From an uncultured Bacteroidales bacterium (lineage in GTDB: Bacteria > Bacteroidota > Bacteroidia > Bacteroidales > F082): a stretch of DNA of 64,000 nt. Shown piece by piece: positions 1 to 64,000 of this stretch. A program made the translations under genes and the position numbers. The notes under the pieces are model-generated. The model saw only the letters and a program-made list of their open reading frames with translations, was not told the origin of the DNA and did no database searches. The stretch lies in assembly GCA_905234765.1 (NCBI GenBank), contig CAJOIF010000015.1:95606-159605 (forward strand), in the 5' to 3' direction. Every line of letters starts with the position of its first letter. Positions within the stretch are counted from its first letter, which is position 1.

Positions 1-633
1 TTGCGAGAACAATACGAAACTTCCTTTGAGGTTGGTTTCTTTGATTTCGGGGGCAATTCTTTCATGGCTGTTCAAAAGTCCTGTGATTCTGAGCAATTCG
101 CCACAGTCCATGTTTTGGATGAACTCGAATTTATAGCCCATCCACACCCATCCCTTTTCTTCGAATAGTTTTCCGAAATAGGCCCATGATTCCTTGTTTT
201 TCACGATGATAAGCCTTGGTTGGATGACTTCTTCGATGATGTGTTGCGTGAGATTCAGTTGGTCAACCGTGAAGCGGATGCCATTAGGGTTGGGAAGAAT
301 CTGTTTTTGCATAAACTCCTGATTTTGTTCGCGGAAATAGAACAAATCGGTGTAAGCGGCTTCACCTCTGATATCAATGTTGTATTCGTCCTCATACAGC
401 ATTTTCTTGACGGGTGAGAAGTAGTTGTCGTGGGTAGTGTCGTAGAAATCCACTTTGAAACTTGTGTTGCCCATGTGGTCTTGCCCGTCTCTGAATGAGG
501 GATTGAAGCCTGTGATGAGGAAAGGCTTCTTTTCACTGTTTTCGGCAAAGCAATAACCTCGTTTGACTTGGAATGGCAGTGATGTGATGTAATCCTGCGA
601 CCAAATTTCATCTAATCGTTGTTTGATATTCAT
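1..633 (-). CDS. Hypothetical cytoplasmic protein, 3' end outside window
   Basis: The frame is open from an ATG at 633 to the left edge, at least 211 residues, so the C-terminus lies outside the window. I do not recognise the family securely. There is no signal peptide or membrane segment. A G-F-N-P-S loop at about residues 42-46 and an A-A-Y-T-D-L-F stretch near residue 92 faintly recall the uracil-DNA glycosylase superfamily, which uses a similar GxNPS loop; this is inference only. The gene follows the small membrane protein gene on the same strand after 19 nt, so the two may be cotranscribed. Confidence 0.72.
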   Translation of the reverse strand, partial: MNIKQRLDEIWSQDYITSLPFQVKRGYCFAENSEKKPFLITGFNPSFRDGQDHMGNTSFKVDFYDTTHDNYFSPVKKMLYEDEYNIDIRGEAAYTDLFYFREQNQEFMQKQILPNPNGIRFTVDQLNLTQHIIEEVIQPRLIIVKNKESWAYFGKLFEEKGWVWMGYKFEFIQNMDCGELLRITGLLNSHERIAPEIKETNLKGSFVLFSQ

Positions 634-652
634 AGTGTTGTAAATTAATTCG

Positions 653-1228
653 TTACCAACCCATTATGTCGAAGAAGCCAACTAATAACAAAAAGCCAAT
701 AAAAAGGAACAAGATTATGTAAAGAACAGTGAACTTCTTCCAACTTTTGATAAACCGGGCTTTTCTATATGCCTTTTTGTAATACGGTAGTAAAGGCTCG
801 TTTGGGTCAATGGCTTTTAGGCGAATTAACCCTTGCTTGTATTTTTCCAATAATGCATCGTTGAATTTGTTTCTGATTTTCGATTCATCATCCCCTGTAT
901 AGTGATATTTGTTTGCAGAAAGTTGCACTGACAGTTCCGAAAGTTGTTCGATTAATTCTGTTTTGTCTGCTGAGTATCTGAATGTTGCTACCTTATCAAT
1001 ATTGCTCAAAACGGCAGCATCAATTAGATTGAGTTGGTCTTTGTCTTTGCGTTTTTCGTTGCTTTCGATTCTTATTTTGTCGTTTTCGCCTTGTATTTTG
1101 GCTCTTTCGCTTATGACTTTATGAGGTGTAGACCATTTGTCGCCAAACAAGAAATTACTAACCAGTTTTCCCGTGTTTTTTCCGACCTCGCGTTTGAAAG
1201 ACTTGCCAAATGTACCTTCGTCACCCAT
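653..1228 (-). CDS. Small membrane-anchored hypothetical protein
   Basis: This encodes about 191 residues when started at the ATG at 1228, where the protein begins MGDEGTFGKSFKRE. A GGAGG stretch lies upstream, and a longer in-frame start at 1309 is possible. The N-terminal part has a polar motif G-K-N-T-G-K followed by F-G-D-K-W-S-T-P; the middle is charged and probably helical. One strong hydrophobic segment at about residues 165-187 would anchor the C-terminus in the membrane with most of the protein in the cytoplasm. I do not recognise a function. The 5' side borders an inverted-repeat element at 1308-1429 that may contribute its leader. Confidence 0.6.
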   Translation of the reverse strand: MGDEGTFGKSFKREVGKNTGKLVSNFLFGDKWSTPHKVISERAKIQGENDKIRIESNEKRKDKDQLNLIDAAVLSNIDKVATFRYSADKTELIEQLSELSVQLSANKYHYTGDDESKIRNKFNDALLEKYKQGLIRLKAIDPNEPLLPYYKKAYRKARFIKSWKKFTVLYIILFLFIGFLLLVGFFDIMGW

Positions 1229-1307
1229 AATGATTGCAAATGTCCATCCTCCAGTTCCCCCAAGGACGATTACACAAAAGAAGCGTGGAACTGTATGCCA
1301 CATTTCC

Positions 1308-1429
1308 AAGTCGAAGGTCCTGAGAATTACCTATTTGTCGCAAATATGAGATAGCAGCCCACGCTAAAGTGGTAGCCACTATGCTCCTTGTGACAAATAA
1401 AGTCAATGAATTTCTCAGGTTCTCGACTT
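1308..1429. repeat. Imperfect inverted repeat, possible MITE or structured RNA
   Basis: Left arm about 1308-1345 and right arm about 1384-1429 are imperfect reverse complements: both contain AAGTCGA, CCTGAGAA and an (T/C)TATTTGTC(A/G)CAA block in the same order. Between them lies a second small hairpin around AGTGGTAGCCACT. This is the main recognisable structure in the roughly 350-bp gene-free stretch 1229-1578; nothing else stands out there. Confidence 0.5.
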
Positions 1430-1578
1430 ACAAGACAAGCATAACGCTTCTTTCAATATGTACGGACAGGCCGAAACCAATCCGACAGCAAAAATAGAAA
1501 AAAGAAGGCATTTGCAAGCCGATTGAAGAAAAAAATCTGTTTTCCTCAAGAGATATGGAAGAGAATTGGTAAAAGATT

Positions 1579-2907
1579 TCAGAGAGCAGTTCCTAAAAAC
1601 ATCACATCATAAACCGGCATATAGGTCACGCTGTCCTTTACTTCAACGGTTCCTTCGTTGCAGAACACGATGGCGTTTTTCACGGAATAATCCTCATTTT
1701 CAATGAAATGATCCAAAGCACTATGCACATAATAATCTTTTCCCGATTTGATTTCCAACGGCAATACTGAAAGATGCTCATAGTCGTCGATGAGGAAATC
1801 GACTTCGCCTTTTTTCTTGTTGTCGTAATAGAACAACTTGAAGCCATGCGCCTTCAGTTCTTGCGCCACCGCCGATTCGTACACCGTTCCCAAATTCACG
1901 CTGCACTCGTCATTCAAAATCGGATTGATGTTGTTTCGATAGAGGATGCCCGTCAAAATGCCGACATCGTTGAGATACAACTTCAACAAGTTCTTGCTCA
2001 TCGACTCGACGAGTGGGAAAACTGGTGTCGAAATGGCCTTCACATCAAGGGCGATGCCCGAAGCAATCAGATAATCGAACTCGTCTTGATAGTCCTTGAA
2101 ACGCTTGCTGTCCATTCCTTCAATGTCGCGGGCAACGATGCGCTTCTTCTTGTTTTCCAATACCGAAGGAATCATGTCATAGATACGCCTGATTTTCAGA
2201 CGGTTTTCTTGGTCATATTTTGAAGCATCAATGCCGTAATACTCATGGATTTGGCCTTGGATTTGTCGTACGGTAGCTATATTAGTGTCGTTCACAAACG
2301 ACTGCACCGCTTCGGGCAATCCCCCAACCAACAAATACTTGCGGAACAGGTCCATCATCCGCCGATGTAAACTCTCTTGCAGGCTTTTCTTGGCCAAAAA
2401 CATCTCGTGACAATGGCTGATGAACTCTTCGCCCACGCCATTTGCCCAAAGGAACTCCTCAAAATCAAGCGGATAAAGATGGCGCACTTCAATACTTCCC
2501 ATAGGGATGGAAAGCGTCTTGAACAAGGTGATGCCCAACTCCGAACCACTGGCAATGTAGGTATAGCGGTTGTCCTGATTAAGGAATTTGAGCAAAGTGA
2601 GCAAATGCGGATAAGCCTGAATCTCATCGAGAAAGACCAAAGTGTCCTCCTTGCTGCCCAACTTTTCTCCTGCCAAAGCACTCAGTTGTAGGTAAAAACC
2701 CGCAACCGATTTCGCATCGGCAAAGTTCCGCTCGTTCAGACTGTCGTCCAACAAGTTGATTTCCACATAGTTCTTGAACATCCGCTGTCCAACTTGACGG
2801 ATGATGAAGGTCTTTCCCGTCTGTCGGGCACCGTCCAAAATCAGGATTTTCTGCGGTCGTGGAGCCAAGAAATCCTCAATGTAAGCCTCTATTTTTCGCT
2901 TCAGCAT
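1579..2907 (-). CDS. AAA-family ATPase with C-terminal DUF4143 domain
   Basis: A 442-residue protein from the ATG at 2907; an upstream in-frame ATG at 2940 would add 11 residues that look less natural. The Walker A motif GARQTGKT is at about residues 26-33 and a Walker B LVFLDEIQ ends near residue 97. The C-terminal part has a PD-(D/E)xK-like pattern: D370 in GEVDFLI and E385-x-K387 in LEIKSGK. This architecture is common in Bacteroidota and archaea; its role is unknown, although genes of this type are often multicopy and mobile in character. It stands alone, with three 33-bp direct repeats just upstream of the start. A decayed relative lies at 22118-22270. Confidence 0.9.
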   Translation of the reverse strand: MLKRKIEAYIEDFLAPRPQKILILDGARQTGKTFIIRQVGQRMFKNYVEINLLDDSLNERNFADAKSVAGFYLQLSALAGEKLGSKEDTLVFLDEIQAYPHLLTLLKFLNQDNRYTYIASGSELGITLFKTLSIPMGSIEVRHLYPLDFEEFLWANGVGEEFISHCHEMFLAKKSLQESLHRRMMDLFRKYLLVGGLPEAVQSFVNDTNIATVRQIQGQIHEYYGIDASKYDQENRLKIRRIYDMIPSVLENKKKRIVARDIEGMDSKRFKDYQDEFDYLIASGIALDVKAISTPVFPLVESMSKNLLKLYLNDVGILTGILYRNNINPILNDECSVNLGTVYESAVAQELKAHGFKLFYYDNKKKGEVDFLIDDYEHLSVLPLEIKSGKDYYVHSALDHFIENEDYSVKNAIVFCNEGTVEVKDSVTYMPVYDVMFLGTAL

Positions 2908-2961
2908 GGCCGTGATTTTTATTTTGCCGCAAAAATACATATTTTCAGTGAATTACAAAAC

Positions 2962-3043
2962 AAAAACTGCGTTTTCCTATAAAATTCACTTTTAAAAAAC
3001 TGCGTTTTCCTATAAAATTTGGCTCCAAAAAACTGCGTTTTCC
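2962..3043. repeat. Three 33-bp-spaced direct repeats upstream of AAA ATPase
   Basis: The unit AAAAACTGCGTTTTCC starts at 2962, 2995 and 3028, exactly 33 bp apart; the first two copies continue TATAAAATT, the third diverges. They lie 55 bp upstream of the ATPase start and may be binding sites or the remains of an element end. A related array with the same period sits beside an ATPase relic at 22338-22469. Confidence 0.85.
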
Positions 3044-3108
3044 GATGGATCCATAACATCAATGATGTTTGTTAGGAATCTGATTTTTGAAAAAAAACAG
3101 CAAAAAAG

Positions 3109-3139
3109 TTTGGATATTGAAAAGTTTGTTATAATTTTG
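3109..3139 (+). promoter_or_regulatory. Bacteroides-type promoter for the lipoprotein gene
   Basis: TTTG at 3109-3112, a 19-nt spacer and TAATTTTG at 3132-3139 match the Bacteroidota consensus TTTG, N19-21, TAnnTTTG. The ATG of the lipoprotein gene follows 24 nt later. Confidence 0.75.
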
Positions 3140-3163
3140 TATCGAAAAAAATATAGTTCAGAT

Positions 3164-4189
3164 ATGAAAAAGAATATTTCAGTACTGTTTTTTGCTGTTT
3201 TTATAGTTTGCTCCTCATGCAGGAAAGACATTGACCTCTATGCGGATTATAAAATAGTTCCAATCGTTTATGGTTTACTTGATGCCAATGCCGATACCAA
3301 TTTCATCAAGATCACGAGGGCGTTTTATGCCCAAAACGACGATGCCACGCAAGTTGCAATGAATCCTGATTCAAGTGATTATCCTGGGAAGCTTGACGTG
3401 CGTCTCACGGAGTTTTGCAATGGTGACAGTATTCGACAAATCATTCTTGATACGATTACCATTAGGAATAAGCAAGAGGGAACATTTTATGCGCCCAAGC
3501 AAAAACTGTATTATACAGCGGAGCGGTTGGGCAAAAACACGAAGACCGACAGCTATTCATACCGTCTTTCGATTGTGCTTCCAGACCGCATTTTGGTTTC
3601 TGATGCAGATATTGTGGGTTCCGACGGTTTTTTTGTGAAAAGTCTTGCTGCCAATTTCTCGCAACAGTATTTCGGCACCAACCGTCCTTTGGAGTTTTAT
3701 CCAGCTATTAACGCTGCCTCATACGATATCACCATGTCGTTCACTTTTAAGGAACAGCGTACCCCGACTTCGGATTCTGTCCCGCGTACAATGTATTGGA
3801 AACTGAATACCTATGATGAGTACTATCTTGCTGCCCATTTGGAGGATGGGTATTATCACGTCACTTATCGGCCAGAGCAGTTTCATGAGATGCTGAGGGA
3901 CTTTATTGGTGCCGACACTTCCATAGCGGGCTTATCGCGCTTCATTGGCGACTATCCTGTGGAAATCACCATTGCGGCGGCAGGGGAAGAGTTGACGCGT
4001 TATATTGAGTGGAATTCGATGGGAGGATATGGTACGCAGGGCGGCAACGACTACACCCTTATCGATGGAGGCATGGGCGTTTTCTCGTCGCGTATGATAA
4101 CTTCGCGAAAGGTTAGATTGGCAGGTACGACAGTGCCCGAGCTTTTGGCGCACCGTAGCTGGTGCTTCAAGTTTTGTGGTGGAGATTAG
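3164..4189 (+). CDS. DUF4249-like surface lipoprotein
   Basis: A 341-residue protein starting at the ATG at 3164, directly behind a consensus promoter. The hydrophobic N-terminus ends in C-S-S-C near residue 19, a plausible lipobox for signal peptidase II. The body (an early I-V-P-I-V-Y-G-L-L-D segment, F-I-K-I-T-R-A-F, a Y-T-A-E-R-L segment, repeated beta-strand patterns) resembles DUF4249 lipoproteins found beside outer-membrane receptors in Bacteroidota, but no TonB receptor is next to it here. It is monocistronic and converges on the methyltransferase gene, overlapping it by 4 nt. Confidence 0.8.
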   Translation: MKKNISVLFFAVFIVCSSCRKDIDLYADYKIVPIVYGLLDANADTNFIKITRAFYAQNDDATQVAMNPDSSDYPGKLDVRLTEFCNGDSIRQIILDTITIRNKQEGTFYAPKQKLYYTAERLGKNTKTDSYSYRLSIVLPDRILVSDADIVGSDGFFVKSLAANFSQQYFGTNRPLEFYPAINAASYDITMSFTFKEQRTPTSDSVPRTMYWKLNTYDEYYLAAHLEDGYYHVTYRPEQFHEMLRDFIGADTSIAGLSRFIGDYPVEITIAAAGEELTRYIEWNSMGGYGTQGGNDYTLIDGGMGVFSSRMITSRKVRLAGTTVPELLAHRSWCFKFCGGD

Positions 4190-4917
4190 CAGGGCTTGGT
4201 TAACTCGGCCATGATGATGGCAGCCGCAACGGAAGCGTTGAGCGACTCCGTCACGCTTTCGCCGACACGGGGAATGGTGATAGGGTGAGTGATGAAAGGC
4301 ATAACCTCGTTTCGGATGCCATGCGACTCGCTGCCGATGACGATGATGCCTTCGTGGTTGCATTTCGTTTCAAACAGGTTGTCCCCATCAAGCAAGGCGC
4401 CGTAAATCGTGTAGCCCTCGTTTTTCTTCTGTGCGAGGAAAGCGGGGAGCTTGGTTTCAAAAACGTTGATTCTAAAGATGGAACCCATCGTAGCTTGGAT
4501 GACTTTGGGATTCCATACTTCCACACAGTCGGGGCTGCAAACGATGTCGTAAATGCCAAACCATTCGGCCGTGCGGATGAGGGTGCCCATGTTGCCTGGG
4601 TTGGCGATGCCGTCCAAGGCAAGGATGTGTCTCGGAGACGGTGACAGTCCTTGTTTTTCGGGGATGTACACCACGGCGAGGATGCCGGGAGGCGTATCCT
4701 GACCGCTCATCTGTGCCATCTGTACCTCAGTAACGGTTTCGGCCTGAGGGAAAAGGTCGTGGCAGGTTTCGGTAACATAAAGTGCTTTGACGGCAAAACG
4801 CGAGTGTAGTAGCTCTTCAACCATTTTTCGTCCTTCAACGACGAAGAGCCCCCATTCCTTGCGGAATTTCTGTTGCCGGAGTGATGCAACCTGTTTTATC
4901 TCGTTCTTGGTAACCAT
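4186..4917 (-). CDS. SpoU/TrmH-family RNA 2'-O-ribose methyltransferase
   Basis: A 243-residue SPOUT methyltransferase using S-adenosylmethionine to methylate a ribose in rRNA or tRNA. The start at 4917 gives MVTKNEIKQVASLRQQKFRK; the longer reading runs into the terminator of rplI. The N-terminal substrate-binding region is followed by the three knot motifs: N-P-G-N-M-G-T-L-I-R-T-A, I-V-I-G-S-E-S-H-G-I and I-P-R-V-G-E-S-V-T-E-S-L-N-A-S-V-A. The target nucleotide cannot be told. A second family member lies at 49146-49916. It lies downstream of the S6-S18-L9 operon, separated by a terminator. Confidence 0.92.
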   Translation of the reverse strand: MVTKNEIKQVASLRQQKFRKEWGLFVVEGRKMVEELLHSRFAVKALYVTETCHDLFPQAETVTEVQMAQMSGQDTPPGILAVVYIPEKQGLSPSPRHILALDGIANPGNMGTLIRTAEWFGIYDIVCSPDCVEVWNPKVIQATMGSIFRINVFETKLPAFLAQKKNEGYTIYGALLDGDNLFETKCNHEGIIVIGSESHGIRNEVMPFITHPITIPRVGESVTESLNASVAAAIIMAELTKPC

Positions 4918-4924
4918 TGGCAAG

Positions 4925-4953
4925 AAAAAGGCTGCCTCACGGATGGGGCAGCC
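4925..4953 (-). terminator. Rho-independent terminator of the rpsF-rpsR-rplI operon
   Basis: On the minus strand GGCTGCC (4947-4953) pairs with GGCAGCC (4930-4936) and is followed by a T run (4925-4929). It lies 27 nt after the rplI stop codon. Confidence 0.8.
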
Positions 4954-4979
4954 CAATTGTTATGAAAAAGTTCTGATGT

Positions 4980-5429
4980 TCATTCGGCGAAGACGGTGAA
5001 GTCGACATCCACGCTCACTTCCTTGTGGAGGCGAATCTTGGCGGTATAGTCACCCAGTTCCTTGATGGCGTCTTCGTTGAGGACGATCTGCTTGCGGTCC
5101 ACTTCGATGTTGGTGGCTTCCTTGATGGCGTTGGCGATCATGATGCTGTTGACCGAGCCGAAGATTTTGCCGGAGGTACCAGCCTTGGCAGGGATTTGCA
5201 GCTTCAGGCCTTCCAAAGCCTTGGCTTTGTCCATAGCTTCATTCTTAATCTTCTCTTCCTTGTGAGCCTGCTGGCGCATTTCCTCGGCCAAGATCTTGCG
5301 GTTTCTCTCGGTCGCCAGGATGGCCATGCCTTGGGGGATGAGGTAGTTGCGGCCGTAGCCGGGCTTCACGGTCACGATGTCATTCTTGTAACCCAAATTG
5401 GTGACGTCTTGTTTCAGAATAATATCCAT
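4980..5429 (-). CDS. rplI: 50S ribosomal protein L9
   Basis: A 149-residue full-length L9, which binds domain V of 23S rRNA near the L1 stalk. The N-terminal rRNA-binding domain carries the family signature (M-D-I-I-L-K, then G-Y-G-R-N-Y-L-I-P near residues 24-33), followed by the long connecting helix rich in Glu and Lys and a C-terminal domain. It is the last gene of the rpsF-rpsR-rplI operon, 18 nt after rpsR, and ends at a clear terminator. Confidence 0.98.
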   Translation of the reverse strand: MDIILKQDVTNLGYKNDIVTVKPGYGRNYLIPQGMAILATERNRKILAEEMRQQAHKEEKIKNEAMDKAKALEGLKLQIPAKAGTSGKIFGSVNSIMIANAIKEATNIEVDRKQIVLNEDAIKELGDYTAKIRLHKEVSVDVDFTVFAE

Positions 5430-5447
5430 GTGTTGTCCTCCTTCAAA

Positions 5448-5723
5448 TTATTTCAAACAGTCAGCTACAAAAGGCATCAGGGCGAGGTGACGGGCACGTT
5501 TGACGGCCTGGGCAACCTTGCGCTGGTATTTCGTGGAAGTGCCGGTGATGCGGCGGGGCAGGATCTTGCCTTGCTCGTTGACGAACTTCAGCAAAAAGTC
5601 GGCATCTTTGTAGTCGATGTACTTGATGCGGTTCTTCTTGAAGCGGCAGTATTTCTTTCTCTTGGTATCTACGGCAATGGGGGTCAGATACTTGATGTCG
5701 TTGTTGTTGTTCACTTGTGCCAT
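5448..5723 (-). CDS. rpsR: 30S ribosomal protein S18
   Basis: A 91-residue S18, which pairs with S6 on the platform of the small subunit. Family features are visible: the C-R-F-K-K segment near residue 26, [23 protein letters not shown] and the basic Q-V-A-like [13 protein letters not shown] tail. It is the middle gene of the operon, 27 nt after rpsF and 18 nt before rplI. Confidence 0.98.
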
Positions 5724-5750
5724 GTCTCTTTCAATTTTAAGGGTTCAACA

Positions 5751-6119
5751 TTAGGCTTGCGCTTCGTTAGTGGCAGGAGCGTTCTCGGCTTCTGCTGCTT
5801 TCTTGCGTCTCTTCTCGTTGTAGGCGACGGCGTGCTTGTCAAGCTTCACGGTGAGGAAGCGCATCACGCGCTCGTCACGCTTGAGCTCGGTCTCGACATC
5901 GGCGATGACATTACCCTCGGCCTTGTACTCTATCAACTGATAGAAGCCCGTGGATTTCTTCTGGATGGGGTAGGCCAGCTTACGCATGCCCCAGTTCTCT
6001 TCATGAACGATCTCTGCACCAGCACCGGTCAGGTGATCTTCATACTTCTTTACCGCTTCCTTCATCTGATCTTCAGACAAAACGGGAGTTAAAATGAAAA
6101 CGGTTTCGTACTGATTCAT
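5751..6119 (-). CDS. rpsF: 30S ribosomal protein S6
   Basis: A 122-residue S6 with the usual N-terminus ([12 protein letters not shown]), the G-M-R-K-L-A-Y-P segment and the F-Y-Q-L-I-E-Y beta strand, then an Ala/Glu-rich extension of about 20 residues typical of Bacteroidota. It heads the S6-S18-L9 operon. A TATCTTTG promoter element sits about 57 nt upstream of the start, within an A/T-rich leader. Confidence 0.98.
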
Positions 6120-6175
6120 AATTAGTTGATTGTTAATGATTTAATTAAATAGTGTTTTTACTTAAAAAGCGGGTG

Positions 6176-6183
6176 CAAAGATA
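6176..6183 (-). promoter_or_regulatory. -7 element of the rpsF operon promoter
   Basis: TATCTTTG on the minus strand matches TAnnTTTG. Only a weak TTGC partner lies 18 nt upstream. The position, 57 nt before the rpsF start, and the A/T-rich leader fit a ribosomal promoter. Confidence 0.6.
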
Positions 6184-6230
6184 CGAATTTTTTCTTTACC
6201 CGCAACACCTGATTCAAAAAAAAGTTTGTT

Positions 6231-8252
6231 TTAGTGCTGGATTGCCACTTTTCGGATTGTGATAGTCTTGTCACCAGCCACTTTCACAAAATAGATTCCT
6301 GTCGAGAAGCCGCTGGTCGGTATCTCGTGGTAAGAGCCTTGTATTATGCTGTTGTAGCAGACTTTCCCTTGAAGGTCATATATAGTCAGTTCTGCGTTGT
6401 GCATGGGTTTGCTGGCTGAAACTGTGATGAATGCAGAGGCGGGGGTGGGCGTAATCGTCAGAGACACTTCATTGGATTCAGCGATGAAGTCAGGCATGGC
6501 GGGCAGTTCGGTGTACCAGATGCCACCAGCCATAGGAGAAGCGTAAATCAACTCGCCATCGATGCAGATGTCAAGGATGGGTCCTTCCATAGGGATGTCT
6601 TCCATCTGTTGCCATTCATTGCAATGGTCGTATTTCAGGTATATGGAGCCGTCTTCGCAGCCCACGGCGATGATAGTATCCGTCGTGGTGATGCGCCTGA
6701 TGGTGGCATCGCTGGGCAGCGCGTCGATGCTGTGCCAGGTCTCACCCATGTCGTCGCTGAAATGAAGGCCATGTTCGCGAGTGCCAAGATACAATCCATT
6801 GTCGTGATAACGCAAACTGGTGTAGTTGACGCCTTCGAACGGTGAGTTGAGGACTTGCCAGTTGGAGCCTTGCTCGCGGCTGTGGCGCAATACGCCCTCG
6901 TAGGAGACATGGTACATGATGCTACCGTCCCAGGTGAGGTCAACAACGTCAATATCAAGTGGCAGGCAGGTGGGTACGTACCATTGCTGGCCAAGTCCGA
7001 AGGAGACATACATCCTGTCCTTGCTTCCCGCAATGATCTGCGAATCGCAGCGCACCAGACTCTGAAGCCATTGGTTCTCAGGCAGCCCAGAGCCCGCCGA
7101 ACTGAATGATGTGCCTCTGTTGGTGGAGAGGAAACTACCCAGCATGTCGGTGCCGATAAACACGTTGTTGCCTTCCACCATCATGCCTCGTATCTCCACC
7201 GTCCCGATGTTGGTGCTTTGTGTCCAAGTGCTGCCATTGTCGGTGTAGAACATGTCGGAGCCATGGGTGGCGGCCAGAATACGACCGTTGCTGGTGCCGA
7301 TATTGCCCACAGAGGCTAGGAACGCAGGTGTGTTGGTGCGTATCCAGCCGGTTCCATCGCTGTTGCCGCGGTAGATGTGTCCATCGGTGTCGCCGACGAA
7401 GATGTGTCCATCGCGAGCGTCCATGCACCAGAGGTTCTTTGACGCAAGGTTGGAGTTGAAGTCCTGCCAAGTGACGCCGTTGTTGTAGGAGACGTAGACA
7501 CCCTGTCCTATGCAAGCGGCATAAAGTGTGTCGCCGAGGTGAGCATAGCCTTTGGCTTGCTTGTTGAGGTTGGCGCTCGTCCAGGTGTCGCCGTTGTTGC
7601 TGGAAGCCATGACACCTTGTCCAAGTACGGTGGCGAAGACCTTTCCGTTGTGGCAGTAGATGCCGAGCACATCGTTGTTTAGTCCACTATTGCATGACTC
7701 CCAGGAGGCTCCGTCATTGAAGGAACGGTAGACCCCGCGCCTGTAAGTGGCGATGAAAATGGCGTTTTCGTTGTCGGACATGAAATAGGGATAGCGCACG
7801 TCGCTGGGGAAGATGCCCGTGATGTACTCGCCTTGGGTGCCGTTGATGGATTGATAGACACCTTGAACGTAGGTGGAGGCAAGGAGTGAGCCGTGGTGAA
7901 CCAGTATGTGCTTGACATAATGGTTATGCAGGTAAGGATCAGGTGTCCAGTGAAGACCGCCATCGGTGGTGCGGAAGATATTCTTGTCGGTGGCGAGGAA
8001 GACTGTGTCGTTATATGTGACGAGACATTTTGTGTCGCACGAGGTGAGTCCGTTGTTGCGGAACTCCCAGTTGAGGCCTTGGTCGCTGCTCACCAAGACG
8101 CCACCGCCTGTAGCAGCATAATAGAGGCTATCGGTACAAAGAATGCTTCTGACATAACGACCTTGGGGCCCGTTCATGGGATGCCATTGTGCTTTCGCAT
8201 CATAGAATAGCAGCGTGAGAGCAAAGAGAAGGAATAGGGCTCTGTTTTTCAT
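6231..8252 (-). CDS. Secreted beta-propeller protein with T9SS sorting domain
   Basis: A 673-residue exported protein. Residues 1-21 form a signal peptide ending in A-K-A. The body consists of repeated 35-45-residue blades with the sialidase/BNR-like pattern S-x-D-x-G-x-x-W (for example S-S-D-Q-G-L-N-W, T-T-D-G-G-L-H-W, S-F-N-D-G-A-S-W, S-N-N-G-D-T-W), as in exo-alpha-sialidase and sortilin-like propellers. The last 75 residues are a type A T9SS sorting domain (I-T-P-T-P-A-S, I-Y-D-L-Q-G-K, S-T-G-I-Y-F-V-K-V near the end), so it should be exported by the Por machinery encoded in this window. It follows wecB by 1 nt. Catalytic sialidase residues are not evident, so an enzymatic role is not claimed. 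Confidence 0.88.
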   Translation of the reverse strand: MKNRALFLLFALTLLFYDAKAQWHPMNGPQGRYVRSILCTDSLYYAATGGGVLVSSDQGLNWEFRNNGLTSCDTKCLVTYNDTVFLATDKNIFRTTDGGLHWTPDPYLHNHYVKHILVHHGSLLASTYVQGVYQSINGTQGEYITGIFPSDVRYPYFMSDNENAIFIATYRRGVYRSFNDGASWESCNSGLNNDVLGIYCHNGKVFATVLGQGVMASSNNGDTWTSANLNKQAKGYAHLGDTLYAACIGQGVYVSYNNGVTWQDFNSNLASKNLWCMDARDGHIFVGDTDGHIYRGNSDGTGWIRTNTPAFLASVGNIGTSNGRILAATHGSDMFYTDNGSTWTQSTNIGTVEIRGMMVEGNNVFIGTDMLGSFLSTNRGTSFSSAGSGLPENQWLQSLVRCDSQIIAGSKDRMYVSFGLGQQWYVPTCLPLDIDVVDLTWDGSIMYHVSYEGVLRHSREQGSNWQVLNSPFEGVNYTSLRYHDNGLYLGTREHGLHFSDDMGETWHSIDALPSDATIRRITTTDTIIAVGCEDGSIYLKYDHCNEWQQMEDIPMEGPILDICIDGELIYASPMAGGIWYTELPAMPDFIAESNEVSLTITPTPASAFITVSASKPMHNAELTIYDLQGKVCYNSIIQGSYHEIPTSGFSTGIYFVKVAGDKTITIRKVAIQH

Positions 8253-8253
8253 T

Positions 8254-9399
8254 TTATTTCGTCGCGTTGATGAGTAGCATTTGTTCTAGCATGAACTCCG
8301 CCGCATGGCCGTCGCCGAATATCTTTGGGAAATCAGTCGGTGGATTTGCCTCGAAATGCTTCCACGCTTTCATGATGCGGTTCTCGTCGGCATCAGCGAG
8401 GATGGCATTGCCCGTTTCCACGATTTCCACCCATTCGGTCTCGGGTCGCAGGATGATGCAGGGCTTTTTGAAAAAATAGGCTTCCTTTTGCACGCCGCCC
8501 GAGTCGGTCATCACCAATTGAGCGTGACGCTCCAAGGCGATCATCTCTAGGAAGGAGACTGGAGGGGTGAGGCTGATGCTCGAACTGTTGAAGATTTGCG
8601 TCTGTTTCTCGCTATTTAGGTTGGTTTTCAGCAGCTTGGCCGTCCTGGGATGTAATGGTAGCACGATTTGACATTCCTGTGATAATTGTATTAAGGCGCT
8701 GAAAATCGCCCTGAGTCGTTCAGGATGGTCGGTGTTGCTGTCGCGGTGGATGGTGGCTAGGATAAAAGGTTTATTCTCTATTCCTAACTTGCTGATAATT
8801 TGTGTTTTTTCTTCGGCAATGTTGGCAAAATGCAAACTATTGTCGTACATGATGTCGCCGCAGTGATAGACTTTGGGATTGTCAATGGTGTAGGGACCGT
8901 TGTTATCCATTGGGAAGCCTTCGCGTTTTAGGTTCTCGACGCCAGCGAGGGTGGGCGAGAACAGCAGGGTGGAACAGTGGTCACAAACGATGCGGTTGAT
9001 TTCCTCAGGCATGGCTTTGTTGAACGAGCGCAGTCCCGCCTCGATGTGGACGATGGGCACATGGATCTTGGCGGCTGCTATGGCACCAGCGAGGGTGGAA
9101 TTCGTGTCACCATACAGCACAATGAAGTCAGGACGTTCTTTTTGTAGTATCTCTTCAATGCTTTCGGTCATGCGGGCAGTCTGTACGCCGTGGGAGGCCG
9201 AGCCGACATGGAGGTTGTAATCAGGGCGCGGGATGCCGAGCTCGTCGAAAAAGACCTGTGACATGTTGTCGTCGTAGTGTTGTCCCGTGTGGACGATGAC
9301 TTCTTGGATGCGGTCGGAAAAGTGGTTCTTGATGGCACGACTCAACGCAGCCGCCTTGATGATTTGGGGTCTGGCCCCTATGATGGTAACGATTTTCAT
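8254..9399 (-). CDS. wecB: UDP-N-acetylglucosamine 2-epimerase (non-hydrolysing)
   Basis: A 381-residue enzyme converting UDP-GlcNAc to UDP-ManNAc, a precursor for surface polysaccharides. Family hallmarks: G-A-R-P-Q-I-I-K near the start, H-T-G-Q-H-Y-D at about residue 37, G-D-T-N-S-T-L-A-G-A near 95, H-I-E-A-G-L-R-S-F near 117, P-E-E-I-N-R and T-D-S-G-G-V-Q-K-E near residue 297. It lies between radC (15 nt upstream) and the T9SS propeller gene (1 nt downstream), all on one strand. The ManNAc dehydrogenase that often accompanies it is not in the window. Confidence 0.96.
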   Translation of the reverse strand: MKIVTIIGARPQIIKAAALSRAIKNHFSDRIQEVIVHTGQHYDDNMSQVFFDELGIPRPDYNLHVGSASHGVQTARMTESIEEILQKERPDFIVLYGDTNSTLAGAIAAAKIHVPIVHIEAGLRSFNKAMPEEINRIVCDHCSTLLFSPTLAGVENLKREGFPMDNNGPYTIDNPKVYHCGDIMYDNSLHFANIAEEKTQIISKLGIENKPFILATIHRDSNTDHPERLRAIFSALIQLSQECQIVLPLHPRTAKLLKTNLNSEKQTQIFNSSSISLTPPVSFLEMIALERHAQLVMTDSGGVQKEAYFFKKPCIILRPETEWVEIVETGNAILADADENRIMKAWKHFEANPPTDFPKIFGDGHAAEFMLEQMLLINATK

Positions 9400-9414
9400 G
9401 GGTGTTTAGTAGGT

Positions 9415-10110
9415 TTATTCCATTTCGCCATGTTCCCTGAAACTGTAATAACCGCCTCTTTTTAGGATGATATGGTCTATAACGGTGATGTCGAGTAAGA
9501 CGCCAGCGGCGGTGAATTTTTTCGTGAGTCGACGGTCGTCGACGCTGGGGCTCAGGCTTCCTGACGGATGGTTGTGTGCGATGATAATGCGTGTGGCTCC
9601 GACATTGAGAGCGTTTTTGAACACGATTCGTGGGTCGGCAATAGTATGGGTCATGCCTCCGTTGCTGACGCATTCGATTTTCAAGATGGTGTTCGATACG
9701 TCAAGATACATGACAATGAAGTGTTCTTGGCTGAAATCGTCAATGCAAGGTAGGAGCCGTTTGTATGCGTCGGCAGAATCTCTCAATCTGTCGGGAGTGT
9801 TGGCCTCGGTGCCCAATAGGCGTCTCCCCAACTCTAAACCAGCCATGACGGTGAGGGCTTTGGCCTCGCCGATTCCTTTGTGTTGCATCCAGTCTTCAAT
9901 GCTGAAGTCGGAGAGGGTGATGAGATTGTTGCCTGCCGATTCGAGGATGGTGCTGGCCAGCCCAACGGCGGTTTGGTCACTGCTGCCCGAGCGGATGAGA
10001 ATGGCCAGAAGTTCAGCATCGCTCAGGGCGGTCTTGCCTCTGTTGAGCATCTTCTCGCGCGGTCGGTCGCTGAGAGCCCATTCCTTGATGCATTTCTTTT
10101 CTTTGCTCAT
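9415..10110 (-). CDS. radC: RadC family JAB-domain protein
   Basis: A 231-residue protein when started at the ATG at 10110 (MSKEKKCIKEWALSDRPREK), which fits a promoter 22 nt upstream; the longer reading crosses that promoter. An N-terminal helix-hairpin-helix region (H-K-G-I-G-E-A-K-A near residue 65) precedes the C-terminal MPN/JAB+ domain with the metal-binding H-N-H-P-S-G-x8-D motif near residue 178. RadC proteins were first linked to DNA repair but their true biochemical role is unsettled. The gene lies upstream of wecB, probably cotranscribed. Confidence 0.93.
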   Translation of the reverse strand: MSKEKKCIKEWALSDRPREKMLNRGKTALSDAELLAILIRSGSSDQTAVGLASTILESAGNNLITLSDFSIEDWMQHKGIGEAKALTVMAGLELGRRLLGTEANTPDRLRDSADAYKRLLPCIDDFSQEHFIVMYLDVSNTILKIECVSNGGMTHTIADPRIVFKNALNVGATRIIIAHNHPSGSLSPSVDDRRLTKKFTAAGVLLDITVIDHIILKRGGYYSFREHGEME

Positions 10111-10131
10111 GTCGGGTTGGCTATTACTGCG

Positions 10132-10165
10132 CAAAGGTACACTTTTTTCGCATACTGCAAGCAAA
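10132..10165 (-). promoter_or_regulatory. Bacteroides-type promoter of radC
   Basis: On the minus strand TTTG (10162-10165), then 22 nt, then TACCTTTG (10132-10139). The -33 side overlaps the T run of the rpsT terminator. Confidence 0.6.
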
Positions 10166-10193
10166 AAAGCCTCTCCTAACATGTAGAAGAGGC
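10163..10193 (-). terminator. Rho-independent terminator of rpsT
   Basis: On the minus strand GCCTCT (10188-10193) pairs with AGAGGC (10169-10174), followed by TTTTTT (10163-10168). It lies 32 nt after the rpsT stop codon. Confidence 0.8.
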
Positions 10194-10224
10194 AACTGAC
10201 TCTATGATGAAAATCAATCTTTTC

Positions 10225-10479
10225 TTACGCTAATTTGGCGGCGTGTTTCGTCATCTTCGACTTCAGGTTGGCAGCCTTGTTGCGGTGGATAATGCCACGC
10301 TTGGCCACGCGGTCGATGATGGAATAAATCTTCGGGAGTTGGGCCTCGGCCTCGCTCTTGTCGGTCAAAGCGCGGAACTTCCTTACTTCGTTACGCATAT
10401 TCTTGGCGTAGTAACGATTGTGCAAACGTCTCTTTTCGGTCTGACGGATTCTCTTTAATGCATCTTTGTGATTTGCCAT
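10225..10479 (-). CDS. rpsT: 30S ribosomal protein S20
   Basis: An 84-residue very basic protein with the S20 pattern: M-A-N-H-K-D-A-L-K-R-I-R-Q at the start, R-H/L-H-N-R-Y-Y near residue 21, and I-D-R-V-A-K-R-G-I-I-H-R-N-K-A-A-N-L-K-S near the C-terminus. S20 binds the 5' domain and helix 44 of 16S rRNA. It is monocistronic, with its own promoter (10516-10544) and terminator. Confidence 0.97.
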   Translation of the reverse strand: MANHKDALKRIRQTEKRRLHNRYYAKNMRNEVRKFRALTDKSEAEAQLPKIYSIIDRVAKRGIIHRNKAANLKSKMTKHAAKLA

Positions 10480-10515
10480 ATCTATTTTTCCTTATAGTTT
10501 CTATTTTTCGGTCTG

Positions 10516-10544
10516 CAAAAATACAACTTTTCTGTGAAACCAAA
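10516..10544 (-). promoter_or_regulatory. Bacteroides-type promoter of rpsT
   Basis: Minus strand TTTG (10541-10544), 17 nt, TATTTTTG (10516-10523). The spacer is slightly short but the position 37 nt before the rpsT ATG is right. Confidence 0.6.
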
Positions 10545-10576
10545 GCCAAAAAGATAAAAAAAATCTTTCTAATTTT

Positions 10577-11893
10577 TTAATATGTTGGTTTACAGTCGAA
10601 TGACATCTTTTCTTCGTTGTTGCGATGCAGGATTTCACCAAGCTTTATATTAATAAAGGTGTTCTTTTCGGCGGTGCAGTTGTTGAGAACGACTGGGATG
10701 TAGTTCTCGCCATAGCCTCTTGCCACGCCTTTGCTGTCGATACGTTCGATGAGCATGCGCTGTGTTTGTCCTTGCATAGATTCAAAATACTTAATTTTGT
10801 TCTCCAAGGAGATTTGTCGCATCACTTCGCTGCGTTCGGTTTTCACTTTCTCAGGTATTTGGTCGGGCATAGCAGCGGCTTTGGTGCCGTTGCGCACCGA
10901 GTATTTGAAGGTGTGGATGTGGCTGAAACCGATTTCCTTGGCGAAGTCACAGCTTTCCTTGAAGGTGGTTTCGGTCTCGCCTGGGAAGCCCACGATGATG
11001 TCGGTGGTGAGGTTGAAGTCAGGACGGAAAGCCTTGATGCGCTGGGTCATGTCGCGGAACTGGGCGATGGTGTAGAAGCGGTGCATGCGTTTCAAGGTGT
11101 CGTCTGAACCGCTTTGTAGGCAGATGTGCATGTGGGGTGCCAGTTTCTCGTGTTGGAACAAGGCGAGGAAACGGTCGCTGAACTGGTCAGGCTCGATGGA
11201 GGAGACGCGGACGCGGAAGTCGCCATCAATGTCCAAAATGTTCTCCACAAGTTGCTCGAAGTTGGTGTCTTCGTATTGGTATCTTCCCATATTGACACCG
11301 GTCAGCACAACTTCCTTGAAGCCGTGGGCGACGACCTCGCGCACATTGTTATAAATATCCTCAGCGGGACGGCTTGTGGAACGCCCTCTTACCATCGGGA
11401 TAATGCAATAAGAGCAGAAGTTGTTGCAACCGTCATGGATCTTGATGAGGCTGCGCGTGTGGAAGGTGTCGAAGGCAGGCTGGTAGCTGAACAGGTCGCG
11501 GTCGTAGCCCTCGGGGTCGCTGTGACCTGTGCGGAAATGTTCATCGATGATGTCGAACAGGGCGGATTTTCTTTCGTTGTCAATGACATAATCAGCAATG
11601 CCCGATTGCAGTAACTCATCCTTCCTATGATTGACCATGCAGCCTGTAACCGCGATAATTGCCTCGGGGTGTTTCCTCCGAATCTGGTGGATGGCTTGGC
11701 GGCATTTCTGGTCACTGGTGTTGGTGACGGTGCAGGTGTTCACGACGAAGACATCAGCATCGGCATCGCTGTCGGCGATGTCATACCCCGCCGCCTTGAA
11801 GCGCGACGCTAAGGCATCGGTCTCATAAAGGTTGACGCGGCAACCTAGGGTTTTGAAGGAGATTGTTTTGTTCATTTCTTTCATACTTTTCAA
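10577..11893 (-). CDS. mtaB: tRNA t6A37 methylthiotransferase
   Basis: A 438-residue radical SAM methylthiotransferase converting t6A37 to ms2t6A37 in ANN-reading tRNAs. The N-terminal UPF0004 domain has three cysteines (T-L-G-C-R-V-N, V-N-T-C-T-V-T, V-T-G-C-M) for an auxiliary cluster; the radical SAM motif C-x3-C-x2-C is in H-D-G-C-N-N-F-C-S-Y-C near residue 154; a TRAM-like C-terminus follows. The reading G-C-R-V-N and C-T-V-T-N points to MtaB rather than MiaB or RimO. Three in-frame ATGs (11893, 11884, 11875) are possible; the third, giving MNKTISFKTLG, is the most natural. It lies downstream of the hypothetical lipoprotein gene on the same strand. Confidence 0.94.
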   Translation of the reverse strand: MKSMKEMNKTISFKTLGCRVNLYETDALASRFKAAGYDIADSDADADVFVVNTCTVTNTSDQKCRQAIHQIRRKHPEAIIAVTGCMVNHRKDELLQSGIADYVIDNERKSALFDIIDEHFRTGHSDPEGYDRDLFSYQPAFDTFHTRSLIKIHDGCNNFCSYCIIPMVRGRSTSRPAEDIYNNVREVVAHGFKEVVLTGVNMGRYQYEDTNFEQLVENILDIDGDFRVRVSSIEPDQFSDRFLALFQHEKLAPHMHICLQSGSDDTLKRMHRFYTIAQFRDMTQRIKAFRPDFNLTTDIIVGFPGETETTFKESCDFAKEIGFSHIHTFKYSVRNGTKAAAMPDQIPEKVKTERSEVMRQISLENKIKYFESMQGQTQRMLIERIDSKGVARGYGENYIPVVLNNCTAEKNTFINIKLGEILHRNNEEKMSFDCKPTY

Positions 11894-11904
11894 TACATCC
11901 CAAC

Positions 11905-12543
11905 CTAATCGTTTGTGCCTTTCAACGGCAAATGCACATAAACCACTCGAAGCTTGTTTTCTTCACCAAACCGCTTTACATATTGCCGCACTTGGCGAAG
12001 ATGTCTTTTCGTGTAGTAGCGTGAACTGCTGGGCCATATTACCATGAGTGTATAATCGTATTTTTGTGTTTCTTCCAATAGCTGTTGCTTCTCTTGTTCG
12101 GTGGCCACGAGAAAATGAACATCATTGTAAAAACTCACTTTGGGATTGACGTACCCGTTCACCTGCTCATATTGGCTTGCGATAGGCACGTTCTCAAAGA
12201 TTTCAAGGAATTTAGCGTTGCCCATGCAAATCTCATAGCCGCCGACAATGTGTCCAATCGAATCATACATTCGTGTTTGTATAAGGGAATAGGATCCTTT
12301 TTGTGCACTCTGCGTATTAAGGAAATAACTCTCATTCTGCCTCAAACTGTCATCATATTGCGCGTCAAACTCAAACTGGCCGTGTGGGCAGTCCGGCATG
12401 AATTTGTCGATGTTGTGTACTTGTTCCTTGTCCATTCCTGAAAACGGCATCACCATCATGTCCCACAGCATTTCGCGTGGCATACGGCAACTGTTTAGGG
12501 TTAAGGCGACTATGGCCAGCAAGACAAAGATTGGTTTTTTCAT
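11905..12543 (-). CDS. Hypothetical lipoprotein
   Basis: A 212-residue protein started at the ATG at 12543 (MKKPIFVLLAIVALTLNSCR); the hydrophobic N-terminus ends in L-N-S-C, a good lipobox with Cys19. No family is recognised. The mature part is polar with several Tyr/Gln-rich stretches and a conserved-looking V-I-W-P-S-S-S-R-Y-Y segment near residue 174. It lies only 2 nt behind the DUF6624 gene, so the two exported proteins are probably cotranscribed and may work together. Confidence 0.75.
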   Translation of the reverse strand: MKKPIFVLLAIVALTLNSCRMPREMLWDMMVMPFSGMDKEQVHNIDKFMPDCPHGQFEFDAQYDDSLRQNESYFLNTQSAQKGSYSLIQTRMYDSIGHIVGGYEICMGNAKFLEIFENVPIASQYEQVNGYVNPKVSFYNDVHFLVATEQEKQQLLEETQKYDYTLMVIWPSSSRYYTKRHLRQVRQYVKRFGEENKLRVVYVHLPLKGTND

Positions 12544-12545
12544 TT

Positions 12546-13829
12546 TTAGAATGTTATGTTGGTTGGACAAGCCTTGCTTCTGATGTCTTCCCACACCTCA
12601 ATTGATGGCAATTGAATCTCCCTACGCCTTTCATTTACCATTTCTTCCTCGAAAAGTGGAACTTCCTTGTCAAAAGTCTTTTGTCCATAGTATGATTTCC
12701 CAAACAATCGGCAATAGACTTCATCGTACAATTCGGCATAGTCGAATAGGTGGTAGTTGCCTATAATAACTTGCTTGTACAGCCAATCAAAGAACTTCAA
12801 ATAATCACTTTCACTGACTTGCTCTGCATGTTTCTGTATAATGAAAGGGATGATATTGTTCCATGCATCAATGCTGTAGCGGGGATGTTGTTTGAAATCT
12901 AACAATTCCTTGATTGCGTTGAATGATTGCATCGAATCAAACAACGCATTCGTTTTGTTGTCCAACTGCAATCGGTATTCCTCGACCAAAGCCGCGTATT
13001 CCTTTGCCACTGAATCACGCAAAAGGCCATCCAACAGAGTATCGTTTTTCAAGCGGTAACCGCACAGAACCATTTTCCGTGCCGTGGCAACCGCTTTCAA
13101 TGTGTCATTGCTCGCAAGGTAGGCATCACACAACAGTTTAAGGTCTCTCGGAAACGGATAGTGCAGCGTGCCAAACGACCGAATCGTTTTCGGATAATCT
13201 CCTTCCCAATAAGCGTCGAATGCATTTTTAAGGTTTAAGTAATAATAACTATGGTAATCCAAGAAAAAGTCAGCCACGACAATTGTGTCAAGGTTGAATC
13301 TTCTCGCATATTCCTTGATGGGTTCCAATCCCATCGACTGCCTGCGTTCATCTATGCCGTCAATGTTGGCTATCGGGAAATAGGCATTGTGTCCAAACAA
13401 TTGGGAACCATATAATTGAGGTAATCCTTCATTCATCCTGTGACGGTCTTCCATCAATGCGAGGTTGGTCTTTTCTGCATTGTTTTCTTTCACGGCTTTT
13501 CTGTATGATTTCAAAAACTCAGCAAGGAACTCAGGATTTGAATGCTGGGCGATTAACCAAGCCTGACCCGAAGCCGCATACCCAACAAGACCCCAAGTTG
13601 GGAAACCGTATTGTGCAATCAATGCTTTCAGATGAGCCGTATTGGTAGAATCAATGACGTCCATTTTTTGTATGTTCTCTTCGCTCCATGGTGCCATCCT
13701 TATGGCTTGGTCTCTTGCCACCATGGCATTCAGGGAATCGACAAACGGCTGGCATGATTGGGCAAAAATTGAATTTCCTACCGCAAACAGCAGGAAAACA
13801 AGCAAGATGTGGGATTTTGGATTTCTCAT
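12546..13829 (-). CDS. Exported DUF6624-like protein
   Basis: A 427-residue protein starting at the ATG at 13829 (MRNPKSHILLVFLLFAVG) with a signal peptide ending near F-A-Q. The first half resembles DUF6624: a D-Q-A-I-R box near residue 40, I-D-S-T-N, Y-G-F-P-T near 74, a Q-H-S-N-P-E-F box near 95 and L-M-E-D-R-H-R-M-N-E-G-L-P-Q-L-Y-G-S-Q near 125-143. The function of that domain is unknown. The second half looks helical, possibly with TPR-like repeats. It lies between miaB (18 nt upstream) and the lipoprotein gene (2 nt downstream). Confidence 0.78.
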   Translation of the reverse strand: MRNPKSHILLVFLLFAVGNSIFAQSCQPFVDSLNAMVARDQAIRMAPWSEENIQKMDVIDSTNTAHLKALIAQYGFPTWGLVGYAASGQAWLIAQHSNPEFLAEFLKSYRKAVKENNAEKTNLALMEDRHRMNEGLPQLYGSQLFGHNAYFPIANIDGIDERRQSMGLEPIKEYARRFNLDTIVVADFFLDYHSYYYLNLKNAFDAYWEGDYPKTIRSFGTLHYPFPRDLKLLCDAYLASNDTLKAVATARKMVLCGYRLKNDTLLDGLLRDSVAKEYAALVEEYRLQLDNKTNALFDSMQSFNAIKELLDFKQHPRYSIDAWNNIIPFIIQKHAEQVSESDYLKFFDWLYKQVIIGNYHLFDYAELYDEVYCRLFGKSYYGQKTFDKEVPLFEEEMVNERRREIQLPSIEVWEDIRSKACPTNITF

Positions 13830-13847
13830 GTCAGCAATTAACATGTA

Positions 13848-15233
13848 TCATTGTACCAGTTCTCCCTCAATTGATAGCGGCGAAGCCGATGTGACCTTAA
13901 CATTCACGATTTGTCCAATAAGATTCCTATCCCTTGAAGCAAAGCGAATAACAATCTTCCCTTCGGTGTGGCCAGTGAGGTAGCCGTTCTTGCGGTCTTG
14001 GCTCTCCACGAGCATCTTGACGGTCTGCCCGATGAGACCTTGGTTGTAGACGAGGCTGTGCTTCATCAGTTCCTCGGTGAGGCGGTGGTAACGCTGGCGT
14101 TTCACTTCCTTCGGCACGTCGTCGTCCCATTCCGAGGCCACGGCACCTGGGCGTACGCTGTATTGCGCGATGAACGCCATGTTGTACTTGAACTCCTCCA
14201 TGGCCTTGCGCGTGTTCTCAAACTCCTCTTCGGTCTCATGCGTGAAGCCCACGATGATGTCGGTGAAGATGGTGGCGGTAGGTAGTTTCTCGCGGATGGT
14301 TTGGATGATATGTCGGTAGGTGGCCAGGTCGTGGTGGCGGTTCATGCGTTGCAGCATGTTCTCGTCGCCTGACTGGATGGGGATGTGGATCTGCTTGCCG
14401 AGGCAGTCATATTGCGCCATCACCTCTATCACGTCGTCCTTCATGTCGCGGGGATGCGGTGCGGTGTAATACACCCAAAACTCCTTGCCCGAGGCTTTTC
14501 CAAACTCGCCCACACGGCGCAGAAGTTCCGTAAAATCAATTTCTTCGCCTTTCTTGTCGAGGCCGTATGAGTTGACATTTTGTCCCAAAAGCGTGATGCT
14601 TTTGTAGCCTTTATCGACGAGGTCTTTCAGCTCGGCCAGAATCTCTTCCGAAGGACGTGACACTTCGCGGCCACGGGTATAAGGCACGGCGCAGTAGGTA
14701 CAGAATTTGTTACAGCCGTTCTGAATCGGGATAAAAGCCTCGAAAGTGGAAGTCTGCGTTGGCGTGATGGCCCAGAACTTGTCCATGTTGGCCGACGGGT
14801 TGATTTTGTCGTCCTTATGGAACAGCGGTGCCAAAGGCTTGACCACAGGTTGAAATTCAATCTCTTCTCCGTAGCGCAATGAGGCTGGCGTGACGATACC
14901 GTATTGGCGGATCATGTCGGGGAAGTTGGGCAATTCGTTCATGGCGAAGACCAGGTCGAAGAGCTTGAGGAAGCGCAGACGGTCGGCGGGTAGGATGCAG
15001 CCCGACACGAAGGTGATGACGTTCTGGCGGTTCTTCATGGCGTTCCATTTCTCGATGCGACCATACACCTTGTCAATGCCTTTCTGGCGCACCGAGCAGG
15101 CGATGATGCCGAGGATGGTGGCCTCGTCTTCTTTGTCGGTCTCGACGAAGCCCATGCCGTTGAGCACCGTGCGCACGCGTTCCGTGTCGCTTAAGTTCAT
15201 CTGGCAGCCTAAGGGGAGAAGATAGTATTTCAT
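13848..15233 (-). CDS. miaB: tRNA-2-methylthio-N6-dimethylallyladenosine synthase
   Basis: A 461-residue radical SAM methylthiotransferase that adds a methylthio group to i6A37 of tRNAs reading UNN codons. The N-terminal cluster-binding cysteines are in L-G-C-Q-M-N, I-A-C-S-V-R-Q-K and V-S-G-C-I; the radical SAM motif is in N-G-C-N-K-F-C-T-Y-C-A-V-P-Y-T-R-G near residue 171; a C-terminal TRAM domain ends in S-I-E-G-E-L. G-C-Q-M-N and C-S-V-R are MiaB-type. The start directly follows an 8-nt-period ACTG repeat. It is the second methylthiotransferase within 5 kb, after mtaB. Confidence 0.93.
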   Translation of the reverse strand: MKYYLLPLGCQMNLSDTERVRTVLNGMGFVETDKEDEATILGIIACSVRQKGIDKVYGRIEKWNAMKNRQNVITFVSGCILPADRLRFLKLFDLVFAMNELPNFPDMIRQYGIVTPASLRYGEEIEFQPVVKPLAPLFHKDDKINPSANMDKFWAITPTQTSTFEAFIPIQNGCNKFCTYCAVPYTRGREVSRPSEEILAELKDLVDKGYKSITLLGQNVNSYGLDKKGEEIDFTELLRRVGEFGKASGKEFWVYYTAPHPRDMKDDVIEVMAQYDCLGKQIHIPIQSGDENMLQRMNRHHDLATYRHIIQTIREKLPTATIFTDIIVGFTHETEEEFENTRKAMEEFKYNMAFIAQYSVRPGAVASEWDDDVPKEVKRQRYHRLTEELMKHSLVYNQGLIGQTVKMLVESQDRKNGYLTGHTEGKIVIRFASRDRNLIGQIVNVKVTSASPLSIEGELVQ

Positions 15234-15269
15234 TCAGTTATCAGTTGGCAGTTATCAGTTGTTCAGTTA
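15234..15269 (-). repeat. ACTG short tandem repeat at the miaB start codon
   Basis: On the minus strand a run of AACTGATAACTG-like units (about 8-9-nt period) ends immediately at the miaB ATG. The same type of run precedes the GT4 gene at 27886-27921. Confidence 0.6.
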
Positions 15270-15280
15270 ATGCAGGTTGC

Positions 15281-15331
15281 TGAGCCTGTCGAAGCACCGT
15301 CATTCTATCGGTCGGCCCTTCGACTGGCTCA
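15281..15331. repeat. Palindromic repeat with TGAGCC(T/A)GTCGAAG arms
   Basis: TGAGCCTGTCGAAG (15281-15294) and CTTCGACTGGCTCA (15318-15331) are reverse complements with one mismatch and a 23-nt loop. A related half-site encodes the C-terminus of the gene ending at 49913. Confidence 0.75.
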
Positions 15332-15377
15332 GGGAGCTTAACCTGTTAAATAGGCCTGCAAAAATACGGTTTTTTAT

Positions 15378-16340
15378 TCAGCTGTAGATCAAACCGATGA
15401 TGTCACGCAAGATTTCGTTATCCTTGTCAAAGGCAGGTGCTGTTTTTGTGCTGCTGCCTTGCAAGAGCTGTTCGGCCTGACGGATTGTCCCAGGTTCAAG
15501 GCAGTCGGAGGCGATTTGTGCCTCGGTGATAATGGATTTTGCCTCGTCGATATGCAATGCAATGTCGACATTACCCCAAGGGAATTGGGCCTTTTTCATG
15601 GTCTTGAATTGTCTCCAGCGGCCGAAAAGGAAATCTCGAGACGAAATTTCCGACATGATGTCTTGAACCTCATTCATATTAATAAAGGTGTCGAAGTCAA
15701 GCATAGTGGCCTTACCGCCGTAAACCTTTTCAAATGAGGCAATCAAAGGTTGTTTGATGTTCTCCGAGGTCAGTTCGGGGACAAGTTCGCTGAGGTTGAC
15801 AACCCGGCTGGCCACGCTCTTCACACCGTTTTTCATCAGTTTGGCTTTGTCGACGGTGAGGTAACGTTGCATCATGGCGCCGTCGGTTTTGATGAGGATG
15901 GTGCCGTGGTGCAGGTTGTTCCTTTGCCCTTTTGCGAAGGCGTTGCCGCTGAACTTTCGACCCTGGCAGGTGAGGTCGTTACGCCCTGAGATTTCGGCCT
16001 GCAAGCCGTAGGAGAGGAGTGCGTCTTGAATGACGGAAAGCTGTTTTTTCACGTCATACATTTTTTTGTCAGCAATGAACGAGAAGTTGATATTGCCCAA
16101 ATCATGGTAGACGGCACCGCCGCCCGTGCCCCGCCGCATGAGGTGACCGCCTTCGTTGAGCAAAAGCTGCACGTTGCATTCCGAGTAGGGATTTTGGTTG
16201 TAGCCGATGACGACGGTCTGTCGGTTTTTCCAGAGGTACATAGTGACGGTGTCTTCCTCTTGATGCTCTGTGAGATATTGCTCAACGGCGCGGTTGAGGA
16301 AAGGGTTGTATTGGTTGCTGATGAGGGTTTGTAACTTCAT
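15378..16340 (-). CDS. lplA: Lipoate-protein ligase
   Basis: A 320-residue enzyme that activates free lipoate with ATP and attaches it to the lipoyl domains of 2-oxoacid dehydrogenases or GcvH. Family features: the early S-N-x-Y-N-P-F-x-N segment, R-R-G-T-G-G-G-A-V-Y-H-D-L-G-N near residues 69-83 (the lipoate/lipoyl-AMP loop), G-R-N-D-L near 120, G-x-K-F-S-G-N-A near 128 and H-H-G-T-I-L near 144. It has the C-terminal accessory domain. It lies downstream of tRNA-Glu, separated by a terminator. Confidence 0.95.
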   Translation of the reverse strand: MKLQTLISNQYNPFLNRAVEQYLTEHQEEDTVTMYLWKNRQTVVIGYNQNPYSECNVQLLLNEGGHLMRRGTGGGAVYHDLGNINFSFIADKKMYDVKKQLSVIQDALLSYGLQAEISGRNDLTCQGRKFSGNAFAKGQRNNLHHGTILIKTDGAMMQRYLTVDKAKLMKNGVKSVASRVVNLSELVPELTSENIKQPLIASFEKVYGGKATMLDFDTFINMNEVQDIMSEISSRDFLFGRWRQFKTMKKAQFPWGNVDIALHIDEAKSIITEAQIASDCLEPGTIRQAEQLLQGSSTKTAPAFDKDNEILRDIIGLIYS

Positions 16341-16352
16341 GGCGTTGACAAT

Positions 16353-16377
16353 AAAAAAGCCCGCATTTTGGCGGGCT
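16353..16377 (-). terminator. Rho-independent terminator after tRNA-Glu
   Basis: Minus strand AGCCCGC (16371-16377) pairs with GCGGGCT (16358-16364), followed by a T run. It separates the tRNA from lplA. Confidence 0.8.
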
Positions 16378-16382
16378 TAGTT

Positions 16383-16459
16383 TGGTAGTCTCTCCGGGAT
16401 TTGAACCCGAGTTACCAGGATGAAAACCTGACGTCCTGACCAGACTAGACGAAGAGACC
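16383..16459 (-). tRNA. tRNA-Glu (anticodon TTC)
   Basis: On the minus strand the sequence begins GGTCTCTTCGTCTAG and ends CCA encoded in the DNA. The acceptor stem GGTCTCT pairs with AGAGACT, the T arm GGGTTCAAATCCC is canonical and the anticodon loop is T-T-T-T-C-A-T, giving anticodon TTC. Length is 77 nt including CCA. It is followed by a terminator. Confidence 0.96.
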
Positions 16460-16551
16460 ACTTCGTGTCATTTTTGACGCTCGATACCTACAACACTTTT
16501 GGGCAAAAAAAACGGATAATTGTTTTAATTTACTGAAAATCAATATGTTAA

Positions 16552-17352
16552 TTATTCAAAAATCAACGAAACTTGGAATAGTTTGTTGCGTAATTGAGCG
16601 ATGGGAGCAGTGTACATAAAGGCTTCACCTTTCATGATGTCAAGAAAACCATAGCTCATTTTAACCTCAATGCCCATTTTGAACCATTGGTTGTAAATGT
16701 CAAAACCTGTGCCAAGCTCGGCGGCGCAATCGAAACGTTTGGTGACGAGGTTGTTGATGAATTCCTGGCCAGAGGCATCCGTCATTTTGTTGTCTTTTTG
16801 GGAAGCCAAGTCGAGTTTTGGGTTGACGCCACCAAAGACATAAGCGCCGATATTGTTATAGCGTTTCGAACGGTATTTGATGTTGAGCGGAAACTCGACG
16901 AAGGTGGTACCGATGGATTTGGTGATGTCTCTCATGGTGATGTTTCCATCGAGGTCTTTGATGGCGATGTCGTAGCGCATTCTGCGCTCGCTGAAACTCA
17001 GCGAAGGGATGAAACGCAAGTCGAAATAACGCCCCAAACGCTTGCTGCCGATAATGCCCACGGTAAAACCAGGTGTCTGCAACGTCTCGATGTTGTAGAT
17101 GGAGATGTACTGGGTGTTCGGGATGCTGATAGGGCCATTTGGCCACGATTCGGGGTCGAGTTCGAGATTTTGGTAGTTATCGACGGTCTTCACCGTGTAC
17201 ATCATCTGGTTGTAAGCCAACAAAAAACCGAAGTGATAAGGCTCGTTTTCGTAGTTGGCCAAATAGCGGATGGTTCGACGTTGGGCTTGTGTGGGGATGG
17301 CAATGACGCTGAGCATCAATGCGATGGCGAGTATTCTTAATGCTTTTTTCAA
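16552..17352 (-). CDS. porT: PorT-family outer membrane protein of the type IX secretion system
   Basis: A 266-residue predicted outer-membrane beta-barrel. Residues 1-23 are a signal peptide ending in T-Q-A-Q. The mature part has alternating hydrophobic strands with Y-H-F-G-F-L-L-A-Y-N near residue 40, G-I-I-G-S-K-R-L-G-R-Y-F-D-L-R-F-I-P-S-L-S-F near 100, E-F-P-L-N-I-K-Y-R-S near 153, and a final strand ending in F. PorT/SprT is a T9SS component needed for export or assembly of the machinery. The gene follows ubiE, an arrangement I recall as common in Bacteroidota, and has its own promoter element at 17417-17424. Confidence 0.88.
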   Translation of the reverse strand: MKKALRILAIALMLSVIAIPTQAQRRTIRYLANYENEPYHFGFLLAYNQMMYTVKTVDNYQNLELDPESWPNGPISIPNTQYISIYNIETLQTPGFTVGIIGSKRLGRYFDLRFIPSLSFSERRMRYDIAIKDLDGNITMRDITKSIGTTFVEFPLNIKYRSKRYNNIGAYVFGGVNPKLDLASQKDNKMTDASGQEFINNLVTKRFDCAAELGTGFDIYNQWFKMGIEVKMSYGFLDIMKGEAFMYTAPIAQLRNKLFQVSLIFE

Positions 17353-17416
17353 GAGGTTCGGGTTTTAATTCAAAATGTAACGCGATTCGTTTTGATTTAT
17401 TGCGCTATAATGGCGG

Positions 17417-17424
17417 CAAAAATA
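17417..17424 (-). promoter_or_regulatory. -7 element upstream of porT
   Basis: TATTTTTG on the minus strand, 65 nt before the porT ATG and just after the ubiE stop; no clear TTTG partner at the right distance. Confidence 0.45.
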
Positions 17425-17441
17425 GGAAAAAAGGCAATGTG

Positions 17442-18137
17442 CTAGCTTTTTACAGCAGAATAAAGTGTGGCAATACCAAAGCCAAAACGCTGAACAGTGC
17501 CTTTTGAGAAGCCATAAAGGGAAAGTGTTCGTGTGAAATCAACAGGCTTTGGAAACCGCTCTACTGATTCGGGCAAGTAGGAATAAGCCCAATCGTCTTT
17601 CGAAACCTGTTTCCCGATTTTTGGAAGTATTTGCTTGAAATACAATCGATAAGCCTGTTTGATAGGAAACCTTTCGGGCATCGAGAACTCCAGAATATAA
17701 ACTTGTCCATTAGGCTTCAAGACGCGACAAATCTCTGAAAGACCTTGTTGCAAGTCCTCGAAGTTACGCACGCCGAAGGCCACCGTGACGGCATCGAAAA
17801 ATTGGCTCTCGAAAGATAAGGCGGCAGCATCGCCAAGACGTAAATCAATTTGGTTTTCAAGGCCTTGCTTCTTGACCTTTTCTTTTCCTATGGCCAGCAT
17901 CTTTTCGGAAATGTCCAGGCCGATGATATGGGCTTGTGGGTTGTATTTTGCCAAAGCGATAGCCAAATCCGCCGTGCCCGTGGCAAGGTCGAGAATGGTT
18001 TCGGGCTGGCTTTTGGCGACGGCTTTAGCGGTTTTTTTGCGCCATGTCTTGTCGATGTTGAGAGATAATAAGTGATTGAGTCGGTCGTACTTTGGCGAGA
18101 TGCGGTCGAACATTCTGGCGATGGGGGAATCACTCAT
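17442..18137 (-). CDS. ubiE: Demethylmenaquinone methyltransferase
   Basis: A 231-residue class I SAM methyltransferase catalysing the last step of menaquinone synthesis (menG/ubiE type). The ATG at 18137 (MSDSPIARMFDRISPKYDRLN) overlaps the GT9 stop by 8 nt; a start at 18155 is possible. Motifs: I-S-P-K-Y-D-R-L-N near residue 13, L-D-L-A-T-G-T-A-D-L-A (SAM loop) near 50, G-L-D-I-S-E-K-M-L near 73, G-D-A-A-A-L-S-F near 98, V-A-F-G-V-R-N-F near 113 and L-E-F-S-M-P near 147. Bacteroidota respire with menaquinone, so demethylmenaquinone is the expected substrate. Confidence 0.95.
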   Translation of the reverse strand: MSDSPIARMFDRISPKYDRLNHLLSLNIDKTWRKKTAKAVAKSQPETILDLATGTADLAIALAKYNPQAHIIGLDISEKMLAIGKEKVKKQGLENQIDLRLGDAAALSFESQFFDAVTVAFGVRNFEDLQQGLSEICRVLKPNGQVYILEFSMPERFPIKQAYRLYFKQILPKIGKQVSKDDWAYSYLPESVERFPKPVDFTRTLSLYGFSKGTVQRFGFGIATLYSAVKS

Positions 18138-19137
18138 GACCGACCAGTTTTTCAATGATTTGGCTCGGTGTGATGCCGTTTAAGCAAGCGTAATCACCTC
18201 TGAAACAAGGCTTATTGCCGTAAACAGAGCATGGCCGACAAGGCAGATCGACTTGGATGCAATCATTTGGGTTTTGTTTCCAGCCCAAGAAGCCCGCGTA
18301 AAGATGCGTTTCACCCCAAACGGAAACGACTCTCGTCCCGACCAAAGATGCCAAGTGCATGTTGGCGGAGTCCATAGAGAGCATTACATCCAATTGGCCC
18401 ATCAAAGCAAGTTCGCCTTTCAAACCTTGCTGACTTTGTGCTGGTTGCACATTGGGATATTTGGCGTGTAGTTCCGCGATTTGCCGTTTTTCCTCTTCGC
18501 CGCCGCCAAAAAGGAATATAGTAGTGTTTTCCCTCTGACTCAAAGCCTTGATGACTTCTTCCATTTTCTCCATAGGGTAAACTTTGGCGGGATGTTTGGC
18601 AAAAGGCGCAATGCCAATCCATGTCTCATTAGTCGCTTTTTGCGTCTCGCAAAAAGAAGAATAGTCAAGCTTTGTGAATTGTGGTTTAATTGGGAAACCT
18701 AGTTCTTCCAATACTTTAGCATAACGCTCAAACGAGGTGGCCTGCTGCTCGAAAACCTTGTTTTTTTGCCGCGTTAAAGCCTTTTTCCCTTTGCGTCCCT
18801 TGTCGATGACGGCAATTTGCCACCCCGACATTCGACAGTTTAATCTCAGTAGAATGGAGCGTAATACATTATGGAAGTCGGCGACGCGGTCAAATTCTTC
18901 GTAGAGGATTTCTCTTATAAGACGATTTAAGCCCCAAAAGCCTTTGTGCCGACCTTTCAGGTCAGCAGCGAAGAAATGCACATTGTTGGGCAAGAGTTCA
19001 AATAAAGGTCTCGCCATCTCTCGGCTGAGTATGGTGATGTCCCAATCGGGGTATTGTGTGGCCATGTCATAGACGACAGGCACCGTCATGGCGATGTCGC
19101 CCAAGGCCGAGAACCGTATGACAAGGAGCTTTTTCAT
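18130..19137 (-). CDS. Glycosyltransferase family 9 (heptosyltransferase-like)
   Basis: A 335-residue GT-B glycosyltransferase of the ADP-heptose:LPS heptosyltransferase family, likely adding a sugar to the lipid A core. The N-terminus V-I-R-F-S-A-L-G-D-I-A-M-T-V-P is the family signature. The C-terminal domain has I-G-I-A-P-F-A near residue 170, F-L-F-G-G-G-E-E near 208 and S-M-D-S-A-N-M-H-L-A near 252. It overlaps the DUF4254 gene by 4 nt (ATGA) and ubiE by 8 nt, so DUF4254, GT9 and ubiE form one transcription unit. Confidence 0.92.
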   Translation of the reverse strand: MKKLLVIRFSALGDIAMTVPVVYDMATQYPDWDITILSREMARPLFELLPNNVHFFAADLKGRHKGFWGLNRLIREILYEEFDRVADFHNVLRSILLRLNCRMSGWQIAVIDKGRKGKKALTRQKNKVFEQQATSFERYAKVLEELGFPIKPQFTKLDYSSFCETQKATNETWIGIAPFAKHPAKVYPMEKMEEVIKALSQRENTTIFLFGGGEEEKRQIAELHAKYPNVQPAQSQQGLKGELALMGQLDVMLSMDSANMHLASLVGTRVVSVWGETHLYAGFLGWKQNPNDCIQVDLPCRPCSVYGNKPCFRGDYACLNGITPSQIIEKLVGHE

Positions 19138-19745
19138 TTTTGCCCGTAAAGCACCGGATTGAGTGCGGGGTCGTTGTACATCTTCATCTGCTTATAGACC
19201 TTCATTACCTTTTCGCCCTTCTTGTAACACTCCATCAGCTGGTCGATGGCGGTGCAAAGGTCAGTGTTTTGCTCTTGTAAAACACGCAGTTTTTCCTCAC
19301 ATTTCGCCTTGTGTTCCTCGCTGACATCGGCGCGCTCCACCTCGGCCTTCATGTGGTAAATTTTCAGTTGCAGAATCGAAAGGCGGTCAATGGCCCAAGC
19401 GGGACTTTCCGTGTTGAGCGTGGCATTGGGCTGTGGTTCAACCTTTTGGAAAAGCAGTTGGTAATAGCCGTCAATCATCTCCACGATGTCGGTGCGGTCT
19501 TGGTTCGACTTGTCGATACGGCGTTTCAAGGCCAAGGCCGCCACTGGATCGATATTTGGGTCACGGATGAGGTCTTCCAAATGCCACTGCACCGTGTCAA
19601 TCCACGCCTTATTATAAAGGTACCATTCGATGGTCAGTTTCTCGTAAGGGTTTTCGCAAGGATGGTCCACGTCGTCAAACTTGTGGTAGTCGGCGATGGC
19701 TTGGTTGAAGATGGGGAGGATGGGTTCGGTGGAAAGGATGATCAT
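19134..19745 (-). CDS. DUF4254 protein
   Basis: A 203-residue soluble, largely helical protein with the DUF4254 pattern: N-Q-A-I-A-D-Y-H near residue 14, E-W-Y-L-Y-N-K-A-W-I-D-T-V-Q-W-H-L-E-D near 40-60, D-P-N-I-D-P near 63, K-R-R-I-D-K-S-N-Q-D-R-T near 75 and M-K-A-E-V-E-R near 130. Function unknown; in Bacteroidota it is often coupled to GT9 genes, as here by a 4-nt overlap, which suggests a role in LPS core or surface glycan assembly (inference). Confidence 0.88.
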   Translation of the reverse strand: MIILSTEPILPIFNQAIADYHKFDDVDHPCENPYEKLTIEWYLYNKAWIDTVQWHLEDLIRDPNIDPVAALALKRRIDKSNQDRTDIVEMIDGYYQLLFQKVEPQPNATLNTESPAWAIDRLSILQLKIYHMKAEVERADVSEEHKAKCEEKLRVLQEQNTDLCTAIDQLMECYKKGEKVMKVYKQMKMYNDPALNPVLYGQK

Positions 19746-19760
19746 GGCAGATGATTTTAT

Positions 19761-19831
19761 GACACGGGACGCGGGACTTCAGGACATGGGACAACCCTGT
19801 CTCGCAGTCTCGCGTCTCGCAGTCTCGCGTC
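19761..19831. repeat. Palindromic repeat family copy 1 (GACGCGGGAC/GTCTCGCGTC)
   Basis: The left half has G-rich units such as GACACGGGAC and GCGGGAC; the right half has their complements, GTCTCGC-AGTCTCGCGTC repeated. The two halves can fold into a long hairpin. It lies between the DUF4254 gene and the aminotransferase. Related copies are at 21082-21154 and 45705-45786. Confidence 0.8.
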
Positions 19832-19834
19832 TTT

Positions 19835-21041
19835 TTAGTGCAGCTTGGTCAACGCGGCCTTGATGCGCTTCACTGCCTCGATGAGTTTGTCCTCGGAGGT
19901 CGCATACGACAGGCGGATGCAGTCGTCGTTGCCGAAGGCGTTACCGGCCACGCAAGCCACATGGGCGTTGTAAAGCAGCCACATGCAGAGGTCGTCGCTG
20001 CCCTTGATGACGGTCTCGCCGTCGGTCTTGCCGTAGAACGACTTCATTTCGGGGAACACGTAGAAGGCACCAGCGGGAGTGTTGCATTTCACGCCAGGAA
20101 TCTCGTTCAGCAGCTTCACGAAGGTGTCGCGGCGGTGGCGGAAGGCCTTCAGCATCTCTTGGATTTCCGTGGAGTTCTCGGGGCTGAGTTCCATGGCCTT
20201 GGCAGCGGCGGCTTGTGCAATGGTGCAGATGCCGGAGGTGATTTGGCCTTGGATCTTGTTGGTGGCTTTCACAATGGCTTGGGGAGCAGCGATGTATCCG
20301 ATACGCCAACCCGTCATAGCATAGCCTTTGGCAACGCCGTTGACGAGAACAAGGCGGTCCTTCAGGAACTCGAACTGGCCCATAGTCTCGTGCTTTTGTT
20401 CATATTGTATGAACTCATAGATTTCATCGGAGATGATAATGATGTTCGGGTATTTTCTCAACACTTCGGCAATGGCGGTAAGTTCGGCTTTGGTGAAGAC
20501 GCTGCCGCTGGGGTTGCAAGGCGTGTTGAGCATGAAGACCTTGGTCTTGGGTGTGATGGCCTTTTCGAGTTGCTCGGCAGTAACCTTGAAGTCGTGCTCG
20601 ATGTCGCTCTTGATGATGACGGGCACGCCGCCAGCCAACTTCACCATTTCGGGGTAGGACACCCAGAACGGCGCGGGAATGATGACCTCGTCGCCGTCGT
20701 TGACGACAGCCAGCAGCACGTTGTTGATGGCCTGCTTGGCGCCGTTGGAAACCAGAACGTCGGTGTCCTTGTAGTCGAGGCCGTTGTCGCGTTTCAGTTT
20801 GTTGGCGATGGCCTTGCGCAGTGCGGGTGTGCCAGGTACAGGCGGGTAGTGCGTGTCGTTATTGTTGACGGCATTGATACCGGCTTGTTTGGCCGATTCG
20901 GGCGTGTTGAAGTCGGGTTCGCCGATGCTCAGGCTGATGACGTCGATGCCTTGGGCCTTCAGCTCGCGGCTCTTGTTGGTCATGGCCAGCGTTGCACTCA
21001 GCCATGTTCAAAACTCTGTTGGAAAGGATGATTTCGCTCAT
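19835..21041 (-). CDS. Class I aminotransferase (aspartate aminotransferase type), N-terminal frameshift
   Basis: The main frame (19835-20983, 382 residues) is a PLP-dependent fold-type I aminotransferase: S-L-S-I-G-E-P-D-F-N-T-P, Y-P-P-V-P-G, S-N-G-A-K-Q-A, N-T-P-C-N-P-S-G-S, S-D-E-I-Y-E and V-A-K-G-Y-A-M-T-G-W-R-I-G-Y with the PLP lysine. It lacks the usual first 20 residues. An ATG at 21041 in another frame encodes MSEIILSNRVLNMAE, the expected N-terminus, and the two frames would join around 20996 if two bases were added or one removed. Either the sequence has an error there, or translation starts at 20983. Both sides carry copies of the palindromic repeat. Confidence 0.9.
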
Positions 21042-21081
21042 GATTTATGTTTAAATGTTGATTGTTTAATTGTTGTTGTTT

Positions 21082-21154
21082 GACGCGAGACTTCGAGACG
21101 CGAGACACGGGACTTTTTGTTGTCTCGTAGTCCCGTGTCCCGCAGTCCCGCGTC
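21082..21154. repeat. Palindromic repeat family copy 2
   Basis: GACGCGAGAC, GAGACGCGAGAC and ACGGGAC on the left are answered by GTCTCG, GTCCCGTGTCCCG and GTCCCGCGTC on the right around a TTTTTGTT loop. It lies in the leader of the aminotransferase gene, between its promoter and start codon. Confidence 0.8.
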
Positions 21155-21164
21155 TTTGAAAGGG

Positions 21165-21172
21165 CAAAGGTA
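21165..21172 (-). promoter_or_regulatory. -7 element upstream of the aminotransferase
   Basis: TACCTTTG on the minus strand. If used, the transcript leader would be about 115 nt and would contain the whole palindromic repeat 21082-21154. Confidence 0.5.
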
Positions 21173-21326
21173 AGCCTTTTTTCGATAGGGTCGGCAGAAT
21201 AACGCGAAAAATAGAATATGCGTGCTAAATCCCCGAAATTTTCCGAGTTTTAGCTATAAAATAGCGATTCGAGTGCTAAAACAGTAAAAAAGTGACGGTT
21301 TTAGCTACTGAATCCGAAACTTTTCG

Positions 21327-21334
21327 TAGTTTTG
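21327..21334 (+). promoter_or_regulatory. -7 element of the EcsC-like gene
   Basis: TAGTTTTG, 33 nt before the ATG at 21367. Upstream lie TTTTAGCTA direct repeats at 21248 and 21299 and a TTTTAGC/GCTAAAA inverted pair, possible operator sequences. Confidence 0.5.
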
Positions 21335-21366
21335 CCCAAAATAGATATTTTTTGAAAATACAAAAT

Positions 21367-22065
21367 ATGTCAACGTCATTTGTGGAAAAAGCAATTAAAG
21401 CGGCAATGAACCTTCCTGGGGTGAAAGTAGATCGTGATGGTTTTTTGCAGAATAATTTCCGAAAATATGGGAATTCGGAACAATTGAGTTCCAAAAGTAC
21501 TCGTGAGATTTACGGTGACAAAGAAATAGATGAAGTTGCTAAAGCTGTTGTTAAGCGTCATATAACAGAAGTAACAGCTTTATCTGCTGCATCTGGATTG
21601 CCAGGTGGTTTATGGGCGATTCCTGCATCAATTGGAGACCTTTCAAATTTTTATGCTCAACTGTTAATTACAGCACAAAAACTTGCGTATGTCTATGGAA
21701 TGCCTGATATTTTAGATGGAAAAGATGATTTGGATGAAAACGCATACCAAACATTAATTGTTTTGTTAGGCGTGGCTGCTGGAGTGGAAGGAGCTAGTCA
21801 AATGTTTGCTAAAATTGCTCAAGGAGCGGTAAAACAATATGCAAAAAAAATAGCAGCAAAACCAGCTTCTAATATGATTAAGCAAATCGTTACAAAAATA
21901 CTTGAGTTTTTGGGAAAGAAGTCAACAGATAAAGCGGTGGAAGGTTTTATTAAAAAATCAATTCCTGGTGTATCAGCTATAATTTCAGGTGCTTTGACTT
22001 ATGCATCATTTAGGCCGATGACTAAAAGATTGAAGAAAGAACTTAAGAAGGATATAGTTTTATAA
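21367..22065 (+). CDS. EcsC-like helical protein
   Basis: A 232-residue protein from the ATG at 21367, behind a -7 box. A longer in-frame start at 21292 would cross the promoter. The middle has A-S-G-L-P-G-G-L-W-A-I-P-A-S-I-G-D near residue 75-91 followed by L-I-T-A-Q-K-L-A-Y-V-Y-G, which resembles EcsC-family proteins, whose biochemical function is unknown. Other glycine/alanine-rich amphipathic helices (G-V-A-A-G-V-E-G-A, S-I-P-G-V-S-A-I-I-S-G) suggest membrane association. The gene is more A/T-rich than its neighbours, which may mean transfer. It stands alone. Confidence 0.65.
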   Translation: MSTSFVEKAIKAAMNLPGVKVDRDGFLQNNFRKYGNSEQLSSKSTREIYGDKEIDEVAKAVVKRHITEVTALSAASGLPGGLWAIPASIGDLSNFYAQLLITAQKLAYVYGMPDILDGKDDLDENAYQTLIVLLGVAAGVEGASQMFAKIAQGAVKQYAKKIAAKPASNMIKQIVTKILEFLGKKSTDKAVEGFIKKSIPGVSAIISGALTYASFRPMTKRLKKELKKDIVL

Positions 22066-22117
22066 AAATGGAGAAATTCCTCTGAAGTATGGTTTCCAGT
22101 TAATATAAGGTGGTGAA

Positions 22118-22270
22118 CTATAAATACGCCGCATAATACACCGGCAAACAAGTAACAACCTCGTCTTTTAGATAGTCCTTGGTATAAAGCAAAATGCGCT
22201 CGCCAATGCGCGAAGGATATTTTTTGCAGAACTCGTCCAAGGATTTGTGGAGATTATAAGGGCGTTGTTT
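22118..22270 (-). pseudogene. C-terminal relic of an AAA/DUF4143 ATPase
   Basis: Reading the minus strand toward the stop at 22118-22120 gives about 50 residues: P-Y-N-L-H-K-S-L-D-E-F, Y-P-S-R-I-G-E-R-I-L-L-Y-T-K-D-Y and a final C-L-P-V-Y-Y-A-A-Y-L. This matches the C-terminal end of AAA/DUF4143 ATPases (compare Y-M-P-V-Y-D-V-M-F-L in the intact gene at 1579). A stop codon and unrelated sequence precede it, so the rest of the gene is gone. A 33-bp repeat array remains on its 5' side. Confidence 0.7.
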
Positions 22271-22337
22271 TACTTGTAAAAATTGAAAAATTGTAATCTA
22301 CTGTATATCTTTTTGTTAATACATATTTTTCAATTAT

Positions 22338-22469
22338 CGCAAAATGTTTTTCGCCTAAAACTGCACTTTTCGCAAAATCTTTTTCGGCTGAAACGACAGT
22401 TTTCGCAAAATCTTTTTCGTCCAAAACTGCACTTTTCGCAAAATGTTTGTTGGTCAAAAACGGCCTGAA
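22338..22469. repeat. Four 33-bp tandem repeats beside the ATPase relic
   Basis: CGCAAAATNTTTTTCG starts at 22338, 22371, 22404 and 22437, exactly 33 bp apart, each followed by an AAAACTGCACTTTT or AAACGACAGTTTT block. The array is contiguous, without spacers. Its core AAAACTGC-(A)(C/G)-TTTTC and period match the repeats at 2962-3043. Confidence 0.88.
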
Positions 22470-22498
22470 ACTTAAAAACAATCCCTATTCCAAAGGAT

Positions 22499-22529
22499 TT
22501 TGCACATCTCCGAAAATTCCCTACCTTTG
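22499..22529 (+). promoter_or_regulatory. Bacteroides-type promoter of the DUF7935-like/lpxD unit
   Basis: TTTG (22499-22502), 19-nt spacer, TACCTTTG (22522-22529), with the ATG at 22548. An exact consensus match. Confidence 0.78.
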
Positions 22530-22547
22530 CCGCCAAATTAGAACACA

Positions 22548-23066
22548 ATGAACACCTGGATAATCTATTCACTAATGGGCGCGGGCCTCTTGCTGATGGT
22601 CGCGGCCATGATACTTTTGTCTCGGCTGATTAAGATGAAAGATTCCGAACTCCGCAATGGGAGCAAGATGGAACTGAAGGTGCAAGCCTTGAAGATTATC
22701 ATGCCGCTGAAGGTGCAAGCCTACGAGCGTTTTCTGCTTTATCTTGAACGTGTGCAACTGCCTCAGTTGGTGAAGCGTGTCTATGTTCCAGGCATGGAGA
22801 AAGGTGCGTTCCATCTCCAGCTTTTACAGAATGTGAGAGAGGAGTTTGAGCACAACCTCGCCCAGCAGCTTTATGTCTCCAATTCCACTTGGAACGCCGT
22901 GGTGAATGCCAAGGAAGAACTCGTCAACCAAATCAATTCGACTTTTGAACAGCTTAAGGACGAGGAGGATGTCTCCATCCTCGCGCAAAGCCTTGTGGCG
23001 TTGCCGAACCCCATGGTGGAGCAGGCCGTGGCCGTCTTGAAACATGATTTTGAACGGCTGCTGTAA
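22548..23066 (+). CDS. Single-pass membrane protein of unknown function
   Basis: A 172-residue protein with one N-terminal membrane helix at about residues 5-27 ([20 protein letters not shown]) and a cytoplasmic helical domain containing [15 protein letters not shown] near residue 53, then [18 protein letters not shown] near 90. This pattern recurs in Bacteroidota hypothetical proteins (I recall it as DUF7935); function unknown. It is 41 nt upstream of lpxD and shares its promoter, so an envelope role is possible. Confidence 0.8.
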
Positions 23067-23107
23067 TAAAACACGGTTTTTGCCGTTCAGATACAAACAC
23101 GAAACAC

Positions 23108-24154
23108 ATGAAATTTACCGCTACTCAAATCGCCGAACTGCTTTCTGGAAAGGTGGAAGGCAACCCCAACGCAGAGGTCTGGAATGTGGCCAAAATCGAG
23201 GAAGGTGCCCCTGGGATGTTGAGTTTCCTGGCCAATCCGAAATATACGCACTACATATACGAAACCAAGTCGTCTGTCGTCATCGTGAACGAGGATTTCG
23301 AGGCCACGGTGCCCATTCAGGCCACTTTGATTCGTGTACCCGATGCCTATGCGTCGTTTGCTAAATTGTTGGCCTTTTACGACCAAATGACACAGAACAA
23401 GCAGGGCGTTTCGTCTTTGGCTTTTGTCTCTAAATCAGCGCAATGTGGTGAGAACCTGTATCTTGGCGAGTTTGCTTTCGTGGGCGAGAATGCCAAGATT
23501 GGCAACAACGTGAAGGTTTATCCGCAGGTGTATGTGGGAGATGGTTGTGTCATCGGCGATAATACGGTGCTTTATCCAGGTGTGAAACTCTACCGCAATA
23601 CGGTTGTCGGCAACAACTGCATCCTCCATGCAGGTGTGGTGCTTGGTGCGGATGGTTTCGGTTTCGCGCCACAGTCCGACGGGCATTATGAGAAGATTCC
23701 GCAAGTGGGTAATGTGGTTATCGAGGACAATGTGGAAATCGGTGCCAACACCACCATCGACCGCTCCACGATGGGTTCTACGCGCATCCACAAGGGCGTC
23801 AAACTCGATAATTTGGTGCATCTTGCTCATAACGTGGAAGTTGGAGAGAATTCTGCTTTGGCAGCTCAAGTGGGTGTCAGTGGCTCGACTCGACTCGGCA
23901 AGAACTGCGTCGTCGGCGGGCAGTCGGGCTTCGTGGGACACATCACCATCGCTGATGGCTCACAGTTTGGTGGCCAAAGCGGCATCATGGGCAGCATCAA
24001 GCAAGAAAACCAACAGTTTATGGGAACGCCGATACAGCCTTTGCGACAGTATTTGGTTTCCAACGCGCGTTTCCGCCATATCGACGAGATGGCACGCAAG
24101 TTAGATGCCCTTGAAAAGGAATTGGCTGAATTGAAAGCTAAATCCAACCTTTGA
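23108..24154 (+). CDS. lpxD: UDP-3-O-(3-hydroxyacyl)glucosamine N-acyltransferase
   Basis: A 348-residue left-handed beta-helix acyltransferase for the third step of lipid A synthesis. The N-terminal uridine-binding domain (T-Q-I-A-E-L-L, then [10 protein letters not shown]) precedes hexapeptide repeats from about residue 105 ([21 protein letters not shown]). The catalytic histidine is in the D-G-F-G-F-A-P region or the following H-L-A-H-N near residue 240. The C-terminus is a helical extension with Glu/Lys/Leu. Its 3' end overlaps the convergent YdcF-like gene by 17 nt. Confidence 0.97.
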
Positions 24155-24824
24155 GACGGTAATACGCCAGCGCGGAATATTCCCTCACGCAGGTAATTTC
24201 CAATTTCAGATAATTGAAGAACGTATAGCGCATTTTGACGCTTTCTATCGATGGAATGGCCTTGTTCCCACCGAGTTTCTGTTTTTTCAGCGACAGGTCG
24301 AAATCCACAGTGGCAGGGTAGGCTGCCTTGCCGATGATATTTTGGAATCCGACTTTGTTCAGACATTTCACCGTGCGTCTGATATGCTCTGGCGAAGTGA
24401 CAACAATAAGTTGCTTTTCAGTAAGTTCAGGATGTAAAGCTTTCAATTCCAATGCTTGTGAGCGCGTGTTGGTACCTTCGGTCATATAAAGGACACTGTC
24501 AATGCCGCCTTGACGCAAAAGTCGGGTCATTTCGGCTTGGCAGAGCGAGTCTTCGGGATGCACCAATAGGACGGGGACATCGAAATGGCGCGCTAAGGCT
24601 GCCGTATGGTACAAGCGCATCAGATTGTCCTCAGAAGGCATTCCGGCTCCGCCGAACATAATGATGTATTCAGGATGCGTTATGACCGTAGTTTTGTCGG
24701 GATTTTGCCCCAGATTGAAATACCAATAAAATGGTTTGGAAGTGAACGCCAGCACAATCATTGCGAGGAAAATAGCGCCAAGTGTGAAAAAAATGACTTT
24801 TATGGTTTTTGCTAAATGCTTCAT
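24138..24824 (-). CDS. YdcF/ElyC-like DUF218 membrane protein
   Basis: A 228-residue protein with one N-terminal membrane helix (about residues 8-28) and a DUF218 domain: I-I-M-F-G-G-A-G near residue 54, L-Y-H-T-A-A-L-A near 70, E-G-T-N-T-R-S-Q-A near 115 and [11 protein letters not shown] near 140. Related E. coli proteins (SanA, ElyC) affect envelope integrity. It lies in opposite orientation between lpxD and lpxC, overlapping lpxD by 17 nt, so its expression could interfere with lpxD (inference). Confidence 0.86.
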
Positions 24825-24879
24825 TATGTGTGTTTTCTATTTTTAGAGCTTTGTAAAAGTGTTCAAAGGTACGGTTTTT

Positions 24880-24911
24880 TTTGTAGGTTGAAGAATATTT
24901 TCCTATTTTTG
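24880..24911 (+). promoter_or_regulatory. Bacteroides-type promoter of lpxC-lpxA
   Basis: TTTG (24880-24883), 20-nt spacer, TATTTTTG (24904-24911), 39 nt before the lpxC ATG. A divergent TACCTTTG for the YdcF-like gene lies at 24864-24871 on the minus strand. Confidence 0.75.
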
Positions 24912-24950
24912 CCCGTTTTTTGTGGGCAAGTTCCACATAACTTAGTTTTT

Positions 24951-25865
24951 ATGCAAGATAAACAATGTACGCTCAAAAATAGAGTCAGTGTCAAAGGAGC
25001 AGGCCTCCACACGCGTCAGTGCGGAACCCTCACCTTCAATCCGGCTCCCGTAAATTCTGGAATTCGTTTTCGTAGAATAGACCTTGAAAACCAGCCAATT
25101 ATTGAGGCAGACGTAGATAATGTCATTGATACTGCGCGTGGTACTACCCTTGGTAAAGGTGGCGTGAAAATTTACACTGTTGAACATGTTTTGGCTTCCT
25201 TGCGTGGCATGGGTATTGATAATGTGCTGATTGACATTGACGTAGAAGAGACGCCTATCATGGATGGTAGCGCGAAATTCTTTGTCGAGGCCATTCACCA
25301 AGCTGGTATCGTCGAGCAGAACGCGCCTCGCAACTATCTCGTCATCGAGGAGCCTATTTCCTACAAAAACGAAGTCTTGGGCATTGAGTTGAGGATGGAA
25401 CCTTGCGACCGTTTTGAAATCGATGTGAAGGTGAAATACAACACCAAGGTTTTGGACGAACAGCATGCTTCATTGCATGACTTGAAGGATTTCGAGAACG
25501 AGATTGCACCTTGCCGCACCTTTGTTTTCTTGCATGAGTTGGAAACACTTATCAGCCGTAACCTTATCAAGGGCGGCGATTTGACCAATGCCATCGTGTT
25601 CGTCAACCGTAATGTCTCTGCTGAGGAACTTGATCATATCGCTGCTTTCTTTAAGAAACCGAAGGTTACTGTGAAAGAGGGTGGTATTTTGAATAATGTG
25701 GAGCTTTATTTTGACAACGAGCCTGCTCGTCACAAGCTGTTGGATGTTATCGGTGACCTGACATTGGTCGGCCGTCCCATCAAGGGCAAGGTGACCGCAG
25801 TGAAACCTGGACATTTCTCCAACACGGCTTTCGCGAGAAAAATCAAGCACACCTTATTGTATTAA
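24951..25865 (+). CDS. lpxC: UDP-3-O-acyl-N-acetylglucosamine deacetylase, not fused to FabZ
   Basis: A 304-residue zinc deacetylase for the committed step of lipid A synthesis, started at the ATG at 24951 behind the promoter. The first zinc ligand is H79 in T-V-E-H-V-L-A-S-L; the other two are in R-H-K-L-L-D-V-I-G-D-L near residues 260-266, and the general-acid histidine is in K-P-G-H-F near residue 288. Length equals the E. coli enzyme. In most Bacteroidota LpxC is fused to a C-terminal FabZ dehydratase (about 460 residues); here the protein stops after the deacetylase and lpxA begins 2 nt later, so the FabZ part is absent from this locus. Confidence 0.96.
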   Translation: MQDKQCTLKNRVSVKGAGLHTRQCGTLTFNPAPVNSGIRFRRIDLENQPIIEADVDNVIDTARGTTLGKGGVKIYTVEHVLASLRGMGIDNVLIDIDVEETPIMDGSAKFFVEAIHQAGIVEQNAPRNYLVIEEPISYKNEVLGIELRMEPCDRFEIDVKVKYNTKVLDEQHASLHDLKDFENEIAPCRTFVFLHELETLISRNLIKGGDLTNAIVFVNRNVSAEELDHIAAFFKKPKVTVKEGGILNNVELYFDNEPARHKLLDVIGDLTLVGRPIKGKVTAVKPGHFSNTAFARKIKHTLLY

Positions 25866-25867
25866 GC

Positions 25868-26662
25868 ATGAACCAGTCTTTAGCCTATATCCATCCCAAC
25901 GCCCGCATCGCGGAAGACGTGAAGATTGAGGCGTTCGCGTGGATTGGCGAGGATGTGGAGATTGGCAGCGGCACTTGGATAGGTCCCAATGCCACCATTA
26001 TGGACGGTGCGCGCATTGGAAAAAACTGCAAGATTTTCCCTGGCGCGGTCATTTCGGCCATTCCTCAAGACTTGAAATACCAGGGTGAAACCACTTATTG
26101 CTACATCGGCGACGGTACTACGGTGCGTGAGTCGGCGACGGTTAACAAGGGTACAGCGGCCTCGGGTAAGACCGTGGTGGGCAAGGACTGCCTGCTGATG
26201 GCGTTCACCCATGTGGCCCACGATTGTTATCTCGGCGACCATGTCATCATGGCCAATGCTGCCACACTTGCGGGACACATCACCGTTGACGATTGGGCCA
26301 TCTTTGGCGGTTTGGCGGCGGTGAGCCAGTTTTGTCGTATCGGTGCTCATGTGATGATTTGTGGTGGTGCTTTGGTCAACAAGGATATTCCGCCGTTTGT
26401 GAAGACGGGTCCGGGCTATCCCGTATGTTATGCGGGTGTCAACTCCATCGGCTTGGTGCGTCGCGGCTTCACCCGCCAACGCATCAATGCCATTCAAGAT
26501 GTGTATCGCGTGATTTACAGCGTAGGCATGAATGTCACCCAATCGGTACAGTACATCCGCGAAAACCTTCCCGCCTCGGAAGACCGCGACTTCATCCTCA
26601 GTTTCGTGGAAAGTTCCAAAATTGGCATCATGAAAAACGCCGTTGGGAACAACGAAGACTAA
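25868..26662 (+). CDS. lpxA: UDP-N-acetylglucosamine O-acyltransferase
   Basis: A 264-residue acyltransferase for the first step of lipid A synthesis. The hexapeptide beta-helix occupies residues 9-190 (I-H-P-N-A-R-I, V-E-I-G-S-G-T-W-I-G, I-G-K-N-C-K-I-F). The catalytic histidine is in M-A-F-T-H-V-A-H-D-C near residue 120. A C-terminal helical domain has R-R-G-F-T-R-Q-R-I-N-A-I near residue 202. It follows lpxC by 2 nt. The last 4 nt overlap the convergent GT4 gene. Confidence 0.97.
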   Translation: MNQSLAYIHPNARIAEDVKIEAFAWIGEDVEIGSGTWIGPNATIMDGARIGKNCKIFPGAVISAIPQDLKYQGETTYCYIGDGTTVRESATVNKGTAASGKTVVGKDCLLMAFTHVAHDCYLGDHVIMANAATLAGHITVDDWAIFGGLAAVSQFCRIGAHVMICGGALVNKDIPPFVKTGPGYPVCYAGVNSIGLVRRGFTRQRINAIQDVYRVIYSVGMNVTQSVQYIRENLPASEDRDFILSFVESSKIGIMKNAVGNNED

Positions 26663-27885
26663 GCTTTCTCGATTACCTTCTTGTATTCCTCAAAGATTTG
26701 TCGTCCAATGTTTTCGGCGGAAAAAGTCTTGACTGCATATTTGCGAATGTTTTCGCGGTTGTAGTCTTGATAGTGGTCAAGCATCTGGTTCATGCCTTGC
26801 AGCAAAGCACTCTCGTCGCCTTGTGGGATGAGGATGCCGCGTTCATGAGAAAGGATCTCAGCGATACCGCCCACGGCAGTGGAAAGCACGGGAACGCCAC
26901 TGGCGAAAGCCTCCACAATGACGCAGGGCAGATTCTCAAAGTTGGAGAACAGCACAAAGAAGTCGGCCTGCTGGTAGGCTTCAGCCACCTCAGCGGAGGT
27001 CTTCTTGCCGTGGAAAATGACGCAGTCTTCCAAATGATGCTCCTTTACAAAAGCCTTAAATTCAATGGCTTCGTAGTCATGGATGACGTGCAGCTCGAAG
27101 TCGTTACGCTGCTGGCGCAGGCGCTCAATGGTGCGCAGAATGCCGCTGAAGTTTTTGGCCTCGTCGCGTAAAGTGGAGATGTGGAGCATTCGTTTCTTGT
27201 CCGATGGCATGTCATGCCGAGTTTCGCCGTCCATAGATACGCTCACTTCCTTCGTTGTTCGGTATGACATGGACGGTGAATCGAGAGCATCTATGCCATC
27301 GGCTCGGGGCTTGAACATGTCGGTATTCACCAAGTTGTAAATCACCTTGAAGCGGTTATGCACACCGTGGCCTTCCATGCAATGCTGCAAGTCGAGGCTG
27401 ACGGGCATGATAAGCTCAGCATTGTTGGCAATCTTGACTATCTTTTTCTTTAATCTGCCCACTAGAACGTCCTTGTTTTGAGGCTGATAGATGGTCCAAT
27501 GCTCAGTGAGGACGTATTTGTATCCGAACAATTTTTTCCACAGCAAAGCTACTTGTCCAAGTGGATAGGTGACATGCAAATGAATCAAGTCAGGATTGAA
27601 GAAGCGTTTCTTGATGTATCGCAAACCATATTGATACAACCATAACATCTTCAGTTTGCGAATCGCATTGACCTTCGGCGGACGGATATATATCTGCACA
27701 TGGGTGTGGTGTGCGCCCTCAATCTCCTTGACCTCAAACGATTTCGTCATGCTCTTGCCGTCGCAGACGGAGAGGATGACGGAATGGCAATCCTTGGGCA
27801 GCGCGTCGATCATGCGGACGCAAAAGTTGCCCAAGGTGGGATCGTCGGGGGTGGGGAACCAGCTCAGCAGGTGCAGAATGTTCAT
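26659..27885 (-). CDS. Glycosyltransferase family 4 with an in-frame palindromic insertion
   Basis: A 408-residue GT-B glycosyltransferase for a surface glycan. The N-terminal domain (S-W-F-P-T-P-D-D-P-T-L-G-N-F, H-L-H-V-T-Y-P-L-G, T-E-H-W-T) and C-terminal domain (H-I-S-T-L-R-D-E-A-K-N, F-H-G-K-K, F-S-N-F-E-N-L-P-C-V-I-V-E-A-F-A-S-G-V-P-V-L) are complete. About residues 195-228, in the linker between the domains, are encoded by a 102-bp palindromic repeat (27201-27302) inserted without breaking the frame. The start codon follows an ACTG tandem repeat. It ends the glycan cluster after the methyltransferase and flippase genes. Confidence 0.92.
   Translation of the reverse strand: MNILHLLSWFPTPDDPTLGNFCVRMIDALPKDCHSVILSVCDGKSMTKSFEVKEIEGAHHTHVQIYIRPPKVNAIRKLKMLWLYQYGLRYIKKRFFNPDLIHLHVTYPLGQVALLWKKLFGYKYVLTEHWTIYQPQNKDVLVGRLKKKIVKIANNAELIMPVSLDLQHCMEGHGVHNRFKVIYNLVNTDMFKPRADGIDALDSPSMSYRTTKEVSVSMDGETRHDMPSDKKRMLHISTLRDEAKNFSGILRTIERLRQQRNDFELHVIHDYEAIEFKAFVKEHHLEDCVIFHGKKTSAEVAEAYQQADFFVLFSNFENLPCVIVEAFASGVPVLSTAVGGIAEILSHERGILIPQGDESALLQGMNQMLDHYQDYNRENIRKYAVKTFSAENIGRQIFEEYKKVIEKA
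27201..27302. repeat. 102-bp palindromic repeat inside the GT4 gene
   Basis: The ends CCGATGGCAT and ATGCCATCGG are perfect reverse complements; inner pairs are ATGTCATGCCGA/TCGGTATGACAT and GCCGTCCAT/ATGGACGGT. The core CATAGATAC, then CTC-CTTC-TTC, then TCGGTATGACATG is shared with the intergenic element at 48193-48253. The length of 34 codons keeps the frame. Confidence 0.82.
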
Positions 27886-27921
27886 CAGTTGTTCAGTTAT
27901 TCAGTTACCAGTTGTTCAGTT
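27886..27921 (-). repeat. ACTG short tandem repeat at the GT4 start codon
   Basis: On the minus strand CAACTGAACAACTG-like units with about 8-nt period run straight into the ATG at 27885, as at miaB. Confidence 0.6.
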
Positions 27922-27930
27922 GTCGCTTCG

Positions 27931-27962
27931 CGTCATTGCGAGGAGGAACGACGAAGCAATCT
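27931..27962. repeat. REP-like repeat (CGTCATTGCGAGG type)
   Basis: CGTCATTGCGAGGAGGAACG followed by ACGAAGCAATCT, a short repeat type that I recall as widespread in bacterial intergenic regions; ATTGC and GCAAT form the outer pair. It sits between the methyltransferase and GT4 genes. Confidence 0.55.
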
Positions 27963-27972
27963 AGAGTGTTAG

Positions 27973-28782
27973 TTATTCAATTCTATGAGTCTTAATATCA
28001 ATTTCGAAGTATTTCTGCGGCATCTCGTAAGGCACGAGTTTGTGCGTTGGTAATTCCTCAGGCAGATAGACGGCACAAAGGGTGTTGGAAATGTGATAGA
28101 TATGTTTGCGTTTCTCAGCAGGTGCACCGTCCAAGATGGCACCCATCACATCCCAACGGATGGTCTCGGGGTCGAGGGTATAGTCGTGCCAGACGATGAT
28201 GCTGTGCTCGTTCTTCAACAGTTTGAAGGCGGTTTCGGTGTCTTTTTTTACGCTCTCATAATGATGGTCACCGTCGATGAAGACCATGTCGTATTTGCCG
28301 AAATGTGGCGCAAAGTCAAAGGTCTGAGAATCGCCGTAGAGCTGTTCCACATTGGGCAAGTCCTTACTGAAGAAACTATGCAAGTCGGCGTATTGTTGAT
28401 TGCCAGTCAGCTTGACGATGTGCTCTTTCGGCAGGTTGAAGGTGACGCAATGCTCTGCCACTTCGGCCAGGTTGGCCACGCTCTCACCGCGCCATGTGCC
28501 GATTTCGAAATAGTCCTTCACCGCATAGCGTTTCGCCAAAGCTCGCAGCAAAGCGATGTCGATGGGCATGGTGGCACCTGAAAGGTAGGCGTAGGGTTTC
28601 GCAATCTCGTGGAAGTCGGGGAACAACTCATTGATCTCTAGCATAGGAAGTCCGTCTGCGAGATTGTATTTCTGGATGACCTCTGCCTTATTGCTGCTTT
28701 CATCCTGTAGAACAAGGTTGAGCAGGTATGGATGCCTGATGATACGCCCAACGGCTTTGGTGAATTTTTGTATCTTATTCAT
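27973..28782 (-). CDS. Class I SAM-dependent methyltransferase
   Basis: A 269-residue protein from the ATG at 28782 (MNKIQKFTKAVGRIIRHPYLLN); the longer reading would overlap the flippase gene. The SAM loop is F-E-I-G-T-W-R-G-E-S near residue 82; D-M-V-F-I-D-G-D-H-H-Y near 157 is the motif of the Methyltransf_24 type; W-H-D-Y follows near 194. Such enzymes modify sugars or small molecules. Position between a flippase (11 nt upstream) and a GT4 gene suggests modification of a surface polysaccharide precursor (inference). Confidence 0.88.
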   Translation of the reverse strand: MNKIQKFTKAVGRIIRHPYLLNLVLQDESSNKAEVIQKYNLADGLPMLEINELFPDFHEIAKPYAYLSGATMPIDIALLRALAKRYAVKDYFEIGTWRGESVANLAEVAEHCVTFNLPKEHIVKLTGNQQYADLHSFFSKDLPNVEQLYGDSQTFDFAPHFGKYDMVFIDGDHHYESVKKDTETAFKLLKNEHSIIVWHDYTLDPETIRWDVMGAILDGAPAEKRKHIYHISNTLCAVYLPEELPTHKLVPYEMPQKYFEIDIKTHRIE

Positions 28783-28792
28783 TTTCTGCGTT

Positions 28793-30070
28793 TTATTTCG
28801 AAAATTGTTGTTTGAGTTCCGCAATATAGTTCTGCACCTCGTTCTTTCTCAGGATGAAGTCTTTGCCTTTGAAGCGCGACTCCTTGAGGAAGAAAACGAA
28901 CAGGAAGATGGCGTTCACCGTGTACGACACTGCCGAGGTGATGGCCGCGCCAGTGACGTCATACTGGGGTATCAGCGTAAAGCCGAGGATGCAGGTGGCG
29001 GCCAGACCGCAGAGTGCGGCAAAGGTGTTCATCTGATAACGTCCGATGCCCGAGTAATAGTGCCCGAGGATGAGGAAAATGCAATAGAACAGCACACCGG
29101 GCGCAAGGATGCGGATGATGCCCGCCATCTCGCCGAATTCGGGACCGAAGACAAAGGTGTAGACTTGAGGCGGCAGCAGGGCCAATACGATGACGGCCAA
29201 AGCTGAGATGACAAGGCAAATTTTGCTCAAATCCAACGTGAGTTTTTGCGAATAGGCGCGGTCGTTGGCATTGGCGATACGCGCATATTGTACTAGCGCG
29301 ATGCTGTTGCTGATGATCCAGATAGCCTCGGCCAAGGAGACCGAGCGTGAGAAGACACCTACTTGTCCTCTTCCGATGTAACTATCTAATAGGTAATAAC
29401 TAAGTCTAAGGTTGAAAAATTGGACGAAATGACCTGTTTGGTTGAGGAAACCGTATTTGAAGAGGTCTTTTAACACGGGGCCATACTCACGGTCTTTATC
29501 GTGAGGAAGTTGTGCGTAGTCTTTCCGAAGCATCCACACACCCAAAAAGAAAGTACCGAAATAGGCGGCATAGAGTCCGATGATGTAGCCGTAGATGTCG
29601 GTACGTTTCAAGATGATATAATACACCACCAAAGTCAGCGTCAGCAGGACAGGTTGGAGCAATGTGTTGTAATTGGCCTTTTGGATTTCCTCCTTGCCGA
29701 CCAACAGACGGAAATTGATGTTGCTGAGCGAGGAGATGAAAGACAGTACAGCTACATGAACGGTCAGCTCGGACTCCAAACCTGGATAGAACAGCCTGAT
29801 ACAGAAGCCCATCACCAACGCAATCAACCCCGACCATAGCACCGAGGCCATCAAAATCTTCTTGAACGAATGACGCGGGGCGAGGTAGACGATGCTGGCG
29901 CCACAGACAATCTCGGAGAAGATGAGGATGAAGGTGATGAAAGTCAGCACAAGTGACTGTGTCCCAGAGCCGTCGTCGCCCAAGGTCTGGGAGATGATAA
30001 TGGCAATGAGGAGATTAAGTGCCGCCGCCAGAGTCTTAGTTCCAAAGGTATTTAGGATCTTCTTGAACAC
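28793..30070 (-). CDS. Polysaccharide flippase (Wzx-like)
   Basis: A 425-residue membrane protein with about 12 hydrophobic segments, of the polysaccharide biosynthesis / MOP flippase family: K-K-I-L-N-T-F-G-T-K-T-L-A-A-A-L-N-L-L-I at the start, a G-x-G-x-x-S-L-V-L-T pattern near residue 35 and G-R-G-Q-V-G-V-F-S-R-S-V-S-L-A-E near 233. It would move lipid-linked sugar units across the inner membrane. It follows anmK by 34 nt and precedes the methyltransferase and GT4 genes. Confidence 0.9.
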   Translation of the reverse strand: MFKKILNTFGTKTLAAALNLLIAIIISQTLGDDGSGTQSLVLTFITFILIFSEIVCGASIVYLAPRHSFKKILMASVLWSGLIALVMGFCIRLFYPGLESELTVHVAVLSFISSLSNINFRLLVGKEEIQKANYNTLLQPVLLTLTLVVYYIILKRTDIYGYIIGLYAAYFGTFFLGVWMLRKDYAQLPHDKDREYGPVLKDLFKYGFLNQTGHFVQFFNLRLSYYLLDSYIGRGQVGVFSRSVSLAEAIWIISNSIALVQYARIANANDRAYSQKLTLDLSKICLVISALAVIVLALLPPQVYTFVFGPEFGEMAGIIRILAPGVLFYCIFLILGHYYSGIGRYQMNTFAALCGLAATCILGFTLIPQYDVTGAAITSAVSYTVNAIFLFVFFLKESRFKGKDFILRKNEVQNYIAELKQQFSK

Positions 30071-30104
30071 GATGTCCGCAATTTAGTCCCTGCAAAAATA
30101 GGAA

Positions 30105-31163
30105 CTATCTGTTAGATTTCCAAATCCTCCCACTACAACTGTCACTCTCCGCTCCAGTCACCGATGCCAACACATTGGTCTTGCCTTCCATTCGCAAAAG
30201 TCCGAGAAAAGCAAAAACCAGAGCCTCCTTGTAGTCGATGGTCATCTTATCAGGAATGACAACTTCGTGCGAGCTGCGGGCTTGAAGGCGTTCCATTAGG
30301 AACTGGTTCCTGGCACCACCGCCAGTGACAAGGATCTTGCCCTTGGGCAGATGACTCACACCCAATGCGATTTGCAAGGCAATATGTTCCGTGAAAGTGG
30401 CTAGCATATCTTCAACGGACAAATCTTTCAACAACTCCTTTTGGTTGGCTTCGAAAAACTCTCTGCCTAAGGATTTTGGTGGTAGTTGTCCATAAAACGG
30501 ATGTCTGTTCAATCGTTTCAGCAAGTCCATATCGACTTCGCCACTGCGGGCGAGCTGTCCATCGCGGTCGTAGGGGAGGCCTTTCATTTGGGCGAGGTAG
30601 TTGAGGGCTTGGTTGGCGATGCAGAGGTCGTAGGCGATGCGCTTGCCGTTTTCGTCGTACGAGACATTGGCAATGCCGCCGATGTTAAGGCAGATTTCAT
30701 AATCGCCGAATAGTACCTTGTCACCAATGGGCACCAGCGGTGCACCCTGTCCGCCTTTGTTTACATCTTCGCTGCGGAAGTCGTTAATGACGGTGAAGCC
30801 ACAAGCTTTGGCCAACTCCTGCCCATCACCAATTTGCAGGGTGTAATGCTGTTCGGGCTTATGGAAGATGGTGTGCCCGTGTGAGGCTACGAAGTCGGGC
30901 TCGGCGTTGAGTCTCTTTGCAAAAGCCAAGACTTGCTCGCCAAGATATTTTCCGTATTCCTTGTCCAGCTGCACTAGGTCTTCGGGTTGCTTGTGGAAGG
31001 CCTCGGAGAGCTGTTTTGTCCAATATTCGGGATAAGGCAGGGTCTCGGCGGCTAGGATTTGAAAGGTGTATTTGTCGTTCTTTTCCTGGAAGCGTACGAG
31101 AGCGAGGTCCAGCCCGTCCAACGAGCTGCCTGACATCAATCCTATAGCTGTCGTGGTTCTCAT
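30105..31163 (-). CDS. anmK: Anhydro-N-acetylmuramic acid kinase
   Basis: A 352-residue kinase that cleaves and phosphorylates 1,6-anhydroMurNAc from recycled peptidoglycan to MurNAc-6-phosphate. Family motifs: G-L-M-S-G-S-S-L-D-G-L-D near residue 8, S-H-G-H-T-I-F-H near 95, D-F-R-S-E-D near 127, C-L-N-I-G-G-I-A-N near 158 and L-V-T-G-G-G-A-R-N near 281. It overlaps murF by 4 nt (ATGA), linking recycling and synthesis of peptidoglycan in one operon. Confidence 0.96.
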   Translation of the reverse strand: MRTTTAIGLMSGSSLDGLDLALVRFQEKNDKYTFQILAAETLPYPEYWTKQLSEAFHKQPEDLVQLDKEYGKYLGEQVLAFAKRLNAEPDFVASHGHTIFHKPEQHYTLQIGDGQELAKACGFTVINDFRSEDVNKGGQGAPLVPIGDKVLFGDYEICLNIGGIANVSYDENGKRIAYDLCIANQALNYLAQMKGLPYDRDGQLARSGEVDMDLLKRLNRHPFYGQLPPKSLGREFFEANQKELLKDLSVEDMLATFTEHIALQIALGVSHLPKGKILVTGGGARNQFLMERLQARSSHEVVIPDKMTIDYKEALVFAFLGLLRMEGKTNVLASVTGAESDSCSGRIWKSNR

Positions 31164-32443
31164 AACAGAGGTAACACCTTTCCTAATTGTATGCTGTTTG
31201 ATCCTTTGACGAGAATTATCTTTCCGCTGATGGGATGGCCTTCAAGGTATTGGCACAAGTTCATGACGTTCTCGAAGGTTTTCCATGCGGCATTTTCGTT
31301 GTAGGCACAGAAGTTCTGCCCAACAAGCAAAGTCTCCTTAAAGCCGAGTTCTTTCATCAGTCCGAGGATGTTGCGATGCTCTTCCTCGGATGCCGTACCC
31401 AACTCACGCATGTCGCCTAAAATCAACAAGTGGTTTTCTCCGCAAATGGTGTGGAAGTTGATCAAGGCAGCGCGCATGGAGGTCGGATTGGCGTTGTAGG
31501 CGTCCATGATGACCCGATTCTTTCCCGTCTCAACGACCTGTGAGCGGCTGTTGGTGGGCGTGTAAGCCTCCAACGCCTCCACTATCTTTTCATCTTCAAC
31601 TTCGAAATATTGTCCCACACCGATGGCAGCGGCCACGTTTTCGAAGTTGTAGTTGCCCACAAGGTGGGTCTGGATGAGACGCTTCCTCCAAACGACACTC
31701 AGATACGGGTTGCATTGTCCGGGCGCAACAGGGCAGAAGGCACCACAATGCCTCCCATAACTGATACGTTCTTGTCCTTCAGACTGTTTCCACAGTAGAG
31801 GGTTGCCTTGGTTGACGAATACAGCCTTGCCATGGGCCTTGATGTGCCGATACAGTTCCGTCTTGGTCTTGATGACGCCTTCAAAACTACCGAATCCTTC
31901 CAAATGCGCCTTCCCAATATTGGTGATGAGACCGTAGTCGGGGTCGGCGATCTTGCAGAGGAAGTCAATCTCTCCGGGGTGGTTGGCACCCATTTCCACA
32001 ACGGCGAGCTCGGTCTCGGGCTTGATGCTCAGTAAGGTCAGCGGCACACCGATATGGTTGTTGAGGTTGCCCATCGTGTGGATGATGTCATATTTCTTTG
32101 CCAACACCGCCGAGACGAGTTCCTTGGTGGTCGTCTTGCCATTGGTGCCGGTGATGCTGAGCACCGTGGCCTTGCTTTGTTGGCGGTGGTAGGCCGCCAA
32201 GTCCTGCAAGGTCTTCAATGCGTCTTCCACGATGAGGATGCGCTCGTGTTTGGGAAGGTCTTTACGGTCGGCGACGACGAGGCTGGCTACGCCTTGCTCG
32301 GCCACTTGCAGGGCGAAGTCATTGGCATCGAAGTTCTCGCCTTTGAGGGCGAAGAAGACGGCATCTTGCTCGACTTTGCGGCTGTCTGTGGTGACTTTAT
32401 AAGCTTTTTGGAAGTGTCTGTATATGGTTTCGATATTATGCAT
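31160..32443 (-). CDS. murF: UDP-N-acetylmuramoyl-tripeptide--D-alanyl-D-alanine ligase
   Basis: A 427-residue Mur ligase adding D-Ala-D-Ala to UDP-MurNAc-tripeptide. The ATP loop T-G-T-N-G-K-T-T-T-K-E is near residue 98; M-G-N-L-N-N-H-I-G-V-P-L-T near 122 and E-M-G-A-N-H-P-G-E-I near 147 are MurF-type; D-A-Y-N-A-N-P-T-S-M near 310 and L-G-D-M-R-E-L-G near 338 are the C-terminal signatures. It is coupled to anmK by a 4-nt overlap and preceded by gldJ, from which a terminator separates it. Confidence 0.97.
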   Translation of the reverse strand: MHNIETIYRHFQKAYKVTTDSRKVEQDAVFFALKGENFDANDFALQVAEQGVASLVVADRKDLPKHERILIVEDALKTLQDLAAYHRQQSKATVLSITGTNGKTTTKELVSAVLAKKYDIIHTMGNLNNHIGVPLTLLSIKPETELAVVEMGANHPGEIDFLCKIADPDYGLITNIGKAHLEGFGSFEGVIKTKTELYRHIKAHGKAVFVNQGNPLLWKQSEGQERISYGRHCGAFCPVAPGQCNPYLSVVWRKRLIQTHLVGNYNFENVAAAIGVGQYFEVEDEKIVEALEAYTPTNSRSQVVETGKNRVIMDAYNANPTSMRAALINFHTICGENHLLILGDMRELGTASEEEHRNILGLMKELGFKETLLVGQNFCAYNENAAWKTFENVMNLCQYLEGHPISGKIILVKGSNSIQLGKVLPLL

Positions 32444-32457
32444 GGTTGTGATTTTAA

Positions 32458-32491
32458 TGAAAGAAGCCGCCTGAACGGGTCAAACGGCTTC
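32458..32491 (-). terminator. Rho-independent terminator of gldJ
   Basis: Minus strand GAAGCCG (32485-32491) pairs with CGGCTTC (32463-32469), followed by a short T-rich tail. It lies 27 nt after the gldJ stop. Confidence 0.6.
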
Positions 32492-32517
32492 AAGTGTATC
32501 ATAAAAAAGAATCTAAC

Positions 32518-34008
32518 TTACTTTGCAAACGAGCTGCCCACTTTGTTCATCGCGCAACGGAAACCGATGGTCGAAGCGGACTGGTTCTGGTTGAGATAAC
32601 GGCGTGTGCCGGGGCTCAAATAGTAGGGACCGTCGGCCCATGAACCGCCTTTGTATACCCTTGATTCGTCGCTGATGAGGGTGGTACCAGGGGCATCGTT
32701 GGTGGCCGTTTCATACATCTCTTTAGTGTAAATGCTCATGTCTTCAGGGGTCTCTGACCAACGGTTGCGAATGGCTGACATGTAGTCACCGTCACCATAG
32801 TTGGAGTTGAAGCTGGTACGGTAGTTTTGGCGGCGGGCAGCCTCTTCTTGCGAGATGGGCTCTCTGCGGATACGGCCGAGGGAGTCTTTTTGGAGGAGGA
32901 AGCCTTCGTCGTCAACAGCTTTCTTGGTGAACACGTTACCACGGAAGGGGCTGTAGTCGGCCACGTCTTCGAAGGTGAGGGGACGATAGACGTCTTGGCA
33001 CCATTCGGCAACGTTACCGGCCATGTTGTACAGACCGTAGTCGTTGGGCCAGTAGGAACCAACAGGAGCAGGAAGGGCGGCACCATCGTTCAGGTGGCCA
33101 GCAACGCCCATGTAGTCGCCAGGACCTTTCTTGAAGTTGGCCATGTAGCTACCCATATATCTCTTGCTGTCAGTGCGCAAACCATCGCCACTCCAAGGAT
33201 ACACCTTGCGCTCGCCAACGATTTCGTCAGAAGTGTTGCCAATCAAACCGACAGCAGCATATTCCCATTCGGCTTCCGTGGGCAGACGGTAGGAAGGCAG
33301 GAGGATGCCGTCGTCCATACGGACGTTGCGGACACCATCGCCACCTTTCGAAAGGTCTTTCTTGCCGTGCTTAACCTTGCCTGTGTATTGTCCGGCGAGG
33401 TAAGCATCGGTGTTGAAGTTCTCTTCGTCCTGTTGCGTAGGATCCCAGTCGAGGATGCCGGCTTTAATAAGCATCAACTCATTGACGCGGTCGGTACGCC
33501 ATGCGCAGTAGTCGGTGGCTTGAACCCAAGTCACGCCAACCACAGGATAGTCATTATAGGAAGGATGGCGGAAATATACCTCTACCATAGGCTCGTTATA
33601 TGACAAACGGTCGCGCCACACTAAGGTGTCGGGTGCCGCATTGCGAACGACTTGGGGGTAATTCTGGCCATATACACGGTTCAGCCAATAAATGTATTCA
33701 CGGTAGTCAACGTTGCTCACCTCAGTGCGGTCGATGAGGAACGACGGCACCGTCACCTTGCGCGGCGAGTTGTCCCACGAATAGGTGAGGTTGTCGGTTG
33801 TGGCACCCATAACGAAAGTGCCGCCTTCAATGGCAATCAAGCCAGGACCAATCTCTTGGTCGTTGACTTCAGTAACTTCAAAACCTCCATTGTTGGCGTC
33901 ATTGTATGCCCAACCCGTTGTACGTGAGGATTTCTTTGAGCATGAAACGGTCAGTAAACCTGCCAAAATGATAATGGCGAATGTCTTTAATCCAGTTTTG
34001 CTATTCAT
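32518..34008 (-). CDS. gldJ: GldJ-type lipoprotein of the T9SS/gliding machinery
   Basis: A 496-residue lipoprotein. The signal peptide ends in L-T-V-S-C-S, Cys23 as lipid anchor. The rest is a formylglycine-generating-enzyme-like domain (I-A-I-E-G-G-T-F-V-M-G-A near residue 58, R-L-P-T-E-A-E-W-E-Y-A near 240, N-M-A-G-N-V-A-E-W near 330, Y-K-G-G-S-W near 456, I-G-F-R-C-A near the end). The mature N-terminus S-R-T-T-G-W-x-Y-N-D-x-N-N-G-G-F matches GldJ rather than GldK/PorK. GldJ stabilises other Gld proteins in Flavobacterium. It is divergent from the porU pair, the order I recall from flavobacterial genomes. Confidence 0.9.
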   Translation of the reverse strand: MNSKTGLKTFAIIILAGLLTVSCSKKSSRTTGWAYNDANNGGFEVTEVNDQEIGPGLIAIEGGTFVMGATTDNLTYSWDNSPRKVTVPSFLIDRTEVSNVDYREYIYWLNRVYGQNYPQVVRNAAPDTLVWRDRLSYNEPMVEVYFRHPSYNDYPVVGVTWVQATDYCAWRTDRVNELMLIKAGILDWDPTQQDEENFNTDAYLAGQYTGKVKHGKKDLSKGGDGVRNVRMDDGILLPSYRLPTEAEWEYAAVGLIGNTSDEIVGERKVYPWSGDGLRTDSKRYMGSYMANFKKGPGDYMGVAGHLNDGAALPAPVGSYWPNDYGLYNMAGNVAEWCQDVYRPLTFEDVADYSPFRGNVFTKKAVDDEGFLLQKDSLGRIRREPISQEEAARRQNYRTSFNSNYGDGDYMSAIRNRWSETPEDMSIYTKEMYETATNDAPGTTLISDESRVYKGGSWADGPYYLSPGTRRYLNQNQSASTIGFRCAMNKVGSSFAK

Positions 34009-34277
34009 TTTTGGTCAAAATTTTGTTTCTATAACAGCAATTCTCGTGTATTATTGTACACCTGTCGGATTTTTTTTCATCCCGACACGAAAAAGTGTGC
34101 AATTTTACGGACTTTTTTTGAATTATTCATAGAATTTCTGAAAAAAAATCTTTTTTGGCCATTAAACGCCGTATTGCAATAAAAAAGTTGTATTTTCGTT
34201 CTTTTATTTATGAAATTACAGATAATCTGTTTTATTGTTTATTAAATACTGAAATTCAATATATTAAATTGTCCGTC

Positions 34278-37200
34278 ATGCGAAAACGCTGTTTTTGTTT
34301 TTTGTTTTTCCTCATCGTGGTCGTGTCTCCTTTGCTACTGCAAGGTCAGATATGGATGCAGTTTCCTGTTGAAATGCGAGGGCATGACCTGACAGAAGAA
34401 CGTGTCGTGCAATATTCTTTTCCCATCTTCGATGATGCGGTCAAGGCAAATGTCGAGTTGCAAAATGTGAAGACGGCACCGCTTGATGCCAAAGAGTTGA
34501 ACATGGTTTTGGAGGATGAGTATAGTGCTGATTTTAAGGTAAATGCAATTCCGTTGCGGTCGCGTGACGAGGCTTTGCTGTCGGTCGGTATTGTTCCGTT
34601 TCGCAAAAGCGGCGATGGCTATGAGAAACTGGTGTCAGCCACGCTTTCAGTGACTTTGTTGCCCGATATGAGCAGCGTTAAGGCCAACCCGCGCTATGCT
34701 ACCCAGTCGGCGATGGCTTCGGGAAACTGGTATAAGATTGGCCTGGCTTCAACGGGCATTTATAAGCTTACATACAGCGATTTACAGGATTTGGGTGTCA
34801 ATGTTGCAAGTGTAGACCCCCGTCAAATTCGTATCTATCATAACGGGGGAGGTGTGCTCCCTGAGATGAACTCCGTCGAACGCCATGACGACTTGGTGGA
34901 GGTCCCGATTTTTGTGGCAGGCGAGTCTGACGGCACGTTTGACAGTAACGACTATATTTTGTTCTATGGACGCGGCCCCGTGGTATGGTCTTACAACGAT
35001 ACAACGAACGTGTACGAACACATCCAAAATCCTTATGACGACTATGCCTACGCTTTCGTTGTGACAGGGAAGGGCCAAGGCAAGCGTATTGGTGAAGGCG
35101 TTTCGGTCTCCGCATCCGCAGACGAAACCGTTTTGCAGTTTTTGGATTATCAAGTTCATGAAGACGACAAGTTTAACCTCAATAACACGGGTCGCACCTA
35201 TTATGGAGACAAAATGGAAGGCAATTCCACTTCCGACTTCAACTTCAGTTTCCCGAATGCAGTGACTTCGCGCCTTTGCAGCATCAAAACGGAATTGGCT
35301 GGACGTAATTACAGCCCGGCGAGTTTTGATGTCACCGTTGACGGGGTGAAAAAAGCTACCTATAGCATCAATAGTACTTCGTCATCCAACAACTTAGTAT
35401 ACGGCTATTGCGTGGGAGGCAGGGTGTGGTCTTATCCGACAAGTGGTGTGGTGCATGTCACGTTGCAACATAATGCCACAGGAAACTCCACTTCTGATGG
35501 TTATGTGGATTACATCGCTGTCAACGCCTGGCGCAATCTGGTTTTTTCAGGCTCGCAGATGAGCTTCCGCAACCCAGATGCTTCCATTAATAATAAGGTG
35601 TATGAGTATCGCCTCTCCAATGCCTCGCAGCAGGTGCAGGTGTGGAACGTCAGCGACCCGGTGACTCCACAGCGGGTGAAAGGCCAGCTGCAAGGGTCGA
35701 CGTACACGTATAAGACTTATGGGAGTCCCAATAATGAGTTCATCGCCTTTAATGGCAGTTCGTACTACACCGCCAAGCTGATTGGGAAGATTGCCAACCA
35801 AAATCTGCATGGTCTTCGTGACGTGGATTACCTTATCGTCAGTTATATCGGGTTTAAGGAGGCCGCTGAAAGGTTGCAGTCGCTACACAGCCGCATTGAC
35901 CCCGACTTGACCTCTTATGTCACTACTCCTGAACTGATTTACAATGAGTTTTCATGCGGTGCAAAGGATATCACTGCCATCCGCGACTTCTGTCGTATGC
36001 TTTATCTTGACAGCAATCCTGGCCGTCGCATCAAATATCTGCTCTTGCTTGGCGACTGCTCTTTTGACTATAAGAACCGGTCGGGCGTGGTCGATTTTGT
36101 CCCTGCGTTTGAGTCGGTCGCCTCGCTTCTGATGGAAAAGACTTTTGTCACCGATGACTATTTCGGTTTCATGGACGCAAATGAGGGCAATATCGGTGCT
36201 TCGTTGGCCGACATTGGCATTGGACGTTTCCCTGTCTCCACTCAGGAACAAGCCAATCAGATGGTTGACAAGATTGAACGCTATGTTGAGAAGGATGCCA
36301 GCACCATGGGGCCTTGGCGCAATACGGTCACTTTCTTCACCGATGATGAAGGAGGGTTCGTGACCAACGCTGAAGAAATGGCGGCCATGCTGAAAAATGT
36401 TGGCGGTCAGCATGTAGTGGTCGACAAGATTTATCTTGATGCTTATCCGCAGGTCAGTTCGCCAGGTGGTGAGATTGCACCTGAGGTGAACCAGGCCGTT
36501 AACAGCCGCATGGAGAAAGGCACATTAGTTTTGAATTATACTGGCCACGGTGGCGAGGTGCAATTGGCTGAAGAGCGTATCATGCAACGCAAGGATGTCG
36601 ATTCGTGGCGCAATGCCCCAATGTATCCGCTGATGATTACGGGCACGTGCGAGTTCAGCCGATACGATGACCACGACCGCACTTCGCTGGGCGAGTATGC
36701 TTTTCTCAATCCTTACGGAGGTATGGTGGCCATGTTCACCACCTCTCGCGTGACGCACGGTTCAGACAACCTTGATTTTAATAAAGGTGTTTACAACAAT
36801 CTTTTCCGTATCACGGGTGGTGAGTTGTATCATTTGGGCGACGTCTATCGCATGGCGAAGACAAAGGGTACAAGAGTAGAGAAACGTTATGTCTTTTTCG
36901 GTGACCCTGCGTTGCGGTTGGCCTATCCCAAATGGACCGTTGAGACTTTGAGCATCAATGGACAGGCTCCTGAATGCAGTTTGGATTCCATACAGGTCAA
37001 TGACTCTACATGGTATACTGGCCTTGTCTATTTGGACACCATCAGCGCGTTGCAGCCTGTTGAGATTGAGGGCGTTGTGAAAGACCTTTCCGGTAATGAA
37101 GCTTCCAGTTTCAATGGTGTGGTGCATGTGACAGTCTATGACAAGGAAACTGAGTTGTCCACGATGGGAACTGAAGCTGATGTGGAGAATTTCAGACTTC

Positions 37201-38057
37201 GCAACAGCGTGATTTTCAACGGAAAGACAGATGTCAAGAACGGACACTTCAAAATCAGTTTTATTGTGCCTCGCGACATCGCCTATCGTTTTGGTCAGGG
37301 CTTGATTAGTTATTACGCCACTGACTACGAGGTGGATGCCAACGGAAGCTGTGACAGTTTCATCATAGGCGGGTTCTTCGAAGACGCTGTTGAGGATATG
37401 GAAGCCCCAGAGATTCAACTCTTTATTGACGATACGCTTTTTGTCAGTGGCGGTCTGACAAGTGAGAACCCGACCCTTTTGGCCTTCGTTGAGGACGAGA
37501 GCGGTATCAACACAACGGGTGCTGGCATCGGACACGATATTATGGCTACTTTGTCAGGCCCAACGAAGAACAGCTATTGCCTTAATGCGTATTTTGTCTC
37601 CGAGGTTGACAATCCAGGTAAGGGAGTGATCTCCTTTAAGATGCAAGATCTCGAAGACGGTACCTACGTCCTGACCTTGAAGGTGTGGGATATCTATAAC
37701 AACTCCAGTACGGCCGCCATCGTCTTCAACGTATCGCATAGTGATGGCATGGTGATAGAACATCCTGGTTGCGTGCCCAATCCTGTTACCGACGAGGCAG
37801 GTATCGTTTTCGAACACAACCAAATGGGTAATAACCTACAGGTTGACATCTATATCTATGATATCATGGGCCGTTTGGTGACCACTCTTTCCGAGATGGT
37901 CTCCGGCACCTCGACTCGTGTGTCTCCCATCCGATGGAACGGAAGAAGTGCGCATGGCGCTCCTTTGAGAAACGGCGTATACATATATCGAATTGTCGCC
38001 ACTAACGATAAGGGAGAAACGGCATCGGCAGTCTCCAAACTGGTATTAAGCAAATGA
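34278..38057 (+). CDS. porU: Type IX secretion system sortase PorU, first copy
   Basis: A 1259-residue C25-family cysteine peptidase that removes the sorting domain of T9SS cargo and attaches cargo to lipopolysaccharide. The ATG at 34278 precedes a signal peptide (R-K-R-C-F-C-F-L-F-F-L-I-V-V-V). G-N-W-Y-K-I-G-L-A-S-T-G-I-Y-K-L near residue 155 is a PorU hallmark. The catalytic pair is H757 in N-Y-T-G-H-G-G and C791 in G-T-C-E-F-S-R-Y-D, 34 residues apart. The C-terminus ends in a beta-rich domain with N-G-V-Y-I-Y-R-I-V. Its stop overlaps the start of the second porU copy (ATGA at 38054). Confidence 0.94.
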   Translation: MRKRCFCFLFFLIVVVSPLLLQGQIWMQFPVEMRGHDLTEERVVQYSFPIFDDAVKANVELQNVKTAPLDAKELNMVLEDEYSADFKVNAIPLRSRDEALLSVGIVPFRKSGDGYEKLVSATLSVTLLPDMSSVKANPRYATQSAMASGNWYKIGLASTGIYKLTYSDLQDLGVNVASVDPRQIRIYHNGGGVLPEMNSVERHDDLVEVPIFVAGESDGTFDSNDYILFYGRGPVVWSYNDTTNVYEHIQNPYDDYAYAFVVTGKGQGKRIGEGVSVSASADETVLQFLDYQVHEDDKFNLNNTGRTYYGDKMEGNSTSDFNFSFPNAVTSRLCSIKTELAGRNYSPASFDVTVDGVKKATYSINSTSSSNNLVYGYCVGGRVWSYPTSGVVHVTLQHNATGNSTSDGYVDYIAVNAWRNLVFSGSQMSFRNPDASINNKVYEYRLSNASQQVQVWNVSDPVTPQRVKGQLQGSTYTYKTYGSPNNEFIAFNGSSYYTAKLIGKIANQNLHGLRDVDYLIVSYIGFKEAAERLQSLHSRIDPDLTSYVTTPELIYNEFSCGAKDITAIRDFCRMLYLDSNPGRRIKYLLLLGDCSFDYKNRSGVVDFVPAFESVASLLMEKTFVTDDYFGFMDANEGNIGASLADIGIGRFPVSTQEQANQMVDKIERYVEKDASTMGPWRNTVTFFTDDEGGFVTNAEEMAAMLKNVGGQHVVVDKIYLDAYPQVSSPGGEIAPEVNQAVNSRMEKGTLVLNYTGHGGEVQLAEERIMQRKDVDSWRNAPMYPLMITGTCEFSRYDDHDRTSLGEYAFLNPYGGMVAMFTTSRVTHGSDNLDFNKGVYNNLFRITGGELYHLGDVYRMAKTKGTRVEKRYVFFGDPALRLAYPKWTVETLSINGQAPECSLDSIQVNDSTWYTGLVYLDTISALQPVEIEGVVKDLSGNEASSFNGVVHVTVYDKETELSTMGTEADVENFRLRNSVIFNGKTDVKNGHFKISFIVPRDIAYRFGQGLISYYATDYEVDANGSCDSFIIGGFFEDAVEDMEAPEIQLFIDDTLFVSGGLTSENPTLLAFVEDESGINTTGAGIGHDIMATLSGPTKNSYCLNAYFVSEVDNPGKGVISFKMQDLEDGTYVLTLKVWDIYNNSSTAAIVFNVSHSDGMVIEHPGCVPNPVTDEAGIVFEHNQMGNNLQVDIYIYDIMGRLVTTLSEMVSGTSTRVSPIRWNGRSAHGAPLRNGVYIYRIVATNDKGETASAVSKLVLSK

Positions 38058-41000
38058 TTTACAGCATGAAAAACAAGTTCTCAATGATAGTGCTCCTTCT
38101 CAGCTTATTGCTTGTTGCTCAAGTGTCTTGGGCTCAAGGCAATGCCCCTCATTCGGTGTTGAGTCAGGGCACTTGGTATCGTCTTGCAGTGGCACAAGAA
38201 GGTGTATATCGATTGGATTACACCACTCTCCAAGCCATGGGGATCGATATGGAAGCACTCAATCCGAAACGAATCCGAGTATTCGGCAACCCCGCAGGAA
38301 GCCTGCCTGAGCTGAATTCGGAGGCACGTCCTGATGACCTTACCGAAACTGCTGTCTATGTGGTTGGTGCTGAAGACGGCTCTTTTGATGAAGGTGATGT
38401 GGTGCTGTTTTACGGTCAGGAGCCTACAAAATGGGTGCTAAAAGGTACCAGATATGAGCGCGAGCGCAATTATTATTCCGATTCCACCTATTATTATTTA
38501 TGTGTTGATGGCGATGTGGATGGATTGCGGGTAGGGGAGCAGGCTTCCCTTTCTGTGGAGGAGGCCACGGCGGTGATTGCTGACTTTCCTGATTACCAAT
38601 GGCACGAGGAGGAACTGATGTCGCCATATTCCATTGGCGTGAATTGGTTTGGCGAGAAACTGTCGTCGGAGAACCTTTCCTTGAATCTTGAATTTGTCTT
38701 TCCCAATCTTGTAACCGATAAAGCTTTGAGAATCAAGACTTCCGTGCTTGGTCGTGTGTCTCATTCCCCAATGTATTATAGTGCATGGGTGAACGACAAT
38801 ATTGTTGTCGACCATACTTCCATCTCCGCATTGAGCGAGAATTCAAATTCGTATGGCAACCTTTCTTTCAGGGAACGCCAGTTTATGCTGGAGAGCGATA
38901 CGGCATCATTTACCATGAGTATTAATCCCGAGCCATCCAATGCCACGCTGTATCTTGACTATGTGGAAATCTTTGCTTGGCGGCAGTTGAAGCGTGTAGG
39001 AAGTCTCTTTTCGTTCCGCCTTATGCCTAGCCAATTCGGAACGGAGAGTTCTGCCGTCTGGATTCAGAATGTGGGTGCCAATCATTGGCTTTGGGATGTG
39101 ACGGATCCCATGATGCCTTTTAGGCAGCTGGGACGGTTGAGCGCAGGCAATCTGGTCTTTGCCACCGATGAGAATGTGGAGCGTCGCTACGTTCTCTTCG
39201 ATCCCGCCGAGGCGCAATCTGTCGCGTCGTGGACTCCCATTCCCAATCAAGACCTTCACGCCATCACCGAGGCAGATATGCTGATACTCACCTCTCCCGT
39301 GTTGTGGCAGCAAGCGCAGGGACTGGCTGATTTCCATGCTGATATGGATGGATTGCAAAGCGTTGTCGTTGACGTGAATGAGATCTTCAATGAGTTCTCT
39401 ACAGGCACTGCCGACCCTACAGGTATACGTGACTTCATCCGAATGGTGTATCAGCGCAGTGGTGGGAAACTAAAATATGTCACCTTGTTCGGACGCGCTT
39501 CGTTCGATTTCCGGAACCTGTTAGGCGTTGACCTCAATTTGGTGCCGTGTTACGAAAAGACCGATGCGCCACATCGCGAGGTGAGTTTTTGCACCGATGA
39601 CTACTTTGGGATGATGGACGATGGTGAGGGAGAAGGCTGTGCGGGTCATGTCGACCTAGGTATTGGACGCATCCCCGTCGCCACACCTGCTGAGGCTGAG
39701 GCAGCGCTTCGCAAAATCAAGCATTATTGCGACCTTGCTGCGATGCATGGCGAATGGAAAAACAATCACTTGTTTGTTTCCGATGATGAGTATTCAAGGT
39801 ATGTCGATGACAATGAAGGTTATGAGAGAATGATGGATACCCTCATCCCGACCATGAATATCAACAAGATATACTGCGGAGCCTATCAAAAGGTCAGTAC
39901 TTCGACAGGTCACCGTTTCCCTCAGGTTAACGAGGATATGGTGCGGGCTTTTGAGAAAGGCTTGATTACGATGACCTATACGGGACATGGTGGGGTGATA
40001 GCTTTGGCCGAGGAACGCATTTTCGGCTTGCCCGAAATCACCAAACTGAGCAACTTCGATAAGATGCCTTTTGTGTTCACTGCCACGTGCGAGTTCTCGA
40101 AATACGACAATCCGCTTCTCGTTTCGGCTGGCGAACAACTCTTCCTCCAACCTGATGGAGGTGCCATCGCCATGTTGACCACGTGCCGTCCAACGTATGG
40201 CCAATATAATGTCAAGATGGGCAAGGCCTTGACGAGTGTGCTTTATCAGCGTGACGAAGATGGACGTCCTTTGCGTTTGGGTGATATCGTCAGGAGGTCG
40301 AAAAGCCATCAACTGAACTATTCCAGCCAACAGCCCAATGGCGTGAGCCAAAACATAAGTATGCTGCTTTTGGGTGATCCCGCAATGCGTCTCGCGATCC
40401 CGGAAGGATTGGTAAGGATATCAAAAATCAATGGCAAGCAGGTCAATGATGTGGAGATTGAACTCAATGCGATGAGTATGGTGACCGTTGAAGGTGAAAT
40501 AACCACTTATGAAGGGACTCCAGATACCCAGTTCAACGGCGAACTGTGGTTGAGTCTTTTCGATAAGAAATCCTGTTTTGAAGTGCCGTATACGCGAGAA
40601 TCAGGGAAAGGAGGAACCACTACGGTGAAGTACCATAAGGATGTGATCTACCAAGGCAGAGCCTCGGTGACCGACGGTAAGTTTACGGTTTCCTTCCAGA
40701 TCCCAAAGGACATCAAACCCGACTTTGGCTCACCGCGTTTCAGTTGTTACGCCTACGACTCTATCCGCTCTATTGATGCCTCTGGTTGTTTCAACAATTT
40801 GACGCTGGGTGGTGAGGATCCTTCTGTCGTAACTGACAATGAAGGTCCCAAAATCGACTTTTACTGGAACACGCCCGCTTTTGTGGACGGAAGCACGGTG
40901 CCGCGACAGGGTGTCCTTCTAGCTGACCTTTACGATGCTCAAGGTATCTACCATTACGATTTCAGTTTAGGCCGTAACATGATGCTGAACAGCGACTTGT

Positions 41001-41491
41001 CGACCTATGACAACTTGATTGTAAACGAAAACTACGAACCTGCCCTCAACGATTTCCGTCGCGGACGTGTCGTGATACCTGTCTTCGATCTTACTCCGGG
41101 AACCCATGAGTTTACCTTGAAAGTCTGGGATACGCAAGATAATCCCTCCGAGGCAAGCCTCAGTTTGGTGGTCGCCGAGGATGTGTTTCTCGCTCAGGTG
41201 CGCAACTATCCCAATCCTTTCACGGAGGAGACTTGGTTCACCTTGTTCCATGAAGGCGAGGATGGTACCTTCGACCTCGTCATAGAGCTTTTCGACATAC
41301 AGGGACGTCATGTTGACCGCCTGTCGAAACGGGTCACATCGGTGGGTGGTGCCATTGAGCCTATCCGGTGGGATGGCCGTGACCAAAGCGGGCAACAATT
41401 GCGTAGCGGCATCTATCTGTATCGACTCACTTTGACCGACGAGAAGGGGAATTCTCGCTCTGTTAGTCAGCGCCTTGTGTTGTCAAGGTAA
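38054..41491 (+). CDS. PorU-like sortase, second copy
   Basis: A 1145-residue paralogue of PorU. The first ATG (38054) overlaps the previous stop; an ATG at 38066 gives a better signal peptide (M-K-N-K-F-S-M-I-V-L-L-L). G-T-W-Y-R-L-A-V-A-Q-E-G-V-Y-R-L is near residue 39. The catalytic pair is conserved: H645 in T-Y-T-G-H-G-G and C679 in A-T-C-E-F-S-K-Y-D, again 34 residues apart. The C-terminus has I-E-L-F-D-I-Q-G-R and S-G-I-Y-L-Y-R-L-T. The two copies share architecture but differ strongly in sequence, so the duplication is old. It is followed by porV. Confidence 0.92.
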   Translation: MIYSMKNKFSMIVLLLSLLLVAQVSWAQGNAPHSVLSQGTWYRLAVAQEGVYRLDYTTLQAMGIDMEALNPKRIRVFGNPAGSLPELNSEARPDDLTETAVYVVGAEDGSFDEGDVVLFYGQEPTKWVLKGTRYERERNYYSDSTYYYLCVDGDVDGLRVGEQASLSVEEATAVIADFPDYQWHEEELMSPYSIGVNWFGEKLSSENLSLNLEFVFPNLVTDKALRIKTSVLGRVSHSPMYYSAWVNDNIVVDHTSISALSENSNSYGNLSFRERQFMLESDTASFTMSINPEPSNATLYLDYVEIFAWRQLKRVGSLFSFRLMPSQFGTESSAVWIQNVGANHWLWDVTDPMMPFRQLGRLSAGNLVFATDENVERRYVLFDPAEAQSVASWTPIPNQDLHAITEADMLILTSPVLWQQAQGLADFHADMDGLQSVVVDVNEIFNEFSTGTADPTGIRDFIRMVYQRSGGKLKYVTLFGRASFDFRNLLGVDLNLVPCYEKTDAPHREVSFCTDDYFGMMDDGEGEGCAGHVDLGIGRIPVATPAEAEAALRKIKHYCDLAAMHGEWKNNHLFVSDDEYSRYVDDNEGYERMMDTLIPTMNINKIYCGAYQKVSTSTGHRFPQVNEDMVRAFEKGLITMTYTGHGGVIALAEERIFGLPEITKLSNFDKMPFVFTATCEFSKYDNPLLVSAGEQLFLQPDGGAIAMLTTCRPTYGQYNVKMGKALTSVLYQRDEDGRPLRLGDIVRRSKSHQLNYSSQQPNGVSQNISMLLLGDPAMRLAIPEGLVRISKINGKQVNDVEIELNAMSMVTVEGEITTYEGTPDTQFNGELWLSLFDKKSCFEVPYTRESGKGGTTTVKYHKDVIYQGRASVTDGKFTVSFQIPKDIKPDFGSPRFSCYAYDSIRSIDASGCFNNLTLGGEDPSVVTDNEGPKIDFYWNTPAFVDGSTVPRQGVLLADLYDAQGIYHYDFSLGRNMMLNSDLSTYDNLIVNENYEPALNDFRRGRVVIPVFDLTPGTHEFTLKVWDTQDNPSEASLSLVVAEDVFLAQVRNYPNPFTEETWFTLFHEGEDGTFDLVIELFDIQGRHVDRLSKRVTSVGGAIEPIRWDGRDQSGQQLRSGIYLYRLTLTDEKGNSRSVSQRLVLSR

Positions 41492-41533
41492 AAAATTTTT
41501 CAATGCCATACAATAAGCCAATAGTATAATCGT

Positions 41534-41541
41534 TATTTTTG
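41534..41541 (+). promoter_or_regulatory. -7 element upstream of porV
   Basis: TATTTTTG, 24 nt before the porV ATG, without a clear TTTG partner. porV may thus have its own promoter besides read-through from porU. Confidence 0.5.
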
Positions 41542-41565
41542 CACGTTTAATACAAAACAGTAGAA

Positions 41566-42756
41566 ATGAATATCAGAAAACTTTTTCTCGCCGCTTTTGT
41601 CATGTTAGCGGCTACTTCTTTTGCACAACATCAGCCTAATGTCATCACCACGGCGGTACCTTTTGTTGGCATCAACCCCGACTCGCGTGGTGGAGCCTTG
41701 GGCGATTGTGGTGTGGCTACCTCGGCCGACGTGTATTCCATGCACTACAATCCTGCCAAGTATGTCTACCTTGAGGACAGACTGAATGTGGGTATCGGAT
41801 ATAGCCCTTGGCTGCGTAGTCTGGTGTCGGACATGGGCCTCTTTTATGTGGCTGCTGCGGGAAAAATCAATGACAGGTCGTCTGTGGCAGGTACCATTCG
41901 CTATTTTAGCCCGGGAGTCATTGAGTTTAGAGACGAGCAAAACAAACCGTTAGGTGAATACAATCCCAATGAATGGGCTATCGACGCCACTTATTCGCGT
42001 ATGTTGGGTGACTATCTTTCGGGTGCCGTTGCCGGACGTTTTATCTATTCCCATCTGACCCAGAATGCGATTGATGACTCGCGTCCAGGCATCTCCGTGG
42101 CTGCCGACATCGGTGTTTATTACAAAAAGCCTGTCGAATGGTTCAGGGATATGGATGCAGACTTTGCTTGGGGTGCATCCATCACCAACATCGGAAGTAA
42201 GGTCACCTACATTTCTTCTTCTGATAAGAAAGACTTCATCCCGACTACGCTTCGCTTGGGTACCAACCTGAAGCTTGATTTCGATGAATACAACTCCTTG
42301 GCGTTCACCGTCGACTTCTCGAAATTGCTGGTTCCCACGCCACCTATCAGAGACGTTGCCGCTGATACAGTTATGTATGGCATGGACGATGATGTTGCCG
42401 TGGTGTTGGGTATGCTCCATTCGTTCTATGATGCGCCTGGCTATTCCTGGAATACTAATACTAGTGAATACGATGAAATCGGAACCTTCTACGAAGAACT
42501 TTGCGAAATCAATATCGGAGCAGGTATTGAGTATTGGTATAATAACATCTTCGCTGTCCGTGCCGGTTATTTCAACGAGACTGCGCTGAAGGGCAACCGT
42601 AAGTATGTTACCGTAGGTGCCGCATTGAAGTACAACGTGTTTGGTTTGGATGTCTCTTATCTGATTCCTGTCAACACTGTGGCGGGCAGCAATCCTTTGG
42701 AGAACACGCTCCGCTTCAATTTGAGTTACAGTTTCGGTGGAAAGAAGAAGAGTTAA
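41566..42756 (+). CDS. porV: Type IX secretion system outer membrane protein PorV
   Basis: A 396-residue FadL-like outer-membrane beta-barrel that shuttles T9SS cargo to the PorU sortase (also called LptO/PG27). The signal peptide ends in T-S-F-A-Q. Hallmarks: F-V-G-I-N-P-D-S-R-G-G-A-L-G-D near residues 38-47, A-T-S-A-D-V-Y-S-M-H-Y-N-P-A-K near 52, and a C-terminal strand ending in L-S-Y-S-F-G-G-K. It lies 74 nt after the second porU gene and ends at a strong terminator. Confidence 0.96.
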   Translation: MNIRKLFLAAFVMLAATSFAQHQPNVITTAVPFVGINPDSRGGALGDCGVATSADVYSMHYNPAKYVYLEDRLNVGIGYSPWLRSLVSDMGLFYVAAAGKINDRSSVAGTIRYFSPGVIEFRDEQNKPLGEYNPNEWAIDATYSRMLGDYLSGAVAGRFIYSHLTQNAIDDSRPGISVAADIGVYYKKPVEWFRDMDADFAWGASITNIGSKVTYISSSDKKDFIPTTLRLGTNLKLDFDEYNSLAFTVDFSKLLVPTPPIRDVAADTVMYGMDDDVAVVLGMLHSFYDAPGYSWNTNTSEYDEIGTFYEELCEINIGAGIEYWYNNIFAVRAGYFNETALKGNRKYVTVGAALKYNVFGLDVSYLIPVNTVAGSNPLENTLRFNLSYSFGGKKKS

Positions 42757-42771
42757 TACGATTTAGTTAAA

Positions 42772-42803
42772 CAAAAAAAGAGGCTTACGAGCCTCTTTTT
42801 TTT
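42772..42803. terminator. Bidirectional terminator between porV and the Gate-domain gene
   Basis: AGAGGCT (42779-42785) pairs with AGCCTCT (42790-42796), with an A run before and a T run after, so it works on both strands. Confidence 0.85.
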
Positions 42804-42810
42804 GTTTAAC

Positions 42811-42837
42811 TTGTAGAGACGCAATGCTTTGCGCCTC
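42811..42837. repeat. GTAGAGACGCA-type palindromic repeat, partial
   Basis: TTGTAGAGACGCAATGCTTT followed by GCGCCTC forms an imperfect hairpin. A second copy with better arms is at 51551-51578. Confidence 0.45.
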
Positions 42838-42845
42838 AAAATCTA

Positions 42846-44081
42846 TCAGAATACCAACGCTAGCAACACATATAGCCAGTGTGCTGCGATGCCTGCACAA
42901 AGGCCGCCAATGGTGTGGGCACCGATGGCCTTGCCGATGAGTTTGCGGTAGCCGAGGCTGTCGAGCATGGCGGCGTGGGTGGAAAGGAAACCGCTCCAGC
43001 ACATGCCGATGGCCGTGAACACGGCGATGGCGTTATTGTCGATGATACCTTCCGTGATGAAGCGTGGCACCAGACCGATGGCGGCACCCACGGCACCGAG
43101 AGCCGTCATGGGGAAGGAGATCAAGGCACCGTCCTGGAAGCCGAAAAGCCATTCGAAGATGAAATTGATCTTGTTGGCTGCCCAGCTGATGACGGGCACG
43201 CCTTCGTAAGCCACGCCGAGGTATTCGCCGTTGTCGCCCGCCGCGCCAAAGGTGAGCATCATCACGATGGTGGAGATGCAAAGCACGCCCGGGATGATGG
43301 CGAAGCCGATGCTCACGCCGTCCTTGCCGCCATCCAAGAGCGAGTTGAGGAACCGCATAAAAATGCCACCTTCGCTCTTGAAGGTGATTTGCTGTTCATC
43401 GCCGCCATATTCTTCGTCAATGGGGGCATCCAGTTCGGGATAGGCTTTTAATGTGGAGCGTTGCATCAACCTGGTGGAGACGATGCTGCCGATGATGGCA
43501 CCCGCTACGCCCACCATTGCGCCTTTGCCAAAGCCCAAGCCAGTCATAAAGGCGACGACCACCAAACCCATGCCGAAGGCCGTGCCGAAGTTGGTCAACG
43601 AAACGAGTTGGTATTTCTTGAAATAGCGGTTGAAGTTCTTGTCGTGTGCCAAGGTGATGATGGCAGGGTTGTCGCTCAAGAAGGTCATGATGGCACCCAA
43701 AGCCGCCACGCCGGGAAGGTTGTAGAGCGGCTTCATCAGCGGACGCAAAAGGTTCTCCAACAGACGCACTACGCCGAACTCGGTGAGCAGTTTGCTGATG
43801 GCACCCATGAGCACGCAGATGGCCATGATGTAGAACACGGTCTCCAGTAGCAGGTGATAGGCCGTCTGCATGAAAGTGTTCAGCATCTTCGGCAAGGTCA
43901 TCTTGTAGGCCAGCAGCCCGAAGAAGGCGAAGAAGATGATTAGGAAAAAGATGGCTTCAACGCTTCGCTTGGTAGTGAACTTCAACGGTTGCTTGCGCTC
44001 GAACCTTTTGAAGATTTTTTCCACCCTCTCGTGATAGAAAGTGGTGGTTCGTTTGATGGTGTTGTATTTTGTCTTTGCCAT
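42846..44081 (-). CDS. Nucleoside-recognition (Gate) domain membrane protein
   Basis: A 411-residue inner-membrane protein with about ten hydrophobic segments. The Gate/nucleoside recognition domain pattern is visible in two halves: F-L-S-D-N-P-A-I-I-T-L-A near residue 155 and G-M-C-W-S-G-F-L-S-T-H-A-A-M-L-D near 370. Similar proteins (YjiH, SpmA/SpmB) are of uncertain transport function. It lies 6 nt after the porin gene on the same strand, so the two may serve import of the same small molecules (inference). Confidence 0.85.
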   Translation of the reverse strand: MAKTKYNTIKRTTTFYHERVEKIFKRFERKQPLKFTTKRSVEAIFFLIIFFAFFGLLAYKMTLPKMLNTFMQTAYHLLLETVFYIMAICVLMGAISKLLTEFGVVRLLENLLRPLMKPLYNLPGVAALGAIMTFLSDNPAIITLAHDKNFNRYFKKYQLVSLTNFGTAFGMGLVVVAFMTGLGFGKGAMVGVAGAIIGSIVSTRLMQRSTLKAYPELDAPIDEEYGGDEQQITFKSEGGIFMRFLNSLLDGGKDGVSIGFAIIPGVLCISTIVMMLTFGAAGDNGEYLGVAYEGVPVISWAANKINFIFEWLFGFQDGALISFPMTALGAVGAAIGLVPRFITEGIIDNNAIAVFTAIGMCWSGFLSTHAAMLDSLGYRKLIGKAIGAHTIGGLCAGIAAHWLYVLLALVF

Positions 44082-44087
44082 AGCAGA

Positions 44088-45161
44088 TTATTGTTTTTGT
44101 TGTCTGTCTTTCATCGCTTTCTTCAGGTTGATTTTCCATGTGAGGCCTAGGTTGGCTTGGAACATGTGGGCACCATCGACACAGGTGTGTGAACCACAGA
44201 GGTGAAGCCGAAGGTCGCGGATGCCCATGGGATAGTATTCGAAGCCAAGGCTTTCGAAGTCCACCTTTTTGCCAGGTGTGACATACTGGTCGTAGGCATC
44301 AATGAGTGTCACTTGCTCGTGCGAATCTGCGTTGGGCAGTTGGGCTTTATTGAAATCATATCCAGCTTTGGTGAAAACGATCCATTTTTTCCCAATGTCA
44401 ACACCAATGCCAAAAATGGCGGTGAGGTCTTGCCCAAAGAACTGCTTTTGTTCAAACGAGGCGCGGTTGGTGATGTCCAGATACATTTCCACCCCGTTGA
44501 ATTTCAGTTTGTTGCCCAATGAAATGTAGTTGATGAACTTGCCTTGCTCGTATTCGATCATGTTGACAGAGTAAGCTGTCTTGAAAGCCCCATAGTTACC
44601 ATACCACATGAGGTTGTAAGCGTAGATGCTCTGCATGGCCGAATTGATGAAGGGGGAGTTGCACACTTGGAAAAGGAGATGGTTTTTGCCGTACTGATCC
44701 TTGTAATTGAGGGATGCGCCTACCTCGTAGCAGCAGACCCTGTTCCAGAACTCGGTGCCGTAGTAGATGTCGATGGGGTTAGTGTCGTATTCCCAACCAC
44801 CAATGGCTACCACCTGTTTACCTGCCGAGAGGAAGAAGTTCGGCATGAAATACCAATTGAGGTAAGCCCAGTCGGTACCTTGGAAAAAGGTGTTGGCAAA
44901 ATTGATGTTGGACGAATTGAGACGATGACGAAGATGGTAGGAGAACTTTTCGCCGATTTTGCCTTGCAGGGCGATGACGAGGTATTTCCCTGAAAAACCA
45001 TGTGCGAGACTGTCGTTGTCGAGATGGTAGTCGCAGGTGTAGTCGACACGGGTGTTGAGCCGCAGGCTGTCCAAAGTGACGAAGGTTTTCTTTTCTTCTT
45101 GTGAAAAGGCTGACATTCCGACGAAAACACTGAGGATGGCTAGTAGTAACGCTTTTCTCAT
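44088..45161 (-). CDS. Outer membrane porin (OprO/OprP-like)
   Basis: A 357-residue predicted beta-barrel from the ATG at 45161 (MRKALLLAILSVFVGMSAFSQ), with a signal peptide cut before Q-E-E. Strand patterns (Y-L-V-I-A-L-Q-G-K-I, F-S-Y-H-L-R-H-R-L, A-Y-L-N-W-Y-F, L-S-A-G-K-Q-V-V-A-I-G-G-W-E) and the final G-L-T-W-K-I-N-L resemble phosphate-selective porins O/P. The pore selectivity is not evident. Its -7 promoter element lies at 45180-45187 and the Gate-domain gene follows in the same operon. Confidence 0.82.
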   Translation of the reverse strand: MRKALLLAILSVFVGMSAFSQEEKKTFVTLDSLRLNTRVDYTCDYHLDNDSLAHGFSGKYLVIALQGKIGEKFSYHLRHRLNSSNINFANTFFQGTDWAYLNWYFMPNFFLSAGKQVVAIGGWEYDTNPIDIYYGTEFWNRVCCYEVGASLNYKDQYGKNHLLFQVCNSPFINSAMQSIYAYNLMWYGNYGAFKTAYSVNMIEYEQGKFINYISLGNKLKFNGVEMYLDITNRASFEQKQFFGQDLTAIFGIGVDIGKKWIVFTKAGYDFNKAQLPNADSHEQVTLIDAYDQYVTPGKKVDFESLGFEYYPMGIRDLRLHLCGSHTCVDGAHMFQANLGLTWKINLKKAMKDRQQKQ

Positions 45162-45179
45162 AGGCTGTAAATTTTGCGG

Positions 45180-45187
45180 CAAAGGTA
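45180..45187 (-). promoter_or_regulatory. -7 element of the porin operon
   Basis: TACCTTTG on the minus strand, 18 nt before the ATG at 45161; the leader would be very short. Confidence 0.5.
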
Positions 45188-45192
45188 CGAAT

Positions 45193-45228
45193 AAAAAAAA
45201 ACGGGGCGGAATTCCGCCCCGTTTTTTT
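45193..45228. terminator. Perfect palindromic terminator of hsp20
   Basis: ACGGGGCGGAATTCCGCCCC GT (45201-45222) is a perfect palindrome with A and T runs outside. It ends the hsp20 transcript just before the porin promoter. Confidence 0.88.
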
Positions 45229-45243
45229 AACTAGCCATTCGTG

Positions 45244-45660
45244 TTAGCACACTTCGATGGTCTGCATGGCTTGTTTCTTTTCTTCGACGGTCACCTTCGG
45301 GATGACGATGTCAAGGATGCCGTTTTCGACCTTTGCACTGATTTGCTCTTTGTGGATGTCGTCAGGCAGCATCACGGTCTGGCGGAAGTGTTCGACCGAG
45401 AACTCGTGACGCAGGTAGCGCATCTCTTCCTTTTTCTCGTTCTTCGTCTCCTTGACCATCTCAACGACGAGGTTGCCTTCGGCGTCGATGCTCAGTTTAA
45501 CGTCTTCCTTGGTGAGACCAGGGATGCAGAGTTCGAGTTTGTAGTTGTCCTTCGTCTCCATGATGTTCATGCGAGGGGTCGAATAAGTCGTGTCGTTCCA
45601 GTTCATCAGTTCATTGAACAGGGTGGGCATGAAGTCTTGGTTTCTTCTGGTTACTAACAT
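45244..45660 (-). CDS. Small heat shock protein, Hsp20 family
   Basis: A 138-residue ATP-independent chaperone that holds unfolded proteins. The alpha-crystallin domain covers residues 30-130: P-R-M-N-I-M-E-T-K-D-N-Y-K-L-E-L near residue 28, P-G-L-T-K-E-D-V-K-L-S near 48, R-H-E-F-S-V-E-H-F-R-Q-T-V-M-L-P near 84, and E-N-G-I-L-D-I-V-I-P near 112. The gene stands alone, with palindromic repeat copy 3 in its upstream region. Confidence 0.95.
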   Translation of the reverse strand: MLVTRRNQDFMPTLFNELMNWNDTTYSTPRMNIMETKDNYKLELCIPGLTKEDVKLSIDAEGNLVVEMVKETKNEKKEEMRYLRHEFSVEHFRQTVMLPDDIHKEQISAKVENGILDIVIPKVTVEEKKQAMQTIEVC

Positions 45661-45704
45661 GGTTTTGATCTCCTATTTTTTAGTTGTTTGTTTGATTTCT
45701 TTTT

Positions 45705-45786
45705 GACTCGGGACTTCGGGACGCGTGACACGGGACGGATTTTTGGTATCGAAGGTCTCGCGTCTCGTGTCTCGCAGTCTCGCGTC
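45705..45786. repeat. Palindromic repeat family copy 3
   Basis: GACTCGGGAC, GGGACGCGTGACACGGGAC on the left and GGTCTCGCGTCTCGTGTCTCG, AGTCTCGCGTC on the right form a long imperfect hairpin like those at 19761 and 21082. It lies between hsp20 and the MFS gene; the rest of the 316-bp gap holds the direct repeats at 45857-45913. Confidence 0.75.
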
Positions 45787-45856
45787 CTTCATCGACGACA
45801 CGGCATAGTCAAATTCTTTGCCAAGGCCAAAAGCAGGTCAAAACCATTATTTTTAC

Positions 45857-45913
45857 TGACAAAATTTCCGATATTTACAAAACTGGGATGATTTTGTATG
45901 ACAAAATTTCCGA
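45857..45913. repeat. TGACAAAATTTCCGA direct repeats upstream of the MFS gene
   Basis: Two perfect copies of the 15-mer at 45857-45871 and 45899-45913, 42 bp apart (four helical turns). They precede the MFS -7 element by about 30 nt and could be operator sites. Confidence 0.6.
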
Positions 45914-45944
45914 AATCAATGGTTTTTTGTATGCCTTTATTCCG

Positions 45945-45952
45945 TACTTTTG
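45945..45952 (+). promoter_or_regulatory. -7 element of the MFS gene
   Basis: TACTTTTG, 24 nt before the ATG at 45977. A TTTG at 45926-45929 is only 15 nt upstream. Confidence 0.5.
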
Positions 45953-45976
45953 CACTCGGAAAATGAGCATGTAATC

Positions 45977-47170
45977 ATGGAAGAAAAACTGTTCAACAAG
46001 AATTACCTGTGCCTTTGCGCGGCTAACTTCTTGTTTTTCTTTTCGTTCTACCTGCTGCTGCCAGTACTGCCTTTCTTCATCATGGAGAAATACCAGGCGG
46101 GCAATGCCGTCATCGGCACCGTGATTTCATGTTATACTTTGGCGACGTTAGTGGTGCGGCCTTTTTCGGGCTATATGATGGACACCTTCAAACGCAAACC
46201 TTTGTATCTATTGGCTTTGTCGTTGTTTACGGCTGTGTTTGTGGGCTATCTCTTTGCCGCCACGATTACTATATTAATAATGGTGCGCATCGTGCATGGC
46301 TTGGCCTTCGGTTTGACATCAGTGGGAGGCAACACTTTGGTCATCGATGTGGTGCCGTCGGAGCATAGGGGAGAGGGCATAGGCTATTTCGGGGTGGCCA
46401 ACAACATCGCCATGGCGGTCGGGCCGATGACAGGTCTGTTCGTATACGAGCAGTTCAGCTTCAATGCCATCTTCATGGGCTGCATGGCATGTAGCCTGCT
46501 GGCGGCTCTATTTGCTTCGCGCATCCATACCAAAGTTAGGCCACCCGTCAAGCGTCCCCCAATCTCGCTTGACCGCTTTATCTTGATAAAAGGTTTGCTG
46601 GCGGGTGTCTCCTTCACCTTGTTGGCTTTTTCCTATGGACAGATTTCAAATTATATTGCCCTCTATGCCAAGGACATGAACTTAACCATCAGTAGCGGCC
46701 TGTTTTTCACTGTTTATGCTGTCGGCCTGATTGCTTCGCGCTTGTTTTCTGGCAAAATGGTCGACAAGGGCAAGGTGACGAAGACCATTGCTTTGGGCTT
46801 GGGCATTACGGTGTTGGCTTTGTTCGGTTTAGGCATGTGCCATCACTTCAATAGATTTGGGACGAACTATACCGTAGTGGCGTTTTTGGTCATTGCTCTG
46901 TGCTGTGGCTTGGGTTTCGGCACCAGCTTTCCGGCTTTCAATGCCTTGTTCATCAATCTTGGCACTAACGCCCAACGCGGTACGGCCACGTCCACTTACT
47001 TGACCACTTGGGATTTGGGTCTCGGTATAGGTATTTTTTCGGGTGGTATGCTGGCGGAGCATTTCTCTTTCTCCACGGCTTATCTCGTTGCCGATGCAGT
47101 GGTTTTGGTATCGTTCGTGTTTTTCATCTTGGTGGTCACACCTCATTATTTGAGGAACAAGCTGAGGTAA
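45977..47170 (+). CDS. Major facilitator superfamily transporter
   Basis: A 397-residue inner-membrane transporter with twelve predicted helices, started at the ATG at 45977 (MEEKLFNKNYLCLCAANFLF). The MFS motif A region reads R-P-F-S-G-Y-M-M-D-T-F-K-R-K-P between helices 2 and 3 (about residue 66), R-I-V-H-G-L-A-F-G near 103, and S-R-L-F-S-G-K-M-V-D-K-G-K between helices 8 and 9. It resembles drug or arabinose-efflux type MFS proteins; substrate unknown. Direct repeats in front of the promoter suggest regulation. Confidence 0.93.
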   Translation: MEEKLFNKNYLCLCAANFLFFFSFYLLLPVLPFFIMEKYQAGNAVIGTVISCYTLATLVVRPFSGYMMDTFKRKPLYLLALSLFTAVFVGYLFAATITILIMVRIVHGLAFGLTSVGGNTLVIDVVPSEHRGEGIGYFGVANNIAMAVGPMTGLFVYEQFSFNAIFMGCMACSLLAALFASRIHTKVRPPVKRPPISLDRFILIKGLLAGVSFTLLAFSYGQISNYIALYAKDMNLTISSGLFFTVYAVGLIASRLFSGKMVDKGKVTKTIALGLGITVLALFGLGMCHHFNRFGTNYTVVAFLVIALCCGLGFGTSFPAFNALFINLGTNAQRGTATSTYLTTWDLGLGIGIFSGGMLAEHFSFSTAYLVADAVVLVSFVFFILVVTPHYLRNKLR

Positions 47171-47173
47171 TTC

Positions 47174-47203
47174 TTTGCCCGAAATGAAAAAATCCTACCT
47201 TTG
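47174..47203 (+). promoter_or_regulatory. Bacteroides-type promoter of the nuclease/phosphatase gene
   Basis: TTTG (47174-47177), 18 nt, TACCTTTG (47196-47203), 22 nt before the ATG at 47226. Confidence 0.65.
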
Positions 47204-47225
47204 CAGCAATAAAACCCCTTTTTCA

Positions 47226-48173
47226 ATGAAAAAACTATTCCTCATAGCTTTCCTATTGACGGTATTGCAGCTTTCTGCACAGGAAATGCTCGTCGGTTCC
47301 TATAATATCCGCTACAAAAACACCAACGACAGTATCAATGGCGAGGTGTGGAGCAAGCGCTGTCAAGTCATTTGCGACCAGTTGAACTTCATGTCACCCG
47401 ACATCTTTGGAGCGCAGGAGGTGCTTTGGCCTCAACTGCAAGACATGCACAAGGCCTTGGAGGGTTACGACTACATTGGCATCGGGCGTGACGATGGTCA
47501 ACATGCTGGCGAACACGAGGCCGTTTTTTACAAAAAAGACAAGCTACAGCTTCTCGAACACGGCGACTTCTGGCTCAGCGAAACGCCTGATAAACCAGGC
47601 TTGGGGTGGGACGCGGTCTGCATCCGTATTTGCACTTGGGGCAAATTTGCGGTGAAAGAAGGGGAACGCCGTCATGGCCTCTTCAACCGCAAAAAGGAGA
47701 CCACGGGGAAAGTGCTCTATTACTTTAACCTCCACATGGACCATGTGGGTGTGGTGGCACGTCGCGAGGCGGCCAAAATGGTAGTGAGCCGTATCCGTGA
47801 GATTGCTCAAGGTGCACCTGTCATCCTCACTGGCGACTTCAATGTGGACCAGAATGATGAGATTTACACGATTTTTACGACCTCGGGATTGCTGAAAGAC
47901 TCGTACGAAGTGGCCCACATCCGCTTTGCGGAGAATGGTACGTTTAACGCTTTCAAGACCAATTACTTCACTACGAGCCGCATCGACCATGTGTTTGTTT
48001 CACCAAGCACAACGGTGGAGGCATACGGTGTCTTCACCAACAGCTATTGGACACCCGATGAGGCAGAGGAAACCCTCAAAGCCTCCGATGCGCCGCAGGA
48101 AATCTCGTTCGATAACTACATCAGGCGGAATCCATCGGACCATTATCCGGTGTTCGTTAGGTTGAAGTTATAG
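47226..48173 (+). CDS. Exported endonuclease/exonuclease/phosphatase family protein
   Basis: A 315-residue protein from the ATG at 47226 with a signal peptide (M-K-K-L-F-L-I-A-F-L-L-T-V-L-Q-L-S-A-Q). The EEP fold motifs are present: S-Y-N-I-R near residue 26, G-A-Q-E-V near 62 (metal-binding Glu), H-M-D-H-V-G near 158, L-T-G-D-F-N-V near 188 and S-D-H-Y-P-V near 306 with the catalytic His. Such secreted Bacteroidota enzymes act as DNases, sphingomyelinases or sugar-phosphate phosphatases; substrate not determinable. Confidence 0.9.
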   Translation: MKKLFLIAFLLTVLQLSAQEMLVGSYNIRYKNTNDSINGEVWSKRCQVICDQLNFMSPDIFGAQEVLWPQLQDMHKALEGYDYIGIGRDDGQHAGEHEAVFYKKDKLQLLEHGDFWLSETPDKPGLGWDAVCIRICTWGKFAVKEGERRHGLFNRKKETTGKVLYYFNLHMDHVGVVARREAAKMVVSRIREIAQGAPVILTGDFNVDQNDEIYTIFTTSGLLKDSYEVAHIRFAENGTFNAFKTNYFTTSRIDHVFVSPSTTVEAYGVFTNSYWTPDEAEETLKASDAPQEISFDNYIRRNPSDHYPVFVRLKL

Positions 48174-48192
48174 AAAGCCCAGTCATTTCGAA

Positions 48193-48253
48193 GATTTTGA
48201 AGGCATAGATACTCTCCTTCTTTCATTAGTCGGTATGACATGCCTTCAAAATC
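48193..48253. repeat. Palindromic repeat, intergenic copy of the GT4 element
   Basis: GATTTTGAAGGCA (48193-48205) and TGCCTTCAAAATC (48241-48253) are perfect arms. The loop CATAGATACTCTCCTTC followed by TTTCATTAGTCGGTATGACA matches the core of the 27201-27302 element at most positions. Confidence 0.8.
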
Positions 48254-48276
48254 TGAAGAAATCTATGGGCGTTTGA

Positions 48277-49149
48277 TTATACTTTTCGTTTCTTCACCTC
48301 ACTCCAAGTCTGCAGCACCACTGAAATGATGATCAGTGCGATGCCAATACAAAACGAGAAATTCAACTCCTTGTACTCGCTAAAGATGAACATGGAGAGG
48401 ATGATGCTATAGACGGGCTCCAAGTTGTAGGTCAGGTTGACGGTAAAAGCTGGAATCTTTTGCAGCACAATGATTTGCAGCAGGCAGAGGCCGATGGTGC
48501 ACACAACAACCATGAAAGCCAAATAAGGATAGTCCAGCCCAATGGGATAAAGCCGTCCGACGGGGATGAACACATTATATAAAGGTAGGAGGCAGGTCAG
48601 GCCGATGAGACCTCCGAGCATCTCCCAAAGCAGCATGTTCTTGGGCTCGTAGTGCTTGCCAACGCGCTGATTGGCAATGGCAAACAGGGCATATAAAGCC
48701 GATGAGACAACGCCCAAGACGATGCCCAACCGATACCGCGCATCAAACTGGAAGATAAGGTAAATGCCGAGGAGGGTCAAGAGGCTGAAGAGGAACTCGC
48801 GGGCGGAGAAACGGTGGCGATTGACGATAGGCTCAAACAAAGCGGTGAAAAACCCGACCAACGAGAAACATACCACACCAATTGAGACATTGGAGGCCTT
48901 GATTGAGGCGTAGAAAAACACCCAATGTAGACACAGCAACATGCCCACACCGCCCATCTGCAAGATGTCCTTGAATTGGTATCGGTTTAAATTCTTCTTG
49001 ATGGCTAGAAATGCCCACATAAGCAACGCCGCCGCAGCCATGCGCCACCATACCAGTATGGCCGAATCCAAGGTGATGAGTCGCCCCAACACGCCTGTGA
49101 ATCCAGCGATGAAAACGGAGAGATGCAGTAGGAAATAGTCCTTTTTCAT
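48277..49149 (-). CDS. EamA-family (DMT) transporter
   Basis: A 290-residue inner-membrane protein with ten predicted helices arranged as two EamA repeats: an N-terminal H-L-S-V-F-I-A-G-F-T-G-V-L-G, W-W-R-M-A-A-A-A-L near residue 33, and L-E-P-V-Y-S-I-I-L-S-M near 243 in the second half. Drug/metabolite transporter; substrate unknown. It overlaps the SpoU methyltransferase gene by 4 nt and forms an operon with it and a second EamA gene. Confidence 0.92.
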   Translation of the reverse strand: MKKDYFLLHLSVFIAGFTGVLGRLITLDSAILVWWRMAAAALLMWAFLAIKKNLNRYQFKDILQMGGVGMLLCLHWVFFYASIKASNVSIGVVCFSLVGFFTALFEPIVNRHRFSAREFLFSLLTLLGIYLIFQFDARYRLGIVLGVVSSALYALFAIANQRVGKHYEPKNMLLWEMLGGLIGLTCLLPLYNVFIPVGRLYPIGLDYPYLAFMVVVCTIGLCLLQIIVLQKIPAFTVNLTYNLEPVYSIILSMFIFSEYKELNFSFCIGIALIIISVVLQTWSEVKKRKV

Positions 49150-49916
49150 TGCTTTCTCCTTTGACGGATGGCTTCAAAGGTGACGATGGCGGTGGTCACC
49201 GACACATTGAGCGAATCGGCGATGCCATTCATGGGGATGATGATGTTTTGGTCGGCAGCTGCAACCCAAGCCTCGGAAATGCCTGTGGCTTCGGTGCCCA
49301 TCACAAGGGCAGAAGCTTTGCGGAAGTCGGCATCGAGGTAGTCGATGGAGGCCTTGAGGTAGGTGCAGTAGATGGTGATCCCGTTCTTTTTCAGCCATTG
49401 GATGCACTCCTCGGTGGAACAGGCATAGACGGGTACACTGAAAATGCAACCTATGCTGGCGCGAATGGCGTTGGGATTGAATAAATCGGTGGCAGGGTCG
49501 GCGATGATGACGGCATCGACACCTGCCGCATCGGCGGTGCGCATCACTGCACCGAGGTTACCAGGCTTCTCGACGGTCTCCAAAACGATGATCAAAGCGT
49601 CTTTCCGTGGCTTGAACTCGTTAAGACTCTTGTATTTTGGCTTGGCCACGGCCAGTAGACCATCACTGCCCTCACGGTAGGCAATTTTGTCGAAAACCTC
49701 TTCCGAGACGCTTTCGATAAATTCGGCCTTAATATTAATAGGTGTGCGCAACAGCGGTTCGCAGACATACAACTGCTCAATCTCGAAGCCGCATTTTTGT
49801 GCCCGTTCGATCTCACGCTGCCCCTCGATGAGGATGCGGTTCTGCTCGCGGCGCTCGGCTGCTTTTTGCAGCTTAACGAGGTTTTTTATCTTGGGGTTGG
49901 TTTTGCTGGTGATCAT
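49146..49916 (-). CDS. SpoU/TrmH-family RNA methyltransferase
   Basis: A 256-residue SPOUT methyltransferase. The N-terminal substrate-binding domain starts I-T-S-K-T-N-P-K-I-K-N-L-V-K-L; the knot motifs are E-K-P-G-N-L-G-A-V-M-R-T-A-D near residue 115, A-L-V-M-G-T-E-A-T-G-I-S near 205 and I-I-P-M-N-G-I-A-D-S-L-N-V-S-V-T-T-A near 228. It likely 2'-O-methylates a 23S rRNA or tRNA ribose. It is translationally coupled by 4-nt overlaps to EamA genes on both sides. It is a paralogue of the gene at 4186. Confidence 0.93.
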   Translation of the reverse strand: MITSKTNPKIKNLVKLQKAAERREQNRILIEGQREIERAQKCGFEIEQLYVCEPLLRTPINIKAEFIESVSEEVFDKIAYREGSDGLLAVAKPKYKSLNEFKPRKDALIIVLETVEKPGNLGAVMRTADAAGVDAVIIADPATDLFNPNAIRASIGCIFSVPVYACSTEECIQWLKKNGITIYCTYLKASIDYLDADFRKASALVMGTEATGISEAWVAAADQNIIIPMNGIADSLNVSVTTAIVTFEAIRQRRKQ

Positions 49917-50851
49917 TTCTTCAGTTGTTTAGTGGAGGTTCCTGAGCTTGTCGATGGTGTCGAAGGGTCGCTCTTTGCTTTCATTTGTGAAAGCGCCAAT
50001 CCCGCGACCACCACGACAATGCCGATGATTTTGTTCACGGTCAAAGCTTCAATGGCAAGAAGATAACTAAAGATGGCCGTAAAGACGGGAATCAAATTGG
50101 AGTAGACATTGGCTCGTGAAGCACCGAGTTTACTGAAGGAGAAGGCCCATAAAGCATAGGCAATCGCGCTGCAAAACACACCGAGACAGACCACGGGAAC
50201 GATGTACTCCCGCACGTTGGCGAAGCTGGAAGGCTGAAAACGCTCCATGACGAATGCCAAAGGAATGAAATAAATCATGCCGACGATGTTTTGCATCCAA
50301 GTGATAGTCAAAGGCTTGTATAGTTTGGTCAGGCGGATGAGGGCGATGGAATAGCCAACCGCTACCAAAACGGCGCCAGAAAGGAACAGGATACCTTTGG
50401 GTGAGGCGGTAAATTCGAGGTTTTTGTTGAGCAGCAAAACGATGACACCGACAAAGGAGACGATGAAACCGACGATGTTCATTGGGCTCAGTCTTTCTTT
50501 CAGGAAGATTCGCGCTGCGATGGGGGTCACCAAGGGAATCATGGCGATGATGGCAGAGCCGATGATGGGAGAGGTGCTTTTCAAGCCATAGCCCTCGAAA
50601 ATGAAGTAAAGAAATGGTTCGAACATGGCAGCCAGGGCGAAAAGTCCGAGATGTTCTTTCTTGACCTTTTCGTTCAAACGGAAAATGAAAAGTATTGATG
50701 TAAAGAATATGGTCGCCACCACGAGACGCAGGAAGATGGTCGTAGTGGGATTGAGACTTTGGTAGGCTTGTGTCGACCAGATGAATGACATGCCCCAAAG
50801 AACCATGGCGACGATGCCCGCTATATGAACAAGGTATGATCGGCTTTTCAT
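49913..50851 (-). CDS. EamA-family (DMT) transporter with repeat-derived C-terminus
   Basis: A 312-residue membrane protein with ten helices; G-M-S-F-I-W-S-T-Q-A near residue 20, F-L-R-L-V-V-A-T near 40, and N-L-I-P-V-F-T-A-I-F-S-Y near 253 are DMT features. The last 19 residues are a Ser/Thr/Pro-rich tail encoded by a TCGACAAGCTCAGG-type repeat (49931-49970), so the natural C-terminus has been replaced or extended. The -7 element TAATTTTG lies 5 nt before the ATG, so the transcript may be leaderless. First gene of the EamA-SpoU-EamA operon. Confidence 0.9.
   Translation of the reverse strand: MKSRSYLVHIAGIVAMVLWGMSFIWSTQAYQSLNPTTTIFLRLVVATIFFTSILFIFRLNEKVKKEHLGLFALAAMFEPFLYFIFEGYGLKSTSPIIGSAIIAMIPLVTPIAARIFLKERLSPMNIVGFIVSFVGVIVLLLNKNLEFTASPKGILFLSGAVLVAVGYSIALIRLTKLYKPLTITWMQNIVGMIYFIPLAFVMERFQPSSFANVREYIVPVVCLGVFCSAIAYALWAFSFSKLGASRANVYSNLIPVFTAIFSYLLAIEALTVNKIIGIVVVVAGLALSQMKAKSDPSTPSTSSGTSTKQLKK
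49931..49970. repeat. CTTCGACA...TCAGG repeat encoding a protein C-terminus
   Basis: CGACCCTTCGACACCATCGA then CAAGCTCAGGAACC on the minus strand resembles the arms of the repeat at 15281-15331. It lies within the last codons of the EamA gene ending at 49913. Confidence 0.55.
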
Positions 50852-50855
50852 GCGG

Positions 50856-50863
50856 CAAAATTA
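50856..50863 (-). promoter_or_regulatory. -7 element immediately before the EamA start
   Basis: TAATTTTG on the minus strand ends 5 nt before the ATG at 50851. A start site about 7 nt downstream would coincide with the ATG. Confidence 0.4.
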
Positions 50864-50889
50864 CGTTTTTTTTGGTCTTGTTTTTCACT

Positions 50890-50922
50890 TTTGACAATTT
50901 CGGCAAGGTTTTTGTAGTTTTG
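50890..50922 (+). promoter_or_regulatory. Bacteroides-type promoter of the lipoprotein gene at 50971
   Basis: TTTG (50890-50893), 21 nt, TAGTTTTG (50915-50922), 48 nt before the ATG at 50971. Confidence 0.65.
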
Positions 50923-50970
50923 GGGTTGACAAGAGATAAAATGAAGTCTAACCTCAAAATACCTACTACG

Positions 50971-51525
50971 ATGAAAAAGTCAAGTGTAATTTGGATGATG
51001 GTTCTTGCAGCGCTTGCAATGGTTGGCTGCACCAAGGTCGAACCTGAATATCCCATGGCTCCCGAAGGCCCTGCTGGAAATAATGGAAACCTCAGTGTGG
51101 TTTCCTCAACGGTGACGGTTCACAATTATGATTGGGAATGGTTGGACGACTATGGACAATGGATGGTAACCATTGACTATCCGGCCATTAACGAAAATGT
51201 GTTCAACTATGGCGCGGTCCTCGTTTATATGGATGTTATGGGTGCCTGGTCGCAAGTGCCGCTCACCTATTACTACCAAGACTTGATAACTCTTGATGAT
51301 GGCACTCAGGAAGTTATCAACTGTGCGGCTTCCATTGAGGTGGCGACCTTGAACGATGGTGCGGTGCGCCTCTTCTGGACCGAGAGCGACTTCTACGATG
51401 GGATGCGCCCTGATACCCACGACTTCAAGATTGTGGCCATCGAAGCCTCGATGTACAACCACTGCCGCGATGTAGACTACAGCAACTATGAAGCTGTGAA
51501 GGAAGCCTTCCAATTGGCCGACTGA
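50971..51525 (+). CDS. Hypothetical lipoprotein with short Gly-Pro segment
   Basis: A 184-residue protein from the ATG at 50971 (MKKSSVIWMMVLAALAMVGC), Cys20 in the lipobox M-V-G-C. An upstream in-frame ATG at 50941 is possible. The mature N-terminus P-M-A-P-E-G-P-A-G-N-N-G-N resembles the short collagen-like linker seen in several Bacteroidota lipoproteins. The rest is acidic and beta-rich with W-E-W-L-D-D-Y-G-Q-W and repeated Tyr/Asp. Function unknown. It is monocistronic with its own promoter. Confidence 0.8.
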   Translation: MKKSSVIWMMVLAALAMVGCTKVEPEYPMAPEGPAGNNGNLSVVSSTVTVHNYDWEWLDDYGQWMVTIDYPAINENVFNYGAVLVYMDVMGAWSQVPLTYYYQDLITLDDGTQEVINCAASIEVATLNDGAVRLFWTESDFYDGMRPDTHDFKIVAIEASMYNHCRDVDYSNYEAVKEAFQLAD

Positions 51526-51550
51526 ATAAAAACAACAGGAAATGAATGAT

Positions 51551-51578
51551 GTAGAGACGTGGTACGCTGCGTCTCTAC
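51551..51578. repeat. GTAGAGACG palindromic repeat
   Basis: GTAGAGACG (51551-51559) and CGTCTCTAC (51570-51578) are perfect arms around a 10-nt loop. It may act as a terminator for the lipoprotein gene or be a dispersed repeat; partial copy at 42811. Confidence 0.7.
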
Positions 51579-51580
51579 AA

Positions 51581-52537
51581 TTATTTTACGGCCAGCGAAA
51601 ACCACATAAACCCGATATAGCCAAGGGTGAGCAACGCTCCTTCCCAGCGGGAAATCTTGCGTCCTTTGCCGGTGAAGACAAACAACAGCATAAGAATGTT
51701 GGCGGCAAAGAGGATCATCAGTTGGCTATTCATTATCGGCTCAAAAGGCAACGGCGTGATGATGGAGCTGATGCCCAATACCATAAAGATATTCAAGATA
51801 TTGGAACCCAATACATTACCAATGGCGATGCCAGAGTTTTTCTTTGTCGCGGCAACGATGGAAGTGATGAGTTCGGGTAGGGAAGTGGCCGTGGCGACCA
51901 CGGTCAGGCCGATGGTACTCTCGCTCATGCCCCAGTTTTTGGCTAGGATTTGCGCGTTGCGCGAGACGAGTTCACCGCCAATGTACAAACCAGCGATGCC
52001 TGCCACGATTGCAAGGATGGTCTTGCCCCAAGGCATGGCTGTCTGGACATCTTCAGTTTCTTCTTTAGGGTCGTTTTTTAGCATGGTCAGCAGCAAGTAA
52101 GCGAAGCCCATCAGTAAAAGGGCGATGCCTTCCATCCAGTTGATGGTACGTGCCTGCCTCGTGAAGATGTAATTGGCCATAAGTGTGATGGCAAGTGTGG
52201 CAACGAATCCGGCAGGGATGTCGCGGCGGATGGAGACGCGACTCACATCAATGGGCCAAATGAGGGCGCTGATACCCAAAATGAGCAGAATGTTCATCGT
52301 GTTGCTTCCGATGATATTGCCGATGGCCATGCCTGGACTGCCTTTTGCACAGGCAAAAATATTGACAATCATCTCGGGCAGGGACGTGCCGAAGGCCACA
52401 ATGGTCAGGCCGATGATGAGTGGCGACAATTTGGCGCGGATGCCGACACTGGTGGCTCCGTTAACGAGCCAATTCGCACCCAAAATCAAAGCGACGAAGC
52501 CGAGGGCAAGTAATAATAGAGGTATCAGAGATGTCAT
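51581..52537 (-). CDS. Calcium/sodium antiporter (CaCA family)
   Basis: A 318-residue inner-membrane exchanger with ten predicted helices in two inverted repeats. The two alpha-repeat signatures are visible: G-T-S-L-P-E-M-I-V-N near residue 49 with G-N-I-I-G-S-N-T-M-N near 76, and A-T-S-L-P-E-L-I-T-S near 213 with G-N-V-L-G-S-N-I-L-N near 238. This is the YrbG type, exporting Ca2+ against Na+ or H+. It overlaps the YggS gene by 4 nt. Confidence 0.95.
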   Translation of the reverse strand: MTSLIPLLLLALGFVALILGANWLVNGATSVGIRAKLSPLIIGLTIVAFGTSLPEMIVNIFACAKGSPGMAIGNIIGSNTMNILLILGISALIWPIDVSRVSIRRDIPAGFVATLAITLMANYIFTRQARTINWMEGIALLLMGFAYLLLTMLKNDPKEETEDVQTAMPWGKTILAIVAGIAGLYIGGELVSRNAQILAKNWGMSESTIGLTVVATATSLPELITSIVAATKKNSGIAIGNVLGSNILNIFMVLGISSIITPLPFEPIMNSQLMILFAANILMLLFVFTGKGRKISRWEGALLTLGYIGFMWFSLAVK

Positions 52538-53208
52538 TGTACGTTATAATTTCTTGCCCCAAAAATCTTGCTCCCTACGCGCACCATCGTAGCGCCTTCC
52601 TCGATGGCGATCAGATAGTCCTCCGACATGCCCATCGAAATCTCCTTAAATTGCGGTTGATTGGCGAAATATTCTGTCTTTAAGGTGTCGAAAATCGCCT
52701 TCAGATGCTTGAATTCCTTGCGGATTTCTGCCTCGTCATTGGTGAAAGTGGCCATACCCATCACGCCGCAAATGCGCACGTTTTCCATCGTCTTGAATTC
52801 CTCTGAATCAAGCAGTTGCTTGGCTTCTTCAAGGTCGAGGCCGAATTTGGTCTCCTCCTGTGCGATGTGAAATTGCAGCAGGCAATCCACCACGCGGTAG
52901 TGTTTCTTGGCTTCCTTGTTGACGGCTTCCAAGAGGTTGGCCGTGTCGATGCTGTGGATGAGCGTCACGAAGGGAATGATGTATTTGATTTTGTTGGTCT
53001 GCAAGTGACCGATGAAGTGCCATTGGATGTCTTGCGGCAGAACTTCATGCTTGTCGCGCATTTCTTGGGGGTAGTTTTCCCCGAAGGTGCGTTGACCGGC
53101 ATCGTAGGCTTCTTGCAAGTCGCTGACAGGCTTGGTCTTACTGACGGCTACCAAGGTCACGCCCTGTGGTATCGTTGCATTGATTTTTTCCAAGTTTTCC
53201 TTGATCAT
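52534..53208 (-). CDS. YggS/PLPBP pyridoxal phosphate homeostasis protein
   Basis: A 224-residue PLP-binding TIM-barrel protein involved in keeping the free PLP pool and amino-acid metabolism balanced. The PLP lysine is in V-A-V-S-K-T-K-P near residue 25; F-G-E-N-Y-P-Q-E near 48, W-H-F-I-G-H-L-Q-T-N-K near 68, S-M-G-M-S-E-D near 192 and V-R-V-G-S-K-I-F-G near 211 are family motifs. It precedes the antiporter gene in a two-gene operon with a TATTTTTG promoter element at 53232-53239. Confidence 0.95.
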   Translation of the reverse strand: MIKENLEKINATIPQGVTLVAVSKTKPVSDLQEAYDAGQRTFGENYPQEMRDKHEVLPQDIQWHFIGHLQTNKIKYIIPFVTLIHSIDTANLLEAVNKEAKKHYRVVDCLLQFHIAQEETKFGLDLEEAKQLLDSEEFKTMENVRICGVMGMATFTNDEAEIRKEFKHLKAIFDTLKTEYFANQPQFKEISMGMSEDYLIAIEEGATMVRVGSKIFGARNYNVQ

Positions 53209-53231
53209 GGTTCCATAGATTAAAAATCACG

Positions 53232-53239
53232 CAAAAATA
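53232..53239 (-). promoter_or_regulatory. -7 element of the YggS operon
   Basis: TATTTTTG on the minus strand, 24 nt before the ATG at 53208. Confidence 0.5.
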
Positions 53240-53282
53240 GGAAGGTTTTATGGGAAATGCGCCAAATAAGCGCAAAAATTCT

Positions 53283-53290
53283 TACTTTTG
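53283..53290 (+). promoter_or_regulatory. -7 element of ffh
   Basis: TACTTTTG, 19 nt before the ffh ATG at 53310; no clear -33 partner. Confidence 0.5.
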
Positions 53291-53309
53291 CACCAAAATT
53301 TTGAGAATC

Positions 53310-54644
53310 ATGTTTGAAGGTTTAAGCGAAAAACTGGAACGTTCGTTCAAGGTCCTTAGGGGACAGGCTTTTATTACGGAAGTCAATATTGCCGACACGA
53401 TGAAGGAAATCCGTCGCGCCCTCCTGGATGCCGACGTGAGTTATAAGATTGCCAAGGATGTTACTAATAATATCAAGGAGAAAGCCCTTGGCCAACAAAT
53501 ACTTACCTCGGTGAAGCCGGGTGAGATGATGGTCAAGATCGTCCACGACGAACTGGCCGAACTGATGGGTGGCGAGGCCGAGGACATCAACCTGAAAGGC
53601 CAGCCGAGCATCATCTTGATTGCCGGTCTGCAAGGCTCTGGTAAGACCACTTTCTCTGCAAAATTGGCTTCCTATCTGAAACGCAAGCGCAGCAAACAAG
53701 TGCTGTTGGTGGCTGGCGACGTTTACCGTCCGGCCGCTATCGAGCAGTTGAAGGTTCTGGGCCAACAGGTTGAGGTTGAGGTGTATAGCGAAGATGGAAA
53801 CAAAAATCCCGTGCAGATTGCGCAGAATGCCATTAACCATGCTAAGAATCAGGGCAAGAACGTGGTCATCATCGATACTGCCGGTCGTCTGGCCGTGGAC
53901 GAGGAAATGATGAACGAGATTGCCAACATCAAGGAGACCGTGCATCCGCACGAGACCTTGTTCGTTGTGGACGCCATGACGGGGCAGGATGCCGTGAACA
54001 CAGCCAAGGCCTTCAATGACCGCCTCGATTTTGACGGTGTGGTGCTGACCAAATTGGACGGCGACACCCGTGGCGGTGCGGCCCTTACCATCCGTACGGT
54101 GGTGGAGAAGCCCATCAAGTTTGTCGGTATCGGCGAGAAGATGGATGCCCTCGATGTGTTCCACCCCAAACGCATGGCCGACCGTATCCTCGGCATGGGT
54201 GACATCGTCTCTCTCGTGGAACGCGCCCAAGAGCAGTTCGACGAGGAAGAAGCCCGCAAGTTGCAGAAGAAACTCGCCCAGAATGAGTTCAATTACAACG
54301 ACTTCCTGAAGCAGATCCAGCAAATCAAGAAGATGGGTAACCTGAAGGATTTGGCCAGCATGATTCCTGGCATGGACAAGGCTATGAAGGGTGAGGAGAT
54401 TGACGACGACGCCTTCAAGAGCATCGAGGCCATCATCTATTCGATGACGCCACAAGAGCGCGAGAACCCGAAGCTTCTCAACGGCACACGCCGCAAACGC
54501 ATCGCCGACGGCAGTGGAACGAGCATCGTCGAGGTGAACCGCCTCGTCAAGCAGTTCGAGGAGACCTCCAAGATGATGCGTATGATGACCACAGGCGGAG
54601 GAAAAAAATTGATGCGCATGGCAGGAAATATGAGAAGAAGATAA
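53310..54644 (+). CDS. ffh: Signal recognition particle protein Ffh (SRP54)
   Basis: A 444-residue GTPase that binds signal sequences of nascent membrane proteins together with the SRP RNA. Started at the ATG at 53310 (MFEGLSEKLERSFKVLRGQ). N domain to about residue 90; G domain with G1 G-L-Q-G-S-G-K-T-T near 108, D-T-A-G-R-L near 190 and T-K-L-D-G near 247; methionine-rich M domain from about residue 300 with the RNA-binding R-K-R-I-A-D-G-S-G near 405. The SRP RNA is encoded about 1 kb downstream at 55679-55775, so both SRP parts are neighbours. Confidence 0.97.
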   Translation: MFEGLSEKLERSFKVLRGQAFITEVNIADTMKEIRRALLDADVSYKIAKDVTNNIKEKALGQQILTSVKPGEMMVKIVHDELAELMGGEAEDINLKGQPSIILIAGLQGSGKTTFSAKLASYLKRKRSKQVLLVAGDVYRPAAIEQLKVLGQQVEVEVYSEDGNKNPVQIAQNAINHAKNQGKNVVIIDTAGRLAVDEEMMNEIANIKETVHPHETLFVVDAMTGQDAVNTAKAFNDRLDFDGVVLTKLDGDTRGGAALTIRTVVEKPIKFVGIGEKMDALDVFHPKRMADRILGMGDIVSLVERAQEQFDEEEARKLQKKLAQNEFNYNDFLKQIQQIKKMGNLKDLASMIPGMDKAMKGEEIDDDAFKSIEAIIYSMTPQERENPKLLNGTRRKRIADGSGTSIVEVNRLVKQFEETSKMMRMMTTGGGKKLMRMAGNMRRR

Positions 54645-54695
54645 TTGTAGGGCTGTCACACCATGGCAGCCGCATAAAATGATAAATATTTCATT

Positions 54696-55580
54696 ATGGA
54701 AAACAAGATCATAGACGGCAAAATCATTGCCGAACAAATCAAGAAAGAAATTGCCGCTGAGGTGGCTGGCATGATTGACAAAGGCATCACAGCCCCGCAT
54801 CTCGCTGCGGTCATCGTGGGCGACGACGGTGCCAGCAAGACCTATGTGGCCTCGAAGGAGAAAGCCTGTCACTCGGTAGGAATGACCTCGTCGGTGTATC
54901 GCCTGCCCGTCACCACGACGGAAAAGGAGATGCTTGACCTGGTCGATTTCCTCAACAACGACCCTGAAATCAACGGTTACATCATTCAACTGCCGCTGCC
55001 CAAGCACATTGATGAAAACAAGGTCATCGCTGCCATCAAGCCCGAGAAGGATGTGGACGGTTTCACCAGCGTCAATGCAGGCCGCATGATGTTGGGGTCG
55101 CCTTGCTACATTCCCGCCACGCCAAACGGCATTATGGAGTTGATTAAACGCTCTGGCATTGAGACCGTTGGCAATAATGTGGTTGTGTTAGGCCGTTCCA
55201 ACATCGTCGGTACGCCCATGGCCATTCTCATGTCGCGCAAGGGTATCGACTCGACCGTTACTTTGTGCCACAGCCGCACTAAGAACCTGCCAGAAATATG
55301 CCGCAATGCCGACATCCTTGTGGCCGCCATCGGCAAGCAGGGCTTCGTGACCGCCGACATGGTGAAACCTGGTGCTGTTGTCATTGACGTGGGCATCCAC
55401 CGTATCGATGACCCGACCAGCCCGAAGGGCTACAAGATCATGGGTGATGTGGACTACGACGAGGTCTACAAGGTGGCCTCGAAGATCACGCCCGTCCCAG
55501 GTGGCGTGGGTCCCATGACCATCGTCTCGTTGTTGCAGAACACGCTGAAGGCTGCCAAAGGCGAGGTGTATCCGAAGTAA
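54696..55580 (+). CDS. folD: Bifunctional methylenetetrahydrofolate dehydrogenase/cyclohydrolase
   Basis: A 294-residue enzyme interconverting 5,10-methylene-THF and 10-formyl-THF. Motifs: Y-V-A-S-K-E-K-A near residue 50 with the catalytic Lys, Q-L-P-L-P-K-H-I near 99, P-E-K-D-V-D-G-F near 117, G-R-S-N-I-V-G-T-P near 167 (NADP loop) and P-V-P-G-G-V-G-P-M-T near 267. It follows ffh by 51 nt on the same strand and supplies one-carbon units for purine and formyl-Met synthesis. Confidence 0.97.
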   Translation: MENKIIDGKIIAEQIKKEIAAEVAGMIDKGITAPHLAAVIVGDDGASKTYVASKEKACHSVGMTSSVYRLPVTTTEKEMLDLVDFLNNDPEINGYIIQLPLPKHIDENKVIAAIKPEKDVDGFTSVNAGRMMLGSPCYIPATPNGIMELIKRSGIETVGNNVVVLGRSNIVGTPMAILMSRKGIDSTVTLCHSRTKNLPEICRNADILVAAIGKQGFVTADMVKPGAVVIDVGIHRIDDPTSPKGYKIMGDVDYDEVYKVASKITPVPGGVGPMTIVSLLQNTLKAAKGEVYPK

Positions 55581-55639
55581 TGAGATAAAACAACTGAAAG
55601 TCAATGGATTGGGAATGGTGAGATAAAAATCTTGGCGTT

Positions 55640-55674
55640 TTTGCTTGCCAATCCATGAAAAGTCCGTACTTTTG
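55640..55674 (+). promoter_or_regulatory. Promoter of the SRP RNA gene
   Basis: TACTTTTG at 55667-55674, 4 nt before the mature 5' end, with TTTG at 55640-55643 (23-nt spacer, slightly long). Confidence 0.6.
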
Positions 55675-55678
55675 CAAT

Positions 55679-55775
55679 GGGTAAGTCTCATACGACCAGC
55701 TCCCTCTGAAATCCCCCAGGACAGGAATGTAGCAAGGGTAGGAGGTCGTAGCGGTGCGATATGAGTAGCTTACCC
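55679..55775 (+). ncRNA. ffs: Signal recognition particle RNA (small bacterial type)
   Basis: About 97 nt. The ends GGGTAAG and CTTACCC pair. The apical hairpin has the universal SRP domain IV features: CCCAGGACAGGAATGTAGCA, that is, a GGAA tetraloop closed by ACA/TGT, with the asymmetric loop nucleotides AGCA on the 3' side and AGG on the 5' side. Secondary pairs such as ACGACC/GGTCGT extend the rod. A -7 promoter element sits directly upstream. It binds the Ffh M domain; ffh is 1 kb upstream. Confidence 0.92.
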
Positions 55776-55782
55776 TTCTTTG

Positions 55783-55813
55783 TATCCCCCCTTGAAAGGG
55801 GGCAAGGGGGATA
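55783..55813. repeat. TATCCCCC-TTG palindromic repeat
   Basis: TATCCCCCCTTG and CAAGGGGGATA are reverse complements around a GAAAGGGGG loop. It lies just behind the SRP RNA and could also end its transcript; I recall this repeat type as common in environmental Bacteroidota. Confidence 0.6.
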
Positions 55814-55844
55814 AAACAACACTCAAAACCAAATTGTACCTCTT

Positions 55845-57200
55845 ATGAAAAAAGTCCATTTTATAGCCATAGGCGGCAGTGCCATGCACAACCTCGCCAT
55901 CGCCTTGTACCGCAAGGGTTATGAAGTCACGGGCTCGGATGATGAGATTTTCGAGCCGAGTAAGTCACGCCTCGCCAAAGAGGGTATTTTGCCTCCGCAA
56001 TGGGGCTGGTATCCTGAGAAGTTGGATAAGTCGTATGATGCCGTCATTTTGGGTATGCACGCCCGCATCGACAATCCGGAACTCATTCGTGCCCAGGAAC
56101 TTGGCTTGAAGGTGTATTCCTATCCCGAATACCTCTACGAGCAGAGCAAGGACAAGACCCGTATCGTTATCGGTGGCAGCCACGGCAAGACGACCATCAC
56201 CTCGATGATTCTCCATGTGCTTCAGAAGGTCGGCATCGAAACGGACTTTATGGTAGGTGCTCAGCTGGAAGGCTTTGACGTGATGGTGCGTCTCAGCGAG
56301 ACAGCAAAATACATGGTGATGGAAGGCGACGAATACCTCACTTCGCCCATCGACCGTGTGCCGAAGTTCCACCATTATCATCCTCATATTGCGGTGATTA
56401 GTGGCATTGGCTGGGACCATGTCAACGTGTTCCCAACCTTCGATAACTATCTGGAGCAGTTCCGCATCTTTGTCCGCACCATCGAAAAAGGTGGTTGTCT
56501 CATCTACGACCAGACCGATATGGAAGCCGAGAAGATTGCCCAAGGCGCACAATGCCAGACTTTTGGCTATGGAGTGCATCCTTTCGAGAGCGATGGGCTG
56601 AAGACCACCTTGCTTTTGCCTAACGGCGGTAGGAGGGAAGTGGGCGTGTTTGGTAGCCACAACATGAAGAACATCAACGCGGCGCGACTGGTTTGCAAAC
56701 AGTTAGGCGTGACCGATGAACAGTTCTATGAGGCCATTGCCACGTTCAAAGGTGCAGCAAGACGTTTGGAACTTTTGTTCGACAATGGAGACAATTTCAT
56801 CTTCCGCGACTTCGCCCATGCACCTTCAAAAGTCAATGCCAGTGTGAAAGCTTTGCGCGAGCAATTCCCCGAGAAGCATCTGATTGCTGTCTTTGAATTG
56901 CACACCTATAGCAGTTTAAGTGAAGTCTTCATCAATCATTACCGCGACGCATTGAAGCTTGCCGACACCGCCATCGTCTTCTACGATCCACACGCCGTGG
57001 CCATCAAGAAACTGGAACTCATGCCCGACGAGCGTATCATTCAAGGCTTTGGACGTGCCGATTTACAGGTCGTCCATAACAAAGCCGAACTGGTTGCCCT
57101 ATTGGAGAAAGGTCAGCGTAAAAATGTCATAGGTGCCTTCATGAGTAGCGGCGATTTCAATGGGTTGACCACCGACGATTTGAAGAAACTGTATGAATAA
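55845..57200 (+). CDS. mpl: UDP-N-acetylmuramate:tripeptide ligase (Mpl-type Mur ligase)
   Basis: A 451-residue Mur ligase. The N-terminus H-F-I-A-I-G-G-S-A-M-H-N-L-A and the ATP loop G-G-S-H-G-K-T-T-I-T near residue 109 resemble MurC, but M-H-A-R-I-D-N-P-E-L near 66, S-I-M-like Y-L-T-S-P-I-D-R-V-P-K-F near 164, and D-F-A-H-A-P-S-K-V near 325 are typical for Mpl, which reattaches L-Ala-D-Glu-meso-Dap tripeptide to UDP-MurNAc in peptidoglycan recycling. It matches anmK, another recycling enzyme in this window. It is followed by a bidirectional terminator. Confidence 0.92.
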   Translation: MKKVHFIAIGGSAMHNLAIALYRKGYEVTGSDDEIFEPSKSRLAKEGILPPQWGWYPEKLDKSYDAVILGMHARIDNPELIRAQELGLKVYSYPEYLYEQSKDKTRIVIGGSHGKTTITSMILHVLQKVGIETDFMVGAQLEGFDVMVRLSETAKYMVMEGDEYLTSPIDRVPKFHHYHPHIAVISGIGWDHVNVFPTFDNYLEQFRIFVRTIEKGGCLIYDQTDMEAEKIAQGAQCQTFGYGVHPFESDGLKTTLLLPNGGRREVGVFGSHNMKNINAARLVCKQLGVTDEQFYEAIATFKGAARRLELLFDNGDNFIFRDFAHAPSKVNASVKALREQFPEKHLIAVFELHTYSSLSEVFINHYRDALKLADTAIVFYDPHAVAIKKLELMPDERIIQGFGRADLQVVHNKAELVALLEKGQRKNVIGAFMSSGDFNGLTTDDLKKLYE

Positions 57201-57201
57201 G

Positions 57202-57229
57202 AAAAAAGCCCTCGATTGAGGGCTTTTTT
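57202..57229. terminator. Bidirectional terminator between mpl and pepD
   Basis: AAAAAAGCCCTC and GAGGGCTTTTTT (stem 57208-57213 with 57218-57223, loop GATT) lie between two convergent genes. Confidence 0.88.
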
Positions 57230-57243
57230 CATTCAATTAACCG

Positions 57244-58803
57244 TTATTTCTTTGCGGCTTTCTTGGCTGGAGTTTTCTTGGCTGGAGCCTTTTTCGCGGG
57301 AGCTTTCTTTGCAGCAGCAGCTTTCTTGGCTTTGGGTGCTTCAGCCTTCGGCACGTTCTTCAGGATGTCGCACATGAAGTCCCAGAACATCTGGACGGTC
57401 TTGATTTCGCAACGCTCATCAGGCGAGTGAACGCCGCGCAGGGTGGGACCGAAGCTGATCATGTCCATGCCCGGAATCTTGTCGCCGATGAGGCCGCATT
57501 CCAGTCCGGCGTGGATGGCGCGTACTTTCGGGTCTTTGTTGAAGCGTTCCTTGTAGCACTTTACGGCGATGTCCAAAATGGCGCTGTTGGGGTTGGGTGC
57601 CCAGCCCGGATAGCCGTCGGTGTGCTCCACATCGGCATCGGCGAGGCTCCACACGGCTTCCACCATGTCGGCGACGTCTTGCTTTGACGACTCGATGGAA
57701 CTGCGTTGTGAGGTCTGGATGAAGAAATAGCCTTCCTTCTTCTTGCACGAGGCGAGGTTGGTCGAGGTCTCCACGAAGTTCGGGATGGTCTGCGACATGG
57801 CGATGACACCGTGCGGGCAGGCATAGAGGCCGTTCAAAAGGTTGTACTGCGACATCTCGTCGATGACGACGTCGGGTTGCACCTCAGCGACTTCAGCCGT
57901 GACTTTCAGTCCAGGCTCGGTCACTTGGTATTCTTGCTTGAAGTGCTTCTCCATGTCCTTCACATAGTGCAGGAAGTCGCCGACGCTCTCGTTCGGGATG
58001 AAGGCCACAGCCGTGGCTTCGCGGGCGATGGCGTTGCGCAGGTTGCCGCCTTGGAAGTCGTAGAGTTGGAGGTCGAACCAGTTGGTGCTCTGCCACAGGA
58101 TGCGAGTCAGGAGCTTGTTGGCGTTGGCTAAGTTCTTGTTGATGTCGTCGCCGCTGTGGCCGCCTTTCAGACCGCTCACGGTGATGCGGTAGGCCGTGCT
58201 GTCTTCCGGAGCGGGCTCCAGCTCGTACCACACCTTAATAATAGTGTCCATACCGCCGGCGCAGCCGATGAAGATTTCTCCTTCGTCCTCGCTGTCGAGG
58301 TTGAGAAGGATGCGGCCGGTGAAGTCCTTCGGGTCGAGCTTCATGGCACCGGTGAGGCCGGTTTCCTCATCGACGGTGAAGATGCACTCGAGCGGACCGT
58401 GTTCCACTTTCGGGTCGGTAATGACGGCCAGAGCCGCAGCTACGCCGATGCCGTCGTCAGCACCGAGGGTGGTGCCGTTGGCATGGAGCCACTCGCCTTT
58501 GATGACCGGCTCGATGGGGTCTTTCTCGAAGTCGTGCTTCTTGTCGCCGTTCTTCTCGCACACCATGTCCATGTGGGCTTGCAGGATGACGGTCTGGCGG
58601 TCTTCCATGCCCTTGGTGGCGGGCACGCTCATGATGATGTTGCCACAGTCTTCTTTGACGTAGCTGATCTTATGGTCTTTCGCCCATTTTTCGAGGTAAG
58701 CCACCATTTTGGCTTCTTTCTTCGACGGACGCGGCACGCCGAGGATGCCGTTGAACTCTTTCCAAATGCCTTCAGGCTTGAGTTTTAAGATGTTGTCGCT
58801 CAT
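57244..58803 (-). CDS. pepD: Xaa-His dipeptidase with a Lys/Ala-rich tail
   Basis: A 519-residue M20-family aminoacyl-histidine dipeptidase (beta-alanyl-histidine dipeptidase type) that cleaves dipeptides in the cytoplasm with zinc. Metal ligands: H92 region Q-A-H-M-D-M-V-C-E, T-L-G-A-D-D-G-I-G near residue 118, T-V-D-E-E-T-G near 147 with the catalytic Glu; S-G-L-K-G-G-H-S-G-D is near 210. After the normal end near residue 484 there is a 35-residue tail of A-K-K, A-P-A-K-K repeats like histone H1 or Hc1, very unusual for a peptidase. It is monocistronic. Confidence 0.94.
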   Translation of the reverse strand: MSDNILKLKPEGIWKEFNGILGVPRPSKKEAKMVAYLEKWAKDHKISYVKEDCGNIIMSVPATKGMEDRQTVILQAHMDMVCEKNGDKKHDFEKDPIEPVIKGEWLHANGTTLGADDGIGVAAALAVITDPKVEHGPLECIFTVDEETGLTGAMKLDPKDFTGRILLNLDSEDEGEIFIGCAGGMDTIIKVWYELEPAPEDSTAYRITVSGLKGGHSGDDINKNLANANKLLTRILWQSTNWFDLQLYDFQGGNLRNAIAREATAVAFIPNESVGDFLHYVKDMEKHFKQEYQVTEPGLKVTAEVAEVQPDVVIDEMSQYNLLNGLYACPHGVIAMSQTIPNFVETSTNLASCKKKEGYFFIQTSQRSSIESSKQDVADMVEAVWSLADADVEHTDGYPGWAPNPNSAILDIAVKCYKERFNKDPKVRAIHAGLECGLIGDKIPGMDMISFGPTLRGVHSPDERCEIKTVQMFWDFMCDILKNVPKAEAPKAKKAAAAKKAPAKKAPAKKTPAKKAAKK

Positions 58804-58865
58804 GGTTTAGTTGTTTAATTGTTTATTGTTGAAATGTTGAATTGTTGTTTGGCTGTAATATGGGT

Positions 58866-58991
58866 TTCCCTTCGGGAATGGAGTTTAGTCGTGAAGTTTA
58901 TTGGCGGCGGCCTCAGACAACCTATAACTTGTAACCACCTCAAGCCGCCGCATTATATAAACATTCTTCTATCCATTCCCCGCAGGGGAAT
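58866..58991. repeat. Nested palindromic element between pepD and rpe
   Basis: Outer arms GGGAATGG (58874) and CCATTCCC (58973-58980), inner arms GGCGGCGGC (58903-58911) and GCCGCCGC (58944-58951), and terminal hairpins TTCCCTTCGGGAA (58866-58878) and ATTCCCCGCAGGGGAAT (58975-58991). It fills most of the 190-bp gap. Confidence 0.6.
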
Positions 58992-58995
58992 CTCA

Positions 58996-59649
58996 TTATT
59001 CTATGGTTTTCATTATATGTATTGTTTCTTCTGGATTCTCCGACTTAAAGACTGCGTTTCCTGCTACTAATACATCCGCTCCAGCCTCAAACAACGCCTT
59101 GGCGTTAGTGGTGTTCACACCGCCGTCTACTTCGATGAGGGCAGTGGCGTTTTGTTCGGTGATCATTGAACGTAGTTTGCGGATCTTGTCGTATGTACGT
59201 TCGATGAATTTTTGCCCGCCGAAGCCTGGGTTGACCGACATGAGGAGCACAACGTCCAAGTCGCAGAGGATGTCCTCCAAGACGGCCACAGGGGTATGCG
59301 GGTTGAGCACTACACCTGCATGGATGCCCAGTGCCTTGATCTGTTGCACGGCACGATGGATATGGTTGCAGGCTTCATAATGGAATGTGAGGATGTCGGC
59401 ACCCGCCTTGGCGAAAGCCTCGAAATATTTCTCGGGTTCCACAATCATCAGGTGGACGTCGAGTGGCTTCTGCGCTTTCTTCTTGATGGCTTGGACGACG
59501 GGAATGCCGAAGGAGATGTTGGGCACGAAGCGGCCGTCCATCACGTCGCAGTGGAACCAGTCGGCCTTGCTGCGGTTGACCATCTCGATGTCAGCTTCCA
59601 GGTTAAGGAAGTCGGCGGACAATAGGGAAGGGGCAATGAGTTTTTGCAT
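58996..59649 (-). CDS. rpe: Ribulose-phosphate 3-epimerase
   Basis: A 217-residue TIM-barrel enzyme interconverting ribulose-5-phosphate and xylulose-5-phosphate in the pentose phosphate pathway. The ATG at 59649 (MQKLIAPSLLSADFLNLEAD) is the family start; the longer reading crosses the promoter. Motifs: P-S-L-L-S-A-D-F, W-F-H-C-D-V-M-D-G-R-F-V-P-N near residue 31, H-L-M-I near 65, M-S-V-N-P-G-F-G-G-Q near 136 and E-V-D-G-G-V-N near 170. Promoter element TATATTTG lies 22 nt before the start. Confidence 0.97.
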   Translation of the reverse strand: MQKLIAPSLLSADFLNLEADIEMVNRSKADWFHCDVMDGRFVPNISFGIPVVQAIKKKAQKPLDVHLMIVEPEKYFEAFAKAGADILTFHYEACNHIHRAVQQIKALGIHAGVVLNPHTPVAVLEDILCDLDVVLLMSVNPGFGGQKFIERTYDKIRKLRSMITEQNATALIEVDGGVNTTNAKALFEAGADVLVAGNAVFKSENPEETIHIMKTIE

Positions 59650-59671
59650 GGGGTTATTGTTTATTAAGGCG

Positions 59672-59679
59672 CAAATATA
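59672..59679 (-). promoter_or_regulatory. -7 element of rpe
   Basis: TATATTTG on the minus strand, 22 nt before the ATG at 59649. Confidence 0.55.
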
Positions 59680-59743
59680 TTCAATATTCGTAAATGATGA
59701 GATTGTTGCCGAAAAAAAACTAATCGATAGGTAAGAATCATGA

Positions 59744-59980
59744 TATTTTCTCATTGGTGATATCCGTACCAAGGTCGGCGGCGGCAGCGCCGGTCACAAC
59801 GGCATAAAATCAATAGACGCAAATGTTGGAAACGAATATATGCGCGTGCGAATCGGAATTGACCATCCGCGTAATTTGGGACTGCCCATAGATGCGGCGG
59901 ATTGGGTGCTGGGGCGGTTTACCGACGAACAAATGACAATAATTCGCCAGGAAATTAAAAACCTGCACTGTGATATATAG
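59744..59980 (+). pseudogene. C-terminal fragment of peptidyl-tRNA hydrolase
   Basis: An open stretch from a stop at 59741-59743 to TAG at 59978-59980. It encodes [15 protein letters not shown], then [12 protein letters not shown] and D-W-V-L-G-R-F-T, the C-terminal half of Pth. There is no start codon and the first 100 or so residues, including the catalytic His of the N-terminal part, are missing. The wording S-I-D-A...Y-x-R-V-R-I-G-I-x-H-P is more like alphaproteobacterial Pth than Bacteroidota Pth. The break at about 59745-59757 marks the left edge of a segment of different origin. Confidence 0.8.
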
Positions 59981-59987
59981 ACGTATA

Positions 59988-61331
59988 TTAAGGCAACATT
60001 TCCCAATCATCCAACGATAGGCCTCCAACAGTGTTCAGATTGATACAACCTGCACTGTCACAGATTTGGGTAAGTGAGCCAAATTTGCACTGATTATTTC
60101 CGATTGGCATAGGTACGGTTGTTGTTTGTCCCAGGGGACATTTCTCACGAGGGCATGGATTTGCGCTTAGGGCACCATCGCCCCAATCGACATCATCACC
60201 GCTACATGCACTGGGGCGATAATACCCTTTGGTAGAGGCTGAACTGCAATGTGTAACATGTCCATCAACAAAACCACCAAGATTATTACCGTACGGCCCC
60301 GGAACATAGTAGTATTTACTTTGGTTTGGTACGTCGGGAAAACATCGGCGACATACCGCTGATGTGTCCTCAATGATATCTTCTGTGTCAAATATTACAT
60401 TTTCATATATGGAATGAATAATAGTGATCGGGTCGCTTGGAGTTTGTTCTTTTGGGTGTCTTATTTTGCGCCCTTTTTTCATGCAATTGTTGCTATAATC
60501 TTCCATCCATTGATTGTCACCCCTGTTGCATATGCATTGACTGATATCCCATGTTTCGGTATCAAAATCCCACACCGCGTTTCCAGTAACAGTGCCGTCT
60601 GCACAGTTTGTAGCCTCTAATGAAGCGCTAATTTCATCATAGTCACCATTTGTTGCATTTACAAAAGTACCACAAGGCAGTTGATTCTTTTTACAAATAA
60701 TTTCATAACTTTCTGGTAGCCATCCTTGAACAGAATCTCTGCCTGGGGCACCATAATGTGGTTCCAGTTCGAGGTGATATTTATTAAGATAATCTTCTGG
60801 ATTGTCTTCTTGATATTGGGCTATGCTGCTAATATGCTCACTCCAGGTACTAAAAAGCCTTACGCCACCATTTTTTGTTAAATAATTTTGTTTTTCTCTG
60901 GGATAGCTAATGTGGGCTGTGTCAAAATTACCTTGTACGTTATATGACGTACCATCACTAAAATTGCATTCGCCATCTGACCACAGGTTACAATATATAT
61001 CCGCTGTAATACTATTATCTGCTTCACAAGAGACAGTCTTGAAACAATCCTTTGGTTCATCTGAACCTTCTGGCGAATTAACAAGAGGTGCTGGACAACA
61101 ATAGGCAACGCCATTATTCTGGTTGCTTTGGCGCGGGCAATAATAACCTTCTGGACAATCTATACAATCGCCTTGACCAGCAAGTGCTGTGCTATCCCAG
61201 TATTTGCCGGCTGCGCAATTGTGACCCGTTTCCCCAAGGGTTGTATTTGGGTCGTCACAAACACCCACATCCGCAAGGCAGTTGCCTATAATAAAAAAAA
61301 ATGCAAATAAAATGTAAAGAACCCTCGTCAT
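59988..61331 (-). CDS. Cysteine-rich secreted protein
   Basis: A 447-residue protein with a signal peptide (V-L-Y-I-L-F-A-F-F-F-I-I-G-N-C-L-A-D) and about 30 cysteines in the mature part. Two-cysteine motifs such as C-P-E-G-Y-Y-C-P, Y-C-C-P-A-P, C-R-R-C-F-P, K-G-Y-Y-R-P-S-A-C and C-P-R-E-K-C-P-L-G-Q recur, reminiscent of small disulfide-rich EGF/TNFR-like repeats. I do not know the function; proteins with C-P-x-G-Y-Y-C-P repeats are, as I recall, numerous in uncultured gut Alphaproteobacteria. It is unlike anything else in the window. Confidence 0.7.
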   Translation of the reverse strand: MTRVLYILFAFFFIIGNCLADVGVCDDPNTTLGETGHNCAAGKYWDSTALAGQGDCIDCPEGYYCPRQSNQNNGVAYCCPAPLVNSPEGSDEPKDCFKTVSCEADNSITADIYCNLWSDGECNFSDGTSYNVQGNFDTAHISYPREKQNYLTKNGGVRLFSTWSEHISSIAQYQEDNPEDYLNKYHLELEPHYGAPGRDSVQGWLPESYEIICKKNQLPCGTFVNATNGDYDEISASLEATNCADGTVTGNAVWDFDTETWDISQCICNRGDNQWMEDYSNNCMKKGRKIRHPKEQTPSDPITIIHSIYENVIFDTEDIIEDTSAVCRRCFPDVPNQSKYYYVPGPYGNNLGGFVDGHVTHCSSASTKGYYRPSACSGDDVDWGDGALSANPCPREKCPLGQTTTVPMPIGNNQCKFGSLTQICDSAGCINLNTVGGLSLDDWEMLP

Positions 61332-61362
61332 CAGTTACATGCTAAAAAAAAACGATTAATGA

Positions 61363-61402
61363 TGCAAGATAAAAAACGGCACCAAGCCGTTTTTATCTTG
61401 CA
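61363..61402. terminator. Long palindromic terminator
   Basis: TGCAAGATAAAAAACGGC and GCCGTTTTTATCTTGCA are reverse complements around ACCAA, one base longer on one side. It lies between the lipoprotein gene (3' end) and the cysteine-rich gene (5' end) on the minus strand. Confidence 0.8.
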
Positions 61403-61417
61403 CATACAGTATATGAC

Positions 61418-62305
61418 TTACTTGGAACGGTAAAAACGTTGAATTTGCCAACCGTGGCTATCAAACCAAACGCTGTCTGGTTCCCACATTCCATGCTTAG
61501 GGCTTAGTGTATCTGGGTGTATATGTGCGCCATCACGTCCAACCTTTACAACCCCACGTCCACGAACTTTGCTCGTATCTATATCTAAACGTGTCTGAAG
61601 TGTATCTCGTGCTAGGTGATAATCAATGGGGCGCCAAGTGCTTCCAATATTCTGAATGGGAATCAAATGAATGAATACATATTTAACCGTTGGGTCATCG
61701 GTGTAAAATTTAATGGTGTCTTTTGGTGGGGCGATTCCTTCACCCGCCGCCCATGACCACGGGATCACAATTTCACGTGTTGGTACAATTGGTGGGATTG
61801 TATCACCGGGTGTAATAGTATCGTTTGGTGTAATTGTATCCGTTGGTTGATTTGGGTTTGGTTGGGGTTCGGGGGTTGGATCTTTGTGGCATGCGGCCAA
61901 AAATGCCATAAGTGCTATTAGTAAAATAGAAGCAGCGTATCGCATCAAATTACGTACGAATCCATGCCTTGGTGGCGAGTTGGATGGAGTGGCTTGCTGC
62001 ATACTACAACCCTTAGTGTCAACATACCATGTGCCTGCATCAGAGCATCCCACCTCTACATCCGTCGTTGTCAACGAAGCTATGTTGGCAGCAGACAACT
62101 GCGCATCAACCACAATGCCCACACCATATCCATAACGGTCGGTCTTTGTTGTGGAATAGCCTGTTTCCGTCCGCAACATGACCAATTGTCTTGTAGCAGG
62201 CATGACAATCTTTATCACGTGTTTTCTTCTTTTGGATCGAATCTTATCTGTCCAATTTTTTACCCGTATTCTGGGGTGATGACCTTTTCCGTCTATTCTA
62301 TCCAT
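61418..62305 (-). CDS. Hypothetical lipoprotein, start uncertain
   Basis: The open frame from 62305 encodes 295 residues in two unlike parts. Residues 1-120 are basic then a soluble domain with two cysteines (V-G-C-S-D-A-G-T-W-Y-V-D-T-K-G-C). From M121 (61945) there is a clear lipoprotein signal peptide, A-S-I-L-L-I-A-L-M-A-F-L-A-A-C-H, then a Pro/Thr linker (P-T-P-E-P-Q-P, three D-T-I-T-P-like repeats) and a beta-rich domain with D-T-I-K-F-Y-T-D. An internal signal peptide means that either translation begins at 61945 (174 residues) or two coding fragments are fused. It belongs to the same atypical segment as the cysteine-rich gene. Confidence 0.6.
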   Translation of the reverse strand: MDRIDGKGHHPRIRVKNWTDKIRSKRRKHVIKIVMPATRQLVMLRTETGYSTTKTDRYGYGVGIVVDAQLSAANIASLTTTDVEVGCSDAGTWYVDTKGCSMQQATPSNSPPRHGFVRNLMRYAASILLIALMAFLAACHKDPTPEPQPNPNQPTDTITPNDTITPGDTIPPIVPTREIVIPWSWAAGEGIAPPKDTIKFYTDDPTVKYVFIHLIPIQNIGSTWRPIDYHLARDTLQTRLDIDTSKVRGRGVVKVGRDGAHIHPDTLSPKHGMWEPDSVWFDSHGWQIQRFYRSK

Positions 62306-62429
62306 GGTATGGCGTTTTAGTTTTCAACGGGTCAAAGATACGAAAATAGTAGAAATACAAGTTGTTTTTGAAACAAATTGGGAAATTATTTTCAAAAGCT
62401 ATTCCTGTTTTATTTCTTATCAGAGAAAC

Positions 62430-62530
62430 CTATTGTAGCTTTTTCAATTCCTCAATATCATGCAAGCCTGTCGCAGTTCTTCTGGCGCGTTGGTGGTCGT
62501 CTTGTAGGTGGCCACGCCCATGGGCGTGGA
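62430..62530 (-). pseudogene. C-terminal relic of a DUF1016/YhcG-like nuclease
   Basis: On the minus strand P-M-G-V-A-T-Y-K-T-T-T-N-A-P-E-E-L-R-Q-A is followed, after a one-base shift, by D-I-E-E-L-K-K-L-Q and TAG at 62430-62432. This resembles the end of DUF1016 (PDDEXK-type YhcG) proteins, which finish P-x-G-V-A-x-Y followed by L-P-x-I-E-x-L. Everything upstream is gone. A perfect 18-bp palindrome at 62512-62529 lies inside it. Confidence 0.5.
62512..62529. repeat. Perfect 18-bp palindrome
   Basis: CCACGCCCATGGGCGTGG reads the same on both strands. It overlaps the codons for P-M-G-V-A in the nuclease relic, so it may be coincidental. Confidence 0.5.
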
Positions 62531-62574
62531 TGTGGTATTTTTGGAAAAATAGTAGCAGTATTCACGAATTTGTG

Positions 62575-62582
62575 TATTTTTG
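62575..62582 (+). promoter_or_regulatory. -7 element of the antitoxin-toxin operon
   Basis: TATTTTTG, 23 nt before the antitoxin ATG at 62606. Confidence 0.5.
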
Positions 62583-62605
62583 CAAATGAATTAAAATGAT
62601 ATACT

Positions 62606-62848
62606 ATGACAACAGCTGTTTTGGAAAGGGAAACTAATAGCTATTGGGATCTCATCAAGAATTTGAGCGCTGAGGTGAAACTTGCCTTGATTGCAAGACT
62701 TAGCAGTTCACTTGTGCGTGAGGCTGTGCGGGATGATAACAAGGCCAATCGCCTTATTGATGAGATTTTGCAGAATGCCCCAGCCGACGCTCCTTTAACT
62801 GATGAAGAGATTCAACAGGAGATTAACGCCGTCCGTTACGCCGTATGA
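62606..62848 (+). CDS. Antitoxin of a PIN-type toxin-antitoxin pair
   Basis: An 80-residue acidic protein in front of a PIN toxin gene, overlapping it by 4 nt (ATGA). It has L-S-A-E-V-K-L-A-L-I-A-R-L-S-S-S-L near residues 20-36 and ends with T-D-E-E-I-Q-Q-E-I-N-A-V-R, the pattern of small Bacteroidota antitoxins that neutralise PIN toxins with a C-terminal helix. No obvious DNA-binding fold is recognised; autoregulation is expected by analogy only. Confidence 0.8.
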   Translation: MTTAVLERETNSYWDLIKNLSAEVKLALIARLSSSLVREAVRDDNKANRLIDEILQNAPADAPLTDEEIQQEINAVRYAV

Positions 62849-63249
62849 GAATCATCTTTGACAACAATATTTGGATTTCGTTCCTCATCGGCAAGAGGCT
62901 TGCGGAGCTGCGTCAGGCTTTTGTCCGAGATGATGTAGAGGTGTACTATTGTGTCGAATTGGAACGTGAATTTCTTGATGTGTCACATCGTCCGAAAATC
63001 TTGAAATATGTTGACAACGAACAGATTGAGCGTGTTCATAGACTAATGATTGATACGTGCCATAAGGCAGAAACTACAAAAATACATTCTGCTCCTGTTA
63101 GAGACCCTAAAGATGTATATCTTTTGTCGCTTTGTGATGCCACTTGTGCGGATTACCTTGTCTCTGGAGATTCTGACTTGTTGGAATTGAAAGAGTATCA
63201 CAAAACAAAGATTGTCGGTTTTGAGACAATCCATGAATTGTTGTCATAA
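62845..63249 (+). CDS. PIN-domain toxin (putative ribonuclease)
   Basis: A 134-residue PIN-domain protein of the type annotated as putative toxin component. Acidic active-site residues: D6 in I-I-F-D-N-N-I-W, a Glu in E-R-E-F-L-D-V near residue 49, D88 in R-D-P-K-D-V-Y and D110-region in V-S-G-D-S-D-L-L. Such toxins cleave RNA, often tRNA. It is coupled to the upstream antitoxin gene. It lies next to the housekeeping gene rpoD, between it and the atypical segment. Confidence 0.88.
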   Translation: MRIIFDNNIWISFLIGKRLAELRQAFVRDDVEVYYCVELEREFLDVSHRPKILKYVDNEQIERVHRLMIDTCHKAETTKIHSAPVRDPKDVYLLSLCDATCADYLVSGDSDLLELKEYHKTKIVGFETIHELLS

Positions 63250-63303
63250 AGCCTTAAGTTCCAACAGTCCCTGAGCAATTAATCTGCCGGGTATCGTATT
63301 ATC

Positions 63304-63335
63304 AAAAAAGCCCCTCAAAAAAATTGAGAGGCTTC
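63304..63335 (-). terminator. Rho-independent terminator of rpoD
   Basis: Minus strand AAGCCTCTCAA pairs with TTGAGGGGCTT (one mismatch), followed by a T run; 11 nt behind the rpoD stop. Confidence 0.75.
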
Positions 63336-63345
63336 CTTTAGGTTT

Positions 63346-64000
63346 CTAACCGAGATAACTCTTCAGGATCTTGCTTCGGCTGGTGTGTTTCAACCGGCGA
63401 ATGGCCTTTTCCTTAATCTGGCGTACGCGCTCGCGCGTCAGGTCGAATTTCTCACCGATCTCCTCCAAGGTCATCGGGTGGCTGCCGTTCAGCCCGAAGT
63501 ACAGGCGGACGACATCCTGTTCCCTTTGCGTCAAGGTGGAGATGGCTCGGTCAATTTCTTTGCGCAACGACTCATACAGAAGCTCGGTCTCGGGCGTCGG
63601 GGCCTCCTCGCTCTTCAGCACGTCGTACATGGTGTTGTCTTCATCCTGCACGAGCGGTGCGTCCATCGAGATGTGGCGACCAGCGTTCTTCATCGACTCT
63701 TTCACCTCCTGCTCCGTGATTTCCAATACTTCGGCAATCTCCTCTGCATTGGGTTCACGCTCAAACTCTTGCTCTAACTTAGCGTAAGTCTTGTTGATTT
63801 TGTTGATGGAACCGATTTTGTTCAGGGGGAGACGGACAATACGCGATTGCTCGGCCAAAGCCTGTAAGATGGACTGACGAATCCACCACACGGCATAGGA
63901 AATGAACTTGAAACCTCTGGTTTCGTCGAAACGTTGTGCGGCTTTGATCAGACCCAAGTTGCCTTCGTTGATTAAGTCGGGAAGACTGAGGCCTTGGTTC
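63346..64000 (-). CDS. rpoD: Primary sigma factor, 5' part outside window
   Basis: The frame is open to the right edge; 217 residues of the C-terminal side are visible. Region 2 with [34 protein letters not shown] and R-I-V-R-L-P; region 3; and region 4 with the helix-turn-helix [19 protein letters not shown] and R-L-K-H near the end. It is the Bacteroidota housekeeping sigma that reads the TTTG/TAnnTTTG promoters seen in this window. Bacteroidota RpoD is short (about 290 residues), so about three quarters are shown. Confidence 0.96.

Follow-up and report, generated by a model that had tools for sequence, protein, structure and literature searches.

Clade-specific tandem repeats upstream of AAA_14-DUF4143 ATPase genes as candidate private operators

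Why do short tandem repeats stand directly in front of an ATPase gene in a Bacteroidales genome and again, with the same period, in front of the remains of such a gene? In this study we address this question in a 64,000-nt stretch of DNA from an uncultured Bacteroidales bacterium (the window) and in its relatives. According to the accessible parts of PMC12988326 and PMC13356809, DUF4143 ATPases rank with the commonest candidate defence genes: PDC-S01, a single-gene phage defence candidate of PADLOC with AAA_14-DUF4143 architecture, outnumbers every other single locus in rumen genomes (10,358; PMC13356809), and its family, not experimentally validated, comes fourth in frequency among the defences of prokaryotes (PMC12988326). 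The same parts of both papers make no mention of upstream arrays, and a literature search, mostly without subscription papers and without bioRxiv preprints, returned no report of arrays beside DUF4143 or AAA_14 genes. The original prediction, made from the letters of the window, treated gene and repeats as one unit and offered three roles for the repeats, namely target sites of the ATPase, operators, or ends of an element.

Two arrays and their ATPase genes

Both 33-bp arrays of the window are real and lie where they had been described, one before an intact ATPase gene and the other before a C-terminal remnant (Table 1). In the 64-kb window, TRF finds 2.5 copies for array A (87% matches, score 122) and 3.4 copies for array B (83% matches, score 161); the next tandem array, within the ORF 6231-8252, scores 89. 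The cores of array A (AAAAACTGCGTTTTCC) lie at positions 2962, 2995 and 3028, and 54 nt separate the array from the start codon (2907). The distal fourth copy of array B is degenerate. The remnant (22121-22279, reverse strand) matches the last 53 residues of the ATPase L005 11016-12344 with an E-value of 2e-24, and that gene is preceded by the same array as array B, which indicates that arrays A and B belong to two different ATPase subfamilies with related cores.

Table 1 Features of the two array loci in the window.
Feature	Position	Strand	Basis
AAA_14-DUF4143 ATPase, 442 aa, intact, PDC-S01	1579..2907	-	Pfam, PADLOC, model, invariant residues
Promoter box TATTTTTG, fits TAnnTTTG, 30 nt ahead of start codon	2930..2937	-	sequence
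Array A: three cores, gene orientation GGAAAACGCAGTTTTT, 33-bp spacing	2962..3043	-	sequence, TRF
C-terminal remnant of a second-subfamily AAA_14-DUF4143 ATPase, 53 codons + stop	22118..22279	-	77% identity to L005 11016-12344
Array B: cores, gene orientation GCGAAAAGTGCAGTTTT / GCGAAAACTGTCGTTTC, 33-bp period	22337..22448	-	sequence, TRF

The product of the intact gene matches Pfam AAA_14 and DUF4143 (E 1.2e-23 and 6.7e-19) and fits the PDC-S01 profile of PADLOC over nearly its whole length (439 of 442 residues, E 2.8e-176), which makes the gene a defence candidate by its sequence. Residues K32, D94, E95, E344, D370 and K387 are invariant in 56 sequences, E385 being kept in at least 90%; the Walker A/B and PD-(D/E)XK residues of the window ATPase thus appear intact, and the assignment of residues to the nuclease motif is supported by a statement in the accessible part of PMC12988326. 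The predicted parts are an AAA+ domain, a helical lid, a probable winged helix and a PD-(D/E)XK-like C-terminus. The structure model has a pTM of 0.88, the winged-helix stretch being its weakest part (pLDDT 49-85). Foldseek ranks Orc1/Cdc6 bound to origin DNA (2qby) first, with an E-value of 5e-6 but a TM score of 0.27, and VIA-align ranked the archaeal STAND-type ATPases PABY2304 (2qen) and SSO1545 (2fna) above Orc1/Cdc6. A sequence search of the PDB gave no relative at E 0.01.

Distribution of the arrays

Among the 80 closest loci, near-duplicates included (82 alignment rows weigh as 23 at 80% identity), the best upstream self-match falls at 32-35 bp in 74. In three genomes arrays were found at 45 of 67 DUF4143 genes, which are those among the matches listed (46 of 58 in G005, 16 of 22 in G002, 5 of 8 in G003) and whose clades are defined by P-loop spellings rather than a tree, versus 8 of 131 controls (220 ORFs minus 74 ATPase-like ORFs and minus 15 sharing an ATPase's upstream region). 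Dinucleotide shuffles of the upstream regions of these 67 related genes, rather than of the window itself, gave a 16/16 self-match in 0 of 670 cases, 15 in 2 and 14 in 12 (shifts 20-70). The array threshold was reached by 13 of 38 further non-redundant DUF4143 genes and, in an even draw of Bacillota, by 5 of 22, the latter count indicating that the trait belongs to certain clades; genes with no detected array number 22 of 67, 25 of 38 and 17 of 22 in the three sets. The proposed association of arrays with AAA_14/DUF4143 ATPases therefore holds for the closest loci and for the three genomes, but not as a family-wide rule.

Two exact repeat patterns were searched in 20 genomes chosen for holding such an ATPase, one set of which had no exact match in 7 of 12. 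Fourteen of the 15 arrays found stand at intact ATPase genes and one at a decayed ATPase copy, with none elsewhere for these patterns and genomes. For the patterns searched, the original prediction thereby withstands its own refuting check, namely that arrays be equally frequent away from such ATPases. When three array patterns were sought as viral targets in 2.9 million viral contigs, 3, 7 and 0 stretches were obtained; an ATPase follows only at L266, and the others are mostly coding or simple sequence. One clade among the relatives is designated GAAAAGTC.

The unity of gene and array is borne out by the flanks, as the window, L002 and L003-L005 have array and gene in common and differ in their upstream flanks, and by the pairing of an array with a C-terminal remnant in two independent cases (array B and G017). 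The differing upstream flanks also favour the array being the end of a mobile element that carries the gene, as do three further observations: homology between the window and L001 starts at the array's outer edge (3046) and stops 8 nt beyond the stop codon (1571), the lipoprotein locus of the window occurs in G131 and G006 without an ATPase within 1.5 kb, and relatives are found in 61 records of plasmids and 12 of phages. We give this explanation only a slim chance. Within the 400 nt searched downstream, the gene's own motif has 8 matches for 4 of 71 genes (three independent, one locus having been counted under two names), which speaks against element ends as a rule and leaves that option of the original prediction unsupported. 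Across 57 loci there is neither a transposase nor a constant neighbour, and no gene family recurs at more than 4. Eleven of the 13 genomes that match an exact pattern hold one such array each and the others (G001 and G017) two, which argues against transposon-like multiplication. Finally, the window, L002 and L004 share their downstream flank at a distance, so a rearranging region would explain the flanks equally well.

Repeat motif and promoter position

Both the period (22, 23 or 33 bp) and the motif of the repeats track the protein clade. The spacers vary in sequence and have a nearly constant length of 11 nt, the spacing count having used motif words that were themselves picked by a 31-35 nt spacing rule. 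Between orthologs, conservation is 98% at repeat positions 11-15, 44% at 16-26 and 87% at 27-32, positions 0-10 being conserved by construction of the search. Paralogs within one genome carry differing motifs, and orthologs of different phyla have a common one; between phyla, mean motif similarity rises only from 8.3 to 9.8 of 14 as protein similarity grows (70 of 144 genes, those showing three or more clear copies). The co-evolution of motif and protein is positive as a correlation. That the motif tracks the protein clade suggests, from sequence comparison, that every such ATPase recognises the array of its own gene and controls that gene.

At the level of residues, winged-helix columns are slightly enriched among those covarying with the motif (p 0.016-0.06, uncorrected), and the top covarying column for motif position 1 lies in the nuclease domain. 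R269 is associated with motif position 9 in Bacillota (Fisher p 2e-5); on the tree, five independent pairs comprise 1 agreeing, 0 against and 4 not differing, and the hint at R269 as a specificity residue is not separable from descent.

Alternatively, these promoters could be recognised by a separate repressor encoded by the host, with the array as its operator. As far as the accessible part of PMC12255303 goes, a precedent exists in RptR, a dedicated small repressor of 79 residues. In a defence island of E. coli it acts on short direct repeats over the -10 box, all of one conserved type of site (TAGCTA). As opposed to RptR, the sole constant gene in our loci is the ATPase-nuclease, and motif and period vary by clade. 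No neighbour family beside the arrays recurs at more than 4 of 57 loci, which counts against a separate repressor. The differing motifs of paralogs in one genome would call for equally many repressors, and a motif common to orthologs of different phyla likewise disfavours this account, which we regard as quite improbable.

The core promoter lies among the repeats or directly beside them, as an autoregulatory operator array requires. At 36 of the 49 Bacillota loci a -10 box precedes the last repeat by exactly 12 nt, and the previous repeat forms the -35 box; a sigma70-like pair is also present in 102 of 255 shuffles, so the evidence is the constant offset rather than the mere presence of the pair. 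In Bacteroidales the promoter box lies within or just past the array: TAnnTTTG, the consensus of the Bacteroidetes -7 box, occurs in all 20 relatives at 28-41 nt ahead of the start codon, versus 61 of 4000 shuffles.

The start points of transcription, as predicted from these boxes, fall at the last repeat in the same 36 of 49 Bacillota loci, which would leave most of the array untranscribed. This weighs against the array working as RNA, either as a leader structure or as a CRISPR-like array, for which one might cite that the spacers between the repeats vary in sequence yet keep their length. Rfam matches in positions 1-26000 of the window amount to one tRNA, and the spacers are short and 44% alike between orthologs. 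A CRISPR array was rejected on the spacers of about 11 nt and the lack of a recurrent neighbour family, and a role as RNA altogether seems barely credible.

A further explanation is that the ATPase binds the array for a main job other than autoregulation, such as a loading or resting site, selfish-gene maintenance or copy control, or a tether, the overlap with the promoter then following simply from their shared place just ahead of the gene. The promoter position does vary, from 39-40 nt past the last good repeat and outside the array in the window clade to the second-last repeat in L021, L034 and L036; at least 58 paralogs occur in one 3.5 Mb genome; and array and C-terminal remnant are retained together in two unrelated hosts. 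The strict -12 offset and the use of a repeat as the -35 box in Bacillota are, on the other hand, what an operator would lead one to expect, and no motif copies lie at the far flanks. We consider this explanation rather unlikely.

A private operator and its relation to known systems

Of the three roles offered at the outset, operators or target sites of the ATPase fit the sequences best, and we think it probable that the array serves its ATPase gene as a private operator, bound by the ATPase, which thereby represses itself. What the sequences show is the association with these genes, its confinement to them for the patterns searched, the fixed spacing, the promoter overlap, the agreement of motif with protein clade and the lack of any other constant neighbour; the ATPase as the binder, repression as the effect and the signal for release are inferred. 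The repeated core would be bound by the ATPase through its AAA+ module, winged helix and PD-(D/E)XK-like nuclease domain, with one protomer or dimer per repeat, all in register on the same side of the double helix, as 33 bp make about three helical turns and 22-23 bp about two. AAA+ oligomerisation would aid binding along the array. With the repeats over or next to the core promoter, a bound ATPase would silence the transcription of its own gene, and the promoter would be released once binding is lost, for instance if the ATPase is occupied elsewhere, perhaps with invading DNA. Points against this reading are the many DUF4143 genes whose array is missing or undetected, the small rise of motif similarity with protein similarity between phyla, the mixed residue covariation, the low model confidence in the winged helix, and the promoter box of the window clade, which lies past the repeats and not inside them. 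More tentatively, these proteins might be orthogonal, self-recognising DNA-binding ATPase-nucleases for which the array is both operator and resting platform of a filament or ring, and a switch from the own array to foreign DNA might trigger immunity.

If each clade has its own cognate array, the dozens of paralogs in a genome would be dozens of insulated self-control circuits. A clade-specific private site would make binding site, oligomer spacing and regulation readable from sequence and testable by biochemistry, and would provide a natural series of protein-site pairs for how an AAA+/winged-helix protein reads DNA, as well as a possible toolbox of orthogonal repressors.

Orc1/Cdc6 proteins may resemble the window ATPase in its predicted combination of AAA+ and winged helix, and repeated sites (origin recognition boxes) adjoin their gene. 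The window ATPase differs in its extra nuclease-like domain and in that its sites lie in the gene's own promoter. Upstream repeats are also seen at genes of the ATPase_2 family (PDC-S27) in L002-L004, with a period of 53-54, although there the repeat motif is GTGTCCACGAAA, paired as inverted halves. At the ATPase_2 gene of L002, repeats stand on both sides.

Repeat arrays in front of AAA_14-DUF4143 ATPase genes

The original prediction of two 33-bp arrays in the window, one before an intact ATPase gene and one before a decayed one, agrees with both TRF, which recovered arrays A and B at the predicted places, and the gene matches. The intact gene directly behind array A corresponds to PADLOC PDC-S01, described in parts of two papers as an abundant candidate defence gene that is not validated (PMC13356809, PMC12988326). 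The remnant behind array B shows 77% identity to the C-terminal end of another AAA_14-DUF4143 protein, whose gene in the related locus L005 has the same array as B upstream; thus arrays A and B are two instances of one rule, not one element copied. Elsewhere in the window, the GTGCTAAA / TTTTAGC words precede an ORF without Pfam match and are possibly another operator-like array, while the weak DUF4143 match may be chance or a distant relative.

Features of the window and of the related loci L002-L004
Feature	Position	Description
Array A	window 2962-3043(-)	period 33
AAA_14-DUF4143 gene	window 1579-2907(-)	intact
Array B	window 22337-22448(-)	period 33
ATPase remnant	window 22118-22279(-)	53 codons
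Repeated words	window 21200-21330	GTGCTAAA / TTTTAGC, upstream of ORF 21379-22065
Tandem repeats (TRF)	window 19799-19832 and 45755-45786	GTCTCGCAGTCTCGC-type, far apart
Weak tblastn match	window 41056-41205(-)	to one DUF4143 protein, E 8e-4
ATPase_2 gene (PDC-S27)	L002 7458-9164	GTGTCCACGAAA or GGTTAGCGCAC repeats, 53-54 bp, paired inverted halves
ATPase_2 gene (PDC-S27)	L003 7351-8508	GTGTCCACGAAA or GGTTAGCGCAC repeats, 53-54 bp, paired inverted halves
ATPase_2 gene (PDC-S27)	L004 7354-8956	GTGTCCACGAAA or GGTTAGCGCAC repeats, 53-54 bp, paired inverted halves

The predicted 33-bp arrays upstream of related genes were found with a motif-free test (best 16-nt self-match, shifts 20-60, within 180 nt upstream) on the best 80 of 267 relatives in genome contigs, by title Bacteroidales, Treponema, Clostridia, other Bacillota and one Verrucomicrobia record. 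The best shift was 32-35 in 74/80 loci, and 70 scored at least 13, 67 of these at exactly 33. Control ORFs reached this score in 65/641 cases, with scattered shifts (7 at 33), and regions downstream of the ATPase in 9/76, none at 33. Several high-scoring control ORFs are other ATPases having their own arrays.

Two exact two-repeat patterns, searched genome-wide in 20 genomes chosen as holding such ATPases, gave 15 arrays in 13 genomes; a reversed control pattern had no match there. On inspection of all 15, 14 are followed by a full-length ATPase whose start lies 16-63 nt from the last matched repeat, and the other (locus L193, G017:C38:25484) is directly followed by only the last 31 residues of an ATPase. 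The exact patterns, expected not to be equally frequent away from such genes, thus stand only at 14 intact and one decayed ATPase genes in these genomes. The deletion in L193 has the design of that at array B, though its host belongs to another phylum. In viral contigs, one of 10 pattern matches is a genuine array, accompanied by its ATPase.

Promoter overlap and the probable binding protein

Consecutive repeats are spaced by exactly 33 in 149/170 cases, counted with words that came from a search with a 31-35 nt spacing rule. Orthologous units in the window clade share 44% identity in the spacer, and 98% and 87% in the unconditioned core parts; a spacer of fixed length and free sequence points to a putative protein-protein geometry on DNA. 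Of 49 Bacillota loci carrying two or more repeats, 36 have their best sigma70-like -10 box precisely 12 nt ahead of the last repeat; a -35 box is present in 46 loci and sits inside a repeat in 40 of them. In Bacteroidales, 20/20 loci have a TAnnTTTG box positioned 28-41 nt ahead of the start codon, vs 61/4000 shuffles. The box falls within a repeat in 11 loci, 8-9 nt downstream of GAAA; in the other 9, window clade included, it follows the last good repeat by 39-40 nt. Overlapping or adjoining these predicted boxes, the repeats would compete with RNA polymerase through two different promoter codes. The nearest described regulation is that of a defence island in which RptR binds three direct repeats covering the -10 box (PMC12255303). 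Our literature search found no paper on arrays beside AAA_14-DUF4143 ATPases.

Neighbour families recur in at most 4/57 loci, which leaves the ATPase as the sole constant partner of the array. Moreover, motif similarity tracks protein similarity over 70 genes (Spearman 0.57 overall, 0.42 between phyla, 0.73 within; 0/300 permutations). Shared descent accounts for part of this correlation within phyla; between phyla the mean motif effect is small (8.3 to 9.8 of 14), and two ortholog pairs spanning different phyla have identical 14-nt cores. In a covariation analysis of single residues with motif positions, R269 went with motif position 9 in Bacillota (Fisher p 2e-5), but the tree offered only 5 independent pairs, 1 of which agreed, 0 opposed and 4 showed no difference. 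The ATPase structure model (pTM 0.88, mean pLDDT 84) comprises AAA+, lid and nuclease-like domains plus a stretch at ~236-312 (pLDDT 49-85) that reads as a predicted winged helix; structurally, the model comes closest to 2qen and 2fna, archaeal ATPases of the STAND type. On balance, the arrays are a genuine, clade-wide regulatory architecture, of which predicted self-binding and autorepression by the ATPase is the likeliest form.

Paralogs and clades

G005, a genome of ~3.5 Mb, holds at least 58 DUF4143 (PF13635) matches. Among 67 DUF4143 genes from G005, G002 and G003, 45 score at least 14 (34/46, 7/16 and 4/5, respectively) vs 8/131 control ORFs cleaned of ATPase-like ORFs and of those sharing an ATPase's upstream region (Fisher p 8e-20); at 15 or more, the counts are 38/67 and 2/131. 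Paralogs within one genome carry different motifs, and the array period depends on the clade of the ATPase, labelled by P-loop spelling: 23 (once 46) in 6/6 KWCGK/KYCGK genes, 22-23 in 5/12 GPRQ genes and mostly 32-33 in other groups, with arrays in 0/3 GIRR genes by the score test. A score of at least 14 was reached by 13/38 further non-redundant DUF4143 genes and by 5/22 genes from an even draw of Bacillota genomes, three of the 5 at 39-40 bp. An array beside DUF4143 ATPases therefore holds for most of the best 80 relatives and 45/67 paralogs, but not as a general rule. Of 11 hand-picked plasmid or phage loci, 8 score at least 14, including Collinsella, Glaesserella, Vibrio and Acinetobacter; those of Fusobacterium and R. 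albus fall below. One DUF4143 gene (L112, G005:C2:116337) has a 23-bp array upstream plus three copies downstream, and in four others (L247, L249, L256, L257) palindromic sites (e.g. TTTTATGCGCATAAAA), repeated at ~32 or 39-40 bp, take the place of direct repeats.

Flanks and the ATPase_2 genes

Homology between the window and L001 spans 3046 to 1571, i.e. array plus gene, and the upstream flanks of the window, L001, L002 and L003-L005 are unlike one another. The window's downstream flank recurs in L002 and L004, beyond an inserted ATPase_2 gene, and its lipoprotein locus in genomes G131 and G006 has no AAA_14-DUF4143 ATPase within 1.5 kb. The AAA_14-DUF4143 gene and its array move or persist together, as the original prediction held on treating them as one unit; its suggestion of element ends is not supported, none being found in the flank comparison (window, L001-L005, G131, G006). 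Window 1528-1534, which is without the ATPase_2 gene and repeats found there in L002 (7380-9255), may be their empty site; no clear target duplication was seen between the two. In L002 the ATPase_2 repeats flank the gene on both sides, and in L004 an ATPase_2 gene whose own array bears another motif is followed by a GTGTCCACGAAA remnant.
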